DNA of 64,000 nt, from NCBI RefSeq assembly GCF_900143005.1, contig NZ_FRCS01000001.1, forward strand, positions 1,178,001 to 1,242,000, given 5' to 3'. Position 1 is the first letter of the stretch, and each line of letters starts with the position of its first letter. The DNA comes from Cryptosporangium aurantiacum. GTDB lineage: Bacteria > Actinomycetota > Actinomycetes > Mycobacteriales > Cryptosporangiaceae. The notes beneath the pieces were generated by a model. That model saw nothing but the letters and a program-made list of their open reading frames with translations. It had not been told where the DNA came from and did not search any database. Made by a program: the position numbers and the translations under genes. Below are positions 1-64,000 of the stretch, piece by piece.

Positions 1-378
1 GGCCGTCGGCGCGGCGAGCGGATCGGTGGCGCGCAGGAGCTCCCGCACCGCTGGGTCGTGCTGCGCCTCGCCGACCAGCGCGCGGTACGCCAGGCCGGCC
101 GGTGACTCGACGAGGAACCGGTTGAGCGACTCCAGGTACGGCTCCGCACCGGTAGTGACCAGCTCCTCGACAGCGTCCTCCGCGCAGGCCTCGAACAGGA
201 TCTCGGCCTTCGTCGACCACCACCGGTACACGGTCTGCCGCCCCACGCCTGCCCGCTCGGCGATGCCCTTCATCGTCATGGCCGCGTACCCGACGTCCAC
301 CAGCAGGTCGTCGACCGCGTGCAGCACCGCACGCCGGGCGCGTTCGCTCCGGGGGCGGCCTACGGGTGCGGTGACCAT
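1..378 (-). CDS. TetR/AcrR-family regulator (C-terminus beyond the window)
   Basis: The reading frame starts at ATG 378 and stays open to base 1, giving 126 residues of a longer protein. Residues about 10-57 form a typical TetR helix-turn-helix: a first helix with a run of Ala/Arg/Val, then GYAAMTMKGIAERAGVGR followed by QTVYRWW and an STKAEIL stretch, which is the family signature. The C-terminal ligand domain is mostly outside the window. An in-frame ATG at 390 is an alternative start. It is divergent from the MFS exporter at 431, and a near-perfect palindrome lies between them, so it most likely represses itself and that exporter (inference from the classical TetR-exporter arrangement). 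Confidence 0.85.
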   Translation of the reverse strand, partial: MVTAPVGRPRSERARRAVLHAVDDLLVDVGYAAMTMKGIAERAGVGRQTVYRWWSTKAEILFEACAEDAVEELVTTGAEPYLESLNRFLVESPAGLAYRALVGEAQHDPAVRELLRATDPLAAPTA

Positions 379-392
379 ACTCACGAGCATAT

Positions 393-409
393 CGAGGCAC
401 AGTGTCTCG
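393..409. promoter_or_regulatory. 17-bp palindrome, likely TetR operator
   Basis: CGAGGCACAGTGTCTCG is a 17-bp palindrome with arms of 8 bases around a central A and one mismatched pair. It sits in the 40-base gap between the divergent TetR gene and the MFS gene, where an operator controlling both would be expected. Confidence 0.5.
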
Positions 410-430
410 GAAGGTCGTTAACGTGCACTC

Positions 431-1726
431 ATGAGTTCCGTGACGAAGGCCCCGCTACGGTTCGCCGCGCTGCGGAACCGCGACTGCCGCCCGTATCTGA
501 TCGGTGCGGCGCTGGCGATGATGGCCGACAACATCGAACACGTCATCACGTACTGGGTTCTCTGGGAGAAGTTCCACTCCCCGGCGCTCGCCGGCTTCCA
601 GGTGATCAGCCACTGGCTGCCGTTCCTCTTCTTCTCGGTGTACTTCGGCGGACTGGCCGATCGCTTCGACTGCCGCCGCGTCATCCAGGCTGCCCAGGCG
701 CTGTTCATGCTGGTCTCGGTGGCGTGGGGCGTCCTGTTCGTCACCGACACGCTGGAGATCTGGAGCGCGTGCGTGCTGCTCATGCTGCACGGGATCGCCG
801 GTGCGCTGTGGGGACCCGGCGAGCAGCTGATGCTGCACGACTTCGTCGGGGACGACGAGCTGCCGAGCGCGGTCCGGCTGAACGCGACATTCCGCAGCCT
901 CGGCATCCTGTTCGGACCGGTCGTCGGGTCGGCGCTGCTGCTCGGGCTCGGTCCGACCGCGGGCATCTTCGCCAACGTCCTGTTCTACCTGCCGCTGACG
1001 CTGTTCCTGTTCCGGACGAAGTACACCGGCCACACCCGGGACGGTGGCCTGGTGAAGCGGGCGCGGGTGGGGCTGGTCGACTCGGTGCGCGTCCTCCGGG
1101 AGATCCGCGGCAACCACACGCTGGTCAGCATGATCGTGCTGGGCGGGCTGGGCTCGTTCTTCATCGGGGCGTCGCTCCAGTCGGCGATGCCGATCTTCGC
1201 CCAGGATCTCGGCGCGGGGAGCGAGGGCACCGCGTACGGCGTGCTGCTGTTCGCGAACGGCGTCGGCGGGGTGGTCGGCGGCATCGTGCTGGAGGCGACC
1301 GGGTGGGTGCGGCCGAGCGTCCGGGCCGCGGTGGTCAGCACGCTGGTCTACGGCGCGACGACCGCCGTGTTCGCGCTGACCGGCAACTACGTGCTCGCGC
1401 TGCTGATGCTCGTCGTCGGTGGCGTCGCGAACCTCGCCGCGATGTCGATCGGGCAGACGATCGTCCAGTTGCTGGCACCGCCCGCCGACCGCGGGCGTGT
1501 CATCGGCGTCTACGGGACGGCCGCGAACGGCCTGCGGTTCGGCAGCGGCATCACGGTCGGACTGCTCGGCGCGGTGCTCGGCGTCCACTGGTCGCTGGGG
1601 CTGAGCTCGGCATTGCTGTGCGTCGGCACGCTCGCGGCGGGCGTCTACGCCTGGCGCGGCACCGCCGCGGCGTCCGCTGGCGACGCCCCGGCCGGGTCCT
1701 CGGTGAGCGAGCCCAGGAACTCGTAG
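431..1726 (+). CDS. MFS transporter, exporter type
   Basis: A 431-residue integral membrane protein with about 12 hydrophobic segments. The loop after the second or third helix reads GGLADRFDCRRV, the MFS motif A (G-x-L-a-D-r-x-g-r-r). The middle has a hydrophilic linker (FRTKYTGHTRDGGLVKRARV) between the two six-helix halves. This architecture matches the drug/siderophore exporter branch (EntS/MFS_3-like), but the substrate is unknown. The neighbouring TetR regulator and the palindrome suggest ligand-induced export. The last 82 bases overlap, in opposite orientation, the 3' end of the luciferase-like gene on the other strand, which is an unusually long convergent overlap. Confidence 0.88.
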   Translation: MSSVTKAPLRFAALRNRDCRPYLIGAALAMMADNIEHVITYWVLWEKFHSPALAGFQVISHWLPFLFFSVYFGGLADRFDCRRVIQAAQALFMLVSVAWGVLFVTDTLEIWSACVLLMLHGIAGALWGPGEQLMLHDFVGDDELPSAVRLNATFRSLGILFGPVVGSALLLGLGPTAGIFANVLFYLPLTLFLFRTKYTGHTRDGGLVKRARVGLVDSVRVLREIRGNHTLVSMIVLGGLGSFFIGASLQSAMPIFAQDLGAGSEGTAYGVLLFANGVGGVVGGIVLEATGWVRPSVRAAVVSTLVYGATTAVFALTGNYVLALLMLVVGGVANLAAMSIGQTIVQLLAPPADRGRVIGVYGTAANGLRFGSGITVGLLGAVLGVHWSLGLSSALLCVGTLAAGVYAWRGTAAASAGDAPAGSSVSEPRNS

Positions 1727-2622
1727 GTCCGCTGCTGGTCGGCCGGGCCGCCGAAGTGCGTCTGGGTGACGACGACCTCGGTGGCGCCCGCGTCCCGGTA
1801 GCGCCGGATCGCGTCCTCGAGCGTCTTCTCGTCGCCGAGAACCGCGAGTTCGGCCGCCGAGCCGAGCCCTTCGCGTGCGACGACCCGCTGGTAGGACGGC
1901 ACCTGGTCGTAGAACGCCAGCTGTTGTGCGGCGGCCTCGCGGGCGGCGTCCAGGTCGGATACCAGCGCACCGGGGAGCAGCGCGACGATCTGCGGCGCCG
2001 GACGTCCCGCCCGCTCGGCGGCCGCCGTGATCGTGGGGACGATCTCCTCGGCGAGCGTCCGCGGCCCGGCCAGGTACGGCAGCGTGCCGTCGGCCAGCTC
2101 GCCGGTCGCCCGGAGTGCCTGCGGGCCCATCGCCGCGACGAGGAGCGGGGGAGGTGTGGCACCGGCCAGCGTGATCGGCCACGGCGGGTCGGCGGTGACC
2201 AGCTCGCCGTGGAACTCCGCGTTCCCGGTCTCCAGCAGCGTCCGCAGCGCGGTGAGGAACTCGCGGAGCACGGCGATCGGCCGGTCGAACCCGATCCCGA
2301 ACGTCCGCTCGACCGTGTCCTTCGTACCGAGCGCGAGGCCGAGCCGGAAGCGGCCCCCGGTCGCCGCCTGCGCGACCTGCGCCTGGTTGGCCACCAGCAC
2401 CGGCTGACGCCCGAAGACCGGGATCGCCGAGGTACCCACCCGCACCTCGGGCAGCTCGCGGGCGACGACCGTGGCCAGCGTCGTCGCGTCGTAGTCGAAT
2501 CGCTGGGCGAACCAGAGCGAGCGCACGCCCGCGTCACGGGCCGCGCGAGCGTGGCGCAGGATCGCGTCCACGTAGTTCGGAACGGTCGGGTCGAAGTCGG
2601 CCACGGCGATACCGGTAGTCAT
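1645..2622 (-). CDS. LLM-class F420/flavin-dependent oxidoreductase
   Basis: A 325-residue luciferase-like (bacterial luciferase superfamily) TIM-barrel protein. The N-terminus reads VADFDPTVPNYVDAILRHAR, the middle has the typical GGRFRLGLALGTKD segment, and the C-terminus has TQTHFGGPADQQRTYEFL. The proportions fit the single-gene actinobacterial F420-dependent subfamily (TIGR03564-like; inference from memory). The cofactor, FMN or F420, cannot be read directly. The start is ATG 2622. Its stop lies 82 bases inside the convergent MFS gene, so the two transcripts would be antisense over that stretch. Confidence 0.85.
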   Translation of the reverse strand: MTTGIAVADFDPTVPNYVDAILRHARAARDAGVRSLWFAQRFDYDATTLATVVARELPEVRVGTSAIPVFGRQPVLVANQAQVAQAATGGRFRLGLALGTKDTVERTFGIGFDRPIAVLREFLTALRTLLETGNAEFHGELVTADPPWPITLAGATPPPLLVAAMGPQALRATGELADGTLPYLAGPRTLAEEIVPTITAAAERAGRPAPQIVALLPGALVSDLDAAREAAAQQLAFYDQVPSYQRVVAREGLGSAAELAVLGDEKTLEDAIRRYRDAGATEVVVTQTHFGGPADQQRTYEFLGSLTEDPAGASPADAAAVPRQA

Positions 2623-2669
2623 GCCACGGAAGAACCCGGGCACCGAACTACGTATTCCCGATCGACTAA

Positions 2670-4328
2670 CTAGGTTCGACCGCGGAGCTCGCGGCGCAGG
2701 ATCTTGCCGGTCGTCGTCTTGGGCAGCTCGTCGACCAGCTCGACCGTCCGCGGGTACTTGTAGGCCGCCATGTTCTCCCGGCAGTACTCGACCAGCTCCG
2801 CGGGCGTGGCCGACGCCCCCGGCAGCAGCGACACGAACGCCTTGACGGTCTCGCCGCGGTACGCGTCGGGCACACCGACCACGGCGGCCTCGCGCACTGC
2901 CGGGTGCGCGTAGAGCACGTCCTCGACCTCGCGCGGCCAGATCTTGTACCCGGCGGCGTTGATCATGTCCTTCTTGCGATCGACGAGGTAGAACCACCCG
3001 TCGGCGTCCATGAAGCCGACGTCGCCGGTGCGCAGCTCGCCGTCCGGGATCGACTCGGCGGTGGCGTCCGGCTTGTTCCAGTACCCGGGTACCACCTGCG
3101 GGCCGCGGATCGCGATCTCCCCGACCTCGCCGACCGGCAGCTCGGCCCCGTCGTCGCCGAGGATGCGCACGACCGTGCTGAACACCGGGACGCCGATCGA
3201 CAGCGCGCCCGACGCCGGGTCCACCGGCGCGGCCGCCCCGAACGGCACCGCGTGCGAGGGGGAGTTGGTCTCGGTCAGCCCGTAGATGTTGTAGATCTCC
3301 AGGCCGGTCGTGGCGCGGAGCCGGTCGCGGACGGCCGGAGCGATCGGTGCGCCGCCGGAGTAGGCGATCCGGACCGAGCCGAAGTCCTCGGGGGTGGCGT
3401 CCGGCTGGCCGGCGAGGCTGATGAACACGGTGATCGCCGCGACCGTGAACGTCGGCCGGTGCTCGCGGATCGCGTCCAGCACCACGCCGGGGTGGAACCG
3501 GTGGGTCAGCACCAGCGGGCACGGTGTGAGCAGCGCGATCCCGACGTGCCCCACCAGCCCGGTGATGTGGAACAGCGGTGCGACGCCTAGGACCCGGTCG
3601 TCCGGCGTCAGCGCCATCCAGTCTCGGTAGGTCTGGGCGTTGAAGGCCAGGTTGCGGTGCGTGTTCAGCGCGCCTTTCGGCACGCCGGTCGTGCCCGACG
3701 TGTACGTGAGCACCGCGACGTCGTCCGGCTCGGGGGCGGCCGGCGGCGGTGTGCGCCCGGCGTACTGCTCGAGCAGTGTCTCCAGGTCGAGGGCGTCGTC
3801 GGCGACCGGCTTGGTGGCGTGCGCGAACAGCCGGGGATCGATGCGCTGCTGCCGATCGAACGCGGACGCGGTGATCACGAGCCGGACGTCGGTCTGCCCG
3901 GACGCGATCACCGCGCGCACGACGTCCGCATGAAGTTCGTCGAGACAGAGCAGGGCGGTCGAGCCGGAATCGGCGAGCAAGTACGTCAGTTCCCGGTGCT
4001 TGTTCATCGGGTTGATCGCGACCGCGATCCCGCCGGCCTTCCAGGCCGCCAGCAGGCCGATCACGAACGCCGGGTTGTTCTGCAGGTACAGGGCCAGCCG
4101 GTCGCCCGCGGTGAACCCGCGGTCGAGCAACGCGGCCGCGAGGGCGTCCGACGCCCGGTCGAGTTCCGCCAGCGTGAGGACGCCGTCGAAGTACCGAATG
4201 ATCTCGCACGCCGGGGCGCGGGCCACCGAGGCGCGGAGCAGGTCGAGCATTGTGCCGTGGTCGGGGGTGAGGTCGGCCGGGCGGCCCGCGCCGTATCGCG
4301 CGAGCCAGGGCCGGTCTGGGTAGCTCAC
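2670..4328 (-). CDS. AMP-forming acyl-CoA synthetase
   Basis: A 552-residue member of the ANL superfamily that activates a carboxylate with ATP and CoA. The phosphate loop YTSGTTGVPKG lies near residues 209-219. A5-type motif IYGLTE, the A7/A8 region GELRTGDVGFMDADGWFYLVDRKKDMI, and the C-terminal PKTTTGKILRREL with the catalytic lysine are all present, so it should be active. The GTG start at 4328 overlaps the stop of the upstream cyclase gene as GTGA, so the two are translationally coupled. A role in carboxylic acid catabolism together with the cyclase-family hydrolase is likely; the acyl substrate is not evident. Confidence 0.93.
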   Translation of the reverse strand: MSYPDRPWLARYGAGRPADLTPDHGTMLDLLRASVARAPACEIIRYFDGVLTLAELDRASDALAAALLDRGFTAGDRLALYLQNNPAFVIGLLAAWKAGGIAVAINPMNKHRELTYLLADSGSTALLCLDELHADVVRAVIASGQTDVRLVITASAFDRQQRIDPRLFAHATKPVADDALDLETLLEQYAGRTPPPAAPEPDDVAVLTYTSGTTGVPKGALNTHRNLAFNAQTYRDWMALTPDDRVLGVAPLFHITGLVGHVGIALLTPCPLVLTHRFHPGVVLDAIREHRPTFTVAAITVFISLAGQPDATPEDFGSVRIAYSGGAPIAPAVRDRLRATTGLEIYNIYGLTETNSPSHAVPFGAAAPVDPASGALSIGVPVFSTVVRILGDDGAELPVGEVGEIAIRGPQVVPGYWNKPDATAESIPDGELRTGDVGFMDADGWFYLVDRKKDMINAAGYKIWPREVEDVLYAHPAVREAAVVGVPDAYRGETVKAFVSLLPGASATPAELVEYCRENMAAYKYPRTVELVDELPKTTTGKILRRELRGRT

Positions 4329-5278
4329 TTGATCGCCACGGGGTTGACCGGCGAACCGGTGGCCCTGGCGACCTTCAGCGGTGCGGCGACGTAGAGGAAC
4401 GAGTACTGCCGGTCCTCGGCGCAGCTCGCGGCGAGCTTCTCCAGGTCGCAGATCTCGGTCAGCGCGACGCCCAGGTCGCGCATCAGCGCGCAGTGCAGCG
4501 GTAACGCGACGCCGGAGACCGGATCGATCGTGACCTCGTTCGCGATCGTGTCGGTGACGAGGTTCGGGATCTCCTTGTCCTGGAACCACTGCACGAGTTC
4601 GGGGGAGTAGGTCAGACCGGGCTCGCAGAAATCGTCGTAGAACGCCGGGCCCTGCTCGTAGAACAGCCGCAGGAAGTTCGTGCGGACGAGCAGGATGTCG
4701 TGGGGCTCGATCGTGTGGCCCTGTTTGGCCGCGCACTCCTCCAGGTCGGCGTGGGTGAACGTCTCGGCCTTGTCGAGGTTCTCCTTGCCGCGGAACCGGG
4801 CCATGTCGAGCAGGACGCCGCGCCCGACGATGCCGCGCTCGGCGATCGGCTGGACGCTGGCCTTGCCGAGGCCCCCGACCGTGGTGCGGGCGTCGTAGCC
4901 GTTCCAGATCTTGCCGTCGTACCAGACGTGGCCGAGCGCGTCGTACTGCGTCGAGCCCTGGAGGAACGCGTCGATCTTGTCGTCGGCGTAGTGCAGGCCG
5001 CCGGGAAAGCTCGGTGCGGTGTCGCTGTCCCACGTGGACTCGTCGAGGATCATCGTCCGCTTCGCCGGCGTGCGTCCCGGCCACACCGGGTCGCCCTCCG
5101 GATGGCCGATCAGCCGTTGCAGCGTGAACACGGTGCCGGAACGGATGTGGGAGGCGCCGCGGAGCACTTCGGCGGCCGTGAGGTGGTTGAGCGCGCCCAC
5201 CTCGTCGTCGTCGCCCCATCGGCCCCAGTTGGACGGTGTGTCGCGGAGCAGGTCGGTCATCGCGGGAACGTCGGTCAT
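4325..5278 (-). CDS. Cyclase-family (kynurenine-formamidase-like) hydrolase
   Basis: A 317-residue cyclase-family metal-dependent hydrolase. The region QGSTQYDALGHVWYDG corresponds to the family metal site usually written HTGTHxDxxxH, here in the diverged STQYDALGH form seen in the longer subfamily. The start at ATG 5278 is preferred over an upstream one because GGAGGGTG lies just before it. The gene is followed by the acyl-CoA synthetase with a 4-base GTGA overlap, suggesting that a ring or amide is opened and the acid is then activated with CoA (inference). The substrate is not known. Confidence 0.85.
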   Translation of the reverse strand: MTDVPAMTDLLRDTPSNWGRWGDDDEVGALNHLTAAEVLRGASHIRSGTVFTLQRLIGHPEGDPVWPGRTPAKRTMILDESTWDSDTAPSFPGGLHYADDKIDAFLQGSTQYDALGHVWYDGKIWNGYDARTTVGGLGKASVQPIAERGIVGRGVLLDMARFRGKENLDKAETFTHADLEECAAKQGHTIEPHDILLVRTNFLRLFYEQGPAFYDDFCEPGLTYSPELVQWFQDKEIPNLVTDTIANEVTIDPVSGVALPLHCALMRDLGVALTEICDLEKLAASCAEDRQYSFLYVAAPLKVARATGSPVNPVAIK

Positions 5279-5296
5279 CGGGCACCCTCCGGTCTC

Positions 5297-5318
5297 GACG
5301 GTGAGACGCCTCACCGTC
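5297..5318. promoter_or_regulatory. Inverted repeat upstream of the cyclase operon
   Basis: GACGGTGAG, four bases, then CTCACCGTC: a perfect 9-bp inverted repeat 19 bases upstream of the cyclase start. Its spacing and size suit a dimeric repressor such as TetR or GntR, but it could also form a hairpin in the leader RNA. Confidence 0.4.
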
Positions 5319-5375
5319 ACACGGGGGTTGCCAGGAGTCAACCAAAACGGGCAAGCGGGCAGCGAAGTGACCGAA

Positions 5376-5887
5376 CGGGGCTCGGCGCACAGCTCGTCGC
5401 GGCAGCCTCGGGATGGCCTACGGCGTCACCTCGACCACGCTCCTGCTCGCGACCGGCACGAACGCCGCCGCGGCCTCGGCGACCGTGCACCTGGACACCG
5501 AGGTCGCGGCCCCGGTGATGGCGATTCATCCTGCTCGTGCTCGCAAAGCGGTTCCTCGCGCCGCTGGGCGTCTTCGGCGGGTTCATCGACGCGATCGGCG
5601 GGGGCGGCTGGGGCCCGATGGGCACTCCGGCGATCTTGGCCGGCGGACGGCTCCAGCCGCGCAAGGCGATCGGCTCGATCGACACCAGCGAGTTCCTGAT
5701 CGCGGTCGCAACCAGCGCCGGGTTCTTCGTCGGGCTCGGCTGCTGCGCAGCGACTGGATCGACGCGTCGGACGCCGTCAGGTACTCGTTCTACGCGGTGA
5801 TCTACCTGGTGTGGGCCGCGACGATCGGCCGTCGACGAGCGCGAGGCCGAGGTGCGCGCCGCCGAGCGGGAGCCGGTACCTGCCTAG
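5376..5887 (+). pseudogene. Remnant of a TSUP (TauE/SafE) membrane permease
   Basis: Three pieces of a sulfite/sulfonate exporter-type permease lie in different frames. LGAQLV (about 5380) is followed after a frame change by MAYGVTSTTLLLATGTN and ASATVHL (5413-5500). After a deletion and another frame change comes FILLVLAKRFLAPLGVFGGFIDAIGGGGWGPMGTPA (from 5525) and IGSIDTSEFLIAVATSAGFFVGLG. GGGGWGP and the SIDTSEF segment are hallmarks of the family. The tail (YSFYAVIYLVWAATI, then a further frame change to EREAEVRAAEREPVPA and a stop at 5887) may belong to a second broken membrane gene. No intact frame covers it. It overlaps the end of the methyltransferase gene. Confidence 0.75.
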
Positions 5888-6606
5888 GCGGGCTTTTCCC
5901 AGACCGAGACGTGCTTGGTGCTCTCGTGCGTGAACGGACGGCGGTTCCAGTCGTCCCAGCGGTGCAGTAGCCGCAGACCGGCGAGCTGGGCCATCAGGTC
6001 GAGCTCGCTGGGCCACACGTACCGGAACGGGATCGAGCGGACCTCGCCGGCCTCGACGTAGTTGGAGCTCAGCGCCTGGGTCGCGGTGTCGTAGCGGTCG
6101 AACGCCCAGCGGCCGGGCTCGTCGAGGAACGGCACCATCGTCTGCCCGGGCGGCAGCCGCCGTAGCCCCGGCACCATCACCTCGACCACGAACCGGCCGC
6201 CGGGCGCGAGGTGCGCCGCCGCGTTGCGGAAACAGGCCACCTGGGCGGCCTGCGTGGTCAGGTTCATGATCGTGTTGAAGACGAGGTAGGCGAGCGAGAA
6301 CGACCCGTCGAGCCGGGTCGACGTCATGTCGCCGATCGTCACCGGGACGGCGTCGCCGCCGGGCTTGGCGCGGAGCCGGGCCGCCATCGCGTTCGAGAGC
6401 TCGATGCCGTGCACGGGGATGCCCCGCGCGGTGAGCGGCAGCGCGATCCGCCCGGTGCCGATCGCGAACTCCACGGCCGGTCCGGAGCCCGCGAGTTCGG
6501 CCAGCACGTCGACGGTCGTCGTGACGACGTCCGGCTGGAACTCGGTGCTCTCGGGATCGTCGTAGGTGGCGGCGACGCTCTCGCCGAAGTACCCGTCCTC
6601 GCTCAC
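5884..6606 (-). CDS. Class I SAM-dependent methyltransferase
   Basis: A 240-residue soluble protein with a Rossmann methyltransferase core. AVEFAIGTGRIALPLTARG (about residues 44-62) is motif I, which binds S-adenosylmethionine. It is followed by the acidic GIELSNAMAARL and by HLAPGGRFVVEVMVPG, motif III. The GTG start at 6606 gives the family's usual short N-terminal helix SEDGYFGESVAATYDD. The substrate cannot be named. It lies 17 bases downstream of the LLM monooxygenase at 6624 in the same direction and may be cotranscribed with it. Confidence 0.85.
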   Translation of the reverse strand: MSEDGYFGESVAATYDDPESTEFQPDVVTTTVDVLAELAGSGPAVEFAIGTGRIALPLTARGIPVHGIELSNAMAARLRAKPGGDAVPVTIGDMTSTRLDGSFSLAYLVFNTIMNLTTQAAQVACFRNAAAHLAPGGRFVVEVMVPGLRRLPPGQTMVPFLDEPGRWAFDRYDTATQALSSNYVEAGEVRSIPFRYVWPSELDLMAQLAGLRLLHRWDDWNRRPFTHESTKHVSVWEKPA

Positions 6607-6623
6607 GGCAGGGACCGTAGACG

Positions 6624-7898
6624 TCAGACCGGCGGTAGGTCGAGGTGATTTCGGAGCGTGGTGCCCTCGTACTCGGTGCGGTAGACGCCGCGGTCCTGCA
6701 GCTCCGGCACTAGCTTGTCGACGACCTCGTCGATGGACCCGGGGATCAGCTGCGGCAGCAGGTTGAATCCGTCCACCACGCGGTCGCGGACGAAGCGCGC
6801 CCACTCGTCGGCCACCTGCCCCGGTGTTCCGACAAAACCCTCGTGGCGCGGCGTCACCTCGGTGACCAAGTCGCGGATCGAGTAGTTCCGTTCCGCGGCC
6901 AGCTCTCGCCACTCCGCGATCCGCGCGAGTTTGCCGGTGCGCCACGCGATCGGCAGCGTGCCGCGCGACGGGTCGAGCTCGTCCTCGGTCGGTTCGATGT
7001 CCGGCAGCGGCCCGTCCGGGTCGTAACCGGACAGGTCCTTGCCCCAGAACTGCTCGAGGAACGCGATCGCCCGCGGGCCGGTGGTCTGCTCGCGGCGGAT
7101 CCAGCGTGCGCGCTCGGCGGCGTCCGCGGGCGTGTCGCCCAGCACGACGGTCGTGCCCGGCAGAATCCGGACGTCGTCCGGCCCGCGGCCGTGGGCGACC
7201 AGCCTCGCCCGCAGGTCGTCGGCGTACGCGCGGGCGCCCTCGTAGTCGCTGTGGGCGGAGAACACCACATCGGCGTGGCGGGCGGCCAGGTCGCGTCCGC
7301 CGGGGGAGTCGCCGGCCTGGAACAGCACCGGCCGCCCCTGCGGACTCCGTGGCTGGGTCGCCGTCGCGGTCAGGCGGACCAGGTCGGTGGCGCGCTCGAC
7401 CGGGCCGTTCCCGGCCCAGAGTTCCTTCGCGGCCTCGACGAACTGCCCGGCCCGCTCGTAGCGGCGTTCGTGCGGCAGCCAGCCGCCGTGCCGGAAGTTC
7501 TCCCCGGTCCAGGCGTTGTCGGTCGTGACGACGTTCCACCCGGCGCGGCCGCGGGACACCAGGTCGAGGCTCGCCAGCCGCCGGGCCAGGTCGGCCGGGT
7601 AGTTGTAGGTGGCGTTCTGGGTGGCGACCAGCCCGATCCGCTCGGTGACACCGGCCAGCGCAGCCAGCTGGGTGATCGCGTCCGGGCGTCCGGCGACGTC
7701 CAGGTCGTAGACCCGGCCGCGGTTCTCCCGGACGCGCAGGCCCTCGCCGAGGAAGAACGCGTCGAACAGGCCGCGCTCCAGCGTCTGCGCGACGTGGACG
7801 AACGTGTCGATGTGGACGTGGTCGGCGGCGTTCGGGTCGGTCCAGAGCGTCTGCGGGCCGACGCCGGTGTAGAAGAGGCCGAGGTGGAGACGTGTCAC
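6624..7898 (-). CDS. LLM flavin monooxygenase, NtaA/SnaA/DszA type
   Basis: A 424-residue luciferase-superfamily monooxygenase of the two-component, FMNH2-using branch that includes nitrilotriacetate and dibenzothiophene-sulfone monooxygenases. Diagnostic segments are HVAQTLERGLFDAFFLGEGL, SRGRAGWNVVTTDN near the middle, RPVLFQAGDSPGGRDLAARHADVVFS, and the tail ELQDRGVYRTEYEGTTLRNHLDLP. It must be supplied with reduced flavin by a separate reductase. The GTG start at 7898 overlaps the preceding LLM gene's stop (GTGA), so the two are coupled. Likely role: oxidative cleavage of a C-S or C-N bond in a scavenged compound (family inference). Confidence 0.9.
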   Translation of the reverse strand: MTRLHLGLFYTGVGPQTLWTDPNAADHVHIDTFVHVAQTLERGLFDAFFLGEGLRVRENRGRVYDLDVAGRPDAITQLAALAGVTERIGLVATQNATYNYPADLARRLASLDLVSRGRAGWNVVTTDNAWTGENFRHGGWLPHERRYERAGQFVEAAKELWAGNGPVERATDLVRLTATATQPRSPQGRPVLFQAGDSPGGRDLAARHADVVFSAHSDYEGARAYADDLRARLVAHGRGPDDVRILPGTTVVLGDTPADAAERARWIRREQTTGPRAIAFLEQFWGKDLSGYDPDGPLPDIEPTEDELDPSRGTLPIAWRTGKLARIAEWRELAAERNYSIRDLVTEVTPRHEGFVGTPGQVADEWARFVRDRVVDGFNLLPQLIPGSIDEVVDKLVPELQDRGVYRTEYEGTTLRNHLDLPPV

Positions 7899-8923
7899 GG
7901 TGTTGCCTCTCCGACGGTCGCTGCGAATCGGTTGGCCGGGCGCGGAAGGCCGAGCCGCTCACGGAGCGTTCCGGACGACGCCGGGCGGCCCGCGTCGGCC
8001 GGCAGCGCCTCGGCCGGCAGAGTGTCGGCCGGCAGCGCCTCGGCCAGGAGCGGGAGGTCGACCGCGGTCTCGGCGGGGTGCAGGCGGACGCCGTCCACGG
8101 TCGCTCCCAAGCGATCGATCAGGTCGCGGAGCGCTGCGACCGACCCCACGTGCCGCAGCCGATCGGACGGCGCCCACGAGTCCGCCGTGTCGCGTCGCTC
8201 GCCCGACTCGTCGATCAGGACCTCGACCTCGGCGAACACCAGGGGAGCACCGGCCGCACGGGCCGCGGCCGCACGCGCGGCGACGTCACCACCGACGAGG
8301 GCGATGTCCAACTGTCCGGTGACGCCGAGCGTGTCCGCGCCGAGCACGACGACCTGGCCCTGCGGCGGCCGCGGTGTGATCAGCGGCCCGACGATCGAGA
8401 ACGTGTCGCCGGTGAAGTTCACGTGGTGGACGCGATCGGGGTCGAGGAAGCGCCCGGTCGCGACGTCGCGGATCGTGGCGTCGTCCTCCCAGGAGTCCCA
8501 GAGCGCGCGGTTGACCTCGACCACGTCGGCGACCTCGCGGCGCAGCGCGTCGGGCTCCAGCGGCTCGCGGCCGGTCGTCGCGAGTGCCGTGGCCGTGTTC
8601 TGCGCGCCGACGACCCACCCGCCGCGACCCTGGCTCGCATGGTCGAGGCTGGCGAGCTGAGTAGCCAGGTGGAACGGCTCGGTGGTGGTGACGTGCAAGG
8701 TCGGCGCCAGCCCGATCCGATGGGTGCGTAACGCCAGGTAGGCAGCGCGGACACCGGCCTCGAGCCCACCCTGCGCCGCGTCGGCGAGCGTGACCAGCAC
8801 GAATCCGGCGTCCTCGGCGAGCCGCGCGGACCGGACCACAACGTCGGGATCGAAGGGATCAAGCGTGTGTCCGGCGGCCGGATGGGCGCCGGGACCGTCG
8901 ATCTCCACCGCCAGATGAGTCAT
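7895..8923 (-). CDS. LLM-class oxidoreductase, partner of the downstream monooxygenase
   Basis: A 342-residue, divergent luciferase-like protein. SARLAEDAGFVLVTLAD, LATQLASLDHASQGRGGWVVGAQ and the C-terminal ERLGLPRPANRF (the same ending motif as DszA-type enzymes) place it in the superfamily. It is shorter and less conserved than its neighbour. Just before the C-terminus a linker made of Leu-Pro-Ala-Asp/Glu repeats is encoded by 15-bp tandem repeats. It is the first gene of a three-gene leftward unit (LLM, LLM, methyltransferase) and is divergent from the DHA2 exporter with only 48 bases between the starts. Confidence 0.82.
   Translation of the reverse strand: MTHLAVEIDGPGAHPAAGHTLDPFDPDVVVRSARLAEDAGFVLVTLADAAQGGLEAGVRAAYLALRTHRIGLAPTLHVTTTEPFHLATQLASLDHASQGRGGWVVGAQNTATALATTGREPLEPDALRREVADVVEVNRALWDSWEDDATIRDVATGRFLDPDRVHHVNFTGDTFSIVGPLITPRPPQGQVVVLGADTLGVTGQLDIALVGGDVAARAAAARAAGAPLVFAEVEVLIDESGERRDTADSWAPSDRLRHVGSVAALRDLIDRLGATVDGVRLHPAETAVDLPLLAEALPADTLPAEALPADAGRPASSGTLRERLGLPRPANRFAATVGEATP
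7995..8047. repeat. 15-bp tandem repeat inside an LLM gene
   Basis: About 3.5 copies of TCGGCCGGCAGCGCC (one copy varies) run without interruption. They encode the Ala/Asp/Glu-Leu-Pro linker of the LLM protein on the minus strand, so copy-number change would keep the frame. Confidence 0.75.
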
Positions 8924-8971
8924 GTCTCGACGGTATCAGACCAATCCGACGGGTCATGTAGGGTTTCGGCT

Positions 8972-10372
8972 ATGTCCGACGCCTCCCGGCGGTGGGCGCT
9001 CCGTTTGTGCCTCGCCGCCGGTTTCACCACGTTGATCGACCAGTCGGTCCTGAACGTGGCGATCCCGTCGATCCGGTCCTCACTGGACGCCGGTCCGCAC
9101 GAAGTCCAGTGGATCCTGGCCGGCTATTCGTTCGCGTTCGGTCTCGCGCTGGTGCCCGGTGGGCGGCTCGGCGACGCGCACGGCCGCCGGGGGTACTTCC
9201 TGGCCGGGTTCGCGCTGTTCACGCTGACCAGCGTGGTCGCCGGTACCGCGCAGCACGGTTGGGTGGTCGCGGCCGCCCGGATCGTGCAGGGGCTGGGAGC
9301 CGGGATGGTCAACCCGCAGGTGCTCGGCCTGATCCAGGACGAGTTCCGGGGCGCCGAACGGGCCCGGGCGCTCGGCGCGTACGCGACGACCGGAGGCGTG
9401 GCCGCGACGATCGGGCCGGTAGTGGGCGGCGCGCTGATCGGCGTGGCCGGGCCGGACTGGGGCTGGCGGCTGATCGCGCTGATCAACGTGCCGTTCGGGG
9501 TGGCGACGTTGATCCTGGCCGCGCGGTATCTCCCGCGCCGGCTTCCCGTGCGGCGGCGGACGCCACTCGACGTGCCCGGCCTGATCCTGCTCGGCGCGCT
9601 GACGCTCTGCGTCCTGCTGCCGGTGACGCTGTCCGGCGGTGTGCCGGTGGCGGTGTGGGTGGCCGTCGGCGCGGCCCTGCTCGCGGGTCTCGTGACCTGG
9701 GAACGGTGGTATGCCCGGACCGGACGAGCCCCGGTGCTGCACCCGGCGCTGGTCCGCTCCCGGGCGTTCGTCTGCGGGAGCCTCGTCGCGATGTTCAACT
9801 TCGGGGCGGTGCTCGCGATGTCGCTGGTGATCGTGCTTCACCTGCAGGAGGCCGCCGGGGAGTCCCCGCTGGCCGCGGCGCTGACCACGCTCCCGAGCGC
9901 GGTCGCGTTCGGGCTCACGTCGGCGGTCAGCTGGCGCGCGCTCGCGCGCCTGGGGCCTCGGCTGCTGCGCTACTCGACCGCGCTCGGCGCCGCGAGCGCG
10001 CTGGCGACGCTGGCGTGCGCGGTCTGGGTCCCGGACCGGCACCTGTGGTTCGCGTTCGCGATCACCCAGCTCGCGTTCGGGATCAGCGGCGGGCTGACCG
10101 TCTCGCCCAACCAGGCGCTGACGCTGCGGCACGCTCCGGCCGAGGTCGCCGGCCTCGCGGCCGGGTTCCTCCAGGTCGTCCAGCGGATCTCGGCCGCCGT
10201 GAGCCTCGCGGTCGTGAGCGGGCTCGCGCTGGCGGCGCCGATCACCGGGTATCGCCACGCGACCGCCTCCGGCCTGGTGTTCTGCACGGTGCTGCTGGTG
10301 GGCTCACTGATCGCGGCGTTCGGCGTCCGAGTAGGACTCTCCCGAAGCGCTGCACATTCTGTGCCGTTATAG
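8972..10372 (+). CDS. MFS transporter, DHA2 (14-TM) drug exporter type
   Basis: A 466-residue membrane protein. The N-terminal LIDQSVLNVAIPSI is the D1 motif of DHA2 proton antiporters (L-D-x-T-v-v-N-v-A-l-P), and GGRLGDAHGRRGYF is motif A; ARIVQGLGAGMVNPQ and GVAATIGPVVGGALIG are motifs B and C. The start at ATG 8972 fits the membrane topology best. In-frame upstream starts reach back into the divergent LLM gene. The last codons and the stop lie inside a long hairpin that likely terminates transcription. Confidence 0.9.
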   Translation: MSDASRRWALRLCLAAGFTTLIDQSVLNVAIPSIRSSLDAGPHEVQWILAGYSFAFGLALVPGGRLGDAHGRRGYFLAGFALFTLTSVVAGTAQHGWVVAAARIVQGLGAGMVNPQVLGLIQDEFRGAERARALGAYATTGGVAATIGPVVGGALIGVAGPDWGWRLIALINVPFGVATLILAARYLPRRLPVRRRTPLDVPGLILLGALTLCVLLPVTLSGGVPVAVWVAVGAALLAGLVTWERWYARTGRAPVLHPALVRSRAFVCGSLVAMFNFGAVLAMSLVIVLHLQEAAGESPLAAALTTLPSAVAFGLTSAVSWRALARLGPRLLRYSTALGAASALATLACAVWVPDRHLWFAFAITQLAFGISGGLTVSPNQALTLRHAPAEVAGLAAGFLQVVQRISAAVSLAVVSGLALAAPITGYRHATASGLVFCTVLLVGSLIAAFGVRVGLSRSAAHSVPL

Positions 10373-10395
10373 GGGCACAGAATGCGCAGCGCTTC
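10344..10395. terminator. Very long convergent hairpin, stop codon in the loop
   Basis: Left arm 10344-10365 (GAAGCGCTGCACATTCTGTG and CC) pairs with right arm 10374-10395 over 22 bp with a single G-U-type mismatch. The loop is 8 bases and holds the TAG of the MFS gene. It separates the rightward MFS gene from the leftward LLM remnant, so it most likely works as a bidirectional terminator. No U-tract follows, as is usual in high-GC actinobacteria. Confidence 0.7.
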
Positions 10396-10780
10396 CCGCG
10401 TAGCGGTTCGGGGGGCGGTCGAGGCCGAGGTTCTCGGAACAGGCCGCGGCGCTGCGCGCCCGGCAGGTACTCGAAGACCACGTTGAAGCCGTCCGCGCCC
10501 CGCCGGGTGAACCACTCCTCGACGTGGCCGGCGACCCTCTCCGGGGTGCCGACGATCGTCCGGTCGTCGTCGGCGACCTTCTGCGCCAGCTGGCGGATCG
10601 TCAGCCCGGCGGCCCGGGCCTGCCGGTGCCGAGCCCGAGCTGCAACCGCCCACCGGTCAGCGCGTCGAGCACCGCGGCGTCCTCGGCCACCGCGGCGACG
10701 AAGAACTCCACGAGGTCGCGGTAGACCTCGGACGCGGCGCGTTCCGGGCCGTGCACATGAGTGAGGAAGCCGAGCTTCAC
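10396..10780 (-). pseudogene. Fused scar of two LLM monooxygenase genes
   Basis: Reading leftward from GTG 10780, KLGFLTHVHGPERAASEVYRDLVEFFVAAVA matches the start of a luciferase-like monooxygenase and then jumps to EDAAVLDALTGGRLQLGLGTG, which normally lies some 60 residues later. At about 10620 the frame shifts into RAAGLTIRQLAQKVADDDRTIVGTPERVAGHVEEWF and DGFNVVFEYLPG, the C-terminal part of an NtaA/DszA-type enzyme. After a further deletion and frameshift come RGLFR and ENLGLDRPPNRYAG, the family's terminal motif. Two different subfamilies are thus joined. The GTG still overlaps the upstream ATPase stop as GTGA. It is not functional as read. Confidence 0.8.
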
Positions 10781-11562
10781 AACACCTCCGAAGGCAGCTG
10801 CGGCACCGCGGCGAGCAGCGCCTGGGTGTACGGGTGCTGCGGCGCGGAAAGCACCTGGGAAGTCGGGCCGCGTTCCACGACGACGCCGTCCTTCATCACG
10901 AGCACGTCCGCGCAGAGCTGCTGCACGACGCCGATGTCGTGGGACACCAGCACGAGCGTGAGCCCGAACTCGTCGGCCAGCGTCCGGAGCAGCGCGAGCA
11001 CCGAGGACCGCACGACGACGTCCAGGGCGCTCAGCGGCTCGTCGCCGATCAGCACCTTCGGTCCAGGGGCGAGCGCACGGGCGATCGCGATCCGCTGCCG
11101 CTGGCCACCGGAGAACTCGTGCGGGTAGCGGCCCATGATCTCCGGGCCGAGCCCGACGGCGGTCAGCACCTCGGCGACGCGGGCCCGGACGTCGCCCGCG
11201 ACCCGTAGGCACTCCAGCGGCTCCGCCACGATCTGCCGCACGGTCATCCGCGGATCCAGCGACGCCCGCGGGTCCTGCAGAACGACCTGCACCTCGCGCC
11301 GGAACCACTCCTGGCGCCCCGGCGTCACCCGGACGTCCCGGAACCGCACCTCCCCGGCGTCCGGACGCTCCAGCCCGAGCAGCAGCCGGGTGAGCGTCGA
11401 CTTGCCGGAGCCGGACTCTCCGACGATGCCGAGGTGCCTGCCCTCGGCCAGTTCGAGGTCCACACCGCCCACGGCCCGCCGCCGCGCCGCCGACGAGAAC
11501 AGCGACCGCCGCGGCAGCCGGTACGACTTGTGCAGCGCGGACGCGGAGAGCAGCACGGTCAC
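10777..11562 (-). CDS. Oligopeptide-type ABC importer ATPase, DppF/OppF-like
   Basis: A 261-residue nucleotide-binding subunit with Walker A GESGSGKST (about residues 41-49), signature FSGGQRQRIAIARAL, Walker B KVLIGDEPLSALD and the switch histidine in LVLVSHDIGVV. The N-terminal YRLPRRSLFSSAARRRAVGGVDLEL resembles the OppF/DppF class. The start is taken at GTG 11562, where it overlaps the upstream ATPase stop as GTGA. The typical C-terminal Cys-rich oligopeptide/dipeptide extension is short or absent. It pairs with the ATPase at 11559 to drive the importer of SBP 14142. Confidence 0.9.
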   Translation of the reverse strand: MTVLLSASALHKSYRLPRRSLFSSAARRRAVGGVDLELAEGRHLGIVGESGSGKSTLTRLLLGLERPDAGEVRFRDVRVTPGRQEWFRREVQVVLQDPRASLDPRMTVRQIVAEPLECLRVAGDVRARVAEVLTAVGLGPEIMGRYPHEFSGGQRQRIAIARALAPGPKVLIGDEPLSALDVVVRSSVLALLRTLADEFGLTLVLVSHDIGVVQQLCADVLVMKDGVVVERGPTSQVLSAPQHPYTQALLAAVPQLPSEVL

Positions 11563-12356
11563 GGCGCCAGCACCTTCCCCGGCACCCAGGACGTGGCACG
11601 GGCCGCGGCGATCAGCGCGCGCGTTCCCTCGTGCTGCGGCGACTGCACGATGTCGGTCACCGTTCCCTCCTCCAGTACTCGGCCGTCGGCGAGTACCGCG
11701 ACCCGGCGGCAGACCTGGTGGACGACGGCCAGGTCGTGGCTGATGAACAGCAGCGCGGTGTCGTGGTCGTCGACGAGCCGGTCGAGCAGCCGCAGCACGC
11801 CGGCCTGCACGGTGACGTCCAGCGCGGTGGTCGGCTCGTCGGCCAGCAGCAGCGCGGGCCGGCACGCCAGCCCGATCGCCAGCCCCACCCGCTGGCGCTG
11901 ACCGCCGGACAGCTCGTGCGGGTAGGAGTGCACGAGCCGGTCCGGGTCGGGGAGCCCGACCTCGGCGGCCAGCTCGACCGCGGCCGCGGCTGCCGCCCGC
12001 CGGGACAACCCCGCGTGCAGCCGGAGCGGCTCGCCGATCTGCCGCCCGATCCGCATCAGCGGGTTGAGCGCGGTCTGCGGCTCCTGGAACACCATCGCGA
12101 CACGACGTCCGCGGATCCGGGACAGCGCGCGGTCGCCCAGCCCGATCAGCTCGGTCCCGTCGAGCCGCACCGACCCATTGACGACGGCTCCGTCCGGCAG
12201 TAACCCCAGGATCGCCAGCGCGGTCAGCGACTTCCCGGACCCGGACGCCCCGATCAGCCCGAGCCGGTCCCCCGAGTCCAGCGTGAGACTGACGTCGGAC
12301 ACCACCGGACGCCCACCGATCCGGACCGTCAGCCCCTCCACCTCGAGCAGGCTCAT
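11559..12356 (-). CDS. Oligopeptide-type ABC importer ATPase, DppD/OppD-like
   Basis: A 265-residue ATPase: Walker A GASGSGKSL near residue 36, Q-loop VFQEPQTALNPLMRIG (characteristic of the D subunit), signature LSGGQRQRVGLAIGLA, Walker B ALLLADEPTTALD, switch LLFISHDLAVV. ATG 12356 overlaps the stop of the permease gene as ATGA. Energises uptake together with the F-type partner downstream. Confidence 0.92.
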   Translation of the reverse strand: MSLLEVEGLTVRIGGRPVVSDVSLTLDSGDRLGLIGASGSGKSLTALAILGLLPDGAVVNGSVRLDGTELIGLGDRALSRIRGRRVAMVFQEPQTALNPLMRIGRQIGEPLRLHAGLSRRAAAAAAVELAAEVGLPDPDRLVHSYPHELSGGQRQRVGLAIGLACRPALLLADEPTTALDVTVQAGVLRLLDRLVDDHDTALLFISHDLAVVHQVCRRVAVLADGRVLEEGTVTDIVQSPQHEGTRALIAAARATSWVPGKVLAP

Positions 12357-13198
12357 CCGACGGTCCGATCCCGGCGCAGCTGCGGGTCGATCGCATCCCG
12401 TAGCCCGTCGCCGAGCAGGTTGAAGCCGAGCACGGTCAGCGCGATCACCAGTCCAGGCCAGACCACCAGCAGCGGCCGGACGGTCAGATACGGCTGCTGC
12501 TCGTGCAGCAACCGTCCCCAGGACGGCGTCGGCGGCGGCGTGCCGTACCCGAGGTAGGAGAGCGCGGCCTCGGCGAGCACCGCGATCGCCAGCGCCAGCG
12601 ACGCCTGGACGACGAGCGTCGGCGCGACGTTCGGCAGCACGTGCCGCCCGACGATCCGGCCGATGCCCGCGCCGGACGCCCGCGCGGCCAGCACGTAGTC
12701 CGCGGCCATCACCCGCATGATCTCGGCGCGGGTCACCCGGGCGACGATCACCGCGAGGCCGAGGCCCACCGCGGTCACGCCGGTCCACGTCGACCCGCCG
12801 AACACCGCGGCGAACACCATCGCGAGCAGCAGCACCGGAAACGCGATCAGGACGTCGAGCACGTGCGCCAGGGACTCCGAGATCCATCGCGGCGGCACCG
12901 CGGTCAGGATCGCCAGCGCGACGCCGAGCAGCACCGCGATCAACGACGCCAGCACCGCGACCAGCACGGTGATCCGGGAACCGGCGATCAGCTGGCTCAG
13001 GATGTCCTTGCCCGCGGTGTCGGTGCCGAGCCAGTGGTCACCGGAGAACGCCGGCACCCAGGACGCGCGCGGGTCGACGAGCGTCGGGTCGTACGGCGTC
13101 CAGAAGAGCGACAGCAACGCCGTGCCGAGCAGCACCCCGACCAGGACCGTTCCGACCAGGCCGCTCGGGCTGCGCAGCAGCGCCCGGACAACACTCAT
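12353..13198 (-). CDS. Oligopeptide-type ABC importer permease, DppC-like
   Basis: A 281-residue membrane protein with about six segments and the DppC hallmark HWLGTDTAGKDILSQLIAGSR near residue 54. The EAA-type coupling loop is YVLAARASGAGIGRIVGRHVLPN, and the C-terminus reads GFNLLGDGLRDAIDPQLRR, the family's conserved end. It is joined to the upstream permease and downstream ATPase by ATGA overlaps. Confidence 0.93.
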   Translation of the reverse strand: MSVVRALLRSPSGLVGTVLVGVLLGTALLSLFWTPYDPTLVDPRASWVPAFSGDHWLGTDTAGKDILSQLIAGSRITVLVAVLASLIAVLLGVALAILTAVPPRWISESLAHVLDVLIAFPVLLLAMVFAAVFGGSTWTGVTAVGLGLAVIVARVTRAEIMRVMAADYVLAARASGAGIGRIVGRHVLPNVAPTLVVQASLALAIAVLAEAALSYLGYGTPPPTPSWGRLLHEQQPYLTVRPLLVVWPGLVIALTVLGFNLLGDGLRDAIDPQLRRDRTVG

Positions 13199-14145
13199 GA
13201 GGCCCTCCGCAGGCGCGGATCGATGAGGCGGTGGGCGACGTCGATCGTGAAGCCGACGACGAGCACGGCCGCGCTGACGATCAGCACCTCGCTCTGCACC
13301 GCGACCAGGTCGCGGTTGCCGACGTCGCGGACCAGCAGCTGGCCCGCGCCCGGCAGGTTGAACACGGTCTCGACGACGATCGCGCCGACCAGCAGCGTCG
13401 CGATCTGCAGCCCGAGGACCGACACGACCGACAGCGCCGCGTTCCGGACGCCGTGCCGCAGCAATGCCCGGGTCCGGGTGAGGCCCTTCGCGCGCGCCGT
13501 ACGCAGCCAGTCCTGGTGCAGCACCTCGAGCGTCGCCGAGCGCACGTACCGCAGCAGCACCGCGCCCTCGGCGAGCGCGAGCGTCACCGCGGGCAACACC
13601 AGGCTGCGCACGGCCCGCGACGAATCGGACCAGCCGTCGATCGGGAACCCCTGCGCGGGCAGCCAGCGCAGGTGCACCGCGAACAGCACGGCCAGCACCA
13701 GGCCCAGCCACAGCGTCGGCACCGCGATCCCCAGCTGGCTCACCACCGAGATCACGGTGCCGGACCGCCGCCGGTGCAGGGCGGCGGCCAGAATCCCGCC
13801 GGGCACGGCCAGCACGATCGCGAGCACGATCGCACCGATCACCAGCGGGACCGTGACCGACAGCTTCTCGGTCAGCTCGGCGCCGATCGACGCGCCGGAG
13901 AGCGGTGACCGTCCGAAGTCGCCGGTCACGACCCCGCCGATCCAGTCGAAGTACTGGGTGACCAGCGGCCGGTCGGTGCCGAGCTGGTGGCGCAGGTTGG
14001 CCACCGCCTCCGGCGTCGCCTGCGTGCCGGCGATCACCTGTGCCATGTCGCCCGGGAGCAACCGCAGCAGCAGGAACACCAGCACGCTGGCGAGCACCAG
14101 CGACCCGAGCAGTAGCCCGAGCCGCCGGAGCACGAACGGCATCAT
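13195..14145 (-). CDS. Oligopeptide-type ABC importer permease, DppB-like
   Basis: A 316-residue membrane protein starting MMPFVLRRLGLLLGSLVLASVLVFLLLRLLPGD, the family N-terminal helix and LPGD motif. It has LGTDRPLVTQYFDWIGGVVTGDFGRS in the periplasmic-side loop and an EAA loop DWLRTARAKGLTRTRALLRHGVRN. It ends IDVAHRLIDPRLRR as DppB proteins do. It forms the translocation pore with the C subunit. ATG 14145 overlaps the SBP stop as ATGA. Confidence 0.93.
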   Translation of the reverse strand: MMPFVLRRLGLLLGSLVLASVLVFLLLRLLPGDMAQVIAGTQATPEAVANLRHQLGTDRPLVTQYFDWIGGVVTGDFGRSPLSGASIGAELTEKLSVTVPLVIGAIVLAIVLAVPGGILAAALHRRRSGTVISVVSQLGIAVPTLWLGLVLAVLFAVHLRWLPAQGFPIDGWSDSSRAVRSLVLPAVTLALAEGAVLLRYVRSATLEVLHQDWLRTARAKGLTRTRALLRHGVRNAALSVVSVLGLQIATLLVGAIVVETVFNLPGAGQLLVRDVGNRDLVAVQSEVLIVSAAVLVVGFTIDVAHRLIDPRLRRAS

Positions 14146-15647
14146 GAGGCGGTGACGCTCGCCAGGTTCAGTCGGGAGCTGGTCGAGTCCTTCGGGAAGC
14201 CCTCGACGCCCTTGCGCACCACGGTGTGGATCTGGCCGCCGGACAGGAAGTCGCCCGCCGCGTCCTCGGACACCTGCTTCGCGGCCTGCGCGAGCAGCTC
14301 GTCACGCTGGTCCTCGGACGGCGCGACCTGCGCGTCGGCGACCAGCTTCTGCACGGCCTTGCTGTCGTAGCGGAAGTAGTACTTCGGGTTGGCCCAGATG
14401 CCGATGTCGCGCGCTTCGGCGTGGTCGACGATCGAGAGCTGGTAGTTCGCCTCGGTGAAGACGGTGTCCAGCCAGGTCGCGAACGGCACCGACTTGATCT
14501 CGACGGTGATCCCGACCTGCTTGAGCTGCGACGTGACGTACTCGGCGTAGAGCGGCGGGTAGAAGTTCGCCACGGTCAGCGTCAGCTTCAGGTTCGAGAC
14601 GCCGGCCTCGGCGAGCAGTTTCTTGGCCGCGGCCGGGTCGTACTTGTCGATGCTGGTCAGGCTCTCGTCGTACCAGGGGTCGGTCGAAGCGACCGGACCA
14701 CCGATCCGAATGCCCTCGCCGTAGCTCGAGATCAGCCCGTCCTTGTCGATCGCCTGCCGGATCGCCCGGCGCACCCGGACGTCCTTCAGCGGGCCGTACG
14801 CGTTGTTGAAGCCGAGGACGATCTTGTCCGACGCGATGCCCTCCTGGACGGCGAAGTCCTGGTTGTTCTCGTACGGCGCGAGCAGCTTCGGGTCGAGCGC
14901 GGTGAGCACGTCGATGTCGCCGGCGAGCGTCGCGTTGTTCGCCGCGTTGTCGTCCGGGATGTAACGGAAGACGACCTTGGCGACCTTGGCTTCCTCGCCC
15001 CAGTACTCGTCGTGACGCAGGAAGGTGAGGCTCGCACCGCGCTGCCACTTGTCCAGCGTGAACGGCCCGGTGCCGTTCTCGCTGTCGGCCAGCCCGGTCG
15101 CGCCCTTCTTGTAGACGACGCCCGCGCGGTTGGTCAGCGCGTAGGTGAAGTTGCTGTCGCGCTGCTTGAGCGCGATCTTCACGGTCTTCTCGTCCGGCGC
15201 GGTGACCGAGGCGACCTGGGCGAAGTCGATCTTGTTCGGGTTGGCCGACTTCGGGCTGAGCACCTGCTCGTACGACCAGACGACGTCGGCGGCGGTGACC
15301 GGCGAGCCGTCGTGGAACGTCGCCTTCGGGTTGAGCGTGAACGTGTAGCTGAGCCCATCGGGCGCGGCCTCGTACTCGGAGGCGAGCGACGGCACGATCT
15401 TGTCCGAAGCGTCCCGGGTCAGCAGGCCCTGGTAGACGTTGTCGAGCAGCACCTGGTCGAGCGCCGCGCCCGCCACCGTCGTGAGGTCGAGGCTGGTCGG
15501 CTCCAGCTTCAGCCGCACGGTGACGGTCGCGTTGGTGTCCGCAGCCCCGGCGCTCGCGTCGCCGTCCTCGCTGCTGCAACTCGTCAGCGCGACGAGACCC
15601 GCCACTAACAGGGCCAGAAGGCCGGTCTTACGCACGAGGGTCCTCAT
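14142..15647 (-). CDS. Peptide/nickel-type ABC substrate-binding lipoprotein (SBP family 5)
   Basis: A 501-residue lipoprotein: basic N-terminus, hydrophobic core and lipobox LTSC with the acylated cysteine at residue 24. The family-5 pattern is clear: LEPTSLDLTTVAG, DGLSYTFTLNPKATFHDGSPVTAADVVWSYEQ, NGTGPFTLDKWQRG, and VRRAIRQAIDKDGLI. It captures the substrate outside the membrane and hands it to the permeases encoded next. It is only distantly similar to the other two family-5 binding proteins here, so a different ligand is likely. Its start overlaps the DUF427 gene by 20 bases. Confidence 0.92.
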   Translation of the reverse strand: MRTLVRKTGLLALLVAGLVALTSCSSEDGDASAGAADTNATVTVRLKLEPTSLDLTTVAGAALDQVLLDNVYQGLLTRDASDKIVPSLASEYEAAPDGLSYTFTLNPKATFHDGSPVTAADVVWSYEQVLSPKSANPNKIDFAQVASVTAPDEKTVKIALKQRDSNFTYALTNRAGVVYKKGATGLADSENGTGPFTLDKWQRGASLTFLRHDEYWGEEAKVAKVVFRYIPDDNAANNATLAGDIDVLTALDPKLLAPYENNQDFAVQEGIASDKIVLGFNNAYGPLKDVRVRRAIRQAIDKDGLISSYGEGIRIGGPVASTDPWYDESLTSIDKYDPAAAKKLLAEAGVSNLKLTLTVANFYPPLYAEYVTSQLKQVGITVEIKSVPFATWLDTVFTEANYQLSIVDHAEARDIGIWANPKYYFRYDSKAVQKLVADAQVAPSEDQRDELLAQAAKQVSEDAAGDFLSGGQIHTVVRKGVEGFPKDSTSSRLNLASVTAS

Positions 15648-16407
15648 CTCGAGAAAAGCGGCGGTTGAATTCGGTAACGGGTCTGTCCAGCGCGACGCCG
15701 TCGACCGTGATGTCGACGACCTCGTTGTAGAAGGCGACCAGGTCGGCGATCCGGCCTACGGCCGGAACCGGGTCGGGGTAGGTCCAGGCGACGTTCTCCG
15801 GCCCGCCGGGGAACGACCAGTACGACGCCGTGCCCTTGTACGGACAGCCGGTCTGCAGGTCGGACGGCTGCAACGTCGTGAAGTCGACGTCCTCGCGCGG
15901 CAGGTAGTAGCGGATCGGCAGACGCGTCTCGAACACCAGCACCGGCCGGTGCGACTCCGCGACCCGGACGCCGTTGATCGACACCTGGACGTGGCGCGAG
16001 CTGGGCAGCGGATCGACGCGTTTGTACGGGTCACGCGGGTGGACGAAGATCTCCTCGTCCTCCTCGTACCAGTGCTCGATGCCGGGCTCGGTCCGGCCGA
16101 ACCAGTCGAACGCGACGTGGTCGGCCAGCTCCGGGACGTCGTAGGTCCAGGCCACGGACGCCAGCCGCCGCCCGTCGACGAGGAGATCGAACCGACCGTC
16201 GGAACCTGGAGAAAGCAGGTCGGTCCGTACGTCCGACCGCGGGAACACGTACCCGGGCACCGCACGCCCCGGCTCCCAGACCAGCACCGGACGCGCACTG
16301 TCCACGACGGTCACGGCGCCGACCGTGCCGCGCACCCGGCGCTCGGACGGCTCGTACGTGAACTCGTCGGCGGGCACCGGGTGGCGGCGAGAGGCCCGGG
16401 GACTCAT
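15628..16407 (-). CDS. DUF427 protein with two DUF427 domains
   Basis: A 259-residue soluble protein with two copies of the DUF427 fold. The first copy is around residues 20-110 (VVDSARPVLVWEPGRAVPGYVFPRSDV); the second is about residues 135-240 (VAESHRPVLVFETRLPIRYYLPREDV, then TGCPYKGTASYWSF). In each, the repeated pattern of a beta strand, E-x-G/L and Y-x-P/F-R-x-D-V is visible. The biochemical function of the family is not established. It is tightly coupled (ATGA) to the dioxygenase gene upstream and overlaps the SBP gene downstream, which suggests a role with the imported substrate. Confidence 0.85.
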   Translation of the reverse strand: MSPRASRRHPVPADEFTYEPSERRVRGTVGAVTVVDSARPVLVWEPGRAVPGYVFPRSDVRTDLLSPGSDGRFDLLVDGRRLASVAWTYDVPELADHVAFDWFGRTEPGIEHWYEEDEEIFVHPRDPYKRVDPLPSSRHVQVSINGVRVAESHRPVLVFETRLPIRYYLPREDVDFTTLQPSDLQTGCPYKGTASYWSFPGGPENVAWTYPDPVPAVGRIADLVAFYNEVVDITVDGVALDRPVTEFNRRFSRDEDPRA

Positions 16408-17432
16408 GCGAGGGCCGCGACGTAAGGGCGGCCCTCGCGCCAGGCCGCGACCTGGTCCGGCCGGCCGAACACGCGAAGGTACTCCTCGACGCGGTCCTTG
16501 ACCGTGTCCCAGACCAAGACCGGGTCGAACTCGACGTCGTCCGGGTCGTCGACGAACGGCGCCAGCGGCTCGATCACGGTGTCGACCCGCGGGTGCCAGA
16601 ACACGCCGCTGGACAGCCGCGTCACCGTGCCACCGGCGACCACGCGGTGCCTGCCCGGACGCAGCCGCCCGTTCGTCCACCGGGTGAGCAGCGAACCGGT
16701 GAAGACCTGCAGCGCGCCCGGGACGATCGGCACCGGCACCCAGCTGCCGTCGGCGCGCTGGCCCTGCAGCCCGTCGTAGTCGCCGCGCTGGTGGAGGACG
16801 GTGAGCACGGACCCGTCGGCGTGCTCGAGCAACAGCAGCTTGCGCTCGTCGTCGCTCGCGGACTCCTCGGTGCTGCCGCCGTCCTCGTACGTCCAGGTCG
16901 GGTAGTTGTTGACCACGAACGACGTGTGGTCGGGCCCGTCGCCGACCGGGAACACCGCCGGGTCGGCGTCGAGCGCGCGGGCGTACACCGCCAGCACCCG
17001 CCGCGCGACCAGCCGCGCGGCCTCGTGGTAGGTGCGGGCGGCGTCCCGCAGCTCGGGCGTGGGCCAGACGTTCGGGTGCGCGAAGTCCGCGGCGTACTGT
17101 GGGTCCAGCCCGTCGGCCACCGCCTCGTCGACGGTGTCGTACTGGCCGATCGTGATGCGCTCCAGCTCCAGCCGGCCGAAGTCGTCCGGCCACTGCCGCC
17201 AGCCCCGGTACGGGTGGCCGGTCGGGCTGGCGAGCGGGATCTTCTCGTCGCGGGGGAGCGCGAGGATCGCGCCGATCCGGTCGTGGAAATCGTCGATGAC
17301 GTCCTGCGGGACGCCGTGGTTGACGATCTGGATGATGCCCAGGTCCTCGCCGGCGTGGCGCAGCGCGGCCAGGCTGTCCGCGTCACCGGCCTCAGCGGCG
17401 GACAGGTCGATCAACGTGATCTCGTTCGACAT
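16404..17432 (-). CDS. Isopenicillin-N-synthase-type Fe(II)/2-oxoglutarate-dependent dioxygenase
   Basis: A 342-residue member of the non-haem iron dioxygenase family. The N-terminal domain has LGIIQIVNHGVPQDVIDDFHD. The C-terminal jelly roll carries the iron ligands His204 and Asp206 (EHADGSVLTVLHQ), a distal His262 (PGRHRVV) and the RLS at 272-274, matching the 2-oxoglutarate-binding R-x-S motif. All key residues appear intact. A GAAGGAG ribosome site precedes ATG 17432. It sits inside a transporter operon between the hydrolase-like gene and the DUF427 gene, so it probably oxidises the imported compound. The substrate is unknown. Confidence 0.88.
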   Translation of the reverse strand: MSNEITLIDLSAAEAGDADSLAALRHAGEDLGIIQIVNHGVPQDVIDDFHDRIGAILALPRDEKIPLASPTGHPYRGWRQWPDDFGRLELERITIGQYDTVDEAVADGLDPQYAADFAHPNVWPTPELRDAARTYHEAARLVARRVLAVYARALDADPAVFPVGDGPDHTSFVVNNYPTWTYEDGGSTEESASDDERKLLLLEHADGSVLTVLHQRGDYDGLQGQRADGSWVPVPIVPGALQVFTGSLLTRWTNGRLRPGRHRVVAGGTVTRLSSGVFWHPRVDTVIEPLAPFVDDPDDVEFDPVLVWDTVKDRVEEYLRVFGRPDQVAAWREGRPYVAALA

Positions 17433-17443
17433 GGCTCGCTCCT

Positions 17444-17902
17444 TCAGGAAGTCGGGGTGGAGAGCGCTCGGCGGAGCTGGTCGGCGACGGCGTCGGCGGA
17501 ATCCGCGGGGTCGAGGAGGAGCAGCGTCGCGGGCGAACGGAACCGCGTCGCTGCGGTGAGGGCCTCGTGCGCCGCGTCGCCGGCACCGGCCCAGATCGCG
17601 GCGCGCGGTGCGAACGACGCGATCGCTTCGGCCACGGCCCGTCCGGCCCGTCGCGGCGTGGTGCCCGGACCGGATGACCGGCCGGTGCCCGGCAGGTCCA
17701 GGACGACCGTGGGCCGCTGCAGGGCCAGCGCGACGTCGTCCAGGTCGCGTGCCTGGCCGTCCGGCGGCGCGACCAGCACGACCTCGGCCGGCCCGCTGCC
17801 CCAGGCCACCCCGGACAGGTGCCCGCCGGTGCTGATGTTGACCCAGCGCCGGACGACGGACGACGTCCCGACGCCGGTGAACTCGTTCTCGGGTGCGCTC
17901 AT
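17444..17902 (-). CDS. Short alpha/beta-hydrolase-like protein lacking a clear catalytic triad
   Basis: A 152-residue protein. LDDVALALQRPTVVLDLPGTGRSSGPGTT resembles the strand 3-4 region of alpha/beta hydrolases. Where the nucleophile elbow (G-x-S-x-G) is expected there is WAGAGDAAHEA, with no serine. The chain ends soon after the next strand (ATLLLLDPADS), without the usual cap, acid and histidine. It may be a truncated relic, or a non-catalytic partner. ATG 17902 overlaps the stop of the fused ATPase gene as ATGA, and the dioxygenase gene begins 12 bases after its stop. Confidence 0.6.
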   Translation of the reverse strand: MSAPENEFTGVGTSSVVRRWVNISTGGHLSGVAWGSGPAEVVLVAPPDGQARDLDDVALALQRPTVVLDLPGTGRSSGPGTTPRRAGRAVAEAIASFAPRAAIWAGAGDAAHEALTAATRFRSPATLLLLDPADSADAVADQLRRALSTPTS

Positions 17903-19755
17903 GAGCGTTTCTCCGCATCCGTCGGCAGGTCTTCGATGGGTAGGTGGCACCGCACGGTGTGGCCGGGCGTGATCTCCCGCAGCTCCGGCTCCTCGGTGTC
18001 GCAGCGCGGCCCCAGGTAGTGGGGGCATCGCGCGGCGAAGCGACAACCGGTGCCGCTCCGATCGGTGTCCGGCAGAGCCGTGGCCGACACCAGCGCCGCC
18101 GTGTACGGGTGGTGGGGGCCGGACAGCACAGCCTCGGTCGGCCCCACCTCGACCAGCCGCCCCCGGTACAGCACGCCGACCCGGTCGGCGAGGTACCCGA
18201 CGACGGCCAGGTCGTGCGAGATGAACAGGTACGACGTCCCGGTCCGCTCGCGCTGCTCGGCCAGCAGTTCGAGCACGCCGGCCTGCACGCTGACGTCCAG
18301 CGCGGACACCGGCTCGTCGCAGACCACGAGGTCGGGTTCGCCGGCGAACGCGCGGGCGATCGCGATTCGCTGCTTCTGCCCACCGGACAGGTCGGTGGTC
18401 CGCGCGGGCAGCAACGCTGGTTCGACCTGCGTCCGCGTCGCGAGATCCTCGACCGTGCCCCGGCCGCCGAGCGTCCGGAGGGCCCTCGCGAGCACGGTGC
18501 GCACCCGCTGCGACGGGTTGAGCGTCGCGTCGGGCTGCTGAAAGACCATTTGGACGCCACGCGGCCGCGAATTCTCGAGTCGCACCGTGCCGCTACCGGA
18601 ACCGGCCGGGAGGCCCGCGATCGTGCGCGCCACCGTGGTCTTGCCGCTCCCGGACTCGCCGACCAGCCCGAACACCTCGCCGCGCCGGATCGTGAAGCTC
18701 ACGTCGTCGACGGCCCGGTACTTGCCGTACCGCCGGGTCAGTCCGTCGACCACCAGCCGAACCCCGTCTGGTTCCGGGGCCGGGCTCAGCGAGACCGGCG
18801 GCGACGCGAGCGCTTGCAGCTCCGGCCGGAGCCGCTCGACGTGGTGGCACCGCACGGCACGGTCGTCCACGACCCGCTCGACCGGTTCCTCCGAGGTGCA
18901 CCGCACGTCCGCGAACGGGCACCGCGGTGCGAAGGCACAGCCTTCGGTGGAACCGGGCACCGGCGGCCGTCCAGGAATCGCCGTGAGTCGTCGCACGGTC
19001 CGCGGCACCCCGAGCTTCGGCGCGGACCCCAGCAGCGCCGCCGTGTACGGGTGCGAGGGCGCGCGCAACACGGCGGCGGCCGCGCCGCGCTCGACGACGC
19101 GTCCGGCGTAGAGCACCGCGACCTCGTCGCAGCGCCGTCCGACCAGCCCGAGGTCGTGGCTGACCAGGACCACGGTCGCCGACAGCTCGTGCCGCAGGCG
19201 GTCGAGCAGGTCGAGGATCTCCGCCTCCACCGAGGCGTCGAGGCCGGTGGTCGGCTCGTCGAGGATCAGCAGCCGGGGGCGGGAAGCCAGCGCCGCGGCG
19301 ATCACGATCCGCTGCTGCTGCCCGCCGGACAGCTGGAACGGATACCGCTGGGCCACGGTGGCCGGGAGCTGCACGGCCGCCAACAGGTCGGGCACCTCGG
19401 TGCGCGGCCGCCCCTGCAACGCCAGTACCTCGCGCAGCTGCGCGCCGATCCGCATCGTCGGGTCGAGCGTCGCGCCGGCCTCCTGGTGCACGAACGCCAG
19501 GTCGCGCCGACGCCAGGTGCGGAGTTCCGCGGTCGGCAGCGCCAGCACGTCGACGTCGTCCACCCGGATGCCGCCGCCGAGGACCGCCCCGTTCTCCGGC
19601 AGGTGCCGTCCGAGGGCACGGACCAGCGTGGTCTTGCCGCTGCCCGACTCGCCGACGATCCCGAGCGTCTGACCCGTGCCGATGCTCAGGCTGACCGTGT
19701 CGACGACGGTCTTCGTGCCGTAACCGACCGACAGATCGGTGACCGAAAGGCTCAT
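17899..19755 (-). CDS. Fused oligopeptide ABC importer ATPase (DppD-DppF in one chain)
   Basis: A 618-residue protein holding two complete ABC ATPase domains. The first has Walker A GESGSGKTT near residue 36, LSGGQQQRIVIAAALA and LLILDEPTTGLD. The second has Walker A GESGSGKTT near residue 390, LSGGQKQRIAIARAF and LVVCDEPVSALD. Each is followed by the oligopeptide-specific C-terminal region with conserved cysteines (GCAFAPRCPFADVRC and GCRFAARCPHYLGPRC). One polypeptide thus replaces the usual D and F pair for the importer encoded by 19752-23151. ATG 19755 overlaps the permease stop as ATGA. Confidence 0.93.
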   Translation of the reverse strand: MSLSVTDLSVGYGTKTVVDTVSLSIGTGQTLGIVGESGSGKTTLVRALGRHLPENGAVLGGGIRVDDVDVLALPTAELRTWRRRDLAFVHQEAGATLDPTMRIGAQLREVLALQGRPRTEVPDLLAAVQLPATVAQRYPFQLSGGQQQRIVIAAALASRPRLLILDEPTTGLDASVEAEILDLLDRLRHELSATVVLVSHDLGLVGRRCDEVAVLYAGRVVERGAAAAVLRAPSHPYTAALLGSAPKLGVPRTVRRLTAIPGRPPVPGSTEGCAFAPRCPFADVRCTSEEPVERVVDDRAVRCHHVERLRPELQALASPPVSLSPAPEPDGVRLVVDGLTRRYGKYRAVDDVSFTIRRGEVFGLVGESGSGKTTVARTIAGLPAGSGSGTVRLENSRPRGVQMVFQQPDATLNPSQRVRTVLARALRTLGGRGTVEDLATRTQVEPALLPARTTDLSGGQKQRIAIARAFAGEPDLVVCDEPVSALDVSVQAGVLELLAEQRERTGTSYLFISHDLAVVGYLADRVGVLYRGRLVEVGPTEAVLSGPHHPYTAALVSATALPDTDRSGTGCRFAARCPHYLGPRCDTEEPELREITPGHTVRCHLPIEDLPTDAEKRS

Positions 19756-20618
19756 GATCGCTCCGTCCGGGCGCGCAACTCGTCGGTGACCAGCGCGACG
19801 CCGATGACCAGCGACGCGATCGCCAGCGCCGGAGTGAGCACCGTCCACGGAGCGATCTGCAGCCAGGCCCGGTTGTCGGCCACCGACGCGCCCCAGTCCG
19901 GCGAGCCGGGTGCGGCTCCGAGCCCGAGGAACGAGAGCGTGGCGGCGGCGAACACCGCGTCGCCGAGCCGGGACACGGCCTCGACCAGCACCGTCGTCGT
20001 GATGTTCGGCAGGATCTCGCGGAACAGCAGCGACCAGGTCGGCTCGCCGCGCAGCCGGGCGGCCTCGACGTACGGCTTGTCGCGCTCGACCAGCGTCGCG
20101 GCCCGGACGCTGCGAGCCACGATCGGGACGAACGAGAAGCCGATGACCAGCACGAGGACCGGTGTGGACTGCCCGAGCAGCGCGACGAACAGGATGCTCG
20201 CGACGATCGCGGGGAACACCGTGAGCGTGTCGAGCACGCGCATCACGGCCTCGTCCACCCAGCGGCCGGACGCGCCCGCGATCAGCCCGACGATCGTGCC
20301 GACGATCAGCGACAGAACGGTGGCGAGCGGCGCGACCGAGAGCACCGACCGGGCCCCGGCGAGCATCCGGCTGAACACGTCCCGTCCGAACTGGTCGGTG
20401 CCGAGCCAGTGCTCACCGCTCGGTGACGCGAACTTCGTCGCCGGATCCTGGGCCACCGGGTCGAACGGCGCCAGGTGCTGACCGAACACCGCGACCAGCG
20501 TCCACCACAGGAGGATGAGCAACCCGAAGCTCAGGGCCAGCGGCACGCGACGCGAGCCAGCCACCACCGGTGGAGGCTCGACCGGAGTACGCGGCGGAGC
20601 CGCGATGACGTCGGTCAT
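19752..20618 (-). CDS. Oligopeptide-type ABC importer permease, DppC-like
   Basis: A 288-residue membrane protein with an N-terminal proline-rich cytoplasmic tail, the motif HWLGTDQFGRDVFSRMLAGAR around residues 70-90, and EAA loop YVEAARLRGEPTWSLLFREILPN. The C-terminus is shorter than usual (VTDELRARTERS) and lacks the common D-P-R ending. It partners the DppB-like permease 13 bases upstream. Confidence 0.92.
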   Translation of the reverse strand: MTDVIAAPPRTPVEPPPVVAGSRRVPLALSFGLLILLWWTLVAVFGQHLAPFDPVAQDPATKFASPSGEHWLGTDQFGRDVFSRMLAGARSVLSVAPLATVLSLIVGTIVGLIAGASGRWVDEAVMRVLDTLTVFPAIVASILFVALLGQSTPVLVLVIGFSFVPIVARSVRAATLVERDKPYVEAARLRGEPTWSLLFREILPNITTTVLVEAVSRLGDAVFAAATLSFLGLGAAPGSPDWGASVADNRAWLQIAPWTVLTPALAIASLVIGVALVTDELRARTERS

Positions 20619-20631
20619 GAGGCGCCCGCCG

Positions 20632-21585
20632 TCATACTGTGGCCCCCAGCCGTAGGCGTGGGTCGAGCAGCCGGTAGACGACGTCGACCGTGAGCGTGAT
20701 CAGCAGGTAGAGCAGCCCCAGCACCATCGCGGCCGCCTGCAGGGTCGGTAGGTCCTTGTCGAGCGCCGCGGTGAGCAGCAGCGCACCGAGGCCGGGGTAG
20801 TTGAACAGCAGCTCCACCGACACCAGCCCGCCGAGCAGGAACTGAGCCTGGACGCCGAGCGCGCTGGTGGCCGGCACGGTCGAGTTCCGCAGCACGTGCC
20901 GGGTGACGACGCTCCGGCGGGACGCGCCGCGCAGCTCGGCCGCCCGGACGTACGGGCTGCGGACCGACGTGACCGTGCTCGCCCGCACGTGCCGCGCGAC
21001 GTACCCGAGGCAGAGCAGCACCAGCGAGACCGCCGGGAGCACCAGGTGCTCGAGCTGCACGACGAACGACGCGCCCGGATCGGCCTGGGCGGACACCGGG
21101 AACCAGCGCAGCGACACCGAGAACACGACGAGCAGCACGACGCCGGTGACGAACTCCGGCGTCGCCCCGAGCGTCAGGCTGGTCACGCTGAGGAACCGGT
21201 CCAGCGGCCGGTCGTGGTGCAGCCCGGCCAGCACGCCGATCAGCAGCGCCACCGGGACCAGCAGGACGAACGCGAACACGGCCAGCATCAGCGAGCTGCC
21301 CAGCCGCTCGAACACCAGGTCCCGGACCGGGACCTTCAGCGTGTACGACGTGCCCCAGTCGCCGGTGAGGAAGCTGCCCAGCCAGTCCAGGTACCGGATC
21401 AGCAGCGGCCGGTCGAGGCCCAGCTCGTCCCGCAGCTGCGCCACGGTGGCGTCGCTGGCCTCACGCCCGAGGACCTGCCGGGCGACGTCGCCCGGCAGCA
21501 CCTCGGTGGCCAGGAACACCAGCGCCGAGATCACCAGCAGCGTGACCGGAATCGCGGCGAGGCGTCGCAGCAGCAGGTGTCCCAT
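20632..21585 (-). CDS. Oligopeptide-type ABC importer permease, DppB-like
   Basis: A 317-residue membrane protein: LLLRRLAAIPVTLLVISALVF, then EVLPGD, LGLDRPLLIRYLDWLGSFLTGDWGTSY, and an EAA loop YVRAAELRGASRRSVVTRHVLRN; it ends VVYRLLDPRLRLG. The ATG follows the TAA of the binding-protein gene with no intervening base, so translation is expected to be coupled. Confidence 0.93.
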   Translation of the reverse strand: MGHLLLRRLAAIPVTLLVISALVFLATEVLPGDVARQVLGREASDATVAQLRDELGLDRPLLIRYLDWLGSFLTGDWGTSYTLKVPVRDLVFERLGSSLMLAVFAFVLLVPVALLIGVLAGLHHDRPLDRFLSVTSLTLGATPEFVTGVVLLVVFSVSLRWFPVSAQADPGASFVVQLEHLVLPAVSLVLLCLGYVARHVRASTVTSVRSPYVRAAELRGASRRSVVTRHVLRNSTVPATSALGVQAQFLLGGLVSVELLFNYPGLGALLLTAALDKDLPTLQAAAMVLGLLYLLITLTVDVVYRLLDPRLRLGATV

Positions 21586-23151
21586 TTACAGTGCCGAAAC
21601 GTTCGTGTAGTCGACGTACTGCGACGGGTGCGCCTCGATGCCGCGGAACTTCCGCTTGTTGTACGCGCGGACCGCGCCGTTCCAGAGCGTCAGGACGACC
21701 GGAACGTCCTCGTGCAGCGCGGTCGCGATGATCTTCGCCTGCTTCTTCCGCTCGGCGTCGTCAGCGGCGGCGTCGTAGGCGGTCAGCGCCGCGTCCAGCG
21801 CGGGGTTGGCGTACTTCGAGCCGTTCCAGACGCCCTTGCTCGTCACCATCGGGCTGACGAACTGGCTCGGCACGGCTCGACCCGCCCAGCCGACCAGGTT
21901 CGCGGTCGTGAACAGCCAGGGTGTGTCGGTCTCCTGGTTGCCGCCGTAGAATGCGGCCGACGTGCGCTGGTCGAGGTTGACGGTGATCCCGACCTCTTTC
22001 AACTGCGCCTGGATGACCAGCGCGTAGTCCTTGTTCGGCGGGTCGAACGTGAGCGTGAACTCGAGCTTCGGCACACCTGCCGCGGCCAGCAGCTCCTTGA
22101 CCTTCGCCGGGTCCTTCGCGCGCTGCGGGATGTCGGTCGGCGCCGAGGCGAACAGCGGCGCGTACAGGTGGTCGTTGCCGAGCTTGCCGATGTTGTCGTT
22201 GACGGCCTGGTTCACCGCGGGCCGGTCGAGCGCGTACGCGACCGCCTGGCGGACTTCCTTCTTGTCGAACGGCGCCTGGTCGACGCGCAGCGTCAGCGCG
22301 GTCATCGCGGTGCCCGCGGCCTCGTCCAGCGCGATGTCGCCGACCGCCTGGATCACCGACGCCTCGGTGATGAACAGCGTGTCGAGCTCGCCGCTCTGCA
22401 GCGCGAGCTGCTCGGCCTGCGAGTCCTTGTAGAACCGCACCTCGACGCCGTCCAGGTACGGCTTGCCCTCCTCCCAGTACTTGTCGTTCCGGGTGAGGCT
22501 CGCGCCGGTGGACGGGTTGAAGTCCTTCAGGACGAACGGGCCGGTGCCGATCGCGTTCTTGGTGAAGTCGCCCGCGTAGTCGGCCTTGAGGATCACCGCG
22601 TTGTAGTTGCCCGCGGAGACCAGGTACGGGAAGTCCGAGAACGCCCGCTCGAGCGTGAACACCACGGTCTGCGGGTCCTGGACGGCCACCCCGCCGGGGG
22701 CCAGCACCGTGTCGAAAGCGGACAGCGCCGCGGACTTGCTCTTCGGGTCGAGCAGCCGGTCGAAGCTGGCCTTGACCGCCGCGGCGTCCAGCGGGGTGCC
22801 GTCGGAGAACACGACGCCCTTGCGCAGCGTGAACACCCAGCGCTTGTTGCCGTCCTCGCCGGTCCACTTCTCGGCCAGGCGGGGCACCAGCTTGAAGTCG
22901 GAGTCCAACCAGATCAGGTAGTCGGCGACGAGCTGCACCAGCGCGATCGACGAGCCGTCGTACATCGTCACCGGCTCCACGGCGGTGGGCGGAGTCAGGG
23001 TGCCTGCGCGCAGCGTGCCGCCCTGCTTGGCGGGACCGTCCGCGGCCGGTGCGTCCTCGTCGTCGACGCCGCACGCCGCGAGCAGGGCGGCCAGGCCGAT
23101 GCCGCCGGCACCGGCCAGCAGACCACGGCGGGACAGCACGAACTCGGGCAT
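21586..23151 (-). CDS. ABC substrate-binding lipoprotein, SBP family 5, first gene of the leftward operon
   Basis: A 521-residue lipoprotein. The signal peptide has a twin-arginine-like SRRGLLAG followed by lipobox LAAC with the cysteine at residue 27, so export by the Tat route is possible. Family-5 features: VFTLRKGVVFSDGTPLDAAAVKASFDRLL, AIGTGPFVLKDFNPSTG and VRQAVAYALDRPAV. A GAGGAG ribosome site lies upstream of ATG 23151. It captures a peptide-like or opine-like ligand for the importer encoded downstream; the exact ligand is not evident. It is divergent from SBP 23283 across a 131-bp regulatory region. Confidence 0.92.
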   Translation of the reverse strand: MPEFVLSRRGLLAGAGGIGLAALLAACGVDDEDAPAADGPAKQGGTLRAGTLTPPTAVEPVTMYDGSSIALVQLVADYLIWLDSDFKLVPRLAEKWTGEDGNKRWVFTLRKGVVFSDGTPLDAAAVKASFDRLLDPKSKSAALSAFDTVLAPGGVAVQDPQTVVFTLERAFSDFPYLVSAGNYNAVILKADYAGDFTKNAIGTGPFVLKDFNPSTGASLTRNDKYWEEGKPYLDGVEVRFYKDSQAEQLALQSGELDTLFITEASVIQAVGDIALDEAAGTAMTALTLRVDQAPFDKKEVRQAVAYALDRPAVNQAVNDNIGKLGNDHLYAPLFASAPTDIPQRAKDPAKVKELLAAAGVPKLEFTLTFDPPNKDYALVIQAQLKEVGITVNLDQRTSAAFYGGNQETDTPWLFTTANLVGWAGRAVPSQFVSPMVTSKGVWNGSKYANPALDAALTAYDAAADDAERKKQAKIIATALHEDVPVVLTLWNGAVRAYNKRKFRGIEAHPSQYVDYTNVSAL

Positions 23152-23192
23152 GGCGGTGCTCCTCAGGGACAGGCGGGGGTAAGCGAACTATG

Positions 23193-23240
23193 TCTATCAG
23201 AGTAGTAGGGATCTAGTAAATTCCCTACCTACCTGATAGA
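23193..23240. promoter_or_regulatory. 48-bp nested palindrome between divergent transporter operons
   Basis: Two concentric inverted repeats share one centre. The outer arms TCTATCAG (23193-23200) and CTGATAGA (23233-23240) are perfect over 8 bp. The inner arms GTAGGGA (23205-23211) and TCCCTAC (23222-23228) are perfect over 7 bp, with 10 bases between. It is the only AT-richer stretch in the 131-bp gap between the two divergent SBP genes, so it is a strong candidate for the operator controlling both operons. I know of no regulator with this exact site. Confidence 0.65.
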
Positions 23241-23245
23241 CGTAC

Positions 23246-23260
23246 TGCGGTATTACCGCA
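23246..23260. promoter_or_regulatory. 15-bp perfect palindrome in the leader of the rightward operon
   Basis: TGCGGTA, T, TACCGCA: perfect 7-bp arms around one base, 22 bases before ATG 23283. It could be a second operator half-way between the nested palindrome and the start codon. Confidence 0.45.
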
Positions 23261-23282
23261 CACCGAAAGGCAGAACCCCTCG

Positions 23283-25064
23283 ATGAGCTCCACCACCCGC
23301 CGCAGATCCCTCGCGACGGCGGCCGCGGCCGTCGCCCTCGCGCTCGGGCTGACCGCGTGCAGCGGAAACCAGCCGGTCAGCGACGACGCCGGTGACGGCA
23401 AGGCGGGGTACGGCGGGACGCTCCGCATCGCCTCGCTCGAGTCCGACCTGGACGCGCTCGACCCGCTCACCGGCTACAGCATCGACTCGTGGCAGATCCT
23501 GCGCGGGATCACTCGCCAGCTGGTCACGTTCCCCGGCAGCACCGAGAGCCTCGGCGCCGACAACAAGCTGATCGGGGACCTGGCGAAGTCCTGGGACGTC
23601 AGCCCGGACGGCAAGACCTACACGTTCCACCTGCGCGACGACATCACGTACTCCGGGTCGGCGACCAGGGAGATCGTCGCGAAGGACTTCGTCTACGCGA
23701 TCAAGCGGTTCTGCGACCCGAACAAGCAGGTCGCGGCCATCAACTACTTCAACCTGATCTTCTCCGGCTTCCCGCAGTACTGCGCGGAGTTCGCGAAGGT
23801 GAAGCCGGGCGACCCGGCACGCTCCAAGCAGTTCATCGACACCCACGAGATCTCCGGGGTGTCCGCGCCCGACGACAAGACGCTCGTGCTGAAGTCCGAC
23901 ACCAAGAACTACGACTTCCTCAGCATCCTCGCGATGAACTTCGTGACGCCGCTGCCCGAGGAGGTGGCCTCGAAGTACATCGGCGACTCGGTGGAGTTCC
24001 GCAAGAACTACCCGTCCAGCGGCCCGTACCAGGTCGACTCGTACGAGCAGGGCAAGGAACTCGTCCTCTCGAAGGTCAAGGGCTACAACGCCGCGGGCGA
24101 CCCGGCCCGCAAGGCCTACGTGGACAAGATCGTCGTCGACTTCACCACGAACACCGAGGACGCGGTCGTCCAGAAGATCCAATCCGGTGAGGCGGACCTC
24201 TCGCTCTACCTGACCGCACCTCCGATCGCGACGATCCAGAGCTACACGGCGAGCAACAGCGCGCACCTGCACTCGTCCGACGGGGCCGGCGCCAAGTTCA
24301 TCGTCCTGAACACCGCCCCGTACAACAACTCGGCGAACGCGAAGGCGCTGCGCAACCTCAAGGTGCGGCAGGCGCTGACGTACGCGGTCAACCGCGCGAA
24401 CCTGGTCCAGGGCCAGGGCGGCAAGGTCGTCGCGAAGCCGCTGCACCAGATCCTGATCTCGACGATCCTCGGCCACGAGGACATCGACCCGTACGCCACG
24501 GAGGGCGACAAGGGTGACGTCGCGAAGGCGAAGGCGCTGCTCACCGAGGCCGGCTACCCGAACGGCCTGACGCTCAACGCGATCTACCGCGGCGTCGCCA
24601 GCGAGGAGTCGAAGGCCACCACGCTCAAGGCCGACCTGGCCAAGGCAGGCATCAACCTGAACCTGATCAAGGTGCCCGCGGCGGACTTCCGCGCCTACTA
24701 CGCCAAGAAGGACGCGGTCTGGGACCTCAACCTCTCCGGCTCGTTCTCGCCGGACTGGCAGGGCGACAGCACCCGGATGCTGCTCGGCGGCTGGCTCAAC
24801 TCGGACGGTTCGCCGCAGGGCGTCGGCAACGTGCAGGCGGTCGCGTACGACAACAAGGAGCTGAACAAGCTGGCGGCGGAGGCGTTCGTCTCGGACGACC
24901 CGGGTCCGATCTGGGCGAAGGCCGACGCGCTGGTCTCGAAGGACCTGCCGTGGATCCCGCTGTTCGAGCTGCGCAAGGTCGTCGTCACCTCGGAGCGGCT
25001 GCGCCAGTTCACCTGGTCGAACGTCCCGGTGAACCCGGACATCACCAACGTCGCGGTGCAGTAG
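23283..25064 (+). CDS. ABC substrate-binding lipoprotein, SBP family 5, first gene of the rightward operon
   Basis: A 593-residue lipoprotein with Arg-rich start, hydrophobic core and lipobox LTAC (cysteine at residue 26). Family-5 pattern: GGTLRIASLESDLDALDPLTGYS, DGKTYTFHLRDDITYSGSATREIVAKDFVYAIKRF, SSGPYQVDSYEQG and VRQALTYAVNRANL. Two cysteines in the binding domain (RFCDPNK and QYCAEF) may form a disulfide. It is considerably longer than the other two binding proteins, so its ligand may be larger. Upstream of the start is a weak GAAAGG site. Transporter subunits follow in the order ATPase, DppC, DppB. Confidence 0.93.
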   Translation: MSSTTRRRSLATAAAAVALALGLTACSGNQPVSDDAGDGKAGYGGTLRIASLESDLDALDPLTGYSIDSWQILRGITRQLVTFPGSTESLGADNKLIGDLAKSWDVSPDGKTYTFHLRDDITYSGSATREIVAKDFVYAIKRFCDPNKQVAAINYFNLIFSGFPQYCAEFAKVKPGDPARSKQFIDTHEISGVSAPDDKTLVLKSDTKNYDFLSILAMNFVTPLPEEVASKYIGDSVEFRKNYPSSGPYQVDSYEQGKELVLSKVKGYNAAGDPARKAYVDKIVVDFTTNTEDAVVQKIQSGEADLSLYLTAPPIATIQSYTASNSAHLHSSDGAGAKFIVLNTAPYNNSANAKALRNLKVRQALTYAVNRANLVQGQGGKVVAKPLHQILISTILGHEDIDPYATEGDKGDVAKAKALLTEAGYPNGLTLNAIYRGVASEESKATTLKADLAKAGINLNLIKVPAADFRAYYAKKDAVWDLNLSGSFSPDWQGDSTRMLLGGWLNSDGSPQGVGNVQAVAYDNKELNKLAAEAFVSDDPGPIWAKADALVSKDLPWIPLFELRKVVVTSERLRQFTWSNVPVNPDITNVAVQ

Positions 25065-25066
25065 CC

Positions 25067-26617
25067 GTGGCGACGTTCGAGGTCGAAAACTTGCGGGTCC
25101 GCTTCGGTGACACCGAAGCGGTCCGCGGGGTGTCCTTCGCGGTCGACGCCGGGCAGACGCTGGCGATCGTCGGCGAGTCCGGCTCCGGGAAGAGCGTGTC
25201 GCTGCTGGCCGCGACCGGGCTGCTCGGCGGAGCCGGTGAGGTCACCGGCTCCGCCCGCCTGGACGGGACCGAGCTGGTCGGCGCGTCCCCCGGGGCGTTG
25301 CGGCGGCTGCGCGGCAAGGACATCGGGTTCGTGTTCCAGGACCCGCTGGCCAACCTGCACCCGCTCAAGACGATCGGGAAGCAGGTCGGCGAGGCGATCA
25401 CCGCGCACGAGCGGGTCCGCCGGACCGTGCTGCGGCGCCGGGTCGTCGAGCTGCTCGACGAGGTGGGCATCCGGGAACCGCACCGGCGGGTGGACGACTA
25501 CCCGGTGCACTTCTCCGGCGGGATGCGGCAGCGGGCGATGATCGCGGCGGCGATCGCGCTCAACCCGAAGCTGCTGATCGCCGACGAGGCGACCACCGCG
25601 CTCGACGTCACCGTGCAGGCTTCGATCCTCGAACTGCTCCAGCGGTTGCAGCGCGAGCACGGCTCGGCGCTGGTGTTCGTCAGCCACGACCTCGGCGTCG
25701 TCTCCGACATCGCGGACGACATCGTGGTGCTGCGAAACGGCGAAGTGGTGGAAGCCGGAGCCGCGGACGAGATCTACGCGGCTCCGGCCCACCCCTACAC
25801 CGTCGAGCTGCTGAGCGCGACCCGGCACAAGGCCGTGACGCCGAAAAAAGAGGACCGGCCGGTCCTGCTCGAGGCCCGCAACCTGACCCAGCGGTATACC
25901 TCCCGTAAGCGGTCGGTGACGGCCGTGGACGACGTCAGTTTTGACGTCGGTGCGGGGGAGATCCTCGGGGTCGTGGGCGAGTCCGGTTCCGGCAAGTCGA
26001 CGATCGGGCGCATCGTCAGTGGGTTGCTGAAGCCCACGGCCGGCACGGTGGCTCTCGGCGGCGAGCCCTACGCCGCGGGCGTGCCCGCCGCCCTCCGGCC
26101 GCGGATCCAAGTCGTCTTCCAGGACCCGTACGCGAGCCTCAACCCGCGGCGGACGATCCGGGCGATCCTCGCCGAGCCGTACGTGATCCACCAGCGGCCC
26201 ACGCCCGACCTCGGCGAGGCGGTCCGCCGGGTGGACCTGCCGGTCGACGTGCTCGACCGATACCCCGCCCAGCTCTCCGGCGGGCAGCGGCAGCGGGTGG
26301 CGATCGCCCGCGCGATCGCGCTGGAACCGGACCTGGTCGTGGCCGACGAACCGGTGTCGTCGCTGGACGTCACCACGCAGGCGCAGATCCTCGCGCTGCT
26401 GCGGCGGCTCCGCGACGAGCTGGACGTCTCGTTCCTGTTCATCTCGCACGACCTGGGCGTCGTCGCCGACCTCTGCGACCGCGTGCTGGTGCTGAGCGAG
26501 GGCCGGGTCGTGGAGGACGGCATCACGTCGGAGGTGTTCGCGGCACCGAGCGATCCGTACACCCAACGGCTGCTCGACGCGATCCCGGGCCGGAAGCGAG
26601 GGCTGTTGCATGTCTGA
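25067..26617 (+). CDS. Fused oligopeptide ABC importer ATPase (DppD-DppF in one chain)
   Basis: A 516-residue tandem ATPase beginning at GTG 25067, two bases after the SBP stop. First domain: GESGSGKSVSL near residue 38, FSGGMRQRAMIAAAIA, LLIADEATTALD. Second domain: GESGSGKSTIGR near residue 310, LSGGQRQRVAIARAIA, LVVADEPVSSLD. Switch histidines (VFVSHDLGVV, LFISHDLGVV) are intact. It lacks the cysteine-rich peptide-specific extensions seen in the other fused ATPase, so the two fused proteins are not recent duplicates. Confidence 0.93.
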   Translation: MATFEVENLRVRFGDTEAVRGVSFAVDAGQTLAIVGESGSGKSVSLLAATGLLGGAGEVTGSARLDGTELVGASPGALRRLRGKDIGFVFQDPLANLHPLKTIGKQVGEAITAHERVRRTVLRRRVVELLDEVGIREPHRRVDDYPVHFSGGMRQRAMIAAAIALNPKLLIADEATTALDVTVQASILELLQRLQREHGSALVFVSHDLGVVSDIADDIVVLRNGEVVEAGAADEIYAAPAHPYTVELLSATRHKAVTPKKEDRPVLLEARNLTQRYTSRKRSVTAVDDVSFDVGAGEILGVVGESGSGKSTIGRIVSGLLKPTAGTVALGGEPYAAGVPAALRPRIQVVFQDPYASLNPRRTIRAILAEPYVIHQRPTPDLGEAVRRVDLPVDVLDRYPAQLSGGQRQRVAIARAIALEPDLVVADEPVSSLDVTTQAQILALLRRLRDELDVSFLFISHDLGVVADLCDRVLVLSEGRVVEDGITSEVFAAPSDPYTQRLLDAIPGRKRGLLHV

Positions 26618-27536
26618 CGTACTCGTTGCGGCGCCGACCGCACCCGCCGCCCCGTCCCGGGCGCTCGGGGCCCGGATCCTGCGGGAGCGGTCGGCCCGGT
26701 TCGGGCTGATCACGATCGGCGTTGTCGTCCTGCTGGCCGCGGCGGCTCCGGTGTTCGCCGCGATCACCGGCCACGGGCCGGCCGAGCAGTTTCCGTCCGA
26801 GGCGCTGAGCGAGGCAGGCGTCCCGGTCGGGCCGAACGGTGACTTCTGGCTGGGCGCCGACGGCAACGGGCGCGACGTCCTGGTGCGGACGCTCTACGGC
26901 GCCCGGATCTCGCTGCTGGTCGGGATCCCGGCCACCACCGTCGCCGCCGTGCTCGGCACCGCGATCGGGGTGCTCTCCGGGTACTTCGGGGGTGCGACCG
27001 ACCGGATCCTCTCCCAGGTGACCGACGTCGTGCTGTCGTTCCCGTTCGTGGTCACCGCGCTCAGCCTGGTGGCCCTCAACCTCGGTGCCGACGGCACGTC
27101 CCGGCTCAGCCCGGTCCTGCTGGTGATCATCGTCATCGCGGTGTTCGCCTGGACGTACTTCGCCCGGCTCACCCGCGGGCTCACGCTCGAGCTGCGTCAT
27201 CGCCCGTTCGTCGAGGCCGCGATCACGCTCGGCGCCGGTCACGGCCGGATCATCACCCGGGAGATCCTGCCCTCGATCGCTCCCGCGGTGATCGTCTACT
27301 GGGCGGTGCAACTGCCCACGAACATCGTCGCGGAGGCGACGCTGTCGTTCCTCGGCATCGGCGTGCAGGCCCCGACGCCGAGCTGGGGCAACATGATCGC
27401 CGACGCCCAGAGCACGTCGCTCTACCAGGTGCAGCCCTGGTTCCTCGCGGTGCCGGCGATCGGTCTGTTCCTCACCGTGCTGGGTTTCAACGCGCTCGCC
27501 GGTGGTGTCCGCAACGTCCTGGACCCGGCCCGATGA
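26610..27536 (+). CDS. Oligopeptide-type ABC importer permease, DppC-like
   Basis: A 308-residue membrane protein with FWLGADGNGRDVLVRTLYGAR, the DppC hallmark, and EAA loop FVEAAITLGAGHGRIITREILPS. It ends GFNALAGGVRNVLDPAR. Its ATG lies 8 bases inside the ATPase gene. Here the gene order is C before B, the reverse of the leftward operon. Confidence 0.93.
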   Translation: MSDVLVAAPTAPAAPSRALGARILRERSARFGLITIGVVVLLAAAAPVFAAITGHGPAEQFPSEALSEAGVPVGPNGDFWLGADGNGRDVLVRTLYGARISLLVGIPATTVAAVLGTAIGVLSGYFGGATDRILSQVTDVVLSFPFVVTALSLVALNLGADGTSRLSPVLLVIIVIAVFAWTYFARLTRGLTLELRHRPFVEAAITLGAGHGRIITREILPSIAPAVIVYWAVQLPTNIVAEATLSFLGIGVQAPTPSWGNMIADAQSTSLYQVQPWFLAVPAIGLFLTVLGFNALAGGVRNVLDPAR

Positions 27537-28555
27537 TTCACCCAAAAAGGCAGCACTGGCTGTTCCGCCGCGCCGGGCGGGCGCTCGTCACGATCTTCGC
27601 CGTGCTGATCGCGACGTTCGCGCTGACCCGCGTCGCCTACCAGAACCCGGCGGCCTCGCTCGCGGCCCGCAACGACAACCAGCAGGTCATCGAGGGGATC
27701 ACCCGGGCGCTGCGGCTCGACGAACCCTGGTACTCGCAGCTCTGGCACTACCTGTTCCGCGGACCGGACATCCAGGGCGCCCCGATGGGCCTGTTCCACT
27801 TCCCGCCCGCGCTCGGCTTCTCGTTCCGGCGGCAGACGCCGGTCACCGAGCTGATCCTGTCGAAAGTCTCGGCGACCGCTTCGCTGGCGCTCGGCGCGCT
27901 GGTCATCTGGATCGCGCTGTCGATCCTGTTCGGCGTGCTCGCGGCGCGGCGGCCGGGGTCGCTCACCGACCGGGTGCTCGGCGGCGTCTCGTACGTCGGG
28001 CTGTCGGTCCCGACGTTCCTCACCGGGATCCTGCTGTCGTACTTCCTGTTCTTCAAGCTCTCGACGTACGGCGTGCGGTGGTTCCCGAGCAGCGGATACG
28101 TGCCGCTCACCGAGAACCCGCTGGAGTGGGCACGGCACCTGCTGCTGCCCTGGGCGACGATCGCGCTGGCCGAGATCGGTATCTTCCAACGGGTGGTGCG
28201 GGCCGGGATGCTCGACGTCCTGTCGGCGGACTACATCCGCACCGCGCGGGCGAAGGGCGTCAGCGAGCGGCGGGTGCACTTCGACCACGCGCTGTCGGCG
28301 GCGCTCAACCCGCTGATCACGCTCGGTGGCCTGGAGCTCGCGGTGGTGTTCGGTGGTGCGATCGTGACCGAACGGATCTTCGGTATCGACGGCGTCGGGC
28401 GGCTGGCCATCGACTCGGCGCTGACCGGCGACTATCCGGTGGTGATCGGCACGACGTTGTTCGCCTCGGTCGTGTTCATCCTCACGAACTTCGCGGTCGA
28501 CGTCGTCACCAGGCTGCGGGACCCCAACCTCCGTGCGAAAGAGTCGACGCTATGA
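27533..28555 (+). CDS. Oligopeptide-type ABC importer permease, DppB-like
   Basis: A 340-residue membrane protein with an N-terminal helix (FRRAGRALVTIFAVLIATFALTRVAYQNPA) and an extended extracytoplasmic loop, LWHYLFRGPDIQGAPMGLFHFPPALGFSF. The usual LPGD motif is replaced by NPAAS. The EAA loop is YIRTARAKGVSERRVHFDHALSA. It ends VVTRLRDPNLRAKEST. ATG overlaps the DppC stop as ATGA. Confidence 0.92.
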   Translation: MIHPKRQHWLFRRAGRALVTIFAVLIATFALTRVAYQNPAASLAARNDNQQVIEGITRALRLDEPWYSQLWHYLFRGPDIQGAPMGLFHFPPALGFSFRRQTPVTELILSKVSATASLALGALVIWIALSILFGVLAARRPGSLTDRVLGGVSYVGLSVPTFLTGILLSYFLFFKLSTYGVRWFPSSGYVPLTENPLEWARHLLLPWATIALAEIGIFQRVVRAGMLDVLSADYIRTARAKGVSERRVHFDHALSAALNPLITLGGLELAVVFGGAIVTERIFGIDGVGRLAIDSALTGDYPVVIGTTLFASVVFILTNFAVDVVTRLRDPNLRAKESTL

Positions 28556-29733
28556 CACTGGACATCCGCATCCTGCGCCATCCGGAGGAGTCCAGCCGCG
28601 CCTTCCGGACGTTTCTCAAGGCGATGGTCGGGCTGCCGCCCGCGCTGCTGGACGCCGACCCGGCGGAGTTCCTCGAACCGGGGCGGTACCTCGGTGCGCT
28701 GGTCGACGGCGTGATCGTCGGGGGCGCCGACTCCTACACCGGCTGGCTCGTCGTCCCCGGCGGCCGGCGGCTGCCGCACGCGGCCGTGACGCACATCGGC
28801 GTCCTCCCCACCCACACCCGGCGGGGGATCGTCACCGCACTGGTCGAGCAGCAACTGGCCGACCTCGCGGCGCGCGGCGAGCCGGTGGCGACGCTGCGCG
28901 CGTCCGAGGCCGTGATCTACGAGCGGTTCGGGTACGGCGTCGCGAGCACGTCCGCGGAGTACCGGATCGCCCGCCGCCGGGCCGTGCTGCGGGATTCGGT
29001 CCCGGACAGCGGCCTGGTGCGGCTGGTCGAGGTCGCCGATGCGGGCAAGCTGCTGCCGGAGATCTACGCCGCGGCGTCCTGGGCGGGTGCGGTGGCGCGC
29101 GCCGACCAGTGGTGGACCTCGCACCGCCCGGGGCCGGGCGCTCAGCTGGCCGTCCACGGTACGGAGGGGGCCGAGGACGGCTATCTCGTCTACCGTCCGC
29201 TGAACACCGCCGAGTGGTGGAGCAGCACCGAGCGCACGATCGTCGTCGAGGACTTCGTCGCACACACGCCGGAGGCCTACGCCGGGCTGCTCCACCACCT
29301 GCTGCGGGTCGACCTGGTCGACACGATCGTGCTCGGCGGGCGCCCGGTCGACGACCCGCTGCCGACGCTGTTCCGCGACCGCCGCGCGGTGACGGTCAGC
29401 GGCCACCGCGACGAGACGTGGCTGCGCCTGGTCGACGTCGGCACCGCGCTCGCCGCCCGCACGTACGCGGGGGACGCCGCGCTGACGATCGAGGTCACCG
29501 ACGGCGTCCTCCCGGCCAACACCGGCCGCTACCGGCTCGACGGCACCCGCACCGACGACGCCGCCGACCTGAGCGTGGACGTCGCCGGGCTGGCCGCGGT
29601 CTACCTCGGCGGCACCCGCTGGTGGCAGCTCGCCCGCGCCGGCCGCGTCACCGAATCCACGCCGGGTGCGCTCGCCACCGCCGACGCCGCGTTCGGTACG
29701 GCGGCCGCCCCATACAGCGGCACGATCTTCTAG
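28552..29733 (+). CDS. Eis-like GNAT N-acetyltransferase
   Basis: A 393-residue tridomain acetyltransferase of the Eis family, with two GNAT-fold domains and a C-terminal SCP2-like domain. The acetyl-CoA loop is VTHIGVLPTHTRRGIVTAL around residues 79-97. IYERFGYG places a tyrosine at 123, equivalent to the catalytic Tyr of mycobacterial Eis, and the protein ends in phenylalanine, whose carboxylate acts in catalysis in Eis (established for that enzyme). Both hallmarks are present, so it is probably active. It overlaps the permease stop as ATGA and thus belongs to the importer operon, which suggests acetylation of an imported amine (inference). Its stop overlaps the convergent GntR gene's stop. 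Confidence 0.88.
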   Translation: MTLDIRILRHPEESSRAFRTFLKAMVGLPPALLDADPAEFLEPGRYLGALVDGVIVGGADSYTGWLVVPGGRRLPHAAVTHIGVLPTHTRRGIVTALVEQQLADLAARGEPVATLRASEAVIYERFGYGVASTSAEYRIARRRAVLRDSVPDSGLVRLVEVADAGKLLPEIYAAASWAGAVARADQWWTSHRPGPGAQLAVHGTEGAEDGYLVYRPLNTAEWWSSTERTIVVEDFVAHTPEAYAGLLHHLLRVDLVDTIVLGGRPVDDPLPTLFRDRRAVTVSGHRDETWLRLVDVGTALAARTYAGDAALTIEVTDGVLPANTGRYRLDGTRTDDAADLSVDVAGLAAVYLGGTRWWQLARAGRVTESTPGALATADAAFGTAAAPYSGTIF

Positions 29734-30455
29734 TTCCCGTGCCGCACGATGAGGAAGTCGAAGCCGTCGTCGAGGAAGTAGATCTTCGACCACGACAGCG
29801 GCCGGCCGCCGGGGAGGTACTGGACCTGGTCGAGCAGCAGGTACAGGCCGGTCGCGCTGCGTCCGTCGCCCCAGCCGACCGCGGGTTCCAGCACCGCGCG
29901 AACCCGCGCCACGGCACGTTCGGGCATCGCGTTGACCCGGGCGTACTGCTCGAAGATCGAACCGGAGAAGTCGAAGTCGTCGGGTAGCACGTCGGCGGCG
30001 ACGACCGAGTAGTCGAAGGCCACGGTCCGGTCGTCCGAGGTGATCTCGCGCTCGATCTCGAACACCTCGGCGTCCGGGCCGCGTTCGAGCCGCCGCGCCT
30101 CGTCGGCCGTCACCGGGCGGCGGTGGCGCCGCCGGTAGGCGGCGCCGGGCCGGTGGCCCTGCTGGGCGATCGAATCGTGCAGCGACCGCAGCTCTTGCAG
30201 GCCGGCCCGGATCGAGGAGTTGTACCGGGTGACGTACGTCCCGGATCCGTGGCGGGTCTCCAGCAGCCCGGCGCGCTGCAGCTGCTGGAGCGAGGCGCGC
30301 ATCGTGTGCCTGCTGACCGCGTACTCGGCGGCGAGCTCGGCCTCGCTGGGGAGCTGGTCACCGGTCGACCACTCGACGCCGATGCGCTCCCGTAACGAGG
30401 CGGCGATCACCTCCGGGAGTGCGGTGGGACGCACCGGACGTCTGGTGATGGTCAC
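29730..30455 (-). CDS. GntR-family regulator with UTRA domain (HutC subfamily)
   Basis: About 241 residues. The N-terminal winged helix reads GDQLPSEAELAAEYAVSRHTMRASLQQLQRAGLLETRHGSGTYV, the GntR consensus. The C-terminal UTRA ligand domain starts about residue 90 and ends with YLPGGRPLSWSKIYFLDDGFDFLIVR. GTG 30455 with GGGGAG just upstream is preferred as start; a TTG at 30476 is an alternative. It is divergent from the nucleoside-importer operon and most probably controls it, with a nucleoside or a breakdown product as effector (inference). Confidence 0.88.
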   Translation of the reverse strand: MTITRRPVRPTALPEVIAASLRERIGVEWSTGDQLPSEAELAAEYAVSRHTMRASLQQLQRAGLLETRHGSGTYVTRYNSSIRAGLQELRSLHDSIAQQGHRPGAAYRRRHRRPVTADEARRLERGPDAEVFEIEREITSDDRTVAFDYSVVAADVLPDDFDFSGSIFEQYARVNAMPERAVARVRAVLEPAVGWGDGRSATGLYLLLDQVQYLPGGRPLSWSKIYFLDDGFDFLIVRHGN

Positions 30456-30512
30456 ACTCTCCCCGGGACGAAACAAACACTCGGTAGCCTAGCGAGTCGT
30501 GCACTCGTTCAG

Positions 30513-30555
30513 TTGTTCAATCACTGATCGAGTCCGTATGCTGCCGAGAGCATAC
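30513..30555 (+). promoter_or_regulatory. Promoter and overlapping inverted repeat of the nucleoside operon
   Basis: TTGTTC at 30513-30518 and TATGCT at 30537-30542 are separated by 18 bases and form a plausible sigma-70-type promoter. The -10 box lies inside a perfect inverted repeat, GTATGCT (30536-30542), six bases, AGCATAC (30549-30555), so a repressor bound there would block transcription. The divergent GntR gene is the obvious candidate regulator. A second small repeat, CGAGT-CGTGC-ACTCG, lies at 30493-30507. Confidence 0.5.
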
Positions 30556-30583
30556 CCCACACAGCTGGTAGGAGAAGTCTGGA

Positions 30584-31624
30584 ATGCGACTACGCCGTCA
30601 CGCTAAGTTGCTGGCCCTCGGTCTCGGCGTCGCCCTCACGGCGTTCGCCGCCACCGGATGTAGCTCGTCCGACGGCTCCTCCGCGTCCGGGGACAAGCCG
30701 CTGATCGTCGTCATCACCCCGAACCCGGTCGGCGTCAACGAGTTCCTGAAGCTGTCGGTCGAAGGCACCAAGACCGCGGCGAAGGCGCAGGACGCCGACG
30801 TCAAGGTCTACGAGAGCACCGACCCGACGAGCATCTCGCAGAACCTGCAGGCCGCGATCGACCTCAAGCCGAAGCTCATCGTCACGATCAGCTTCAGCTT
30901 CGACGACCTGATGAAGACCGCGCCGGTCGACAACCCCGACCAGCAGTTCCTTCAGGTCGACTCGTGCCCGGAGAGCCCGGCGAAGAACCTCACCTGCGCC
31001 CGGTTCAAGGAGTACGAGGCGGTCTACCTGGCCGGCGTCGAGGCCGGTCTGCTGACCAAGAAGAACCAGGTCGGCGCGGTGGCCGCGCTCGACTCGCCGT
31101 TCATCCACCGCTGGACTGACCCGTTCGGCGAGGGCGCGAAGTCGGTGAACCCGAAGACGACGTTCAGCCCGCTGTTCGTCGGCGGCAACAACCCGTTCAG
31201 CGACCCGGCGCGGGCCAACGCCCAGGCCGAGACGCTGGCCCAGAAGGGCGTCGACTACGTGATGGCCGCCTCCTCGGCGGGTAACACCGGCGTCTTCCAG
31301 GCCGCCAAGGCCGGTGGCTTCTACGCGTTCGGCGTCGACGTCAACCAGTGCGGCGAGGCGCCGGGCGTGGTCGTCGACAACGCGACCAAGCGCGTCGACG
31401 TCGCGATCGAGAACGCGGTCGAGGCGGTCTTCTCCGGTAAGCCGGGTGGCGTCACCGAGTACGGCCTGAAGGAGAACGGCGTCGGCCTGACCGGCCTCGA
31501 GGACGACGCCGCGTCGTCCGGCTGCCTCATCACGAAGTACCCGGACGTGCTCGCGAAGGTCAAGCAGGTCCGGGATGACATCGTCTCCGGGAAGCTCGTC
31601 GTGAAGGACCCCGCAGCAGCATGA
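30584..31624 (+). CDS. BMP-family substrate-binding lipoprotein, nucleoside-type
   Basis: A 346-residue lipoprotein with lipobox ATGC (cysteine at residue 26) and a BMP/PnrA-type periplasmic-binding fold. It contains the family features DLKPKLIVTISFSFDDLM, YEAVYLAGVEAGLLTKKNQVGAVAALDSPFIHRW, and ANAQAETLAQKGVDYVMAASSAGNTGVFQAAKAGGFYAFGVDVNQ. Proteins of this family bind purine nucleosides or related ligands. A strong TAGGAGAAG ribosome site precedes ATG 30584. It heads a five-gene operon in which every junction is a 4-base overlap and which ends with a nucleoside hydrolase, supporting a nucleoside ligand. Confidence 0.92.
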   Translation: MRLRRHAKLLALGLGVALTAFAATGCSSSDGSSASGDKPLIVVITPNPVGVNEFLKLSVEGTKTAAKAQDADVKVYESTDPTSISQNLQAAIDLKPKLIVTISFSFDDLMKTAPVDNPDQQFLQVDSCPESPAKNLTCARFKEYEAVYLAGVEAGLLTKKNQVGAVAALDSPFIHRWTDPFGEGAKSVNPKTTFSPLFVGGNNPFSDPARANAQAETLAQKGVDYVMAASSAGNTGVFQAAKAGGFYAFGVDVNQCGEAPGVVVDNATKRVDVAIENAVEAVFSGKPGGVTEYGLKENGVGLTGLEDDAASSGCLITKYPDVLAKVKQVRDDIVSGKLVVKDPAAA

Positions 31625-33102
31625 CGGAGAGCCGCGTGCGCCTCGCCGGGATCACCAAGCGGTTCGGGCCGGTGGTCGCCAACGACGACGTCGACCTGGA
31701 ACTGCGGGCCGGCGAGGTGCACGCGGTCGTCGGCGAGAACGGCGCCGGCAAGTCGACGCTGATGTCGGTGCTCTACGGCAGCGTCCGCCCGGACTCCGGG
31801 CAGATCCTCGCCCGCGGCACCGAGGTGAGCTTCGACTCGCCGCGCGCCGCGATCGCCGCCGGTATCGGCATGGTTCACCAGCACTTCCAGCTGTTCGAGA
31901 GCATGTCGGTCACCGACAACGTGATCTACGGTGCCGAACCGACCCGGCGCGGGCTGCTCGACCGGCGCCGGGCCCGGGAGCGAGTGGCCGCGCTGGTCGA
32001 GGAGTACGGCTCGCCGCTCTCGCCGACCGCGACCGTCGGCTCGCTGCCGATGGGCCTGCGTCAGCAGGTCGAGATCCTCAAGGCGCTCTACCGGGGCGCC
32101 GACGTGCTGATCCTGGACGAGCCGACGGCGGTCCTGACCCCGGCCGAGACCACGCTGCTGTTCACGTCGATCCGCCGGCTGGCCGAGCGCGGCACGGTCG
32201 TCGCGCTCGTGACCCACAAGCTCGACGAGGTCATGCAGGTCAGCGACCGGGTGACGGTGTTACGGCAGGGCAAGGTCGTCGCGGCCATGCCCACGACCTC
32301 CACCAACCCACGGGCGCTGGCCCGCGCGATGACCGGCCGCGACATCGAGATCGCGACCAACGACCAACCCAGCACGGTCGGTGCCGCCGTCCTCGAGGTG
32401 ACGGACCTGCGGACCGGGATGGTCCACTGCGACGAGCTCGTCGTCCGGGCCGGGGAGATCGTCGGGATCGCCGGCGTCGCGGGCAACGGCCAGAGCGAGC
32501 TGGTGCAGGCCACGGTCGGTCTGCGTCCATCGGTCGGTTCGGTTCGGATCGCCGGACGCGACGTCAGTCGCGAGGACGTCCGAGGCCGGCGCGCCGCGGG
32601 CCTGGCCTACGTCCCGGAGGACCGGGGCGCGGTCGGCTCCGCCCGCAGCCTGAGCGTCCAGGACAACCTCGCGGTCGGCCACTACCGCAAGGGCTGGTTG
32701 AAGCCCGCGGTTCTCCGGCGGTTCGCCGCCGACCTGATGGGACGCCACGACGTCCGCGGCGCCGGGCCGGACGCGCTGATGTCCTCGCTGTCCGGCGGCA
32801 ACGCCCAGAAGGTCGTGCTCGCTCGTGAGCTGGAGCACCGGGCACCGCTGCTGGTGGCCGAGAACCCGACCCAGGGCGTCGACGTCGGCGCGATCGAGTA
32901 CATCCACCGGGAGCTGCTCGACTACCGGGCCGCCGGCCACGGCGTCCTGCTGGTCTCCAACGAGCTGAGCGAGCTGATCGCGCTCGCCGACCGGGTGCAC
33001 GTGATGGTCGACGGCCGGTTCGTCGCCGCGATCGACCGCGCGGACCTGACCGAACAGCGCGTCGGCGAGGCGATGACGAACGCCACGGAGGTGCTCTCGT
33101 GA
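31621..33102 (+). CDS. Nucleoside-type ABC importer ATPase (two-domain)
   Basis: A 493-residue tandem ATPase. The first domain has Walker A GENGAGKSTLMSVLYG near residue 40, signature LPMGLRQQVEILKALYRGA, and Walker B LILDEPTAVLTP. The second domain has a degenerate Walker A GVAGNGQSE, signature LSGGNAQKVVLARELEH, and AENPTQGVDVGA. This asymmetric pattern is typical of sugar/nucleoside importers of the YufO/NupA class. ATG overlaps the SBP stop as ATGA. Confidence 0.93.
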   Translation: MTESRVRLAGITKRFGPVVANDDVDLELRAGEVHAVVGENGAGKSTLMSVLYGSVRPDSGQILARGTEVSFDSPRAAIAAGIGMVHQHFQLFESMSVTDNVIYGAEPTRRGLLDRRRARERVAALVEEYGSPLSPTATVGSLPMGLRQQVEILKALYRGADVLILDEPTAVLTPAETTLLFTSIRRLAERGTVVALVTHKLDEVMQVSDRVTVLRQGKVVAAMPTTSTNPRALARAMTGRDIEIATNDQPSTVGAAVLEVTDLRTGMVHCDELVVRAGEIVGIAGVAGNGQSELVQATVGLRPSVGSVRIAGRDVSREDVRGRRAAGLAYVPEDRGAVGSARSLSVQDNLAVGHYRKGWLKPAVLRRFAADLMGRHDVRGAGPDALMSSLSGGNAQKVVLARELEHRAPLLVAENPTQGVDVGAIEYIHRELLDYRAAGHGVLLVSNELSELIALADRVHVMVDGRFVAAIDRADLTEQRVGEAMTNATEVLS

Positions 33103-34139
33103 GCCTGGTCCGCCGGGCGCTCACCGGTGCGGCGCTGCCCGCGCTGCTGGCGTCGTTCCTCGTCGGTGCGATCGTGCTGCTCACCGCGGGCACGAACCCG
33201 CTCACCGGCTACCAGGCGCTGGTCCGTGGCGTCCTGCTCGACACGAACCTGCCGTACCTCGCGGCCGCGTTCGCGCCGATCCTGGGCATGGCGGTGAGCT
33301 TCGCGATCCCGCTCCGGATGGGGGAGTTCAACCTCGGCGGCGACGGCCAGCTCGTGCTCGGCGGCATCACCGCCGCCGCGGTCGCGATCGCGATCCCGAA
33401 CGCCGGCCTGCCCGGCTACGCGCTGGCCGCGGCCGCCGGCGCGGTGGCCGCCGCGCTCTGGGCCGCGCTCGCGGTGCCGCTGGCCCGCTACGGCCGCGTC
33501 CCGATCATCATCTCGACGCTGCTGCTCGGCTTTCCCGCGGTCTCCTTCGCGTCCTACCTGGCCCGGTACCCGCTGACCGACAAGGGCACCGGCATCCCGC
33601 AGACGCCCCGCCTGCCGGACGCGATGCACCTGCCGAGCCTGCCCTACAGCGCCTACGTCAACGTCGGACTGCTCGTCGCGGTGCTGATCTTCGCCGTGTA
33701 CTGGGTGGTCGACGCCAGAACCGGCACCGGCCTGGAACTCCGGACGCTCGGCGCGAACCTGCGGTTCGGCCAGTACGTCGGTATCGACGTCGCCCGACGC
33801 ACCACCGGCGCGCTGGCCGCCAGCGGGGCGATCGCCGGCCTGACCGGCGCGTTGATCGTGGCGGGGCCGCCGTACCGGTTCATCGACGGCGCGCTGGTGA
33901 CGCCCGGGTACACGTTCACCGGCGTCACGGTCGCGCTGATCGCCTCCGGGCGGCCGGCCGGGCTGCTCGCCGGCGCCCTGCTGTTCACCGCACTCCAGGT
34001 CGGGGGCACCGGCATGGAGCGGGACGTCGGTATCCCACGGCAGCTGACCGCGATCATCCAAGCCTCGGTCGTCATTACGTTCGTCCTGATCGTTGCCGTC
34101 CAGGCACGTCGGGCCCGGGCCCGGGCAGGTGCCCGGTGA
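33099..34139 (+). CDS. Nucleoside-type ABC importer permease (YufP-like)
   Basis: A 346-residue membrane permease of the BPD_transp_2 type, with about nine or ten segments and the family stretch MGEFNLGGDGQLVLGGI, where NLG replaces the NIGxEGQ of the partner, and NLRFGQYVGIDVARRTTGALAASGAIAGLTGAL. GTG start overlaps the ATPase stop as GTGA. It forms the channel together with the next gene product. Confidence 0.92.
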   Translation: MSLVRRALTGAALPALLASFLVGAIVLLTAGTNPLTGYQALVRGVLLDTNLPYLAAAFAPILGMAVSFAIPLRMGEFNLGGDGQLVLGGITAAAVAIAIPNAGLPGYALAAAAGAVAAALWAALAVPLARYGRVPIIISTLLLGFPAVSFASYLARYPLTDKGTGIPQTPRLPDAMHLPSLPYSAYVNVGLLVAVLIFAVYWVVDARTGTGLELRTLGANLRFGQYVGIDVARRTTGALAASGAIAGLTGALIVAGPPYRFIDGALVTPGYTFTGVTVALIASGRPAGLLAGALLFTALQVGGTGMERDVGIPRQLTAIIQASVVITFVLIVAVQARRARARAGAR

Positions 34140-35041
34140 ACGTCTTCACGCTCGGTTTTGTCGCCGCCGTCCTGATCGCGCTGGCCCCGGTGCTGCTCGC
34201 GGCGCTCGGCGGCGCGCTCTGCGCCCGGGTGGGCGTGTTCAACATCGGGCTCGAGGGCCAGATGCTGCTGGGCTGCTTCACCGCGGTCGCGGTCAGCGCG
34301 AAGACCGGCAGCGCGCTGCTCGGCGTCGCCGCCGCGGTGGGCGCGGGGGTGCTGACCGCGCTGGTGCTGGCCGTCGGCACGATCCGGTTCCGGACCGACC
34401 CGATCGTGCTCGCGATCGGCACCAACCTGCTCGCGGTCGGACTGACCGGCTTCCTGCTCCGCTCGGTGCTCGGCACCAGCGGCACGTACAGCAGCCCCGA
34501 CCTGGCCGGGCTCACCCGGCTCGGCGACACCTGGGTCGGCGACATCCCGGTCCTCGGCGACATCTTCCACAGCAGCAGCTGGGTCGTCGTACTCAGCCTG
34601 CTGCTGGTGCCCGCGCTCGCGTTCTTCCTGGCCCGTCACCCCGCCGGGTTGCGGCTGCGGGGGATCGGCGAGAACCCGGAGGCCGCCCGCAGCCTCGGTG
34701 TGCACGTCGACGGATACCAGCAGACCGCGATCCTCGTCGCCGGAGCCCTCTGCGGCCTGGCCGGTGCCCAGCTCGCGCTCGGCAACGTCCAGCTGTTCAG
34801 CGAGCAGATGACGGCCGGGCGTGGCTGGGTCGCGGTCGTCGCGGTCATGCTCGGCCGTGGGAGGCCGGGTCTCGTGCTCGCCGCCTGCGTGGTGTTCGGC
34901 GCGGCCGAGGCATTCGGGTTCCGGCTGCAGGGCTTGGGCCTGCCGCAGCAAGCCACCGACGCCGCTCCGTACGTCATCACGCTGATCGCGCTCCTTCTGA
35001 CCTCGATCCGCAGGCCGAAACTCGCTGGAGGAAATCCATGA
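34136..35041 (+). CDS. Nucleoside-type ABC importer permease (YufQ-like)
   Basis: A 301-residue membrane permease with the signature GVFNIGLEGQMLLGCF near residue 37, IGENPEAARSLGVHVDGYQQTAILVAGALCGLAGAQLALG in the coupling region and RGWVAVVAVMLGRGRP in the C-terminal half. GTG start overlaps the preceding permease stop as GTGA. A GGAGGAAATCC ribosome site for the next gene lies at its 3' end. Confidence 0.93.
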   Translation: MNVFTLGFVAAVLIALAPVLLAALGGALCARVGVFNIGLEGQMLLGCFTAVAVSAKTGSALLGVAAAVGAGVLTALVLAVGTIRFRTDPIVLAIGTNLLAVGLTGFLLRSVLGTSGTYSSPDLAGLTRLGDTWVGDIPVLGDIFHSSSWVVVLSLLLVPALAFFLARHPAGLRLRGIGENPEAARSLGVHVDGYQQTAILVAGALCGLAGAQLALGNVQLFSEQMTAGRGWVAVVAVMLGRGRPGLVLAACVVFGAAEAFGFRLQGLGLPQQATDAAPYVITLIALLLTSIRRPKLAGGNP

Positions 35042-36024
35042 CGTCCCGCCGCGCCGTCGTCGTCGACACCGACACCGGTATCGACGACGCGCTCACGCTG
35101 GTCTACCTGGCTGCGGTCGGCGGCGTCGACCTGGTCGCGATCACCGCCACCCACGGCAACTGCTCGACCGCGGACTCGGCGGTCAACGTCGGCCACGTGC
35201 TGGGTCTGTGCGGCCTGCCGGACGTGCCGATCCACCTGGGCCGGCCGGGGCCGATCAGCGGCAAGCCGCCGCGGTACTCCTACCACGTGCACGGCCACGA
35301 CGGGCTCGGTGACCTCGGCGTCGAGAAGCTGCCGAGCACCCCGTCGGCGGAGCCGGCCGCCGAAGCGCTGGTCCGGATCGGCCGCGAGCAGCCGGGCGAG
35401 GTGGACCTGCTGGTGCTCGGCGCGATGTCGAACCTCGCGGACGCGATCGCGATCGACCCGCTGGTGCTCACCCGGTACCGGTCGATCGTCGTGATGGGCG
35501 GTTCCGGGCCGTACCAGCCCGCCGGGACGATCCTCGAGGTCGACGCGAACGTGGACGCCGACCCGCAGGCCGCCGAGATCGTCTTCGGCGCCGAGCACGG
35601 GAACCTCGTGATGGTGGGTGTCAACGTGACGACGCCGGCGATCCTCGACGAGCAGTTCCTCGCGGCGGTCGCCGAGCAGAACGGCCCGGTGACGTCGTTC
35701 TGCACCGCGATCCTGAGCTACTACCTGGACTTCTACCAGGAGAAGTGGGGCCGCCGGATCTGCTCGGCGCACGACCCGCTGGCCGCGGCGATCCTGGTCC
35801 ACCCCTCGTTGGTGACGCGTGCCGCCGACGGTCCGGTCAACGTGCGCGACGACGGCTACGCGGTCCGCGCTCGCTTGATGCGAACCGCGGACCTGGAGCT
35901 TCCGGCGTTCCCGCTGATCGAGACCCCCGACACCCATGTCGTGCTCGACGTCGACCAGGCCGCGTTCCTCACCGAGTTCACCGCGGTCCTCGCGAACGCG
36001 GACGCGCGGCTAGCTGCTCAGTAG
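35038..36024 (+). CDS. Inosine/uridine-preferring nucleoside hydrolase
   Basis: A 328-residue nucleoside N-ribohydrolase, which splits the N-glycosidic bond of ribonucleosides to base and ribose. The calcium-binding cluster VDTDTGIDDA places aspartates at residues 10, 12, 16 and 17. The active-site region LEVDANVDADPQAAEIVF and the C-terminal catalytic aspartate in CSAHDPLAAAI are conserved. With the four upstream importer genes it forms a take-up-and-cleave unit. Its last 15 bases overlap the convergent M20 peptidase gene. Confidence 0.93.
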   Translation: MTSRRAVVVDTDTGIDDALTLVYLAAVGGVDLVAITATHGNCSTADSAVNVGHVLGLCGLPDVPIHLGRPGPISGKPPRYSYHVHGHDGLGDLGVEKLPSTPSAEPAAEALVRIGREQPGEVDLLVLGAMSNLADAIAIDPLVLTRYRSIVVMGGSGPYQPAGTILEVDANVDADPQAAEIVFGAEHGNLVMVGVNVTTPAILDEQFLAAVAEQNGPVTSFCTAILSYYLDFYQEKWGRRICSAHDPLAAAILVHPSLVTRAADGPVNVRDDGYAVRARLMRTADLELPAFPLIETPDTHVVLDVDQAAFLTEFTAVLANADARLAAQ

Positions 36025-37314
36025 GAACCGCTCCAGCACACGGACGCCGAACTCCAGGGCGTCGACGGGCACCCGCTCGTCGACGCCGTGGAACAGCGCG
36101 CTGAAGTCCAGGTCGGGCGGCAGCCGGAGCGGCGCGAACCCGAACGTCCGGACACCGAGCCGGGCGAACGCCTTCGCGTCGGTGGCCGCGGGCAGCAGGT
36201 ACGGCAGCAGCCGGGCACCGGGGTCCTCGGCGGTCACCGCACGGGTCATCGCGTCGACGAGCGGCCCGTCGAACGTCGTCTCCCAGGCCGGTAGATGGCG
36301 CCACTCGGCCTCGATGCCGGGCCCCAGCACGTCCACCAGCTCGTGTTCGAACGCGGCCAGGCGGCCGGGCAGCACCCGGCAGTCGACCTCGGCGCGGGCG
36401 ACCGAGGGCACCACGTTGGACTTGTAGCCCGCGGAGAGCATCGTGACGTTCGCGGTGTCGCGGAGGCCCGCGCCGATCAGCCGGGCGAGCGGACCGAGTC
36501 GGGCGACGGTCGCCTCCGGATCGTCCGAATCAAAAGGTGCACCCAACAGCTCGCCGGCACCGGTGAGGAACTGGCGCATCGGGTCGGTCAGCAGCACCGG
36601 GAACCGGTGCCGGTCGAGGCGGGCCACCGCCTCGGCCAGCCGGGCGACCGGGTTGTCCTCGTGCAGCATCGCGCCGTGGCCCGGGGTGCCGTGCGCGGCC
36701 AGGCGGAGTGCGAACGAGGTCTTCTCGGCGACCTGGATCAGGTAGGCGCGGGTGCCGCCGAGCGTGACCGAGTAGCCGCCGACCTCGCTGATCGCCTCGG
36801 TCGCGCCGTCGAACAGCTCCGGCCGGTGGTCGACCAGCCACTGGGCGCCGAGCCGCCCGCCCGCCTCCTCGTCGGCGAGGAACGCGAAGATCACGTCCCG
36901 CGGCGGCACGGTGCGCTCCCGGCGGAACTGCCGGGCGACCGCGAGCGCCATCGCGACCATGCCCTTCATGTCGACGGCGCCGCGTCCCCAGACGTAGCCG
37001 TCCCGCACCTCGCCGGAGAACGGGTGCACGGCCCATTCGGCCGGGTCGGCGGGGACGACGTCGAGGTGGCCGTGCACCAGCAGCGCGCCCCGGCCCGGGT
37101 CGGCCCCCGGCAGCCGCACGACGACGTTGCCACGGCCGGGGCCGGACTCCACATAGGTAGGCTCGTAGCCGGCGTCCGAGAGCAGGCCCGCGACGTACTC
37201 CGCTGCGGGCCGCTCGGTGCCCTGCGCGTCGGGATCACCGGTGTTCGACGTGTCGATCCGGATCAACGCGCTGGTCAGCGCCACGACCTCGTCGACAGCG
37301 GAGGGCACGGGCAC
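36010..37314 (-). CDS. M20-family metallopeptidase (ArgE/DapE/carboxypeptidase-like)
   Basis: A 434-residue di-zinc amidohydrolase or peptidase. Metal ligands and catalytic residues are visible: LLVHGHLDVVP (His and Asp), WGRGAVDMKG (bridging Asp), ADEEAGG (catalytic Glu and ligand) and the C-terminal LFHGVDERVP (His). The dimerisation domain begins near KTSFALRLAAHGTPGHGA. GTG start at 37314. The 9-base gap to the upstream FMN reductase gene suggests cotranscription. The exact acyl-amino-acid or peptide substrate cannot be deduced. Confidence 0.92.
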   Translation of the reverse strand: MPVPSAVDEVVALTSALIRIDTSNTGDPDAQGTERPAAEYVAGLLSDAGYEPTYVESGPGRGNVVVRLPGADPGRGALLVHGHLDVVPADPAEWAVHPFSGEVRDGYVWGRGAVDMKGMVAMALAVARQFRRERTVPPRDVIFAFLADEEAGGRLGAQWLVDHRPELFDGATEAISEVGGYSVTLGGTRAYLIQVAEKTSFALRLAAHGTPGHGAMLHEDNPVARLAEAVARLDRHRFPVLLTDPMRQFLTGAGELLGAPFDSDDPEATVARLGPLARLIGAGLRDTANVTMLSAGYKSNVVPSVARAEVDCRVLPGRLAAFEHELVDVLGPGIEAEWRHLPAWETTFDGPLVDAMTRAVTAEDPGARLLPYLLPAATDAKAFARLGVRTFGFAPLRLPPDLDFSALFHGVDERVPVDALEFGVRVLERFLLSS

Positions 37315-37323
37315 AGGCCGAGA

Positions 37324-37893
37324 CTACGCGGCGGCGGTAACGCGCAGCGTCGCGAGCGCACCGGACCAGGCCACGACCTGGTCCAGCGTCGAGGTCAGCG
37401 CGTCGAGCTGGGTCGGCTGCGGCCGGAACGTCACGAAGTTCTCGTAGTCGGTGTAGAGCGAGAGCGCGACCTGGGACCGCACGGTGGCCAGCTGCAGTTC
37501 GGCGGCGACCAGCCGCAGGTGCTCGACCGCACGGACGCCACCGGCGGCGCCGTAGCTGACGAACCCCGCGGCCTTGTCGTTCCACTCGGCGTAGAGGTAA
37601 TCGATCGCGTTCTTCAGCACGCCGGTCGTCGAGTGGTTGTACTCCGGCGTCACGAAGACGAACCCGTCGAAGCCGGCGATCGCCTGCGACCAGGCGAGCG
37701 TGTGCTCGTTCGCGTACTGGCCGCCGGACGCGGGGATCGGCTCGTCCAGGTGCGGCAGCGGGTAGTCGATCAGGTCAATGAGCGTGAACTCGGCGTCGCT
37801 GCGCAGGCGGGCGTTCTCGTAGACCCAGTCGGCGACGGCCTTGCCGTAGCGGCCGGGGCGCGTGCTGCCCAGAATGATGGCGATCCTGGTCAC
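37324..37893 (-). CDS. NADPH-dependent FMN reductase
   Basis: A 189-residue flavodoxin-fold protein. GSTRPGRYGKAVADWV near the N-terminus is the FMN phosphate-binding loop, and VTPEYNHSTTGVLKNAIDYLY is the conserved active-site strip of the NADPH-dependent FMN reductase family. The start is GTG 37893 with AGGAG upstream. It lies divergent from an HxlR regulator with a palindrome between them, a common arrangement for redox or quinone-responsive control. It may also supply reduced FMN to the LLM enzymes encoded nearby (speculative). Confidence 0.92.
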   Translation of the reverse strand: MTRIAIILGSTRPGRYGKAVADWVYENARLRSDAEFTLIDLIDYPLPHLDEPIPASGGQYANEHTLAWSQAIAGFDGFVFVTPEYNHSTTGVLKNAIDYLYAEWNDKAAGFVSYGAAGGVRAVEHLRLVAAELQLATVRSQVALSLYTDYENFVTFRPQPTQLDALTSTLDQVVAWSGALATLRVTAAA

Positions 37894-37972
37894 GGAGGTG
37901 CTCCTGTTCGGTAGATCGGGGATGCGTCCATTGCATCTCCTGCTGCTCCGGTAGGGAAAGAGGGTCGAGTCG

Positions 37973-37988
37973 CGCACTTTGAAGTGCG
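37973..37988. promoter_or_regulatory. Palindrome between FMN reductase and HxlR genes, likely HxlR operator
   Basis: CGCACTT, TG, AAGTGCG: a perfect 16-bp palindrome in the 115-bp divergent gap, 21 bases before the HxlR start. Position and symmetry suit binding by a dimeric HxlR protein controlling both genes. Confidence 0.55.
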
Positions 37989-38008
37989 TGACGGGTTAGC
38001 GTGGAGCC

Positions 38009-38383
38009 GTGGAGCGAACCAGCACTCCCTGCGGTGACGAGCGCACGCAACGGCACACCCGCCAGCTCCTGCGCCGGGTGGGTGACACGTGGTCGCTCGT
38101 CCTGGTGTCGCAGCTGGTCGGCGGGCCGATGCGGTTCACCGAGCTGCTGCGCGCGGTCGACGGCATCTCGCACCGGATGCTCACCCAGACGCTGCGGAGC
38201 CTGGAGCGCGACGGGCTGGTGTCCCGGACCGCGTACCCGGAGACGCCGCCCCGGGTCGAGTACGCGCTGACGCCGCTCGGGCAGACGTTCCTGGGTTCGC
38301 TGACCGGATTGGTGGTCTGGGGCGAGGACACCCAGGCCGAGGTCGAGGAGCATCGCTCCCGCTTCGACGCCGACCGGCACTGA
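38009..38383 (+). CDS. HxlR-family transcriptional regulator
   Basis: A 124-residue winged-helix regulator. The pattern GDTWSLVLVSQLVGGPMRFTELLRAVDGISHRMLTQTLRSLERDGLVSRTAYPETPPRVEYALTPLG is the family consensus. A single cysteine at residue 8 matches the redox-sensing position in some relatives (HypR-like), which would fit control of a flavin reductase; this is only a suggestion. GTG start at 38009. Confidence 0.92.
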   Translation: MERTSTPCGDERTQRHTRQLLRRVGDTWSLVLVSQLVGGPMRFTELLRAVDGISHRMLTQTLRSLERDGLVSRTAYPETPPRVEYALTPLGQTFLGSLTGLVVWGEDTQAEVEEHRSRFDADRH

Positions 38384-38519
38384 CTGTTCGGCGCGCGATT
38401 TCCACCGCCCGCTGCCGGTATCTTGCGTCCGCCGCCGATCGCTGGGTCAATGGGGGATGTGAGGGACATCCACGTCGGGCAGCCGTCCGCGTCGCCGCGC
38501 CCCGAGTAGGCCGCGGAAC

Positions 38520-39095
38520 ATGCGGCGATACATCCTCACCGGTGCGCCCGGGGGCGGGAAGACGACGATAGCCCGCGCCCTGCAGCAGCGCGGGTACTCG
38601 GTGGTCGACGAGGCGGCGACCGACGTCATCGCCCGTGCGCAGGAACGGGGTGTCGATCAGCCGTGGCAGGAGCCCGGCTTCGTGGACACGATCGTCCGGC
38701 TGCAGCAGCAGCGGCAGCAGCAGGCGCCGCTCGACGGGGCGTCGGTTCAGGTCTACGACCGGTCGCCGATCTGCACGCTCGCGCTGGCGCGCTACCTGGA
38801 ATTACCGGTGACCAGGGAACTCCGGGCCGAGGTGAACCGCGTGGTGCAGAGCGCGATCTACCAGCCGGTGGTGTTCTTCATCGAGCTGTTCGGCGAGGTC
38901 GAACCGACGTCGGCCAGGCGGATCAGCCTGGCCGACGCGAAACGGTTCGAGGAAGTGCACCGCACGGCCTACGAGACGTGCGGCTACGAGCTCGTCGACG
39001 TACCGCCCGCCCCGATCGAGGACCGGGTCGACCTGATCGACGAGGCGCTGCAGGCGGACGACGTGCGGTTCGCCGAAGAGGCCTGGAACTTCTGA
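38520..39095 (+). CDS. AAA-type NTPase/kinase-like protein
   Basis: A 191-residue P-loop protein. Walker A TGAPGGGKTT lies at residues 7-16, and the central YDRSPICTLALARYLEL has the D-R-S pattern seen in AAA_28/NadR-like kinases. VVFFIELFGEVEP follows as a core strand, and the end is the family's VDVPPAPIEDRVDLIDEAL. It may phosphorylate a small molecule, but the substrate is unknown. Preceded by a 136-base gap that shows nothing else. Its stop is separated by one base from the convergent SfnB-type gene's stop. Confidence 0.8.
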   Translation: MRRYILTGAPGGGKTTIARALQQRGYSVVDEAATDVIARAQERGVDQPWQEPGFVDTIVRLQQQRQQQAPLDGASVQVYDRSPICTLALARYLELPVTRELRAEVNRVVQSAIYQPVVFFIELFGEVEPTSARRISLADAKRFEEVHRTAYETCGYELVDVPPAPIEDRVDLIDEALQADDVRFAEEAWNF

Positions 39096-39096
39096 C

Positions 39097-40317
39097 TCAG
39101 TACAGCACCCCGAGCCGCGGCGGGTTGACGCCGTTGAGCAGGTGGTTGCCGATGTGGACGTACTTCCAGCGCGCCGGGTCGTGCAGCGAGTGCGTCCGGA
39201 CGTTGCGCCAGTGCCGGTCCAGGTCGTGGGCCTCGTCGGTCGCCGAGGTACCGGCCAGCTCGAAGATCCCGGACGCGATCTCCGGCGCCAGCTCCTGCGC
39301 GAGCGCCTTGGCCTCGGCAACCGCCAGGGTCGCCGCCGCGGTGTTCTCGTCGGTGAGCTCCGGCGCGGCCAGCGCCTCGTCCACCAGCCGCGCGCCGCGC
39401 TCCAGCAGGGCCTCCAGCGCGTGCAGGCGAGTGGTCAGCTCACCGAAGCGCCGCAGGACGTGCGGCTCGTCGGCGGCCTGGTCGAGGCCCGACTCGAACC
39501 ACGGCCGGCTGCGGTCACGGACGAACGCCGCGCCGTCCTCCAGCGCCGCGCGGGCGATCCCGACGTCGATCGCGGCGTGCAGGGCCTGGTCGTAGGCGCC
39601 GAGCACGAGCGGCGGGAGCTCCTCCGGCGGCGGTCCCTCCGGCAGCACCAACTCCGCGTCGACGACGACGCCCTCCAACCGGACGGTGCCGCTGAACGAC
39701 GCTCGCTGCCCGAACGACGACCAGTCCTCCAGCCGCAGCGTGACCCCGGCGTCCCCGGGGCGGACGAACACGGTCGCCGGGTAACCGTCGTCGTCGAGCG
39801 CCGCGACCGCGATCCAGGCCGCACCGAGCGAGCCGGTCGCGTAGTACTTCAGCCCGTCGAGCCGCCAGGTGCCGTCCGGCTGCTTCCGGACCCGGGTCTC
39901 CCGGTCTACCGAGCGCTTGGTGGTGCGCTCGACGGTCGCGTTGCCGATCCGGCCACCGGCCAGCACGTCCGCGAAGATCCGCGGCGCCGGCGCGGTATCA
40001 CCCAGCCCGGAGATCGCGTGCTGGACGACGAAGTGGGCCAGCAGCTGCTGGGCGACCGCCGAGTCCGCGCGGGCCAGGATGCGGAAGACCTCGACCACGG
40101 TCGAGCGCGGCAGGTCCGGCCCGCCGTGCGCGGCCGGTACCGCGATCCCGAGCAGTCCGCTGGCGTCGATCGCGGCCAGCTCCTCGTGCGGCGCGCTTCG
40201 TTCCCGGTCACGGGCGGCGGCGGTCTGCACGATCCGGCCGGCCAGTTCGCGGGCGACGGCCAGTGCCTCGGCGGGCGTCGCCAGGACCGGAATCACCTGT
40301 TCCAGTGTCGTCGTCAC
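39097..40317 (-). CDS. SfnB-family flavoprotein (acyl-CoA-dehydrogenase-like, sulfur acquisition)
   Basis: A 406-residue protein with the acyl-CoA dehydrogenase fold and the SfnB/DszC subfamily features: ARDRERSAPHEELAAIDASGLLGIAVPAAHGGPDLPRSTVVEVFRILARADSAVAQ at the N-terminus, GLKYYATGSLGAAWIAVAALDDDGYP in the middle and DLDRHWRNVRTHSLHDPARWKYVHIGNHLLNG at the end. Relatives are flavin monooxygenases that act on organosulfur compounds during sulfate limitation. GTG start overlaps the upstream peroxidase-like gene's stop as GTGA. No obvious gene-specific flavin reductase is next to it. Confidence 0.9.
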   Translation of the reverse strand: MTTTLEQVIPVLATPAEALAVARELAGRIVQTAAARDRERSAPHEELAAIDASGLLGIAVPAAHGGPDLPRSTVVEVFRILARADSAVAQQLLAHFVVQHAISGLGDTAPAPRIFADVLAGGRIGNATVERTTKRSVDRETRVRKQPDGTWRLDGLKYYATGSLGAAWIAVAALDDDGYPATVFVRPGDAGVTLRLEDWSSFGQRASFSGTVRLEGVVVDAELVLPEGPPPEELPPLVLGAYDQALHAAIDVGIARAALEDGAAFVRDRSRPWFESGLDQAADEPHVLRRFGELTTRLHALEALLERGARLVDEALAAPELTDENTAAATLAVAEAKALAQELAPEIASGIFELAGTSATDEAHDLDRHWRNVRTHSLHDPARWKYVHIGNHLLNGVNPPRLGVLY

Positions 40318-40925
40318 GCGTGGGCGCTCCTCGTCGTCTCGGGGAAACTCTGGGCCTCGGGGAAGCTTTGGGCGTCGGGCAGCAGGCCGAGCGCGAGGCT
40401 GATCCGGTTGGTGGCGTTGATCGCCGCGATGATCTGGACTGCTTCGTAGATGTCCTCGTCCGTCAGCCCGGCGGCGCGCAACTCGTCGATCTGCGCGTCG
40501 CTCACCTCACCCGGCGTGTGGGTGAGCGTGACCGTGAGGTCCGCGAGCAGCCGCTCGCGCTCGGAGAGCTCCTCGACCTCGCGGTGGTCGAGGCCGATCC
40601 GGTGCGCCAGCCGGTGGTCGCCGAGCACCTTGCCGAGGCCGTCGACGTGCAACGCGTGGCAGTACGCGCACCGGTTGGCCACCGACACGATCGTCGAGAG
40701 AATCTCGCGCTCGCGGAGGCTCAGCGTGCCGGGACTGTCCGGGGAGCCCTCGAGCAGCGGGAACAGGTAGGCGTTCAGCCGGGTGAAGTGGTCGCCGCCG
40801 AGCGTGAAGCCGCTGATCCAGTTCGGAACGTGGCCCTGCGTGCGTTCGGTGGTCTCCAGGAACCGGACGATCTCCGGGGAGAGCTCGTCGCGGGACGGGA
40901 CCTTGAGACGGGAGATGCTGGTCAT
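40314..40925 (-). CDS. Carboxymuconolactone-decarboxylase/AhpD-type protein, second copy
   Basis: A 203-residue all-helical protein with the redox motif CAYCHALHVDG (C-x-x-C and a downstream His) of alkylhydroperoxidase AhpD-type enzymes. Its C-terminal tail contains a small direct repeat (AQSFPE twice). It is a paralogue of the product of 40936-41517. The pair plus SfnB resembles the Avi_7169/Avi_7170 CMD-domain modules that accompany peptide-type transporters and LLM enzymes in other bacteria (recalled association, not checked). It probably reduces a peroxide or quinone-like product. Confidence 0.88.
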   Translation of the reverse strand: MTSISRLKVPSRDELSPEIVRFLETTERTQGHVPNWISGFTLGGDHFTRLNAYLFPLLEGSPDSPGTLSLREREILSTIVSVANRCAYCHALHVDGLGKVLGDHRLAHRIGLDHREVEELSERERLLADLTVTLTHTPGEVSDAQIDELRAAGLTDEDIYEAVQIIAAINATNRISLALGLLPDAQSFPEAQSFPETTRSAHA

Positions 40926-40935
40926 CGCGCGCCGC

Positions 40936-41517
40936 CTAGGAGAAGAACTGGTCGTCGGGCGTGACCTGCAGGAAGATGCTGAACCGGTTCGCCGCGGCGA
41001 AGACCGCCACGATCTGCACCGCTTCGTAGATCGCCTCGTCGGTCAGGCCGAGGTCGCGGAGGCTCTCGATGTCCTCGTCGGTCACCTCGCCCGGGTGGAC
41101 GGCGAGCTTGGCGGCGAACGCGGAGAGCGTCCGCTGCCGGGGGGTCAGCTCGCGGACCTCGCGGTAGTCGATCGCGATCCGGGTGCCGAGCTTCCGGTCG
41201 CCCAGCGCGTGACCCAGGCTCCCGGCGTGGTTGAGCCGGCAGTAGCTGCAACCGTTCTCCGCGGACGTCACGGTCGCGAGCAGCTCGCGGTCGGCATAGG
41301 GGAGCAGGCCCTGGTTCGGGTCGAGCAGCGGGAGCAGGTACTCGTTGAAGCGGGCGGTGTGGGCGCCGCCGAGCGCGAACGCACGAATCCAGTTCGGCGT
41401 GTACCCGAGCTGCGCGGTGATCGAGTCGATCTGCTCGCGGAGCTTCGGCGGTAACTGGTCGAGTTCGGGGACCCGGAGCCGGGAGATGCTCACTGCCTCG
41501 GTCGTGTCGACGGACAT
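40936..41517 (-). CDS. Carboxymuconolactone-decarboxylase/AhpD-type protein, first copy
   Basis: A 193-residue AhpD-like protein with CSYCRLNHAG as redox motif and the same N-terminal block ISRLRVPELDQLPPKLREQID and C-terminal block LTDEAIYEAVQIVAVFAAANRFSI as its neighbour. The two share length, order of motifs and the NWI segment, so they arose by duplication. It is the first gene of a three-gene leftward operon ending with the SfnB-type flavoprotein. Confidence 0.88.
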   Translation of the reverse strand: MSVDTTEAVSISRLRVPELDQLPPKLREQIDSITAQLGYTPNWIRAFALGGAHTARFNEYLLPLLDPNQGLLPYADRELLATVTSAENGCSYCRLNHAGSLGHALGDRKLGTRIAIDYREVRELTPRQRTLSAFAAKLAVHPGEVTDEDIESLRDLGLTDEAIYEAVQIVAVFAAANRFSIFLQVTPDDQFFS

Positions 41518-41542
41518 GGGGGTGCCTCTCTGGCCGAATTGG

Positions 41543-41557
41543 CTACTAAGTCAGTAG
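41543..41557. promoter_or_regulatory. Inverted repeat upstream of the SfnB operon
   Basis: CTACT, AAGTC, AGTAG lies 26 bases before the first start codon of the leftward operon, within the only AT-rich patch of the gap. Probable promoter or operator region. Confidence 0.35.
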
Positions 41558-41679
41558 GTTATACAGAGAAGCTAGGGAAAGGAACGGGTCTCGGCGGTGC
41601 TCGACATGCGAACCGGACAGGGACGGTCCAGAATGGTCCCGGGGGCGCACCGGTTCGAGTGCGAATGTGGTGATCTCGC

Positions 41680-41955
41680 GTGGACGAGAAGAGCGGAACC
41701 GACATCGATGGATACGCCGTCGTCGCCGGGCACTGGCCGTTGGCCGGTCCCTACAGCCCGGCGCGGACGGCCTATGCCGCGCAAGCGTTGACCTCGCTGG
41801 TGGACTACCTCCGGCACGCGGTGGGGGCGACCGACGGGCTGGCCGGCCGGCACGACGCGGACCGTGTCTTGCAAGCGGTGGACGGAGCGCTGACCGGACT
41901 GCCTCCGATCGCGGCGTCGCTGGAGGAGCGGAGGCCGACGCTCAGCGAGGGGTGA
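41680..41955 (+). CDS. Small hypothetical protein
   Basis: Ninety-one residues from GTG 41680. The codons have the strong G/C third-position bias of real genes here. The sequence (YSPARTAYAAQALTSLVDYLRHAVG and ADRVLQAVDGALTGLPPIAASLEER) looks like a small helical soluble protein with no recognisable domain. A strong terminator follows five bases after the stop. I do not recognise a family. Confidence 0.6.
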   Translation: MDEKSGTDIDGYAVVAGHWPLAGPYSPARTAYAAQALTSLVDYLRHAVGATDGLAGRHDADRVLQAVDGALTGLPPIAASLEERRPTLSEG

Positions 41956-41959
41956 CGAG

Positions 41960-41993
41960 CCCGGGTGGGGCGCCGCTGCGCGCCCCACCCGGG
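41960..41993. terminator. Perfect 14-bp hairpin between convergent genes
   Basis: CCCGGGTGGGGCGC, six-base loop, GCGCCCCACCCGGG. It lies exactly between the stop of the small rightward gene and the stop of the leftward siderophore-binding gene, so it can end both transcripts. Confidence 0.8.
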
Positions 41994-41998
41994 AAGGC

Positions 41999-43021
41999 TC
42001 ACGCCGTCGTGGCCGGGTCACCGTCCGCCGCGGCGGCGAGCTTCGGCACCAGCTCGTCGATCAGGTACGGGAGGCTCAGCACCGAGATGAACGACGTCGC
42101 GCCGCCGAGGCTCTCGTCCTCCTTGAGGTAGAGGTCGCGGCCTTCCTTGGTCAGACCGAGCTTGGCGTAGAGCGAGTCGGACTGGATCTTCTTGGCGTCG
42201 GCGGCCGGATCCGGCACCAGCCAGACCAGTGCGTCGACGCCGAGCAGGTCGGTGCGTTCGCGGCTGATGCTGGCGCCGAACTCCTTGCCGGTCACCGCGT
42301 CCAGACCGGCGGGAAGCGTGAAGCCGAGGTCGGTGAGGAAGCGGCCGCGCGGGTCCTTCGTTCCGTAGACGTAGTAACCCTCCCAGTTCGTCGCCATCAG
42401 ACCGGTCTTGCCGGCGAACTCGGGGTGCGCGGACTTGGCCTTCGCGATCGTGCCCTCGACGTCGGCGATGACCTTCTCGGCCTGCGCCTTCCGGCCGACC
42501 GCGGTACCGACCATCGTGGTCAGCTCCTGCCAGCTCACGCCGTAGTCGATGCCGCCCTTCGGCTGCGCGATCGTCGGGGCGAACTTCGAGAGCTTGTCGT
42601 ACTCCTCCTTGGTCAGGCCGGAGTAGATGCCGAGGATCAGGTCGGGCTTCTGCGCCGCGATCTTCTCCAGCTGCAGACCGTCGGTGTTGGTCAGGACGGT
42701 CGGCACGGTCTTGTCACCGAGTTCGTCCTTCGCCCACGGCCAGATCGCGCCGGGGTGGCCGCCGAACCACTCGGTGGTGGCCACCGGGACGACGCCCAGT
42801 GAGAGCAGCGCGTCCTGCTCGACGAGGCCGACCACGACGATGCGCTTCGGCTCCTTGGTGATCTCGGTCGTGCCGTACTTGTGGGTGACCGACACCGGGA
42901 ACGCGTCGGTGGCGCCCGAGGTTGACGTCGTGGTCTCGGAGCCGTCGTCGCCACCACCGCACGCGGCGAGGCCGACGGCCAGGACTAAGGCGGACGCGGC
43001 CGCTGCGAGCCTGCGGAGCAC
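41999..43021 (-). CDS. Ferric-siderophore ABC substrate-binding lipoprotein
   Basis: A 340-residue class III binding protein: lipobox LAAC (cysteine at residue 21), then EPKRIVVVGLVEQDALLSLGVVPVATT, the TroA/FepB-like start, and KIAAQKPDLILGIYSGLTKEEYDKLSKFAPTIA. It binds an iron-siderophore complex outside the cell and feeds the two permeases encoded on the other side of the iron box. GTG start with GGGAGGAA upstream. Confidence 0.92.
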   Translation of the reverse strand: MLRRLAAAASALVLAVGLAACGGGDDGSETTTSTSGATDAFPVSVTHKYGTTEITKEPKRIVVVGLVEQDALLSLGVVPVATTEWFGGHPGAIWPWAKDELGDKTVPTVLTNTDGLQLEKIAAQKPDLILGIYSGLTKEEYDKLSKFAPTIAQPKGGIDYGVSWQELTTMVGTAVGRKAQAEKVIADVEGTIAKAKSAHPEFAGKTGLMATNWEGYYVYGTKDPRGRFLTDLGFTLPAGLDAVTGKEFGASISRERTDLLGVDALVWLVPDPAADAKKIQSDSLYAKLGLTKEGRDLYLKEDESLGGATSFISVLSLPYLIDELVPKLAAAADGDPATTA

Positions 43022-43054
43022 GGGGTTCCTCCCGGAGACAAGAACAGTGAGCCC

Positions 43055-43073
43055 TTAGGCTAGCCTTGCCTAT
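43055..43073. promoter_or_regulatory. Iron box (IdeR/DtxR-type operator)
   Basis: TTAGGCTAGCCTTGCCTAT agrees with the 19-bp IdeR consensus at 14 of 19 positions. It sits between the divergent siderophore-binding and permease genes, where an iron-loaded IdeR/DmdR protein would repress both. Confidence 0.8.
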
Positions 43074-43092
43074 CGTCGAGAGGCACACCCCC

Positions 43093-44121
43093 ATGACCCA
43101 CACCACCGCGCCGGTCGTCGGCCGTGCACGGGCCCGTCGACGTGCGCTCGGTCTGCTCGGCGCCGCGGCGGCCCTCGTCGTGGTCTCGATGCTCAGCCTG
43201 GCGATCGGCACCCGCTCGATCCCGCTCGGCACGACCTGGCAGGTGCTCTGGAACGCCGACGGCTCGGTCGCCTCGGACGTCGTCCACACGCTACGGATCC
43301 CGCGGACGCTGCTCGCGATCGGCGTCGGCGCATCGCTCGGCCTCTCCGGGGCGCTGATGCAGGCGCTGACCCGCAACCCGCTCGCCGAGCCCGGCCTCCT
43401 CGGGGTGAACCTCGGTGCGGCCACCGCGGTCGTGATCGCGATCGCGTTCCTCGGCATCACGTCGATGCTCGGCTACATCTGGTTCTCGTTCGCCGGAGCC
43501 GCGCTGACGTCCGCCGCGGTGTTCGCGCTCGGCGGGACCGGCCGGTCGCCGACGCCGGACCGCCAGATCCTCTCCGGCGTCGCGATCACCGCGGTGCTCG
43601 GCGCGTTCGTCTGGGCGGTGCTGGTCACGATGCCGGAGGTCTTCGACCGGTACCGCTACTGGGACGTCGGGTCGCTGGCCGACCGGGACTGGGAGACGTT
43701 GGTCCGGGTCGCGCCGTTCATCGTGGTCGGCATCGTGCTCGCGCTGGTGCTCGGCGGCCGGCTCAACGCGCTGAGCCTCGGCGACGAGGCGGCGACCGCG
43801 GTCGGCGCCTCGCCGACCCGGATCCGGGTGCTCGGGCTCGCGGCGATCACACTGCTGTGCGGGGCGGCGACCGCGGCGACCGGCCCGATCTGGTTCCTCG
43901 GGCTGGCGGTCCCGTACGTCGCGCGCCTGTTCGTCGGCGCGGACCACCGCTGGGTGCTCGCCTACTCCGTCGTGCTGGGGCCGATCGTGCTGCTGCTCGC
44001 CGACATCGTCGGCCGGGTCGTCGTCCCGCCGGGCGAACTCCAGGTGGGCATCGTGACCGCGTTCGTCGGAGCGCCAATCTTCCTGGCGCTCTGCCGCCGC
44101 CCACGGTTGGGGCAGCTGTGA
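43093..44121 (+). CDS. Ferric-siderophore ABC importer permease (FecCD family)
   Basis: A 342-residue membrane protein of the BtuC/FecC/FepD type: RIPRTLLAIGVGASLGLSGALMQALTRNPLAEPGLLGVNLGAA is the family signature, and GPIWFLGLAVPYVARLFVGADHRW near the end contacts the ATPase. ATG 43093 is used; a TTG start upstream would lie in the operator. It is a half-transporter pairing with the next gene. Confidence 0.93.
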   Translation: MTHTTAPVVGRARARRRALGLLGAAAALVVVSMLSLAIGTRSIPLGTTWQVLWNADGSVASDVVHTLRIPRTLLAIGVGASLGLSGALMQALTRNPLAEPGLLGVNLGAATAVVIAIAFLGITSMLGYIWFSFAGAALTSAAVFALGGTGRSPTPDRQILSGVAITAVLGAFVWAVLVTMPEVFDRYRYWDVGSLADRDWETLVRVAPFIVVGIVLALVLGGRLNALSLGDEAATAVGASPTRIRVLGLAAITLLCGAATAATGPIWFLGLAVPYVARLFVGADHRWVLAYSVVLGPIVLLLADIVGRVVVPPGELQVGIVTAFVGAPIFLALCRRPRLGQL

Positions 44122-45155
44122 CCGCCACGGTCGTTCGCCGCGGAGCCGTCTCGCTCCGCTTCCGGAACCGGTCGCTGGTCGTCGGCGCCGTGCTCACCGT
44201 GCTGGCGCTCGCCACTGCGGCGGTAAGCCTGACGTCCGGCGACTTCCCGGTCCCGCTCGCCGACGTGCTGCGGTCGCTGGTCGGCCTCGGTGACCCGGCG
44301 ACCGACGTCATCGTGCTGGAACTGCGGTTACCGCGGGTCCTCGTCGCGCTGCTGGTCGGACTCGCGCTCGGGGCGGCCGGCGCGACGTTCCAGAGCCTCA
44401 CCCGCAACCCGCTCGGCAGCCCCGACTTCGTCGGGCTGACCGTCGGCTCGTCGACCGGCGCGCTGCTGGTCATCCTGCTCATCGGCGCGAGCGGCCTCGC
44501 GGTGAGCGTCGGGGCGATCGTCGGCTGCGTGGCCACGTCGGTCGCGGTCTACCTGCTCGCGTTCCGCCGCGGCACCCAGCCGTTCCGGCTGGTTCTGATG
44601 GGAATCGGCGTCTCCGCGCTACTCGAGGCCGTGAACTCGTTCCTGATCCTGCGTGCGCGGCTGGCCGACGCGATCGCCGCGCAGGTCTGGATCATCGGCA
44701 GCGTCAGCGAGCGGACGTTCACCGAGGTCGTCATCGTCGGCGTCGCGGTCGTCGCCGTGCTGCCGGTGCTGCTGTACTTCAGCAGGCACCTGTCGATGCT
44801 CAACCTGGGCGACGACACCGCGATCCTGCACGGGGTACGGCTCGAGCCGAGTCGCGCGGTCCTGGCCGGGGGAGCGGTCGTGCTGGCCGCGGCAGCCACG
44901 GCTGCCGCCGGTCCGGTGGGTTTCGTCGCGCTCGCGGCGCCGCACCTCGCATCCCGTCTGACCCGGGCGCCGGGACCGAACATCCTGCCCGCGGCGTTGA
45001 TGGGCGCGCTGCTGATGATTTCCGGCGACTGGATCGCCCAGCGCCTCCTGCCGGACCGGGACCTCCCCGTCGGCGTAGTGACCGCGGCCGTGGGCGGCAC
45101 GTATCTGACCTGGCTGCTGGCGCGCGAGTGGCGCCGCGGCCGTGTGATGGGGTGA
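44118..45155 (+). CDS. Ferric-siderophore ABC importer permease (FecCD family)
   Basis: A 345-residue permease with LRLPRVLVALLVGLALGAAGATFQSLTRNPLGSPDFVGLTVGSSTGA and AAGPVGFVALAAPHLASRLTRAPGPN, equivalent to the FepG-type partner. GTG 44118 overlaps the previous stop as GTGA. Confidence 0.93.
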   Translation: MTATVVRRGAVSLRFRNRSLVVGAVLTVLALATAAVSLTSGDFPVPLADVLRSLVGLGDPATDVIVLELRLPRVLVALLVGLALGAAGATFQSLTRNPLGSPDFVGLTVGSSTGALLVILLIGASGLAVSVGAIVGCVATSVAVYLLAFRRGTQPFRLVLMGIGVSALLEAVNSFLILRARLADAIAAQVWIIGSVSERTFTEVVIVGVAVVAVLPVLLYFSRHLSMLNLGDDTAILHGVRLEPSRAVLAGGAVVLAAAATAAAGPVGFVALAAPHLASRLTRAPGPNILPAALMGALLMISGDWIAQRLLPDRDLPVGVVTAAVGGTYLTWLLAREWRRGRVMG

Positions 45156-45157
45156 CG

Positions 45158-45967
45158 ATGAATACTCGACTGTGGGCCGAGGACCTCACGCTGGCGTACG
45201 AGGAGCGTGTCGTCGCCAGCGAACTCGGCGTCCGGATCGCCGACGGCTCGTTCACGGTGATCGTCGGCCCGAACGCCTGCGGCAAGTCGACGCTGCTCAA
45301 GGCCCTCGCCCGGGTGCTGAAGCCGGCGTCCGGAACGGTCTACCTGGACGGGAAGGCGATCTCGTCCTATCCGTCGCGCGACGTCGCCAAGCAGCTCGGC
45401 ATGCTGCCGCAGTCGCCGGTGGTCCCGAACGGCATCGTGGTCGAGGACCTGGTGGCCCGCGGACGCTTCTCGCACCAGCGGTTCCTGCGGCAGTGGTCGC
45501 CCGAGGACGAGGCGGCGGTCGCCGACGCGCTGCGGCTGACCGAGACCACGGATCTGGCCGAGCGGTACGTCGACGAACTGTCCGGCGGCCAGCGCCAGCG
45601 GGTCTGGCTGGCGCTGGCGCTGGCGCAGCAGACCGACATCCTGCTGCTCGACGAGCCGACCACGTTCCTCGACCTGGCGCACCAGTTCGAGGTGCTCGAC
45701 CTCTGCGCGGACCTGCACGAACAGGGCCGGACGATCGTCGCGGTGCTGCACGACCTCAACCACGCGTGCCGCTACGCCACCGAGCTGATCGTGCTGAAGG
45801 CAGGCACGGTCGTCGCGTCCGGCCCGCCCGCCGAGGTGATGACCCCTTCGCTGGTCGAGGACGTGTTCGGCGTCCCGTGCGAGGTCATGGACGACCCCGC
45901 AACGGGTACCCCGATGATCGTTCCGGGCAGCCGCGTCCAGCGCCGGGGTGTTACAGCCGCTCGGTAG
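45158..45967 (+). CDS. Ferric-siderophore ABC importer ATPase (FepC-like)
   Basis: A 269-residue ATPase: Walker A GPNACGKSTLLKALAR, with cysteine in place of the usual glycine-rich residue as in FepC, QLGMLPQSPVVPNGIVVEDLVARGRFSHQRF, signature LSGGQRQRVWLALALAQ, Walker B ILLLDEPTTFLDLAHQ, switch VAVLHDLNHACRYA. A GTG at 45152 that overlaps the permease stop as GTGA is an alternative start. It ends with a 17-base overlap with the convergent DUF1684 gene. Confidence 0.94.
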   Translation: MNTRLWAEDLTLAYEERVVASELGVRIADGSFTVIVGPNACGKSTLLKALARVLKPASGTVYLDGKAISSYPSRDVAKQLGMLPQSPVVPNGIVVEDLVARGRFSHQRFLRQWSPEDEAAVADALRLTETTDLAERYVDELSGGQRQRVWLALALAQQTDILLLDEPTTFLDLAHQFEVLDLCADLHEQGRTIVAVLHDLNHACRYATELIVLKAGTVVASGPPAEVMTPSLVEDVFGVPCEVMDDPATGTPMIVPGSRVQRRGVTAAR

Positions 45968-46763
45968 GGATCTTCTCGCCGGCCTCGATCGCGATCGGGA
46001 GCCGATTCTCGGCCGGCGGCAGCGGGCAGGTCGCCAGGTCGGTGTAGGCGCAGGGCAGGTTCGCGGCACGGTTGAAGTCGAGCGTGACCGTGCCGTCCTC
46101 GGCCGGTGCGCCCACCGAGAGCGCCCGGTTCGCGGCGTACGTCGTCACCCCGGACGTCTCGTCGGTGAACAGGATCGACAGGCTGCCGGGCGCCCGGCCG
46201 TTGAACGCGGTCAGGGCCAGCTCCTGGCCGTCCAGCGTGAACCGCACCTCGCCGGGCGCGTCGTAGATGTGCTGTAACCCCTCGACCGCGGCACCGACCG
46301 TGGTCGGCCGCGGCTGGTCGAACGGCACATATCGGCCGGTGACCACCCAGCGCGGGTCCGGCGCGTACACCGGGGTGCCCGCGAAGTTCGTTCGCAGCGG
46401 GTTCTCCGGGTGCCGCGGCCGGACGATGTCGTGCCCGCCGCGCTTGGCCACCTCGATCACGGCGTCGCCGGACTTCGGGAACAGGCTCGCCCGCTCCGGG
46501 ATCACGCCGAACGCGTGCCGCCCGGTGACCGTCTCGCCGTCGATCTGCAGTTGCTCGCCAGGGGCCAGCTCGACGACGACGCCGTCCGGGCCGGTCGACC
46601 ACTCACCGGGGGCGTCGGCGAACCGTTGCGGCGTCTCGTCGAGCCAGTTCAGGCTGGTGATCGCCAGGAAGCCGTGCGGGTCGGCGAGGATCCGCTCGTG
46701 CTCGGCGTACCAGGCCTGCCAGTCCTGGACGAAGGTCTCGCTGACGATGTCCTGCGCGGTCAT
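45951..46763 (-). CDS. DUF1684 protein
   Basis: A 270-residue soluble protein of the DUF1684 family. The family blocks HGFLAITSLNWLDETPQRF, DDIVRPRHPENPLRTNF-like (here GHDIVRPRHPENPLRTNFAGTPVY), YDAPGEVRFTLDGQE, LSILFTDETSG and TLDFNRAANLPCAYTDLATCPLPPAENRLPI are all visible. Its function is unproven. GGGAG lies seven bases before ATG 46763. An inverted repeat is 19 bases upstream of the start. Confidence 0.9.
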   Translation of the reverse strand: MTAQDIVSETFVQDWQAWYAEHERILADPHGFLAITSLNWLDETPQRFADAPGEWSTGPDGVVVELAPGEQLQIDGETVTGRHAFGVIPERASLFPKSGDAVIEVAKRGGHDIVRPRHPENPLRTNFAGTPVYAPDPRWVVTGRYVPFDQPRPTTVGAAVEGLQHIYDAPGEVRFTLDGQELALTAFNGRAPGSLSILFTDETSGVTTYAANRALSVGAPAEDGTVTLDFNRAANLPCAYTDLATCPLPPAENRLPIAIEAGEKIPTERL

Positions 46764-46781
46764 GACGGACTCCCCACGGTC

Positions 46782-46810
46782 GTAATACCTACCGGCAAAG
46801 TAGAGATTAC
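46782..46810. promoter_or_regulatory. 29-bp imperfect inverted repeat upstream of DUF1684 gene
   Basis: GTAATACCTAC (46782-46792), seven bases, GTAGAGATTAC (46800-46810): 11-base arms with two mismatches. It is in an AT-rich pocket and is probably an operator or promoter element. Confidence 0.4.
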
Positions 46811-46863
46811 CCCGCTCGCGTCCCCGCGGCCGCCGCGTGCATCGGACACCTAGGCTCGGGGCC

Positions 46864-47997
46864 GTGCGGTTCACGGTCGTCGCCCTCCTGCTCCTCGGCG
46901 TGTTCGCGACGGTGGGCTGCACCCCCGCCGCGACGGACCCCGCCGCTGCCCCGTCGGCGACGCCGAAGCCCGGCCTGACGTTCCTCGGCGCGGCGACCAT
47001 TCCCCGGACGTCGGACTTCCAGGGCACCACGGTCGGTGGCCTCTCCGGCATCAGCCGCGACCCGCGGACCGGCAGCTACTACCTGATCAGCGACGACCGG
47101 TCCGAGCGCGACCCGGCGCGGTTCTACACCGCGACGGTCACGGTGAACGCCGACGGCGACGTCGACGCCCGCCTCACCGGCACGAAGCCGCTCCGCCGCC
47201 CGGACGGCTCGACGTTCCCGTCGCTGCGCTCCGGCGCAGTGCCTCCCGACCCGGAGGGTGTCGCGGTCGACCCCGGCTCCGGGAACCTCTACTGGGTCGA
47301 CGAGGGGGAGCGCAGCGACGTCGTCGAGAACCCGTCCCTCCGGGTGGCGACGCCGTCCGGCGCCTACGTCCGCGAGCTCCCGATCCCGGCGTCGCTGCGG
47401 ATCGAACCCGGCACCGGCCCGCGCCGCAACCAGGCGTTGGAGGGCGTCTCGTTCACCCCGGACGGACGTCAGCTGTTCACCGCGATGGAGGAGCCGCTGC
47501 GGCAGGACGGCCCGAACCCGACGCCGACGGCCGGCGCGCTGACCCGGATCACGCAGTACGTGGGCGGTCGCCCGGTCGCCCAGTACGCGTACCCCCTCGA
47601 ACCGCTGTTCACTGAACCCCGCGAGGCCGGGGCCACTGGAGGCGCCGACACCAACGGTCTGTCGGATCTGATCGCGCTCGGCAACGGGCGGTTCCTGGTG
47701 ATCGAGCGGGCCGCGGTTCCCGACCGGTTCCGGATCTCGGTGCGGGTCTTCCTGGCCGAGTCCGGCCGCGCGACCGACGTGCTCGGCCGGTCGTCGCTGC
47801 GCGGTGCGGCCCCGATGACCAAAACGCTGCTGCTCGACCTCGACGACGCGCCGGTTCTGCGCGTCGACAACTTCGAAGGTGCGACGCTCGGCCCAGCGCT
47901 GCCGGACGGACGCCGGACGGTGCTGCTGGTGTCCGACGACAACTTCCACTGGGCGCTGACGACCCAGATCGCGGCGTTCGCGCTGGCGGGGCTCTAA
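46864..47997 (+). CDS. Phytase-like/esterase-like lipoprotein
   Basis: A 377-residue secreted lipoprotein, lipobox TVGC with cysteine at residue 19 after a hydrophobic signal. The rest matches the esterase-like-activity-of-phytase fold (PF13449-type): TTVGGLSGISRDPRTGSYYLISDDRS near the start, DPEGVAVDPGSGNLYWVDEGE, NQALEGVSFTPDGRQLFTAMEEPL, and NGLSDLIALGNGRFLVIERA, which are blades of a beta-propeller with acidic metal-binding turns. Likely a surface phosphatase or esterase. GTG start 46864. Confidence 0.86.
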   Translation: MRFTVVALLLLGVFATVGCTPAATDPAAAPSATPKPGLTFLGAATIPRTSDFQGTTVGGLSGISRDPRTGSYYLISDDRSERDPARFYTATVTVNADGDVDARLTGTKPLRRPDGSTFPSLRSGAVPPDPEGVAVDPGSGNLYWVDEGERSDVVENPSLRVATPSGAYVRELPIPASLRIEPGTGPRRNQALEGVSFTPDGRQLFTAMEEPLRQDGPNPTPTAGALTRITQYVGGRPVAQYAYPLEPLFTEPREAGATGGADTNGLSDLIALGNGRFLVIERAAVPDRFRISVRVFLAESGRATDVLGRSSLRGAAPMTKTLLLDLDDAPVLRVDNFEGATLGPALPDGRRTVLLVSDDNFHWALTTQIAAFALAGL

Positions 47998-48659
47998 CCG
48001 GGACAGCGGTCGGTCGGTTCGCCGATCTTCACGACGGTGAGCAGCACCCGCGTCGAGCGGGCCGGCCGGCTGCCCGCCGCGACCGACTGCTCCACGACCA
48101 CCCAGTTCCGGTCGACGAGCTGGCGGCGGCCCTGCCCACTGCCGTCGACCGACGCCAGCACGTAGAACCCCGCGGCCTGCAGCGCGTCCTGCGCCGACTG
48201 CAGATCACGGCAGACGACGTCCGGGATGACGCCGTCGGAGGGCACGTCGGTCGGGGCGCTGTCGGTCGGCTTGCTCACTCGGAGCGTGATCTCCGCGGAC
48301 CGGTCAACCCGCGACCCCGCCGCCGGCTCCTGTGCCCGCACGATCCAATTCTGCCGGGAGACCACGACACGCCCCCGGCCGGTCGCGTCGACCACTCGTG
48401 GATCGTCGAAACCGAGCGCCTTCAGCCGTTGCTCGGCGTCCGGAAGGCGTTGGTCCGTGACGTTCGGAACCACCAGGCGCTCGCCGCTCGCCGGCGGAGC
48501 CGACGTCGCCGCGGGCGACGCCGTCGACTCCCCACCCTGCTGCGCGATCGAGATCAGCAGACCGGCGAAGCAGCAGAGCGCGAGCACGATGAGCATCACG
48601 ACCGCTAGCAGCCACGGCCCACGGGTCTGCGGCCGGGGGAAGCGGTTCGGTGAGCTCAT
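47994..48659 (-). CDS. Membrane-anchored protein with two PASTA domains
   Basis: A 221-residue protein: one transmembrane segment at about residues 15-37, a Ser/Ala/Pro linker, and two PASTA domains (about 61-131, VPNVTDQRLPDAEQRLKALGF; about 143-213, IPDVVCRDLQSAQDALQAAGF). PASTA domains bind peptidoglycan or beta-lactams in PknB-type kinases. No kinase domain is attached or encoded nearby, so it is probably a stand-alone cell-wall sensor. The stop overlaps the phytase-like gene's stop in convergent orientation. Confidence 0.88.
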   Translation of the reverse strand: MSSPNRFPRPQTRGPWLLAVVMLIVLALCCFAGLLISIAQQGGESTASPAATSAPPASGERLVVPNVTDQRLPDAEQRLKALGFDDPRVVDATGRGRVVVSRQNWIVRAQEPAAGSRVDRSAEITLRVSKPTDSAPTDVPSDGVIPDVVCRDLQSAQDALQAAGFYVLASVDGSGQGRRQLVDRNWVVVEQSVAAGSRPARSTRVLLTVVKIGEPTDRCPG

Positions 48660-48664
48660 GGTGT

Positions 48665-48677
48665 CCCTACGGTAGGG
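48665..48677. promoter_or_regulatory. 13-bp palindrome upstream of the PASTA gene
   Basis: CCCTAC, G, GTAGGG: perfect 6-bp arms in the 30-base gap between the DJ-1 gene stop and the PASTA gene start on the same strand. The arms resemble the inner arms of the nested palindrome at 23205-23228. Confidence 0.3.
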
Positions 48678-48689
48678 GACTAGCGGTGC

Positions 48690-49373
48690 TCACCCGAGCC
48701 GCGTGAGCACCGCTGCGGCCAGTGGGGCCGACGAGGCGGGGTTCTGTCCGGTGTAGAGGTTCCGGTCGACGACGACGTGCGGCTGCCAGGCCGGGCCCTC
48801 GTCGAACTCCGCGCCGAGTGCGGTCAGCCGGTCCTGCAGCAGCCAGGGCGCCTTCGGGGCGAGTCCGGCCTGCGTCTCCTCGGCGTTGGTGAACCCGGTC
48901 AGCCGGTAGCCGGCGAACGGGGAGGTCCCGTCCTCGCGCTGGGCGGCGAGCAGGGCGGCCGGCCCGTGGCAGACGACGGCCAGCGGCTTGCCGGAGTCGA
49001 GCGTCTCGGTCAGCACGCGGCCGGAATCCGGGTCGATCGCCAGGTCCTCCATCGGGCCGTGACCGCCGGGGTAGAACACCGCGTCGTACTCGGCCACGTC
49101 GACCTTCGCCAGGTCGAGCGGCGAGGTCAGGTCGGTGATCGCCGCGATCTCCGGCTCGACGTCCTTGCCGTCGTTCGCTTCCGGCGCGAGGCTGGCGCGA
49201 TCGACGACGGGCTCGGCGCCGTTCGGGGTCGCGAACACGACGCGGTGACCGGCGGCGGTGAACGCACGGTAGGGCGCCAGCAGTTCCTCGGCCCAGTATC
49301 CGGTCGGGTGAGCCGTGCCGTCATTGAGCGTCCAGTGCCGGGCACCGGTCAGCACGAACAAAATGGTCGACAT
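48690..49373 (-). CDS. DJ-1/PfpI-family protein (Hsp31-like glyoxalase/deglycase class)
   Basis: A 227-residue protein of the DJ-1 superfamily. It has the Hsp31-like start MSTILFVLTGARHWTLNDGTAHPTG, the strand AEYDAVFYPGGHGPMEDLA, and the nucleophile elbow AVVCHGPAALL with its catalytic cysteine. Related proteins hydrolyse glyoxal-type aldehydes. GGAAGGATCC precedes ATG 49373. Divergent from a LysR-type gene that may control it. Confidence 0.92.
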   Translation of the reverse strand: MSTILFVLTGARHWTLNDGTAHPTGYWAEELLAPYRAFTAAGHRVVFATPNGAEPVVDRASLAPEANDGKDVEPEIAAITDLTSPLDLAKVDVAEYDAVFYPGGHGPMEDLAIDPDSGRVLTETLDSGKPLAVVCHGPAALLAAQREDGTSPFAGYRLTGFTNAEETQAGLAPKAPWLLQDRLTALGAEFDEGPAWQPHVVVDRNLYTGQNPASSAPLAAAVLTRLG

Positions 49374-49445
49374 CGTCAGGATCCTTCCGTCGGTTCCCCT
49401 CGAACGTAGGCACCGATCCATCAAGCGGAAAATAGGATCGCCGAT

Positions 49446-50363
49446 GTGAGCGATCGAAAACCTGATGGCGGGCTCGATCTCGCCCAGCTCCGCACGTTCC
49501 TCGCGGTCTACCGCGCGGGCTCGCTGACCGCGGGCGCCCGCCTGGTCGGGCTCGCGCAGCCGACGGTCACCGCGCAGCTGCGGGCGCTGGAGGCGGCGCT
49601 GGACCGCCGGCTCTTCGAACGCCTGCCGCGCGGGGTGACGCCGACCGCGGTGGCGGACGAGCTGGCGGCCCGGCTCGCGGCGCCGATGGACGCCTTGGAG
49701 GCGATCGCGTCCGGCTCCGGGGTCAGCGCGCCGGAGCCCCCGGTGCACCTCGGCGGACCCGCGGAGGCGCTGTCGCTGCTCGTGCTGCCCGCGCTCGCCC
49801 CGCTGCTGGAGACCGGCGTGCGGCTGCGGGTCACGACCGGTTTGGCGGACGACCTGCTGGCCGGCTTGCGCGCCGGGGTGCACGACCTGGTCCTGTCGGC
49901 CGTCCGGCCCCGCGGCCGGGCCGTGCAGGCCACGCCATTGGTGGACGAGGAGTTCGTGCTCGTCGCGTCGCCGGAGCGGTACGCGCGCCTGGACCGGAGC
50001 GCGCTCACCACCGACCCGGCCGGTGCCGTCGCCGGGGAACCCCTGATCGCGTACGCCGAGGACCTGCCGATCCTCCGCCGGTACTGGCGGCACGTGTTCG
50101 GCACCCGGCTCGCCGCCGACCCGGCGCTCGTCGTGCCGGACCTGCGTGCGGTCGCCGCCGCGGTCGCGGCCGGTGCGGGCCTGAGCGTGCTGCCCCGCTA
50201 TCTCTGCGCCTCCCCGTTGGACGACGGCACGCTCGTTGCGGTCCTGGAGCCGGAGGACCCGCCGATCAACACGGTCTTCCTGGCCCGGCGCGCGGGCGCC
50301 ACGGCCCATCCGCACGTGACCGCGGTTCACGACGCGCTGGTCCGTGCCGCGGCCGAGTGGTAG
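49446..50363 (+). CDS. LysR-family transcriptional regulator
   Basis: A 305-residue LysR regulator: helix-turn-helix FLAVYRAGSLTAGARLVGLAQPTVTAQLRALEAALDRRLFERLPRGVTPT (about residues 18-67), then a periplasmic-binding-like effector domain with LRLRV-type core VRLRVTTGLADDLLAGLRAGVHDLVLS. An inverted repeat CGATCC (49414-49419) and GGATCG (49435-49440) in the divergent gap to the DJ-1 gene could be its site. GTG start. Confidence 0.92.
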   Translation: MSDRKPDGGLDLAQLRTFLAVYRAGSLTAGARLVGLAQPTVTAQLRALEAALDRRLFERLPRGVTPTAVADELAARLAAPMDALEAIASGSGVSAPEPPVHLGGPAEALSLLVLPALAPLLETGVRLRVTTGLADDLLAGLRAGVHDLVLSAVRPRGRAVQATPLVDEEFVLVASPERYARLDRSALTTDPAGAVAGEPLIAYAEDLPILRRYWRHVFGTRLAADPALVVPDLRAVAAAVAAGAGLSVLPRYLCASPLDDGTLVAVLEPEDPPINTVFLARRAGATAHPHVTAVHDALVRAAAEW

Positions 50364-50405
50364 GTGGGATGCTTCGGTCGAGCCCACCCGGGAGAGAGGT
50401 GTCGC

Positions 50406-51623
50406 ATGACGGAACAACGCGTAGTGATCGTCGGAGCGAGCCTGGCGGGCGGTACGGCCGCGCTGACCCTCCGGGAGCACGGGTTCGACGGCGCGGTGAC
50501 GCTCGTCGGTGCGGAGAAGGCACCGCCGTACGAGCGCCCACCGCTGTCGAAGAGCGTCATGCAGGGCGAACGGGACCAGCCCGACTGGGTGCTGGCCGAC
50601 GGCGAGGCGTCGGCCTGGGCGGAACGCGACGTCACGCTGCGGGCGGGGACGCGGGCGGTCGGCGTCGATGTGGACGCTCGGACCGTCACACTCGACGACG
50701 GTGACGCGCTCGCCTACGACACGCTCGTGCTGGCCACCGGCGCCGAGCCGCGGCGGCTGCCGATCCCGGGCGCTGAGCGCGCGGTGACGCTCCGGTCGCT
50801 CGACGACGCGCTCGCGATCCGGCGCGCGGCCGAGTCGGGCGGGCCGGTGGCCCTGATCGGCGGGAGCTGGATCGGCTGCGAGGTGGCCGCGTCGCTCCGT
50901 CAGCACGGGTGTGACGTCGAAATCCTCGAGAAAGCGCCGCGCCTGCTGCCGATCCTCGGCTCCGACGCGGTGAGCGAACGCCTGCTGGCGCTGCACCGCG
51001 CGAAAGGCGTGACGGTGACGCTCGGCGCGGACGTCACCGGGATCACCGACGAGGGCGTCCGGCTCGCCGACCGGTTCGTCGAGGCGTCGGTCGTCGTGCT
51101 CGCCACCGGGGTCGCGCCACGCCTGGAGCTGGCCCGCGCGGCCGGGCTGGCGGAGGCCGCCGGGGGCGTCGCGGTCAGCGCCACGCTGCGGACCTCGGAC
51201 CCGAACATCGTCGCGATCGGCGACATCGCGGCGGTCGACCACCCCGCGTACGGCACCCACGTGCGGGTCGAGCACTGGGACGTCGCCCAGCAGCACGGGA
51301 AGTACCTCGGGGCGGCGCTGACCGGCGCGGCGCCGGAGCCGTACACCCGGGTGCCGTACTTCTTCTCCGACCAGTACGAGCTCGGCTTCGAATACCGGGG
51401 CTGGGTCGACCCGAGCGGCCCGGACGCGGAGGTCGTGATCCGCGGCGACGACCCGGCCGGGTCCTGGTACGCGTTCTGGCTCGTCGACGGTGCGGTGCAG
51501 GCGGTGCTGAACGCGAACGCGTGGGACGACAGTGCGCCGCTGTGGAAGCTCGCAAACGAACGGCCGGTGGTGGCGCCGGAGCGGCTGCGCGATCCGGGCG
51601 TCCCGCTGACCGAGTTGGCCTGA
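50406..51623 (+). CDS. FAD/NAD(P)-dependent ferredoxin-reductase-type flavoprotein
   Basis: A 405-residue pyridine nucleotide-disulfide oxidoreductase-type protein of the rubredoxin/ferredoxin reductase branch. FAD loop: VVIVGASLAGGTAALTLREHG. NAD(P) loop: VALIGGSWIGCEVAASLRQHG. FAD-ribityl site: PNIVAIGDIAAVDHPAYG. The C-terminal reductase domain contains VEHWDVAQQHGKY and PYFFSDQYELGFEYRGW. It would pass electrons from NAD(P)H to a ferredoxin-type protein for an oxygenase or P450, but none is next to it. ATG 50406 has GGGAGAGAGG upstream. Confidence 0.93.
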   Translation: MTEQRVVIVGASLAGGTAALTLREHGFDGAVTLVGAEKAPPYERPPLSKSVMQGERDQPDWVLADGEASAWAERDVTLRAGTRAVGVDVDARTVTLDDGDALAYDTLVLATGAEPRRLPIPGAERAVTLRSLDDALAIRRAAESGGPVALIGGSWIGCEVAASLRQHGCDVEILEKAPRLLPILGSDAVSERLLALHRAKGVTVTLGADVTGITDEGVRLADRFVEASVVVLATGVAPRLELARAAGLAEAAGGVAVSATLRTSDPNIVAIGDIAAVDHPAYGTHVRVEHWDVAQQHGKYLGAALTGAAPEPYTRVPYFFSDQYELGFEYRGWVDPSGPDAEVVIRGDDPAGSWYAFWLVDGAVQAVLNANAWDDSAPLWKLANERPVVAPERLRDPGVPLTELA

Positions 51624-51662
51624 GCGCGGCAGGGGTCGACACCCGAGGCACGCCGAAACCCC

Positions 51663-51687
51663 GGGCCTCCGTCGTGCTCGGAGGTCC
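51663..51687. terminator. Hairpin between convergent genes
   Basis: GGGCCTCCG, seven bases, CGGAGGTCC: a 9-bp stem with one G-U pair, between the stops of the flavoprotein gene and of the leftward HNH gene. Confidence 0.5.
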
Positions 51688-51705
51688 GGTGCGGGTCGGC
51701 CGAGG

Positions 51706-53217
51706 TCAGAAGGGTGGCGCCTCCGTCGTCGCGGCGGCGACCGGTTCGTGCGCTTCGTCGTGGGTGGGTGGGTCGACCGTGTAGGTGTGGCCGGCGGGGC
51801 TGGTCCAGGTGCAGGATCCGGAGTCGGCGTCGTGGTGCAGGCCCCATCCGCCCTCGTCCTTGGCGCGGTGATGCCTTCGGCACAAGGCCACCAGGTTGGC
51901 GGCGCTGGTGGGGCCACCGTCGATGCGGCGGACGTTGTGGTCGAGGTCGCACCGGTAGGACGGTTGGGAGCAGCCGGGAAACACGCAGGTGGGATAGGTG
52001 GCGCGGACGAGCGCGGCCAGGCCGGCGGACGGCCGGTAGGTGCTGCGGCCGAGGTCGGTGACGACGCCGCGGTTGTCGGTGAGCCACTTCTCCCACTTGC
52101 CGTCGGCGGCGAGGGCCCGGACCACCGAGGGCGGGACCGGGCCGTAGCCGGTGAGGTCGCCGGGAAGGTTCGTGGCGCCGAGCACTGTGGAGAGCGGCGC
52201 GGTGAGCGCGACGCGGGGCGGGGCAGCGCGCTTCCCGGCGAGGACCGCGGCCACCACGTCCGACGACGGCGCGGCGCCGTGGCAGTGCCCGTCGCTGCCG
52301 GGGCCCTCGCTGCCGGGGCCGTCGCTGCCGGGGCCCTCGCTGGCAGGGCTCTCGCTGCCGGGGCCGCTGGTAGCGGTGCTGCTGCCGCGGGCGCATTCGC
52401 CGTGCGCGTTGCCGCAGTGGGGGCAGTGGCCGTGGCCGATGGCGGTCAGGGCGCCTAGTTCGGCCAGGGCGACCAGGGCGTCCGCGCGGCGCTGGTCGAT
52501 CGTCCGATCGTCACCGCGTGCCGCGGTGCGCCCGGCCACCTGGTCGATCGCGGCGCGGACGCGGGCGGCGTCGTCGGCGGGCAGGATCGCGCGCAGCTCG
52601 GCCATCGCGTCGGGCAGCGGGACGACGTCGACCCGCCGCCCTTTCCGCGCGCGGCGGTGGCGGCGGTCGGCACCGTCCGGGTCGGCCTTGGCGACCTCCT
52701 TGCGCGCCTGGCGCCCGAGCTGTGCCGGCGTCTTGCGCTCCGCCGCGTCGAGCAGCAACGCCTCCACGTCGGCGGCCCGATCGTCGTCCAGAGGCTCGAG
52801 GGCCTGCACGATCTCGACCGCGTGCCGGTAGGTGATGCGGCCCTCGGCCAGCGCGCGCCGGGTAAGGAAACACCGACCGTTCAGGACCCGGGCCACGTCG
52901 ATGCGTTCACCCGCCGCGATGTTCGACCACCGCAGGCCGGCCGCGACCTCCTCGCGGCCTCAGTCCTCGTCCTCCGGGCCGATGCGGGACCCGGCGATGG
53001 CGAGCACGGCGTCGTTCAACCGGGAGTCGACCCACGCTGACACCCGCTGCCAGGCCTGGGCGACGAGCACCTGATCGGTGGCGTCCGGAATGACTTCCGG
53101 CACGCCTGCGTTATCCACCGTCCGGCGGGAGACCGGCCCGAGCCCGGCCAGCACCGTGACCAGCTCCGGGCCGACCGGACCCCCGATGAGCTGCGCTAAT
53201 ACCCCGTGATCGCTCAT
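51706..53217 (-). pseudogene. DUF222/HNH endonuclease interrupted by an in-frame TGA
   Basis: Reading leftward from ATG 53217, 85 codons encode the usual N-terminus (VAQAWQRVSAWVDSRLNDAVLAIAG). A TGA at 52960-52962 interrupts, and the same frame continues with GREEVAAGLRWSNIAAGERIDVARVLNG, exactly the DUF222 block that should follow. The C-terminus has an intact HNH nuclease motif: CVFPGCSQPSYRCDLDHNVRRIDGGPTSAANLVALCRRHH. No shift of frame is needed, so a single base (for example CGA to TGA) breaks a full-length gene. A GTG at 52896 could still start the C-terminal two-thirds. Confidence 0.82.
52291..52365. repeat. Five 15-bp tandem repeats in the HNH gene linker
   Basis: Five consecutive units of the type GTCGCTGCCGGGGCC (with C/G and one more diverged copy) encode a Gly-Pro-Gly-Ser-Asp/Glu linker between the DUF222 and HNH parts. 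Confidence 0.8.
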
Positions 53218-53255
53218 GCCGGAAAGCCTGCACCACCCCTACGACAAAACCAGGT

Positions 53256-53999
53256 TCACAGCTCCCGGTGGGCGATCGCGGGGGCCTCGGCGCCGAGGCG
53301 GAGACGCTCGAGGAACAGCACGACGGTCGCGGCGGCGGTGCGGTGGGTGGCGTCGTTGAGCGCGTCGTGCTTGCCCCCCGCGATGCTCACGAGTTCGGCG
53401 TTCGGTGCCGCCGCGAACTGCGTCCGGACGCCCGCGAGCGGGCTGATCGTGTCCGCCGCGCCGTGCAGGCCCAGGATCGGGACGCGGACCTTCGTCAGCT
53501 CCGCCGCGGCGTACCACTCGGTGGGCAGTTCCTCGGCCAGCGTGCCGTGCCGGACCAGCGCGTCGGCCCGGAGCGTGTTCTGGTGGGTCGGGCAGGCAGT
53601 GCGCTCGGCGAGTTCGGCGTCCCAGTCCGCGGGCTCGCTGCCGGGGACGACGGTGGGTAGCCCGACCAGGATCAGGCCGTCGGCGTCCACCCGGCCCGCG
53701 GCCACCAGCCCGGCGGCGAACAGCGCCCCGGCGTCCGAACCCACCAGGACGACCGGGTGCACCGGCGCGCTCTCGGTCAGCAGCGCCTGCAGGTGGTCTT
53801 CGACCCCGGCGGGGTCGACGGTCGGGTCACCGAGCGCGTGCACCCGGTAGCCGTCGACCGCGATGCGGGTGCCGAACCGGTGGTAGACGCCGGCGTGCTC
53901 GCCACGGCCGGCGACGACGATCACGGTGCCGCGGGTCGCGACCGCGGGCGGGTGGTCCCAGGTAGCGATCAGAGTTTCGTGCGGGGGAGAGATGGTCAT
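53256..53999 (-). CDS. Alpha/beta hydrolase with Asp at the nucleophile position
   Basis: A 247-residue alpha/beta hydrolase. The elbow reads VLVGSDAGALFA, so residue 89 is aspartate where most lipases or esterases have serine. The acid (HGAADTISPLAG) and histidine (GGKHDALND) regions are intact. Aspartate nucleophiles occur in haloalkane dehalogenases and epoxide hydrolases, so it may be of that chemistry, but it is not clearly in either family. A TATACT hexamer at 54005-54010 (minus strand) suggests a leaderless transcript at ATG 53999. Divergent from the LLM monooxygenase gene at 54090. Confidence 0.82.
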   Translation of the reverse strand: MTISPPHETLIATWDHPPAVATRGTVIVVAGRGEHAGVYHRFGTRIAVDGYRVHALGDPTVDPAGVEDHLQALLTESAPVHPVVLVGSDAGALFAAGLVAAGRVDADGLILVGLPTVVPGSEPADWDAELAERTACPTHQNTLRADALVRHGTLAEELPTEWYAAAELTKVRVPILGLHGAADTISPLAGVRTQFAAAPNAELVSIAGGKHDALNDATHRTAAATVVLFLERLRLGAEAPAIAHREL

Positions 54000-54089
54000 A
54001 CCGAAGTATACCTATGAGATTGCAAGGGATTGGCACCCACAAAGCAGACTGGTTTACTGGGTAAAGCATCGTCCAGCTCAGGGGGCCCC

Positions 54090-55160
54090 GTGAAGTTCCT
54101 TGCGATCACGTTGATCGTCCATGCCCCGGATCCGCTCACCCAGCAGAAGGTCTCCACGCACGACCGGTTCCGGCAGGTGATCGCCAACGCGCAGCTCGCC
54201 GAGGAACTGGGGTTCGACGGTTTCGGCGTGGGGGAGCGGCACGAGCGTCCGTTCATCTCCTCGTCGCCGCCGGTCGTGCTCAGCCACCTCGCGGCGCGAA
54301 CCCGGTCGATCCGCCTGTTCACCGCGGTCACCACGCTCAGCCTCCTCGACCCGGTGCGGGCGTTCGAGGACTACGCGACGCTCGACAACCTCTCCGACGG
54401 CCGGCTGGAGCTGATCATCGGCAAGGGGAACGGCGCCGCGCAGCGCGAGCTGTTCTCGGTCACCACCGACGACCAGTGGGACCGCAACATCGAGTCCTAC
54501 GAGCTGTTCCGCCGCCTCTGGCGCGAGGACAAGGTGACCTGGTCGGGCCGGTTCCGCCCGCCGCTGGAGAACGCCGAGGTCTGGCCGGAGCCGTTACAAC
54601 GACCGATCAGGGTCTGGCACGGCAGCGCGACCAGCCGCGAGTCGGTCGACCTGGCCGCACGCTACGGCGACCCGCTGTTCTCGGCCAACGTCACGAACCC
54701 GGTCGAGCCGTACGCCGAGCTGGTCGCGCACTACCGGGAGCGGTGGGCGCACTACGGCCACGACCCGGCCGGAGCGATCGTCGGCGCGGGCACCGCCGGC
54801 TACTACGCGGCGCCCCGCTCCCAGGACGCCTACCGCGTCTACCGCCCGATCTTCGACGCGAGCCTGGCCTTCCAGAAATCACTCGGCCTGGAGCCGGTGT
54901 TCACCACGTTCGAGGACTACGTCGAGCGCAGCTCGGCGCTGATCGGCAGCCCGGAGCAGGTGATCGACAAGGTCCACCGGTACCACGAGCGGCTCGGGCA
55001 CACGGTTCTGCACCTGCACGCGGACGCGAGCGGGCTCACCGACGCCCAGCACCGCGAAACCCTCGAACTTTTCCAGTCGGCGATCGCCCCGGAGCTGCGG
55101 CGCACCATCCCCGACCCTCCCTGGCCAGCCCAATCGGTCGCGAAGGAGCACCACGCATGA
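54090..55160 (+). CDS. LLM-class flavin-dependent monooxygenase
   Basis: A 356-residue luciferase-like protein: VIANAQLAEELGFDGFGVGERH near the start, VTTLSLLDPVRAFEDYATLDNLSDGRLELIIGKGNG as the core, and WHGSATSRESVDLAARYGDPLFSANV. It uses reduced FMN, and the flavin reductase gene that follows with an ATGA overlap would supply it. It is a different subfamily from the LLM genes at 1.6-9 kb. The start is GTG 54090. Its substrate is unknown. Confidence 0.9.
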   Translation: MKFLAITLIVHAPDPLTQQKVSTHDRFRQVIANAQLAEELGFDGFGVGERHERPFISSSPPVVLSHLAARTRSIRLFTAVTTLSLLDPVRAFEDYATLDNLSDGRLELIIGKGNGAAQRELFSVTTDDQWDRNIESYELFRRLWREDKVTWSGRFRPPLENAEVWPEPLQRPIRVWHGSATSRESVDLAARYGDPLFSANVTNPVEPYAELVAHYRERWAHYGHDPAGAIVGAGTAGYYAAPRSQDAYRVYRPIFDASLAFQKSLGLEPVFTTFEDYVERSSALIGSPEQVIDKVHRYHERLGHTVLHLHADASGLTDAQHRETLELFQSAIAPELRRTIPDPPWPAQSVAKEHHA

Positions 55161-55651
55161 GCATCAGCCCCATCATCGGTACCGACCCCGGCCGTCTGCG
55201 CCGCGTGTTCTCCGCGTTCCCGACCGGCGTCACCGCGCTGGCCGCCGAGCCCGAGGGCTTCCCGGTGGGCATGGCCGCGTCGTCGTTCACGTCGGTGTCG
55301 CTGGACCCGCCGCTGGTCTCGGTCTGCGTCGCCCGGACGTCCCGGACGTGGCCGGCGCTGCGGGTGGCGTCACGGATCGGCGTCAGCGTGCTCTCGGACG
55401 GGCACGCCGAGGCGAGCCGACAACTCTCGGCCAAGGAGGGCGACCGGTTCGGCGGCCACCGGTGGCGCCGGTCGGACGACCGGGCGCTGTTCCTGGAGGA
55501 CGCCGCGGCCTGGCTGGACTGCTCGCTGGAGCAGGAGATCCCGGCCGGTGACCACCACATCGTCCTGTTGCGCGTGCACGACCTGGACATCGACCCGGAG
55601 GCGGAGCCGCTGGTGTTCCATCGCAGCGGCTACCGCCGCCTGGCGTCCTAG
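55157..55651 (+). CDS. Flavin reductase (NAD(P)H:FMN), FMN-binding split-barrel
   Basis: A 164-residue flavin-reductase-domain protein. FSAFPTGVTALAAEPEGFPVGMAASSFTSVSLDPPLVSVCVARTSRTWPAL is the conserved family N-terminus and FMN site, and GDHHIVLLRVHDLDIDPEAEPLVFHRSGYR the end. GAAGGAG precedes ATG 55157. It is the small reductase component of a two-component monooxygenase with the LLM protein encoded upstream. Confidence 0.93.
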   Translation: MSISPIIGTDPGRLRRVFSAFPTGVTALAAEPEGFPVGMAASSFTSVSLDPPLVSVCVARTSRTWPALRVASRIGVSVLSDGHAEASRQLSAKEGDRFGGHRWRRSDDRALFLEDAAAWLDCSLEQEIPAGDHHIVLLRVHDLDIDPEAEPLVFHRSGYRRLAS

Positions 55652-57225
55652 CCCTGGCCGAGGTGGCCGTAGCGCTGCCGGAGTTCCCGCTTCAGGATCT
55701 TTCCGCTCGGGTTCTTCGGCAGCGCGTCGGCGACCACGACGTATTTCGGGGCCTTGAAACCGGCCAGGACGCTCTTGCTGAACGAGACGACCTCGTCCGG
55801 GTCCAGGCCGGGCTCCTTCGGCACGACGACCGCGGTGACCGCCTCGATCCAGTGCGGATGGTCAATGCCGAACACCGCGACCTCGGCGATGCCCGGGTGC
55901 TGGTAGAGCGCCTCCTCGACCTCGCGGCTCGCGACGTTCTCGCCGCCGGTCTTGATCATGTCCTTCTTCCGGTCGACGACCCGCAGGTAGCCGTCCTCGT
56001 CGAGGATCCCCAGGTCACCCGAGTGAAACCAGCCGTTGCGGAACGCCTCGGCGGTCTTCTCCTCGTCGCGGTAGTACCCGAGAGTGGCGTGCGGGCTGCG
56101 GTGCACGATCTCGCCGACCGTGCCGGGGGGCACCGGCTCGTCGTTGTCGTCCACGACGATCGTCTCGACGTTGATCGCGGGCCGTCCGGCGCTGCCTGCC
56201 CGCGGGAGTTGCTCGTCCGGGCGGAGGATCGTCGCCAGCGGCGCCATCTCGGTCTGGCCGTAGAAGTTCCAGAACCGCACCTGCGGTAGCCGGCCGCGCA
56301 GCTCGTGGAGGATCTCCACCGGCATCGGCGACGCCCCGTAGTAGCCCTTGCGCAGCGTCGAGAGGTCAGTGGTGTCGAACTCGGGGGAGCGCAGCAGCGC
56401 GATCCACACGGTCGGCGGCGCGAACAGTTTCGTGGCGCCGTGCTCGGCGATCGCCGACAGGATCGCCGCGGGCTGCGGCGCGGGCAGGATGATGCTGGTC
56501 GCGCCGGTGTAGACGTCGACGTTGAGGAAGCAGTCGAGCTGCGCGCAGTGGTAGAGCGGCAGCGCGTGCACCTCGATGTCGTCGCCGGTCATCTCACCGT
56601 CGATCGCGCAGCTCGCGTACTGCCAGAGCAGCGCCCGGCCGGTGAGGATCGCGCCCTTGGGCCGGGACTCGGTGCCGCTGGTGTACATCAGCCGCACCGG
56701 GTCGTCGTCGGCGACGAGGACGTCGTCGGGTAACGGGCCGTCGTGCTCGAGCCAGGTCGTGACATCGGTCCAGCCGGGCTGCGGTGCGCCTGTATCGAGC
56801 GGGATGAACAGTCGCCGGGTGACCGCGCCGGCCGAGGCAGCGATCGCCTTCTCCGCGGTGTCGGTCAGCCCGTCCTCGGCGACGAACGCGACCGCGCCGC
56901 TGTGGTCGAGGACGTACGCGATCTCCTCGGGGTTGAGCATGAAGTTCACCGGCACCAGGACGACGCCCCGGCGCGCGGTCGCGAACGAGAGCACCGCGAA
57001 CTGCCAGCAGTTGTGCGACAGCAGCGCGAGCCGGTCGCCCTTGACCAGGCCGGCGGCGTCGATCGCGGCGGCGGTCCGGTCGACGACCGCGTCCAGCTCG
57101 GTGAACGAGAGGCGGGTGTCGCCGTTGACGATCGCGGTCTTCGGGCCGTTCCGGCGGGCCGAGCGGCGTGGGATGTCGCCGAGCGAGTGCTGGCGGGCTC
57201 GGGCCACGGCGTGCGGTGTGCTCAT
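55648..57225 (-). CDS. AMP-forming acyl-CoA synthetase
   Basis: A 525-residue ANL-superfamily enzyme with MYTSGTESRPKG (about residues 180-191) as phosphate loop, FYGQTEMAPL, GWFHSGDLGILDEDGYLRVVDRKKDMIKTGGENVASREVEE, and C-terminal PKNPSGKILKREL. All conserved motifs are intact. It differs clearly from the synthetase at 2670. A GGAAGGACA site precedes ATG 57225. The stop overlaps the flavin reductase's stop in convergent orientation. Confidence 0.92.
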   Translation of the reverse strand: MSTPHAVARARQHSLGDIPRRSARRNGPKTAIVNGDTRLSFTELDAVVDRTAAAIDAAGLVKGDRLALLSHNCWQFAVLSFATARRGVVLVPVNFMLNPEEIAYVLDHSGAVAFVAEDGLTDTAEKAIAASAGAVTRRLFIPLDTGAPQPGWTDVTTWLEHDGPLPDDVLVADDDPVRLMYTSGTESRPKGAILTGRALLWQYASCAIDGEMTGDDIEVHALPLYHCAQLDCFLNVDVYTGATSIILPAPQPAAILSAIAEHGATKLFAPPTVWIALLRSPEFDTTDLSTLRKGYYGASPMPVEILHELRGRLPQVRFWNFYGQTEMAPLATILRPDEQLPRAGSAGRPAINVETIVVDDNDEPVPPGTVGEIVHRSPHATLGYYRDEEKTAEAFRNGWFHSGDLGILDEDGYLRVVDRKKDMIKTGGENVASREVEEALYQHPGIAEVAVFGIDHPHWIEAVTAVVVPKEPGLDPDEVVSFSKSVLAGFKAPKYVVVADALPKNPSGKILKRELRQRYGHLGQG

Positions 57226-57263
57226 CGGCGAGTGTCCTTCCGAGAGGGCTGCACCGGTGATCC

Positions 57264-57704
57264 TCACATGCCGAGCGCTGCGGTGGTTCGGTCGTCGGAC
57301 TGTCCGTGGAAGTACTTCTCCAGGATCTGCGGGAACCTCGGTTCGTCCGGGTCGGCCGCCGCGAAGAGCGTCATCGAGGACCGGAGTTTCATCGCGTCGA
57401 CCGGACCGAGGATGCGGGTGATGCTGCGATCCTCGACGCCGAGCAGCGCGTCGACCGCGGCCAGCAGGCGCGCCCGCAGCACCGGATGCGCGAGGTACGC
57501 CCGGGCTTCGTCCAGCGAGCCGATCGCGTACTGCTGGGCCATCGCGCTGCTGCCCAAGCCTTCGACCTGCGGAAACACGTACCACATCCAGTGGCTGACC
57601 TTCGCGCCCGCGCGAAGCTCGGCGAGCACGGCGTCGTACCCGTGGCCGCTGTCCTGCGCGCTGACGAATCGTCCGAGCCGGTAAGGGTCGTCCATGCCTG
57701 CCAT
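57264..57704 (-). CDS. DUF1810 family protein
   Basis: A 146-residue protein with the DUF1810 blocks RAGAKVSHWMWYVFPQVEGLG, YAIGSLDEARAYLAHPVLRARL and PVDAMKLRSSMTLFAAADPDEPRFPQILEKYFHGQSDDRT. It is probably calpastatin-like/NADAR-related by fold; the function is unknown. The start may be ATG 57704 or ATG 57695. Confidence 0.92.
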   Translation of the reverse strand: MAGMDDPYRLGRFVSAQDSGHGYDAVLAELRAGAKVSHWMWYVFPQVEGLGSSAMAQQYAIGSLDEARAYLAHPVLRARLLAAVDALLGVEDRSITRILGPVDAMKLRSSMTLFAAADPDEPRFPQILEKYFHGQSDDRTTAALGM

Positions 57705-57725
57705 TGAACTCGCTACGGTGGCGCC

Positions 57726-58529
57726 GTGATCGTCCGCGCGGTGGAGTCAGCGGATCTGGCCGGAATTCGGGCGATCACGCACGCCACCGGACAGTCGGAT
57801 CGGGACTCCGGGGCGGACGCCGCCTACGTCGCGCTGCTCCGCTCCACCGGTACCGCGCTGGCCGCGGTCGACGGCGATCGGGTCCTCGGCTGGGCGGCCA
57901 CGCTGCCGACGTCGTCCGGAACGCTGCTCACCGACCTGTTCGTGGACCCGGCAATGCACGCCCGCGGAGTCGCCACCGCACTCCTGGGCCGTCTCTGGCC
58001 CCCGGCGGCGCCTCGCCGCTACACGTTCAGCTCGAAACATCCTGCCGCCCTGCCGCTCTACGCCCGCGCCGGCCTCGTCCCGTCCTGGCCGCTGCTCTAC
58101 GTCAGCGGCCCGACGTCCCGGTTACCGCGCGGTGCCCTGCGGGTCGAGTGGGTTTCCGCCGCGAAAGCGGCTGCGGCGGAGGCCGCGCTCACCGGCGGTG
58201 AGCCCCGTCCCGGCGTCTTCGCGTACTGGGGCGAGGCGTTCGTCGTCCGGAACCGGTCGCGGGTGATCGCGGTCGGCGCGGCGCAGCCGGGCCTGCCGAC
58301 CGTGCTCGCGCACCTGAGCTGTCCCGATCCCGGGTCGGCGGCCGGCGCGTTGTTCGCCGCGGTCGCGGCGCTTCGCGCCGATCAGGTCGCGTGCTGCCTG
58401 CCCGGCCCGCATCCCGCGCTGCAACGACTGCTCGCGGCCGGGTTCCGCGTTGATGATTTCGACGTTTTGATGCGGACGCTCGACGTCGAGCCGCCGCTCG
58501 GCGCGGTCTATTCGCCCGGGCTGGGCTGA
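57726..58529 (+). CDS. GNAT-family N-acetyltransferase
   Basis: A 267-residue protein. The first GNAT domain is clear: LLTDLFVDPAMHARGVATALLGRLW carries the acetyl-CoA loop (R-x-x-G-x-G/A) near residue 75, and ALPLYARAGLVPSWPLLYV follows. The C-terminal half (about 145-260) looks like a second, degenerate GNAT-like domain. The acceptor cannot be predicted. GTG start at 57726. Confidence 0.87.
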   Translation: MIVRAVESADLAGIRAITHATGQSDRDSGADAAYVALLRSTGTALAAVDGDRVLGWAATLPTSSGTLLTDLFVDPAMHARGVATALLGRLWPPAAPRRYTFSSKHPAALPLYARAGLVPSWPLLYVSGPTSRLPRGALRVEWVSAAKAAAAEAALTGGEPRPGVFAYWGEAFVVRNRSRVIAVGAAQPGLPTVLAHLSCPDPGSAAGALFAAVAALRADQVACCLPGPHPALQRLLAAGFRVDDFDVLMRTLDVEPPLGAVYSPGLG

Positions 58530-58933
58530 GTCTTCGCAGGCTGTGCTCCTGCGGGCTGCGCCGCGGCAGGCTCGGCGGGCTCGGCGGGCTCGGCGGGGTC
58601 GGCAGGCTCGGCGACCGAGACGGGGGCGGCCTTGCCGCGTTCGATCTGCTCGACGGCGTTCTTGGCCTCCCTGAGGCCCACGCCGGTCTGCTCGCGGTAC
58701 ACCTTGATCGCGGCGACCTTCTGATCCTTGTCCAGCAGCGCCACGACCTCGGGATACTGCTGCTCCGGAACGTCGAGCCCGAAGTGGGCGATGATCACGT
58801 CGAGCTTGCGTTCGACCGACGCGAGCTGCCGCGCCGAGCGGTGTTCCCGCCGGTCGCGTCCGGCGAGTGCCGTCGTGATCAGACCCAGGCCGATAACGGC
58901 GATGACTAACGCAACGAGCAGCACGCTGTCCAT
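58508..58933 (-). CDS. Membrane protein with a ribosomal L7/L12 C-terminal-like domain
   Basis: A 141-residue protein: one transmembrane helix at residues about 3-24, a charged linker, then EVVALLDKDQKVAAIKVYREQTGVGLREAKNAVEQI (about 62-98), which matches the C-terminal domain of ribosomal protein L7/L12 (K-x-x-x-I-K-x-x-R-x-x-T-G-x-G-L-x-E-A-K). A Pro/Ala/Glu-rich tail with repeated P-A-E units follows. Such anchored domains are found in actinobacteria without an assigned role. The 3' end overlaps the convergent GNAT gene by 22 bases. Confidence 0.86.
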   Translation of the reverse strand: MDSVLLVALVIAVIGLGLITTALAGRDRREHRSARQLASVERKLDVIIAHFGLDVPEQQYPEVVALLDKDQKVAAIKVYREQTGVGLREAKNAVEQIERGKAAPVSVAEPADPAEPAEPAEPAAAQPAGAQPAKTQPSPGE

Positions 58934-59000
58934 ACCCCTATTCAACCTCGCGTCCGGAAGCTGACAGGCGGGGCGTCCGGCACCTCCTAACATCCGCCGC

Positions 59001-59297
59001 GTGACCGTTTACGCCCTTGCGCAGATTTCGATCCACGATCGTCCCCGCTACGACCGATACGTCGCCGGGTTCTTCCCGGTGCTCCTCCAGTACGGCGGCC
59101 GGCTGCTCTCCGCCGATGAGTCGCCGGTCGTCGTCGAAGGCGAGTGGGGCCACCAGAAGGCGATCCTGATGGCGTTCGACGACGCGGAGAGTTTCCGCCG
59201 CTGGGCGGACTCGCCCGAGTACAAGGAGATCTCCACCGACCGGGTGGCCGCCACGACCGGCGTCGTCCTGCTGCTGGCCGGGCTGCCTTCCCGGTGA
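59001..59297 (+). CDS. DUF1330 protein
   Basis: A 98-residue ferredoxin-like-fold protein. YALAQISIHDRPRYDRYVAGFFPVLLQYGGRLLSADE and FRRWADSPEYKEISTDRVAATTGVVLLLAGL are the DUF1330 hallmarks, and the family resembles small stress-response dimers with a dimeric alpha-beta barrel. Function unknown. GTG start. Confidence 0.9.
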   Translation: MTVYALAQISIHDRPRYDRYVAGFFPVLLQYGGRLLSADESPVVVEGEWGHQKAILMAFDDAESFRRWADSPEYKEISTDRVAATTGVVLLLAGLPSR

Positions 59298-59354
59298 TCC
59301 CGCGGTGACCCAGATCTCGTTGTCGTAATCCTTACCGTATGTTCGGCTGGCTGG

Positions 59355-60422
59355 GTGACTGAGACAACCACTCCGGCCGGCGACGCGATCACGGTGACCG
59401 GGACCGCGCAGCAGCTGGCCTGGCGCGACCGGATCCTCCCGCCGGTCGAGCGGGTCCGTCCCGGCCTGTGGTCGGTGCCCACGGCCATGCCGCACAACCC
59501 GCTGCGGTACGTGCTCACCTACCTGATCGAGACGAAGAGCGGGCTGGCGCTGGTCGACACCGGCTGGCCGAGCGAGGACGCCTGGCAGGGCTTGGTGGAC
59601 GGCGTCCGGGAGACCGGGCACGAGCTCGCGGACATCGACACCGTGATCGTCACCCACTTCCACGGCGACCACTTCGGACTGGCCGGCCGGGTCCGCGAGG
59701 TCTCGGGCGCCCGGGTGGCGATGCACCGTCTGGACGCGACCGTGCTCCGCTCGTTCTCCTCGATCGAGAACTTCGTCGACACCGACCGGGAGTGGCTCCG
59801 CCGCCGGGGCGTCCCGGATGAGGAGCAGCCCGAGATGCTGCCGCCGGTGGACGCCGAGGGCCCGCTCTGGGAGCAGGGCGAGGTCGACGTGCTGCTCGAG
59901 GACGGTGACCGGCCGATGGGGGCGGGCACGCCGCTGCGTGTGGTCTGGACGCCCGGCCACACGCCGGGGCACATCTGCCTGGCCCACTCCGACCACGACG
60001 TCCTGCTGACCGGTGACCACGTGCTGCCCCGGATCAGCCCGAACATCTCCTCGTCCCCGCTCGGTGACGAGGACACGCTCGGCCAGTTCTTGGACTCGCT
60101 GGCGCTGCTCGGCGACCTCGACGTCGCCGAGGTGCTGCCCGCTCACGAGTACCGGTTCGCCGGGCTTCCGGCGCGGGTCCGGCAGCTCCTCCGCCACCAC
60201 GAGCAGCGGCTGGACGAGATCCTCGCGAGGCTGGACGCCGGGGACGGCCCGACGACGGCGCAGGTGGCCGCGCAGCTCACCTGGTCACGACCGTGGGAGC
60301 AGAACCGCGGCTTCATCCGCCGGTCCGCGATCGGCGAGACCTACGCGCACCTCGTCCACCTGCAGCGGCGCGGGCTCGTCACCCCCGGTGCGGGCGCGGA
60401 GGACGCCTGGCGCCGGGTGTAG
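59355..60422 (+). CDS. MBL-fold metallo-hydrolase with a C-terminal winged-helix-like domain
   Basis: A 355-residue metallo-beta-lactamase-fold hydrolase. Metal ligands: THFHGDHFG (His101, His103, Asp105, His106), PGHTPGH (near 206), LTGDHVL (near 222) and PAHEY (near 262). The C-terminal 80 residues (LRHHEQRLDEILARLDAGDGPTTAQVAAQLTWSR and the rest) form the LACTB2-like winged helix common in this branch. Probable thioesterase, lactonase or nuclease; no neighbour narrows it down. GTG start at 59355. Confidence 0.92.
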   Translation: MTETTTPAGDAITVTGTAQQLAWRDRILPPVERVRPGLWSVPTAMPHNPLRYVLTYLIETKSGLALVDTGWPSEDAWQGLVDGVRETGHELADIDTVIVTHFHGDHFGLAGRVREVSGARVAMHRLDATVLRSFSSIENFVDTDREWLRRRGVPDEEQPEMLPPVDAEGPLWEQGEVDVLLEDGDRPMGAGTPLRVVWTPGHTPGHICLAHSDHDVLLTGDHVLPRISPNISSSPLGDEDTLGQFLDSLALLGDLDVAEVLPAHEYRFAGLPARVRQLLRHHEQRLDEILARLDAGDGPTTAQVAAQLTWSRPWEQNRGFIRRSAIGETYAHLVHLQRRGLVTPGAGAEDAWRRV

Positions 60423-60428
60423 GGCGCT

Positions 60429-61529
60429 TCAGGCCGGGAGACGCAGCTGCGCCCACTTCTCGCCGTCGGTCGTCGTCCAGTAGCGGCCGTCCTGCATGCC
60501 GGTGCCGAGTAGCCGGCCGCCGGTGGAGTCCAGTGCCCACAGCGCCGGGACCTCCTCGACGGCGTACGGTGCGGCCAGCTTCCGGCCCGGGACGAGGATC
60601 TGCACCCCGCCGTGCGAGTCGACGACCACCAGCCTGCCGTTGACCGCTGCGGCGTCCCGGCTGCCGCGCAGCGTCGAACCGCGGAGCGACCGCAGCTGCC
60701 AGGTGCGGCCGCCGTCGGTGGTGAGCGAGATCGCGGTCGGGCGGAGCAGGCTCTCCTCGTCCGCTCCGAAGACCAGCAGGTAGGCCGTCAGCCGGTCGAC
60801 GGCGGCGACCTGCACGAACGTCCGGGGCGGCGGTGGGAGCACCGGCGTCACCAGCTGCCAGCGGCCCGCCCACACCGCGACCTGGGCGTTGCCGCCGGTC
60901 GCCCAGACGCTGCCGTCCCGGGCGGCGGAGACCGAGATCGGCTGCCAGGAGGGCTGGTCGGGAAAGGCCGTCGGCTGTCCGGAGTCCGGCGCGTACCAGG
61001 CGAGCAGGCGCGGCGGCCGGGTCTTCTGCTGCTGGTCCGCCCGGGTGCCCGACGTCGTCCGCAGCCGGACCCCCGCGGGCGGCGTCCCCGGCGCGCGGAG
61101 CGCGTCGACGGCGAGACCTCGCCGCCAGGTGGCCCCGCTGTCCGTGCTCAGCCAGCGGCGCCTGCCGGCTTCCACGGTGACCGTGCGTGGTCCGACCGCG
61201 ATCAGGTGGACGCCGGTGTCGCGTCCCAGCTCGTCGACGGGCAACGCGGTTTCTTCCCAGGTCGCGCCGCCGTCGAGCGTCCGCCAGAACCGGGGGTCGC
61301 AGCGGGTCGGAGCGCCGCAGCGCGGCGTCAGCGCCCAGCCGTGCTGTTCGTCGGCGAACGCGACCTGGTTCGCGGTCGCGCTCCACCGGACCGGCTGGGG
61401 GTCGGGGTCCTCCGGCGCCGGCTTCGGGTCGGGGGCGAAGAGGGCGACCGACGCGGTCACGGCCGCGGCCGCGGCGACGAGCGCGGCCAGCAGGCCGTAG
61501 CGGCGGTGGGGGGACGGCGGTTCCGGCAC
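60429..61529 (-). CDS. Membrane-anchored Asp-box/BNR beta-propeller protein
   Basis: A 366-residue protein with one transmembrane helix (about residues 12-32) and a large extracellular part. Four Asp-box-type turns, TLDGGATW, STDSGATW, TTDGGRTW and TTDGEKW, mark blades of a sialidase/BNR-like propeller. No catalytic signature for a sialidase is visible, so it could be a substrate- or wall-binding module. Cysteines in RCGAPTRCDPR may form a disulfide. GTG start at 61529. Confidence 0.82.
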   Translation of the reverse strand: MPEPPSPHRRYGLLAALVAAAAAVTASVALFAPDPKPAPEDPDPQPVRWSATANQVAFADEQHGWALTPRCGAPTRCDPRFWRTLDGGATWEETALPVDELGRDTGVHLIAVGPRTVTVEAGRRRWLSTDSGATWRRGLAVDALRAPGTPPAGVRLRTTSGTRADQQQKTRPPRLLAWYAPDSGQPTAFPDQPSWQPISVSAARDGSVWATGGNAQVAVWAGRWQLVTPVLPPPPRTFVQVAAVDRLTAYLLVFGADEESLLRPTAISLTTDGGRTWQLRSLRGSTLRGSRDAAAVNGRLVVVDSHGGVQILVPGRKLAAPYAVEEVPALWALDSTGGRLLGTGMQDGRYWTTTDGEKWAQLRLPA

Positions 61530-61572
61530 GGTTCGATTGTCACCCCGGGCCGGGTCAGGAGGCCGTCGGTCG

Positions 61573-62286
61573 TCAGTCGTTCAGATAGTTGTAAATCGTG
61601 TATCGGCTCACGCCGAGCGCTTTGGCGGCGATTTCGACCGACTCCTTGATCAGGAAGAAGCCCCGGCTCTCCAGGTCCTTGACGACCCGGGTCTTGTCCG
61701 CCTTGGACATCGCGGCCACATCGACGCCGACGGTCGCGATCGCGCGGCGCAGCAGGTCCTCGGTGAGGTTCTCGACCGACGCGTAGAACGTCTCGGTCCG
61801 GTCGTGCCCGCTCACCGCCGGGGTGTCGACCAGCGCGGTGAGCAGGTCACGGGCCGCGACGAGCTGACCGATGTCCCGGTTGAGGCAGAGCGCGGCGACC
61901 GGGCGGTGGGCGTCGATCCCGCCGGAACCCTCGCCTCGCAGGAAGATCGTGGAGGAGCGGCAGACGATGCCGCCGGGCAGTTCGGTGCGGTACCCGATGA
62001 TGCTCTCCGGCGGATCGTCCTGCATCAGCAGGCGTAGCCCGAGGTCGGTGGCCGGTGCGCCGACCGTGCGGCCGCTCAGGCCCCCGGCGATCGCGACCAC
62101 CGAGTTCGGCAGCTTGCTCAGGTCGTGCAGGACGACCTCGACGCCGGGTCCGACGGCCTGCGCCAGTGGTTCGACCAGCGGCCGGTACGCGTCCACCACC
62201 CGGGCGGCGGCGGCCGCGAACTCCGGCGTGGCCCACGAGTCAGCCGACCGGGGCGTCTCAGCCGGGCCGGGCGCCTCAGCTGACAT
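61573..62286 (-). CDS. YheO-type PAS/HTH regulator (DauR-like)
   Basis: A 237-residue regulator: N-terminal YheO-like PAS-type domain, about residues 30-130 (VEPLAQAVGPGVEVVLHDLSKLPNSVVAIAGG), and a C-terminal helix-turn-helix (KTRVVKDLESRGFFLIKESVEIAAKALGVSRYTIYNYLND) typical of HTH_22. Relatives such as DauR respond to amino acids. Its start lies 11 bases inside the PLP dehydratase gene upstream, so the two form an operon and the regulator may respond to the amino acid that enzyme uses. Confidence 0.9.
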   Translation of the reverse strand: MSAEAPGPAETPRSADSWATPEFAAAAARVVDAYRPLVEPLAQAVGPGVEVVLHDLSKLPNSVVAIAGGLSGRTVGAPATDLGLRLLMQDDPPESIIGYRTELPGGIVCRSSTIFLRGEGSGGIDAHRPVAALCLNRDIGQLVAARDLLTALVDTPAVSGHDRTETFYASVENLTEDLLRRAIATVGVDVAAMSKADKTRVVKDLESRGFFLIKESVEIAAKALGVSRYTIYNYLND

Positions 62287-63253
62287 CGACGCCGAACCGG
62301 GAAGCCCAGGCCAGCACGTCCGCCACGGTCGCGTTACCACCGCAGAGCACGAGCCCGAGGCGGCAGTCACCGCCGGCCTGCTCGACGACCCGCCGGGCCG
62401 CGGGGAGCAGGCACCCGGCGGCCGGCTCGGTCCAGACCTTCGCGGCTTCGGCGATCTCCAGCGTCCCGCGGACCGCCTCGGCGTCGGTGACCACCAGGAC
62501 GTCGTCGACCAGCGCGCGCACGTGCGCGTAGGTCAGCGGCGCGACGGCGGGCGGGGAGAGCGTGGTGACGATCGACGTCGGCACGATCGGTATCGGACCA
62601 CCCGCCGCGAGCGCCCGCGCCATCGCGTCCGACCCCGCGGTCTCCACACCCCAGATCCGGACGCCCGGCCGCAGCGCGCGGATCGCCGCGGCGATCCCGC
62701 TGATCAGCCCACCGCCACCGATGCTCACCAGGACGTCGGTCAGCGCACCGGCGTCCTGCGCCAGCTCCCGGCCGACGGTGCCCTGACCGGCCACGACGTC
62801 CGGATCGTCGAACGGGTGGATCAGCGTCAAACCCTCGGCGCGCAGGCGCCCGCCGAGCGCGAACGCTTCGGTCACGTCGGTGGTGAGCTGGACGGTGGCG
62901 CCGTGCCGCTCGGCGAGTTCGACCGCGCGGCGGGGAGCGGAGCGCGGCATCACGATCGTCGCCTTGACGCCGAGTGAATCGGCCATCGCCGCGACCGCGA
63001 TGCCGTGGTTGCCGCCGCTCACCGCGACCACACCCGCGACGCGCTCGGCGTCGTCGAGCAGCCGCAGCTTCGCGGCCGCGCCACGGACCTTGAACGACCC
63101 GGTGCGCTGCAGCAGTTCGAGCTTCGCGGTGACCGGTACCCCGAGCAGTTCGCTCAGGCCGGTGCTCGGCACCGTCGGGGTACGGACGACGTCGCCCTCG
63201 ATGAGGCGCGCCGCAGCCTCGATCGCGGGGAGGTCTACGAGGTTTTCTGTCAC
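62276..63253 (-). CDS. PLP-dependent threonine/serine dehydratase-like enzyme
   Basis: A 325-residue fold-type II PLP enzyme. The lysine that forms the Schiff base is in QRTGSFKVRGAAAKL (about residue 55), the asparagine loop is SGGNHGIAVA, and the phosphate site is SIGGGGLISGIA. The C-terminus ends with GLVLCGGNATVADVLAW. It lacks the long regulatory domain of biosynthetic threonine deaminase, so it is probably a catabolic dehydratase or serine racemase. GTG start at 63253. It is coupled to the YheO-type regulator. Confidence 0.92.
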   Translation of the reverse strand: MTENLVDLPAIEAAARLIEGDVVRTPTVPSTGLSELLGVPVTAKLELLQRTGSFKVRGAAAKLRLLDDAERVAGVVAVSGGNHGIAVAAMADSLGVKATIVMPRSAPRRAVELAERHGATVQLTTDVTEAFALGGRLRAEGLTLIHPFDDPDVVAGQGTVGRELAQDAGALTDVLVSIGGGGLISGIAAAIRALRPGVRIWGVETAGSDAMARALAAGGPIPIVPTSIVTTLSPPAVAPLTYAHVRALVDDVLVVTDAEAVRGTLEIAEAAKVWTEPAAGCLLPAARRVVEQAGGDCRLGLVLCGGNATVADVLAWASRFGVDVS

Positions 63254-63298
63254 GTCAACAAACTGTAGATCATCTCCACACAGTGTTGAAGTCCCGGC

Positions 63299-64000
63299 TC
63301 AACGCCGGTGCGCGGCCTTCTCCGCGTACATCCGGGCGTCCGCCTGCGCGGCCAGCGCGTCGACGTCCCAGGGCCCCGGGCCGGACGTGACCGCGACACC
63401 GACGCTGACCCCGATCCGCAGCGGGCCGTCGTCGGTCGGCACCGGCCCGGTGAGCGCGGTGCGGACGCGGTGGGCGGCGGCCTCGGCCGCGTCCCGGTCG
63501 GCTCCCCGCAGCACGATGACGAACTCGTCGCCGCCCGTCCGGACCACGAGGTCGTCCGTCCCGACACACGTGCGCAGGCGGGACGCGACGGTCCGCAGCA
63601 CCGCGTCGCCGGTCGCGTGCCCGTAGGTGTCGTTGACGCCCTTGAACCCGTCCAGGTCGATCCCGAGCAGCGCACCGTTCCCCTGCAGGGCGGCGTCCCG
63701 GCTGTAGAGCAGCGCGCGGTTCGCCAGCCCGGTGAGCGCGTCGTGGGTCGCCTGGTACTGCAGCGCGTCCTGGGCGGCGGCCAGCGCCGCGACCTGCCGG
63801 TCGACGGCGGCGGTCTGGTTGCCGATCGTCCAGGCGACGAAGAAGCCGAGCACGGCAGCGAACACGAACCCGGTGATCGACGCCTCGGCAGCCGGGCCGA
63901 CGCGGGTGTGGTGTTCGGCCGTCGCGGCGAGGATCCCGGAGACCGAGGCGTACCCGGTCACACCGCACATCCACGTGAACACCGCACCCCGGCGACCGAA
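63299..64000 (-). CDS. GGDEF-domain diguanylate cyclase (N-terminus beyond the window)
   Basis: The frame is open to base 64000, so the N-terminus lies outside. At least two hydrophobic stretches (VTGYASVSGILAA and GFVFAAVLGFFVAWTI) precede a coiled linker (VDRQVAALAAAQDALQYQATHDALTGLANRAL) and a GGDEF domain with RTGGDEFVIVL. The catalytic signature is intact, so it should make cyclic di-GMP. In the place of the inhibitory RxxD motif there is glycine instead of arginine (GTDD), so product inhibition is probably absent. Confidence 0.88.
   Translation of the reverse strand, partial: FGRRGAVFTWMCGVTGYASVSGILAATAEHHTRVGPAAEASITGFVFAAVLGFFVAWTIGNQTAAVDRQVAALAAAQDALQYQATHDALTGLANRALLYSRDAALQGNGALLGIDLDGFKGVNDTYGHATGDAVLRTVASRLRTCVGTDDLVVRTGGDEFVIVLRGADRDAAEAAAHRVRTALTGPVPTDDGPLRIGVSVGVAVTSGPGPWDVDALAAQADARMYAEKAAHRR

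Follow-up and report, generated by a model that had tools for sequence, protein, structure and literature searches.

A putative sulfur-responsive organosulfur uptake-and-cleavage locus with three family-5 ABC importers in Cryptosporangium aurantiacum

Three complete ABC importers of the oligopeptide type lie next to each other, interleaved with enzymes, in a 64-kb stretch of the Cryptosporangium aurantiacum genome (hereafter, the window). This raises the question of what such a locus might take up, and of how three systems came to be grouped around one promoter region. The features discussed below are listed in Table 1.

Table 1. Features of the C. aurantiacum locus and its surroundings (positions in the window).
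Feature	Position	Strand	Evidence
NtaA/DmoA-family flavin monooxygenase (LLM)	6624..7898	-	TIGR03860 355.5 bits, cut-off 279.7
Second, shorter LLM protein	7895..8923	-	TIGR03860 132.9 bits, below cut-off 279.7
Luciferase-like monooxygenase gene fragments, different frames, no intact gene	10394..10780	-	profile matches
OppF-like ATPase, system B	10777..11562	-	ABC_tran + oligo_HPY
OppD-like ATPase, system B	11559..12356	-	ABC_tran
DppC-like permease, system B	12353..13198	-	BPD_transp_1
DppB-like permease, system B	13195..14145	-	BPD_transp_1 + BPD_transp_1_N
SBP_B, family-5 binding protein	14142..15647	-	SBP_bac_5 278.8 bits
Two-domain DUF427 protein, invariant CPYKG	15628..16407	-	PF04248, two stretches
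IPNS-type 2OG-Fe(II) oxygenase	16404..17432	-	PF03171 + PF14226
Shortened alpha/beta-hydrolase-like protein without nucleophile serine, 152 aa	17444..17902	-	alignment of 22
D-F fused ATPase, system A, 618 aa	17899..19755	-	two ABC_tran + two oligo_HPY stretches
DppC-like permease, system A	19752..20618	-	BPD_transp_1
DppB-like permease, system A	20632..21585	-	BPD_transp_1 + BPD_transp_1_N
SBP_A, family-5 binding protein	21586..23151	-	SBP_bac_5 266.2 bits
Promoter box facing system A	23189..23211	-	exact pattern match
Promoter box facing system C	23222..23244	+	exact pattern match
SBP_C, family-5 binding protein	23283..25064	+	SBP_bac_5 212.7 bits
D-F fused ATPase, system C, 518 aa	25061..26617	+	two ABC_tran stretches
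DppC-like permease, system C	26610..27536	+	BPD_transp_1
DppB-like permease, system C	27533..28555	+	BPD_transp_1 + BPD_transp_1_N
Eis-like GNAT acetyltransferase	28552..29733	+	NF002367 306.3 bits, cut-off 259; Acetyltransf_9, Acetyltransf_17, SCP2_2
CMD-CMD-SfnB leftward run	39097..41517	-	SfnB 440.5 bits, cut-off 430.9; TIGR01926 for both CMD genes
Related box preceding the CMD-CMD-SfnB run	41544..41559	-	ACCTACTGACTTAGTA

Organization and origin of the three importers

Gene content and profile scores bore out the initial annotation: three family-5 importers, here called A, B, and C, are present, and their ATPases come in three architectures. Every system has a binding protein of the SBP_bac_5 family and a pair of BPD_transp_1 permeases, plus two ABC ATPase domains; together they span 17.8 kb around a single divergent region of 131 bp. 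The leftward genes had also been described as joined almost entirely by 4-base overlaps; this holds for seven out of the 11 junctions of the 12 intact genes, the other four being one 20-base overlap (SBP_B with the DUF427 gene), two gaps (11 and 13 bases), and one junction of 0 bases. The junctions of the rightward operon are -4, -8, -4, and -4. Fifteen SBP_bac_5 matches are present in the 9.58-Mb genome, three of them within 11 kb, and this grouping is beyond chance. Control by a riboswitch or by sigma-70 was considered and rejected: the Rfam search of the 64-kb window retrieved no match, and neither did a scan for the sigma-70 consensus at 22500-30600.

The three binding proteins are only 23-31% identical pairwise, which rules out a recent local duplication of the importers. 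The notion of a single three-importer unit of ancient origin did not survive the comparison either, because in the four-genome genus only system A and its enzymes occur elsewhere, in one sister genome (G001) where B and C are absent at that place, and because none of the 29 loci harboring the cassette of system A has a counterpart of B or C that reaches 45%. Close relatives of B and C were not found in the four genomes of the genus (best values of 40% and 28-30%, respectively). When B and C were looked for across the phylum, at most three candidates per genome were scored, which makes absences there soft. The relatives of SBP_B belong to complete importers in seven out of the eight stretches examined, the eighth having been chosen for its Rrf2 gene, and no clear sulfur context was seen around them in these stretches. 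The three systems might take related ligands, as the initial annotation suggested.

The enzyme cassette of system A and the module of system C

System A and the enzymes downstream form a seven-gene cassette (SBP_A-DppB-DppC-DppDF-ABH-2OG-DUF427), which is distributed over several families; its enzymes are accompanied by SBP_A, DppB_A, and DppC_A in 16 out of the 24 loci having the full upstream flank. Catalytic alpha/beta-hydrolases carry a GxSxG nucleophile elbow; this motif is lacking in the family of the 17444-17902 protein, where the expected nucleophile position is occupied by glycine instead of serine in all 22 sequences compared. The copy in the window is also a shortened one (19 out of the 22 sequences have 212-358 residues) and retrieved no match from Pfam. 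The 2OG-Fe(II) oxygenases, in turn, possess an HxD...H iron triad and an RxS motif for 2-oxoglutarate: H204, D206, and H262 are kept in 31 sequences out of 31, and R272 and S274 in 30. The fold search, based on a model with a pLDDT of 63.8, placed the oxygenase in the IPNS/thymine-hydroxylase class, a generic assignment carrying no hint of the substrate. As for the DUF427 protein, C188 of the CPYKG motif is found in all 24 sequences. A kinship with MsrB was considered and not borne out by the fold search: only 3djm fell below E 0.001, with Mis18/yippee chains above this value and no MsrB among the best 50 fold matches listed. The fold link comes from PMC4287342.

Some related loci have a suggestive neighborhood. 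In G001, the only sister genome with the cassette, a sfnB gene (478.2 bits) is divergent from SBP_A; in another locus (L053), the genes for Rrf2, a rhodanese, and the 2OG oxygenase are consecutive; and Rhizobium NZLR1 shows the order NtaA-type LLM-DUF427-SBP_A. A SBP_A-like gene of Mesorhizobium adjoins genes for a 2OG oxygenase, a ring-hydroxylating dioxygenase, and a trimethylamine methyltransferase-type protein. No LLM, rhodanese, or Rrf2 marker is present in the examined stretches of 22 out of the 29 cassette loci. On plasmids, no 2OG match was retrieved at E 1e-30, and all SBP_A matches are below 60% identity. No description of the cassette appeared among the titles and abstract openings listed in literature searches of open-access journals.

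Importer C and the Eis-like GNAT form a module of their own, which recurs on five plasmids from Rhodococcus, rhizobia, Paracoccus, and Pantoea. The plasmid counterparts are 62-65% identical to SBP_C, and flavin monooxygenases (LLM), SfnB-like proteins, and a GNAT accompany the module in all five loci examined. In other genomes, C-type importers adjoin a second SBP5 importer, which is divergent in two cases.

In C. aurantiacum, genes of the C-S monooxygenase and SfnB types are represented by the LLM pair, the SfnB run nearby, and the LLM fragments at the operon end, none being intact inside the operons. The LLM gene at 6624-7898, at least 1.9 kb outside the left operon, may belong to the system. 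Of the fragments, the one at 10622-10780 matched TIGR04027 best (26.8 bits) and that at 10446-10604 matched TIGR03860 (43.4 bits); intact LLM counterparts occur in Herbidospora and on the plasmids.

Promoter boxes and the candidate regulator

The two boxes of the divergent region face each other and are the only exact occurrences of the pattern in the genome; they form an inverted repeat with 28-nt arms, 75% complementary, in a 56-base arrangement. The region resembles a sulfur-starvation switch, a context not remarked in the initial annotation. Related boxes precede the CMD-CMD-SfnB run, which is likely part of the same regulon, and lie, in the same genome, between a nitrite/sulfite-reductase-type gene (scoring below cut-offs) and cysC. 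Furthermore, Nonomuraea jabiensis has such boxes at metX and ahead of an SsuD-like gene, and in Herbidospora they precede an operon that adjoins the cassette and contains FMN reductase, LLM, rhodanese, and Rrf2 genes. The spacing differs among the boxes at cysC, SfnB, the SsuD-like gene, and metX, and the controls are not clean: in the genome-wide scans, which covered two genomes, the pattern gave five hits in C. aurantiacum vs. three in the reversed control. A box lies upstream of SBP_A in nine out of 17 relatives, and none is in view in the other eight. No box was found in six plasmid stretches carrying module C, and the box pattern derived from Streptosporangiaceae has no match in this genome. 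A position matrix built on the sites of ten relatives scored the sites of the window modestly and was not taken as proof.

The Rrf2 protein encoded elsewhere in the C. aurantiacum genome is 50% identical to that of Herbidospora, and its neighbors look, by eye, like an SsuABC-type ABC set. No box was seen upstream of its operon; therefore, its link to the box is unsupported.

A possible role in organosulfur nutrition

The facing boxes, the enzymes linked to A, and the recurring C module are in agreement with the earlier proposal of a dedicated uptake-and-processing locus as opposed to a general peptide importer. The best explanation, which we hold with a confidence somewhat above even, is a sulfur-responsive locus for organosulfur uptake and cleavage assembled from separately inherited modules. 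Since the control region resembles a sulfur-starvation switch, the cell probably uses the cluster to draw nutrition from an organic sulfur compound of some kind. The direct basis consists of gene content, module recurrence, boxes with some sulfur genes behind them, and the intact catalytic residues of the 2OG oxygenase. As to regulator, ligands, reactions, and expression, we infer the following. When preferred sulfur runs short, a regulator, probably a CymR-like repressor of the Rrf2 type, would leave the facing boxes (23189-23244), whereupon the two divergent operons would be expressed. A, B, and C would then import small organosulfur solutes, the likeliest being those with the size of an amino acid or a dipeptide (e.g., cysteine S-conjugates), whose carbon-sulfur bond would be attacked by oxygenases inside the cell. 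The substrate of A would be handled by the 2OG-Fe(II) enzyme with the DUF427 protein and a non-catalytic alpha/beta-hydrolase partner, and that of C by flavin enzymes of the NtaA and SfnB types, along with the GNAT as N-acetylating enzyme; the sulfur freed would enter cysteine synthesis. Against this explanation stand the eight relatives without a box, the 22 cassette loci without a sulfur marker, the boxless plasmids, the small margin of the pattern hits in this genome over the reversed control, the lack of a visible box before the Rrf2 operon, the broken LLM genes at the operon end, the low-scoring reductase beside cysC, and the best family models of SBP_A and SBP_B, i.e., nickel and glutathione binders, far below cut-off.

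A more specific and rather doubtful suggestion is that the cassette is an undescribed desulfurization system, in which the 2OG oxygenase would cleave the C-S bond with the dead hydrolase as a partner, and DUF427, through its beta-tent fold and invariant CPYKG cysteine, would handle the released sulfur or carbonyl product. The replacement of a flavin monooxygenase by the 2OG enzyme in C-S cleavage is suggested by the Rhizobium gene order. If true, this would be the first role for DUF427.

It is unlikely that the locus is a cluster of general importers for di/oligopeptides, nickel/metallophores, or glutathione with peptide-processing enzymes. All three systems are family-5 importers whose PDB relatives bind peptide, nickel, or heme, and the best NCBIfam models are NikA-type for SBP_A (165.7 bits) and SBP_B (137.4 bits) and DppA for SBP_C (97.0 bits), but all these scores are far under the equivalog cut-offs, the operons contain no peptidase, and the box and module context favors sulfur. 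The class of the 2OG enzyme, the second PDB match of SBP_C (the clavulanic acid OppA2, 93.4 bits), and the Mesorhizobium neighborhood might instead point to a catabolic or biosynthetic cluster for a particular natural product of an opine-like or beta-lactam-like kind, in which the IPNS-type oxygenase would act as a tailoring enzyme. We regard this as quite improbable, given that synthetase-type or other biosynthetic genes are absent among those scanned at 10.8-29.7 kb and that the cassette is spread over several families. Lastly, functionally unrelated importers might be adjacent by chance, as the occurrence of A alone in G001, the lack of close relatives of B and C in the genus and of B or C at 45% in the cassette loci, and the divergence of the binding proteins would allow. 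This seems very improbable, as the boxes before A and C are of one type and inverted relative to each other, SBP_B overlaps the DUF427 gene, and C-type importers lie beside a second SBP5 importer elsewhere.

Soil sulfur is mostly organic, according to PMC4267179. Numerous importers and enzymes of C-S cleavage that could reach it bear only generic names such as "peptide transporter" or "oxidoreductase". An organosulfur locus of this kind would connect sulfur nutrition with a "peptide" importer class, DUF427, and an uncharacterized family of 2OG oxygenases; its promoter box would offer a short handle for mapping the sulfur regulon in Streptosporangiaceae-type actinomycetes.

Among known systems, the Opp/Dpp/Nik importers share with A, B, and C the SBP_bac_5 protein, two BPD_transp_1 permeases, and D and F ATPases; SBP_A, SBP_B, and SBP_C reached no NCBIfam equivalog cut-off for a named substrate subfamily (dipeptide, nickel, or glutathione). 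The 2OG oxygenase has the fold class and the metal and 2OG residues in common with IPNS and thymine 7-hydroxylase, at about 20% identity in fold alignments. The closest counterparts of module C, on Rhodococcus rhodochrous pGD02.2.1 (L091/L095) and on pAtK84c of Rhizobium rhizogenes K84 (L089), have four importer proteins 59-70% identical to those of C. aurantiacum and GNATs 46% and 36% identical; as here, there is a second SBP5 importer in divergent orientation, along with LLM and SfnB-like genes. The latter two lie inside the unit on the plasmids, whereas in C. aurantiacum 1.9 kb separate the LLM pair from the left operon and 9.4 kb separate SfnB from the GNAT gene; 2OG, DUF427, and the box were not found in the plasmid loci. 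Bacillus-type operons for the salvage of cysteine S-conjugates hold GNAT, LLM, and M20 deacylase genes together with an importer. All three enzyme genes are present in the window, but the importer class is different and the genes are spread over separate operons, the GNAT gene ending operon C, and the LLM pair and the M20 gene lying in other runs. In Bacillus (CmoO/CmoJ, YxeK), N-acetylated cysteine conjugates are cleaved by LLM enzymes, as reported in PMC10863075. An analogy in favor of the sulfur reading comes from the sulfate-repressed operons of actinobacteria, such as those of Gordonia terrae C-6: PMC3868597 reports two ABC gene runs, partly annotated as peptide transporters, to be up 10-37-fold (RT-qPCR) on benzothiophene vs. 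sulfate; its table lists no cassette of 2OG, DUF427, and pseudo-hydrolase genes. Flavin monooxygenases, too, are induced in Gordonia when sulfate is replaced, and the likeness of its importers to those of C. aurantiacum is one of description.

Organization of the three-importer locus

The locus holds three family-5 ABC importers (A, B and C, with the binding proteins SBP_A, SBP_B and SBP_C); the binding proteins account for three of the 15 SBP_bac_5 matches in the 9.58-Mb genome. A divergent region separates 12 intact leftward genes from five rightward ones. The former begin with a cassette of seven genes encoding SBP_A, DppB_A, DppC_A, a 618-aa D-F fusion, a 152-aa hydrolase-like protein, a 2OG-Fe(II) oxygenase and a two-domain DUF427 protein, followed by SBP_B, DppB_B, DppC_B, OppD_B and OppF_B; the latter encode SBP_C, a 518-aa D-F fusion, DppC_C, DppB_C and an Eis-like GNAT (importer C plus the GNAT being module C). 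According to the initial annotation, the leftward genes were joined almost entirely by 4-base overlaps; this holds for seven of the 11 junctions and fails for the other four. The left end consists of luciferase-like monooxygenase (LLM) gene fragments in differing frames.

Coordinates of the features in the window and, where a locus is named, in other genomes
Position	Feature	Remarks
10446-10604	LLM fragment	C-terminal part of NtaA/DmoA, 43.4 bits
10622-10780	LLM fragment	weak family match, best TIGR04027, 26.8 bits
23152-23282	131-bp divergent intergenic region
23211 down to 23189	23-mer TCCCTACTACTCTGATAGACATA	faces the next
23222-23244	23-mer TCCCTACCTACCTGATAGACGTA
29730-30476	GntR/UTRA regulator	4-base overlap with GNAT gene
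30584-35041	nucleoside-type ABC importer, right of GntR/UTRA gene	BMP-type lipoprotein (weak NF047927 match), ATPase, two permeases (by eye)
36010-38383	leftward M20 amidohydrolase and FMN reductase pair	divergent from HxlR-type regulator; Dactylosporangium vinaceum L039 has a 70% M20 homolog immediately ahead of SBP_A
39097-41517 (-)	CMD, CMD, SfnB run	preceded by ACCTACTGACTTAGTA
41999-45967	siderophore-type importer genes	Peripla_BP_2, FecCD permease, ATPase
46788	box-like CCTACCGGCAAAGTAGA	fourth place of CCTAC-N4-8-TAG[AT]; between DUF1684 and phytase-like esterase genes, no sulfur link seen
54030-55160	further LLM monooxygenase	closest CE1758 family, below cut-off
L072 7872-8825	alpha/beta-hydrolase upstream of B-type importer	N terminus resembles cassette hydrolase-like protein; GHSLGG kept (by eye)
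L073 7518-8480	alpha/beta-hydrolase upstream of B-type importer	N terminus as in L072
L097 3051-9446 (Mesorhizobium WSM1497 plasmid)	SBP_A-like protein, 36%	neighbours: 2OG oxygenase, ring-hydroxylating dioxygenase, trimethylamine methyltransferase-family gene

Distribution of the cassette and of module C

The three systems had been regarded as one unit. This is not borne out, since in G001, another genome of the four-genome genus, the order of the seven cassette genes is conserved (74-88% identity) with neither B nor C at that place. Sequence comparisons indicate that the three systems have separate histories: SBP_A, SBP_B and SBP_C share 23-31% pairwise identity, and within the genus the best matches outside the own genome reach 40% for SBP_B and 28-30% for SBP_C. 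Among 101 genomes (four from the genus, the own one included, plus more distant genomes), a close relative of the 2OG protein was found only in G001 (88%), with homologs at 34-37% in two more.

Scanning genome contigs with the 2OG alignment gave 29 cassette loci, from Sphaerisporangium, Planotetraspora, Microbispora, Nonomuraea, Herbidospora, Acrocarpospora, Frankia, Dactylosporangium, Actinoplanes, one Streptomyces and MAGs among others. SBP_A, DppB_A and DppC_A are present at at least 50% identity in 16 of the 24 loci with 10 kb upstream; these 16 also harbor the hydrolase (at least 40%) in 15 cases and DUF427 (at least 44%) in 14. Neither SBP_B nor SBP_C at 45% or more was found in any of the 29.

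Module C differs from the cassette in distribution and keeps sulfur-type genes around it. A search of 395 other genomes of the phylum, scoring at most three candidates per genome, retrieved no relative at E <1e-80. SBP_C occurs at 62-65% on five plasmids (Sinorhizobium RAC02, R. rhizogenes K84, Pantoea At-9b, Rhodococcus rhodochrous and Paracoccus aminophilus), and on all five the fusion and permeases of C (52-70%) are accompanied by LLM-type genes, a GNAT of the Eis type (33-46%) and an SfnB-like gene (246-273 bits in the three proteins scored, below the equivalog cut-off of 430.9). Matches under 60% comprise 766 plasmid records, 707 of them from Klebsiella. K84 and R. rhodochrous have a complete second SBP5 importer beside module C, divergent from importer C as in the window; in Pantoea the second SBP is truncated where the stretch ends, RAC02 has an SBP-like gene at the border of its stretch, and no second SBP5 importer was found within the Paracoccus stretch.

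Concerning the cassette enzymes, sequence and fold place the 2OG protein in the wide group that includes IPNS, thymine hydroxylase and plant 2OG dioxygenases; the iron triad is kept in 31/31 sequences and R272/S274 in 30/31. In the hydrolase-like protein, internally shortened in the window copy, Gly occupies the expected nucleophile position in 22/22, which makes it a conserved pseudo-enzyme. In DUF427, CPYKG is invariant (24/24), and the predicted model (pLDDT 78) matches the DUF427 structure 3djm, whose function is unknown.

Promoter boxes and sulfur-type neighbours

Exact matches to the 23-mer pattern occur genome-wide only at the two facing places; three mismatches add four places (none in the reversed control), the one read, beside a GroEL-like gene, looking accidental. 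A CCTAC-N5-TAG box precedes SBP_A in nine of 17 relatives (TTGACA upstream in nine) and is absent in eight (Frankia, Dactylosporangium, Actinoplanes, others). The G001 box is TCCCTACCTGTTTGGTAGACATA; since the CCTAC-TAG spacing is five in relatives versus eight in this genus, the boxes are akin without being identical. Across the window, CCTAC-N4-8-TAG[AT] has five matches, distributed over four places, against a mean of 0.275 in 40 Markov shuffles, an optimistic figure because the pattern was written after some sites were seen; six module-C plasmid stretches gave no match.

A second pattern was built from the sites of the CMD-CMD-SfnB run (SfnB, 440.5 bits, above cut-off) and a Herbidospora operon, allowing up to two mismatches. 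It retrieved five own-genome matches (three in the reversed control), one being the training site; genes were read at three. One match separates cysC (apsK, 201.2 bits, above cut-off; a cysD-like frame behind, by eye) from a gene of nitrite/sulfite-reductase type whose scores all stay below cut-off; another lies ahead of a TetR/MFS pair. Nonomuraea jabiensis gave seven matches versus one in the control. Of the five read, one is the cassette promoter and a second lies 3.4 kb from it. A third precedes an SsuD-like gene, which at 238.6 bits does not reach the equivalog cut-off, a fourth falls at the metX start on the other strand (490.9 bits, above cut-off) and the fifth has no sulfur genes in view.

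In G001, an SfnB gene (478.2 bits) is divergent from SBP_A. The run adjoining the cassette in Herbidospora yilanensis L035 includes an FMN reductase resembling SsuE, an SBP5 importer, a gene of acyl-CoA-dehydrogenase type that reaches only 91.7 bits with the SfnB model, and an NtaA/DmoA monooxygenase (464.5 bits, above cut-off). It also has a rhodanese and an Rrf2 regulator, the latter scoring 86.2 bits with the CymR model, less than its cut-off; Acidimicrobiales MAG L053 has rhodanese, hydrolase, 2OG and CymR-like Rrf2 genes in a row. LLM genes lie near the cassette in L040, L042 and L043, and rhodanese in L045 and L056. Overall, 7/29 cassette loci have a sulfur marker (NtaA-type LLM over 70% of length, rhodanese or Rrf2), with none in the stretch examined of the other 22. 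Rhizobium NZLR1 carries consecutively an NtaA-type LLM, DUF427 (42%), SBP_A (38%), DppB and DppC; here, DUF427 accompanies importer A with a flavin monooxygenase in place of the 2OG enzyme.

Comparison with known sulfur systems

The most economical reading is that the locus represents a sulfur-limitation island: a repressor would leave the box under sulfur limitation, the importers would then be upregulated, imported compounds would undergo oxygenolytic C-S cleavage and the released sulfur would enter cysteine synthesis. Its regulator may be an Rrf2/CymR-like protein, a candidate suggested by the genes adjoining the cassette in L035 and L053 and by the CymR-like protein proposed as a Rhodococcus sulfur regulator (PMC8557817). 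PMC10863075 describes CmoO/CmoJ and YxeK as flavoenzymes cleaving N-acetylated cysteine conjugates, with which a GNAT beside importer C would fit. By analogy, expression under sulfur limitation would parallel Gordonia terrae C-6, where, according to PMC3868597, eight genes in two ABC runs, part of them annotated as peptide transporters and one run numbered next to an FMNH2-dependent monooxygenase, increased on benzothiophene versus sulfate 10-37-fold by RT-qPCR and 37-78-fold by RNA-seq.
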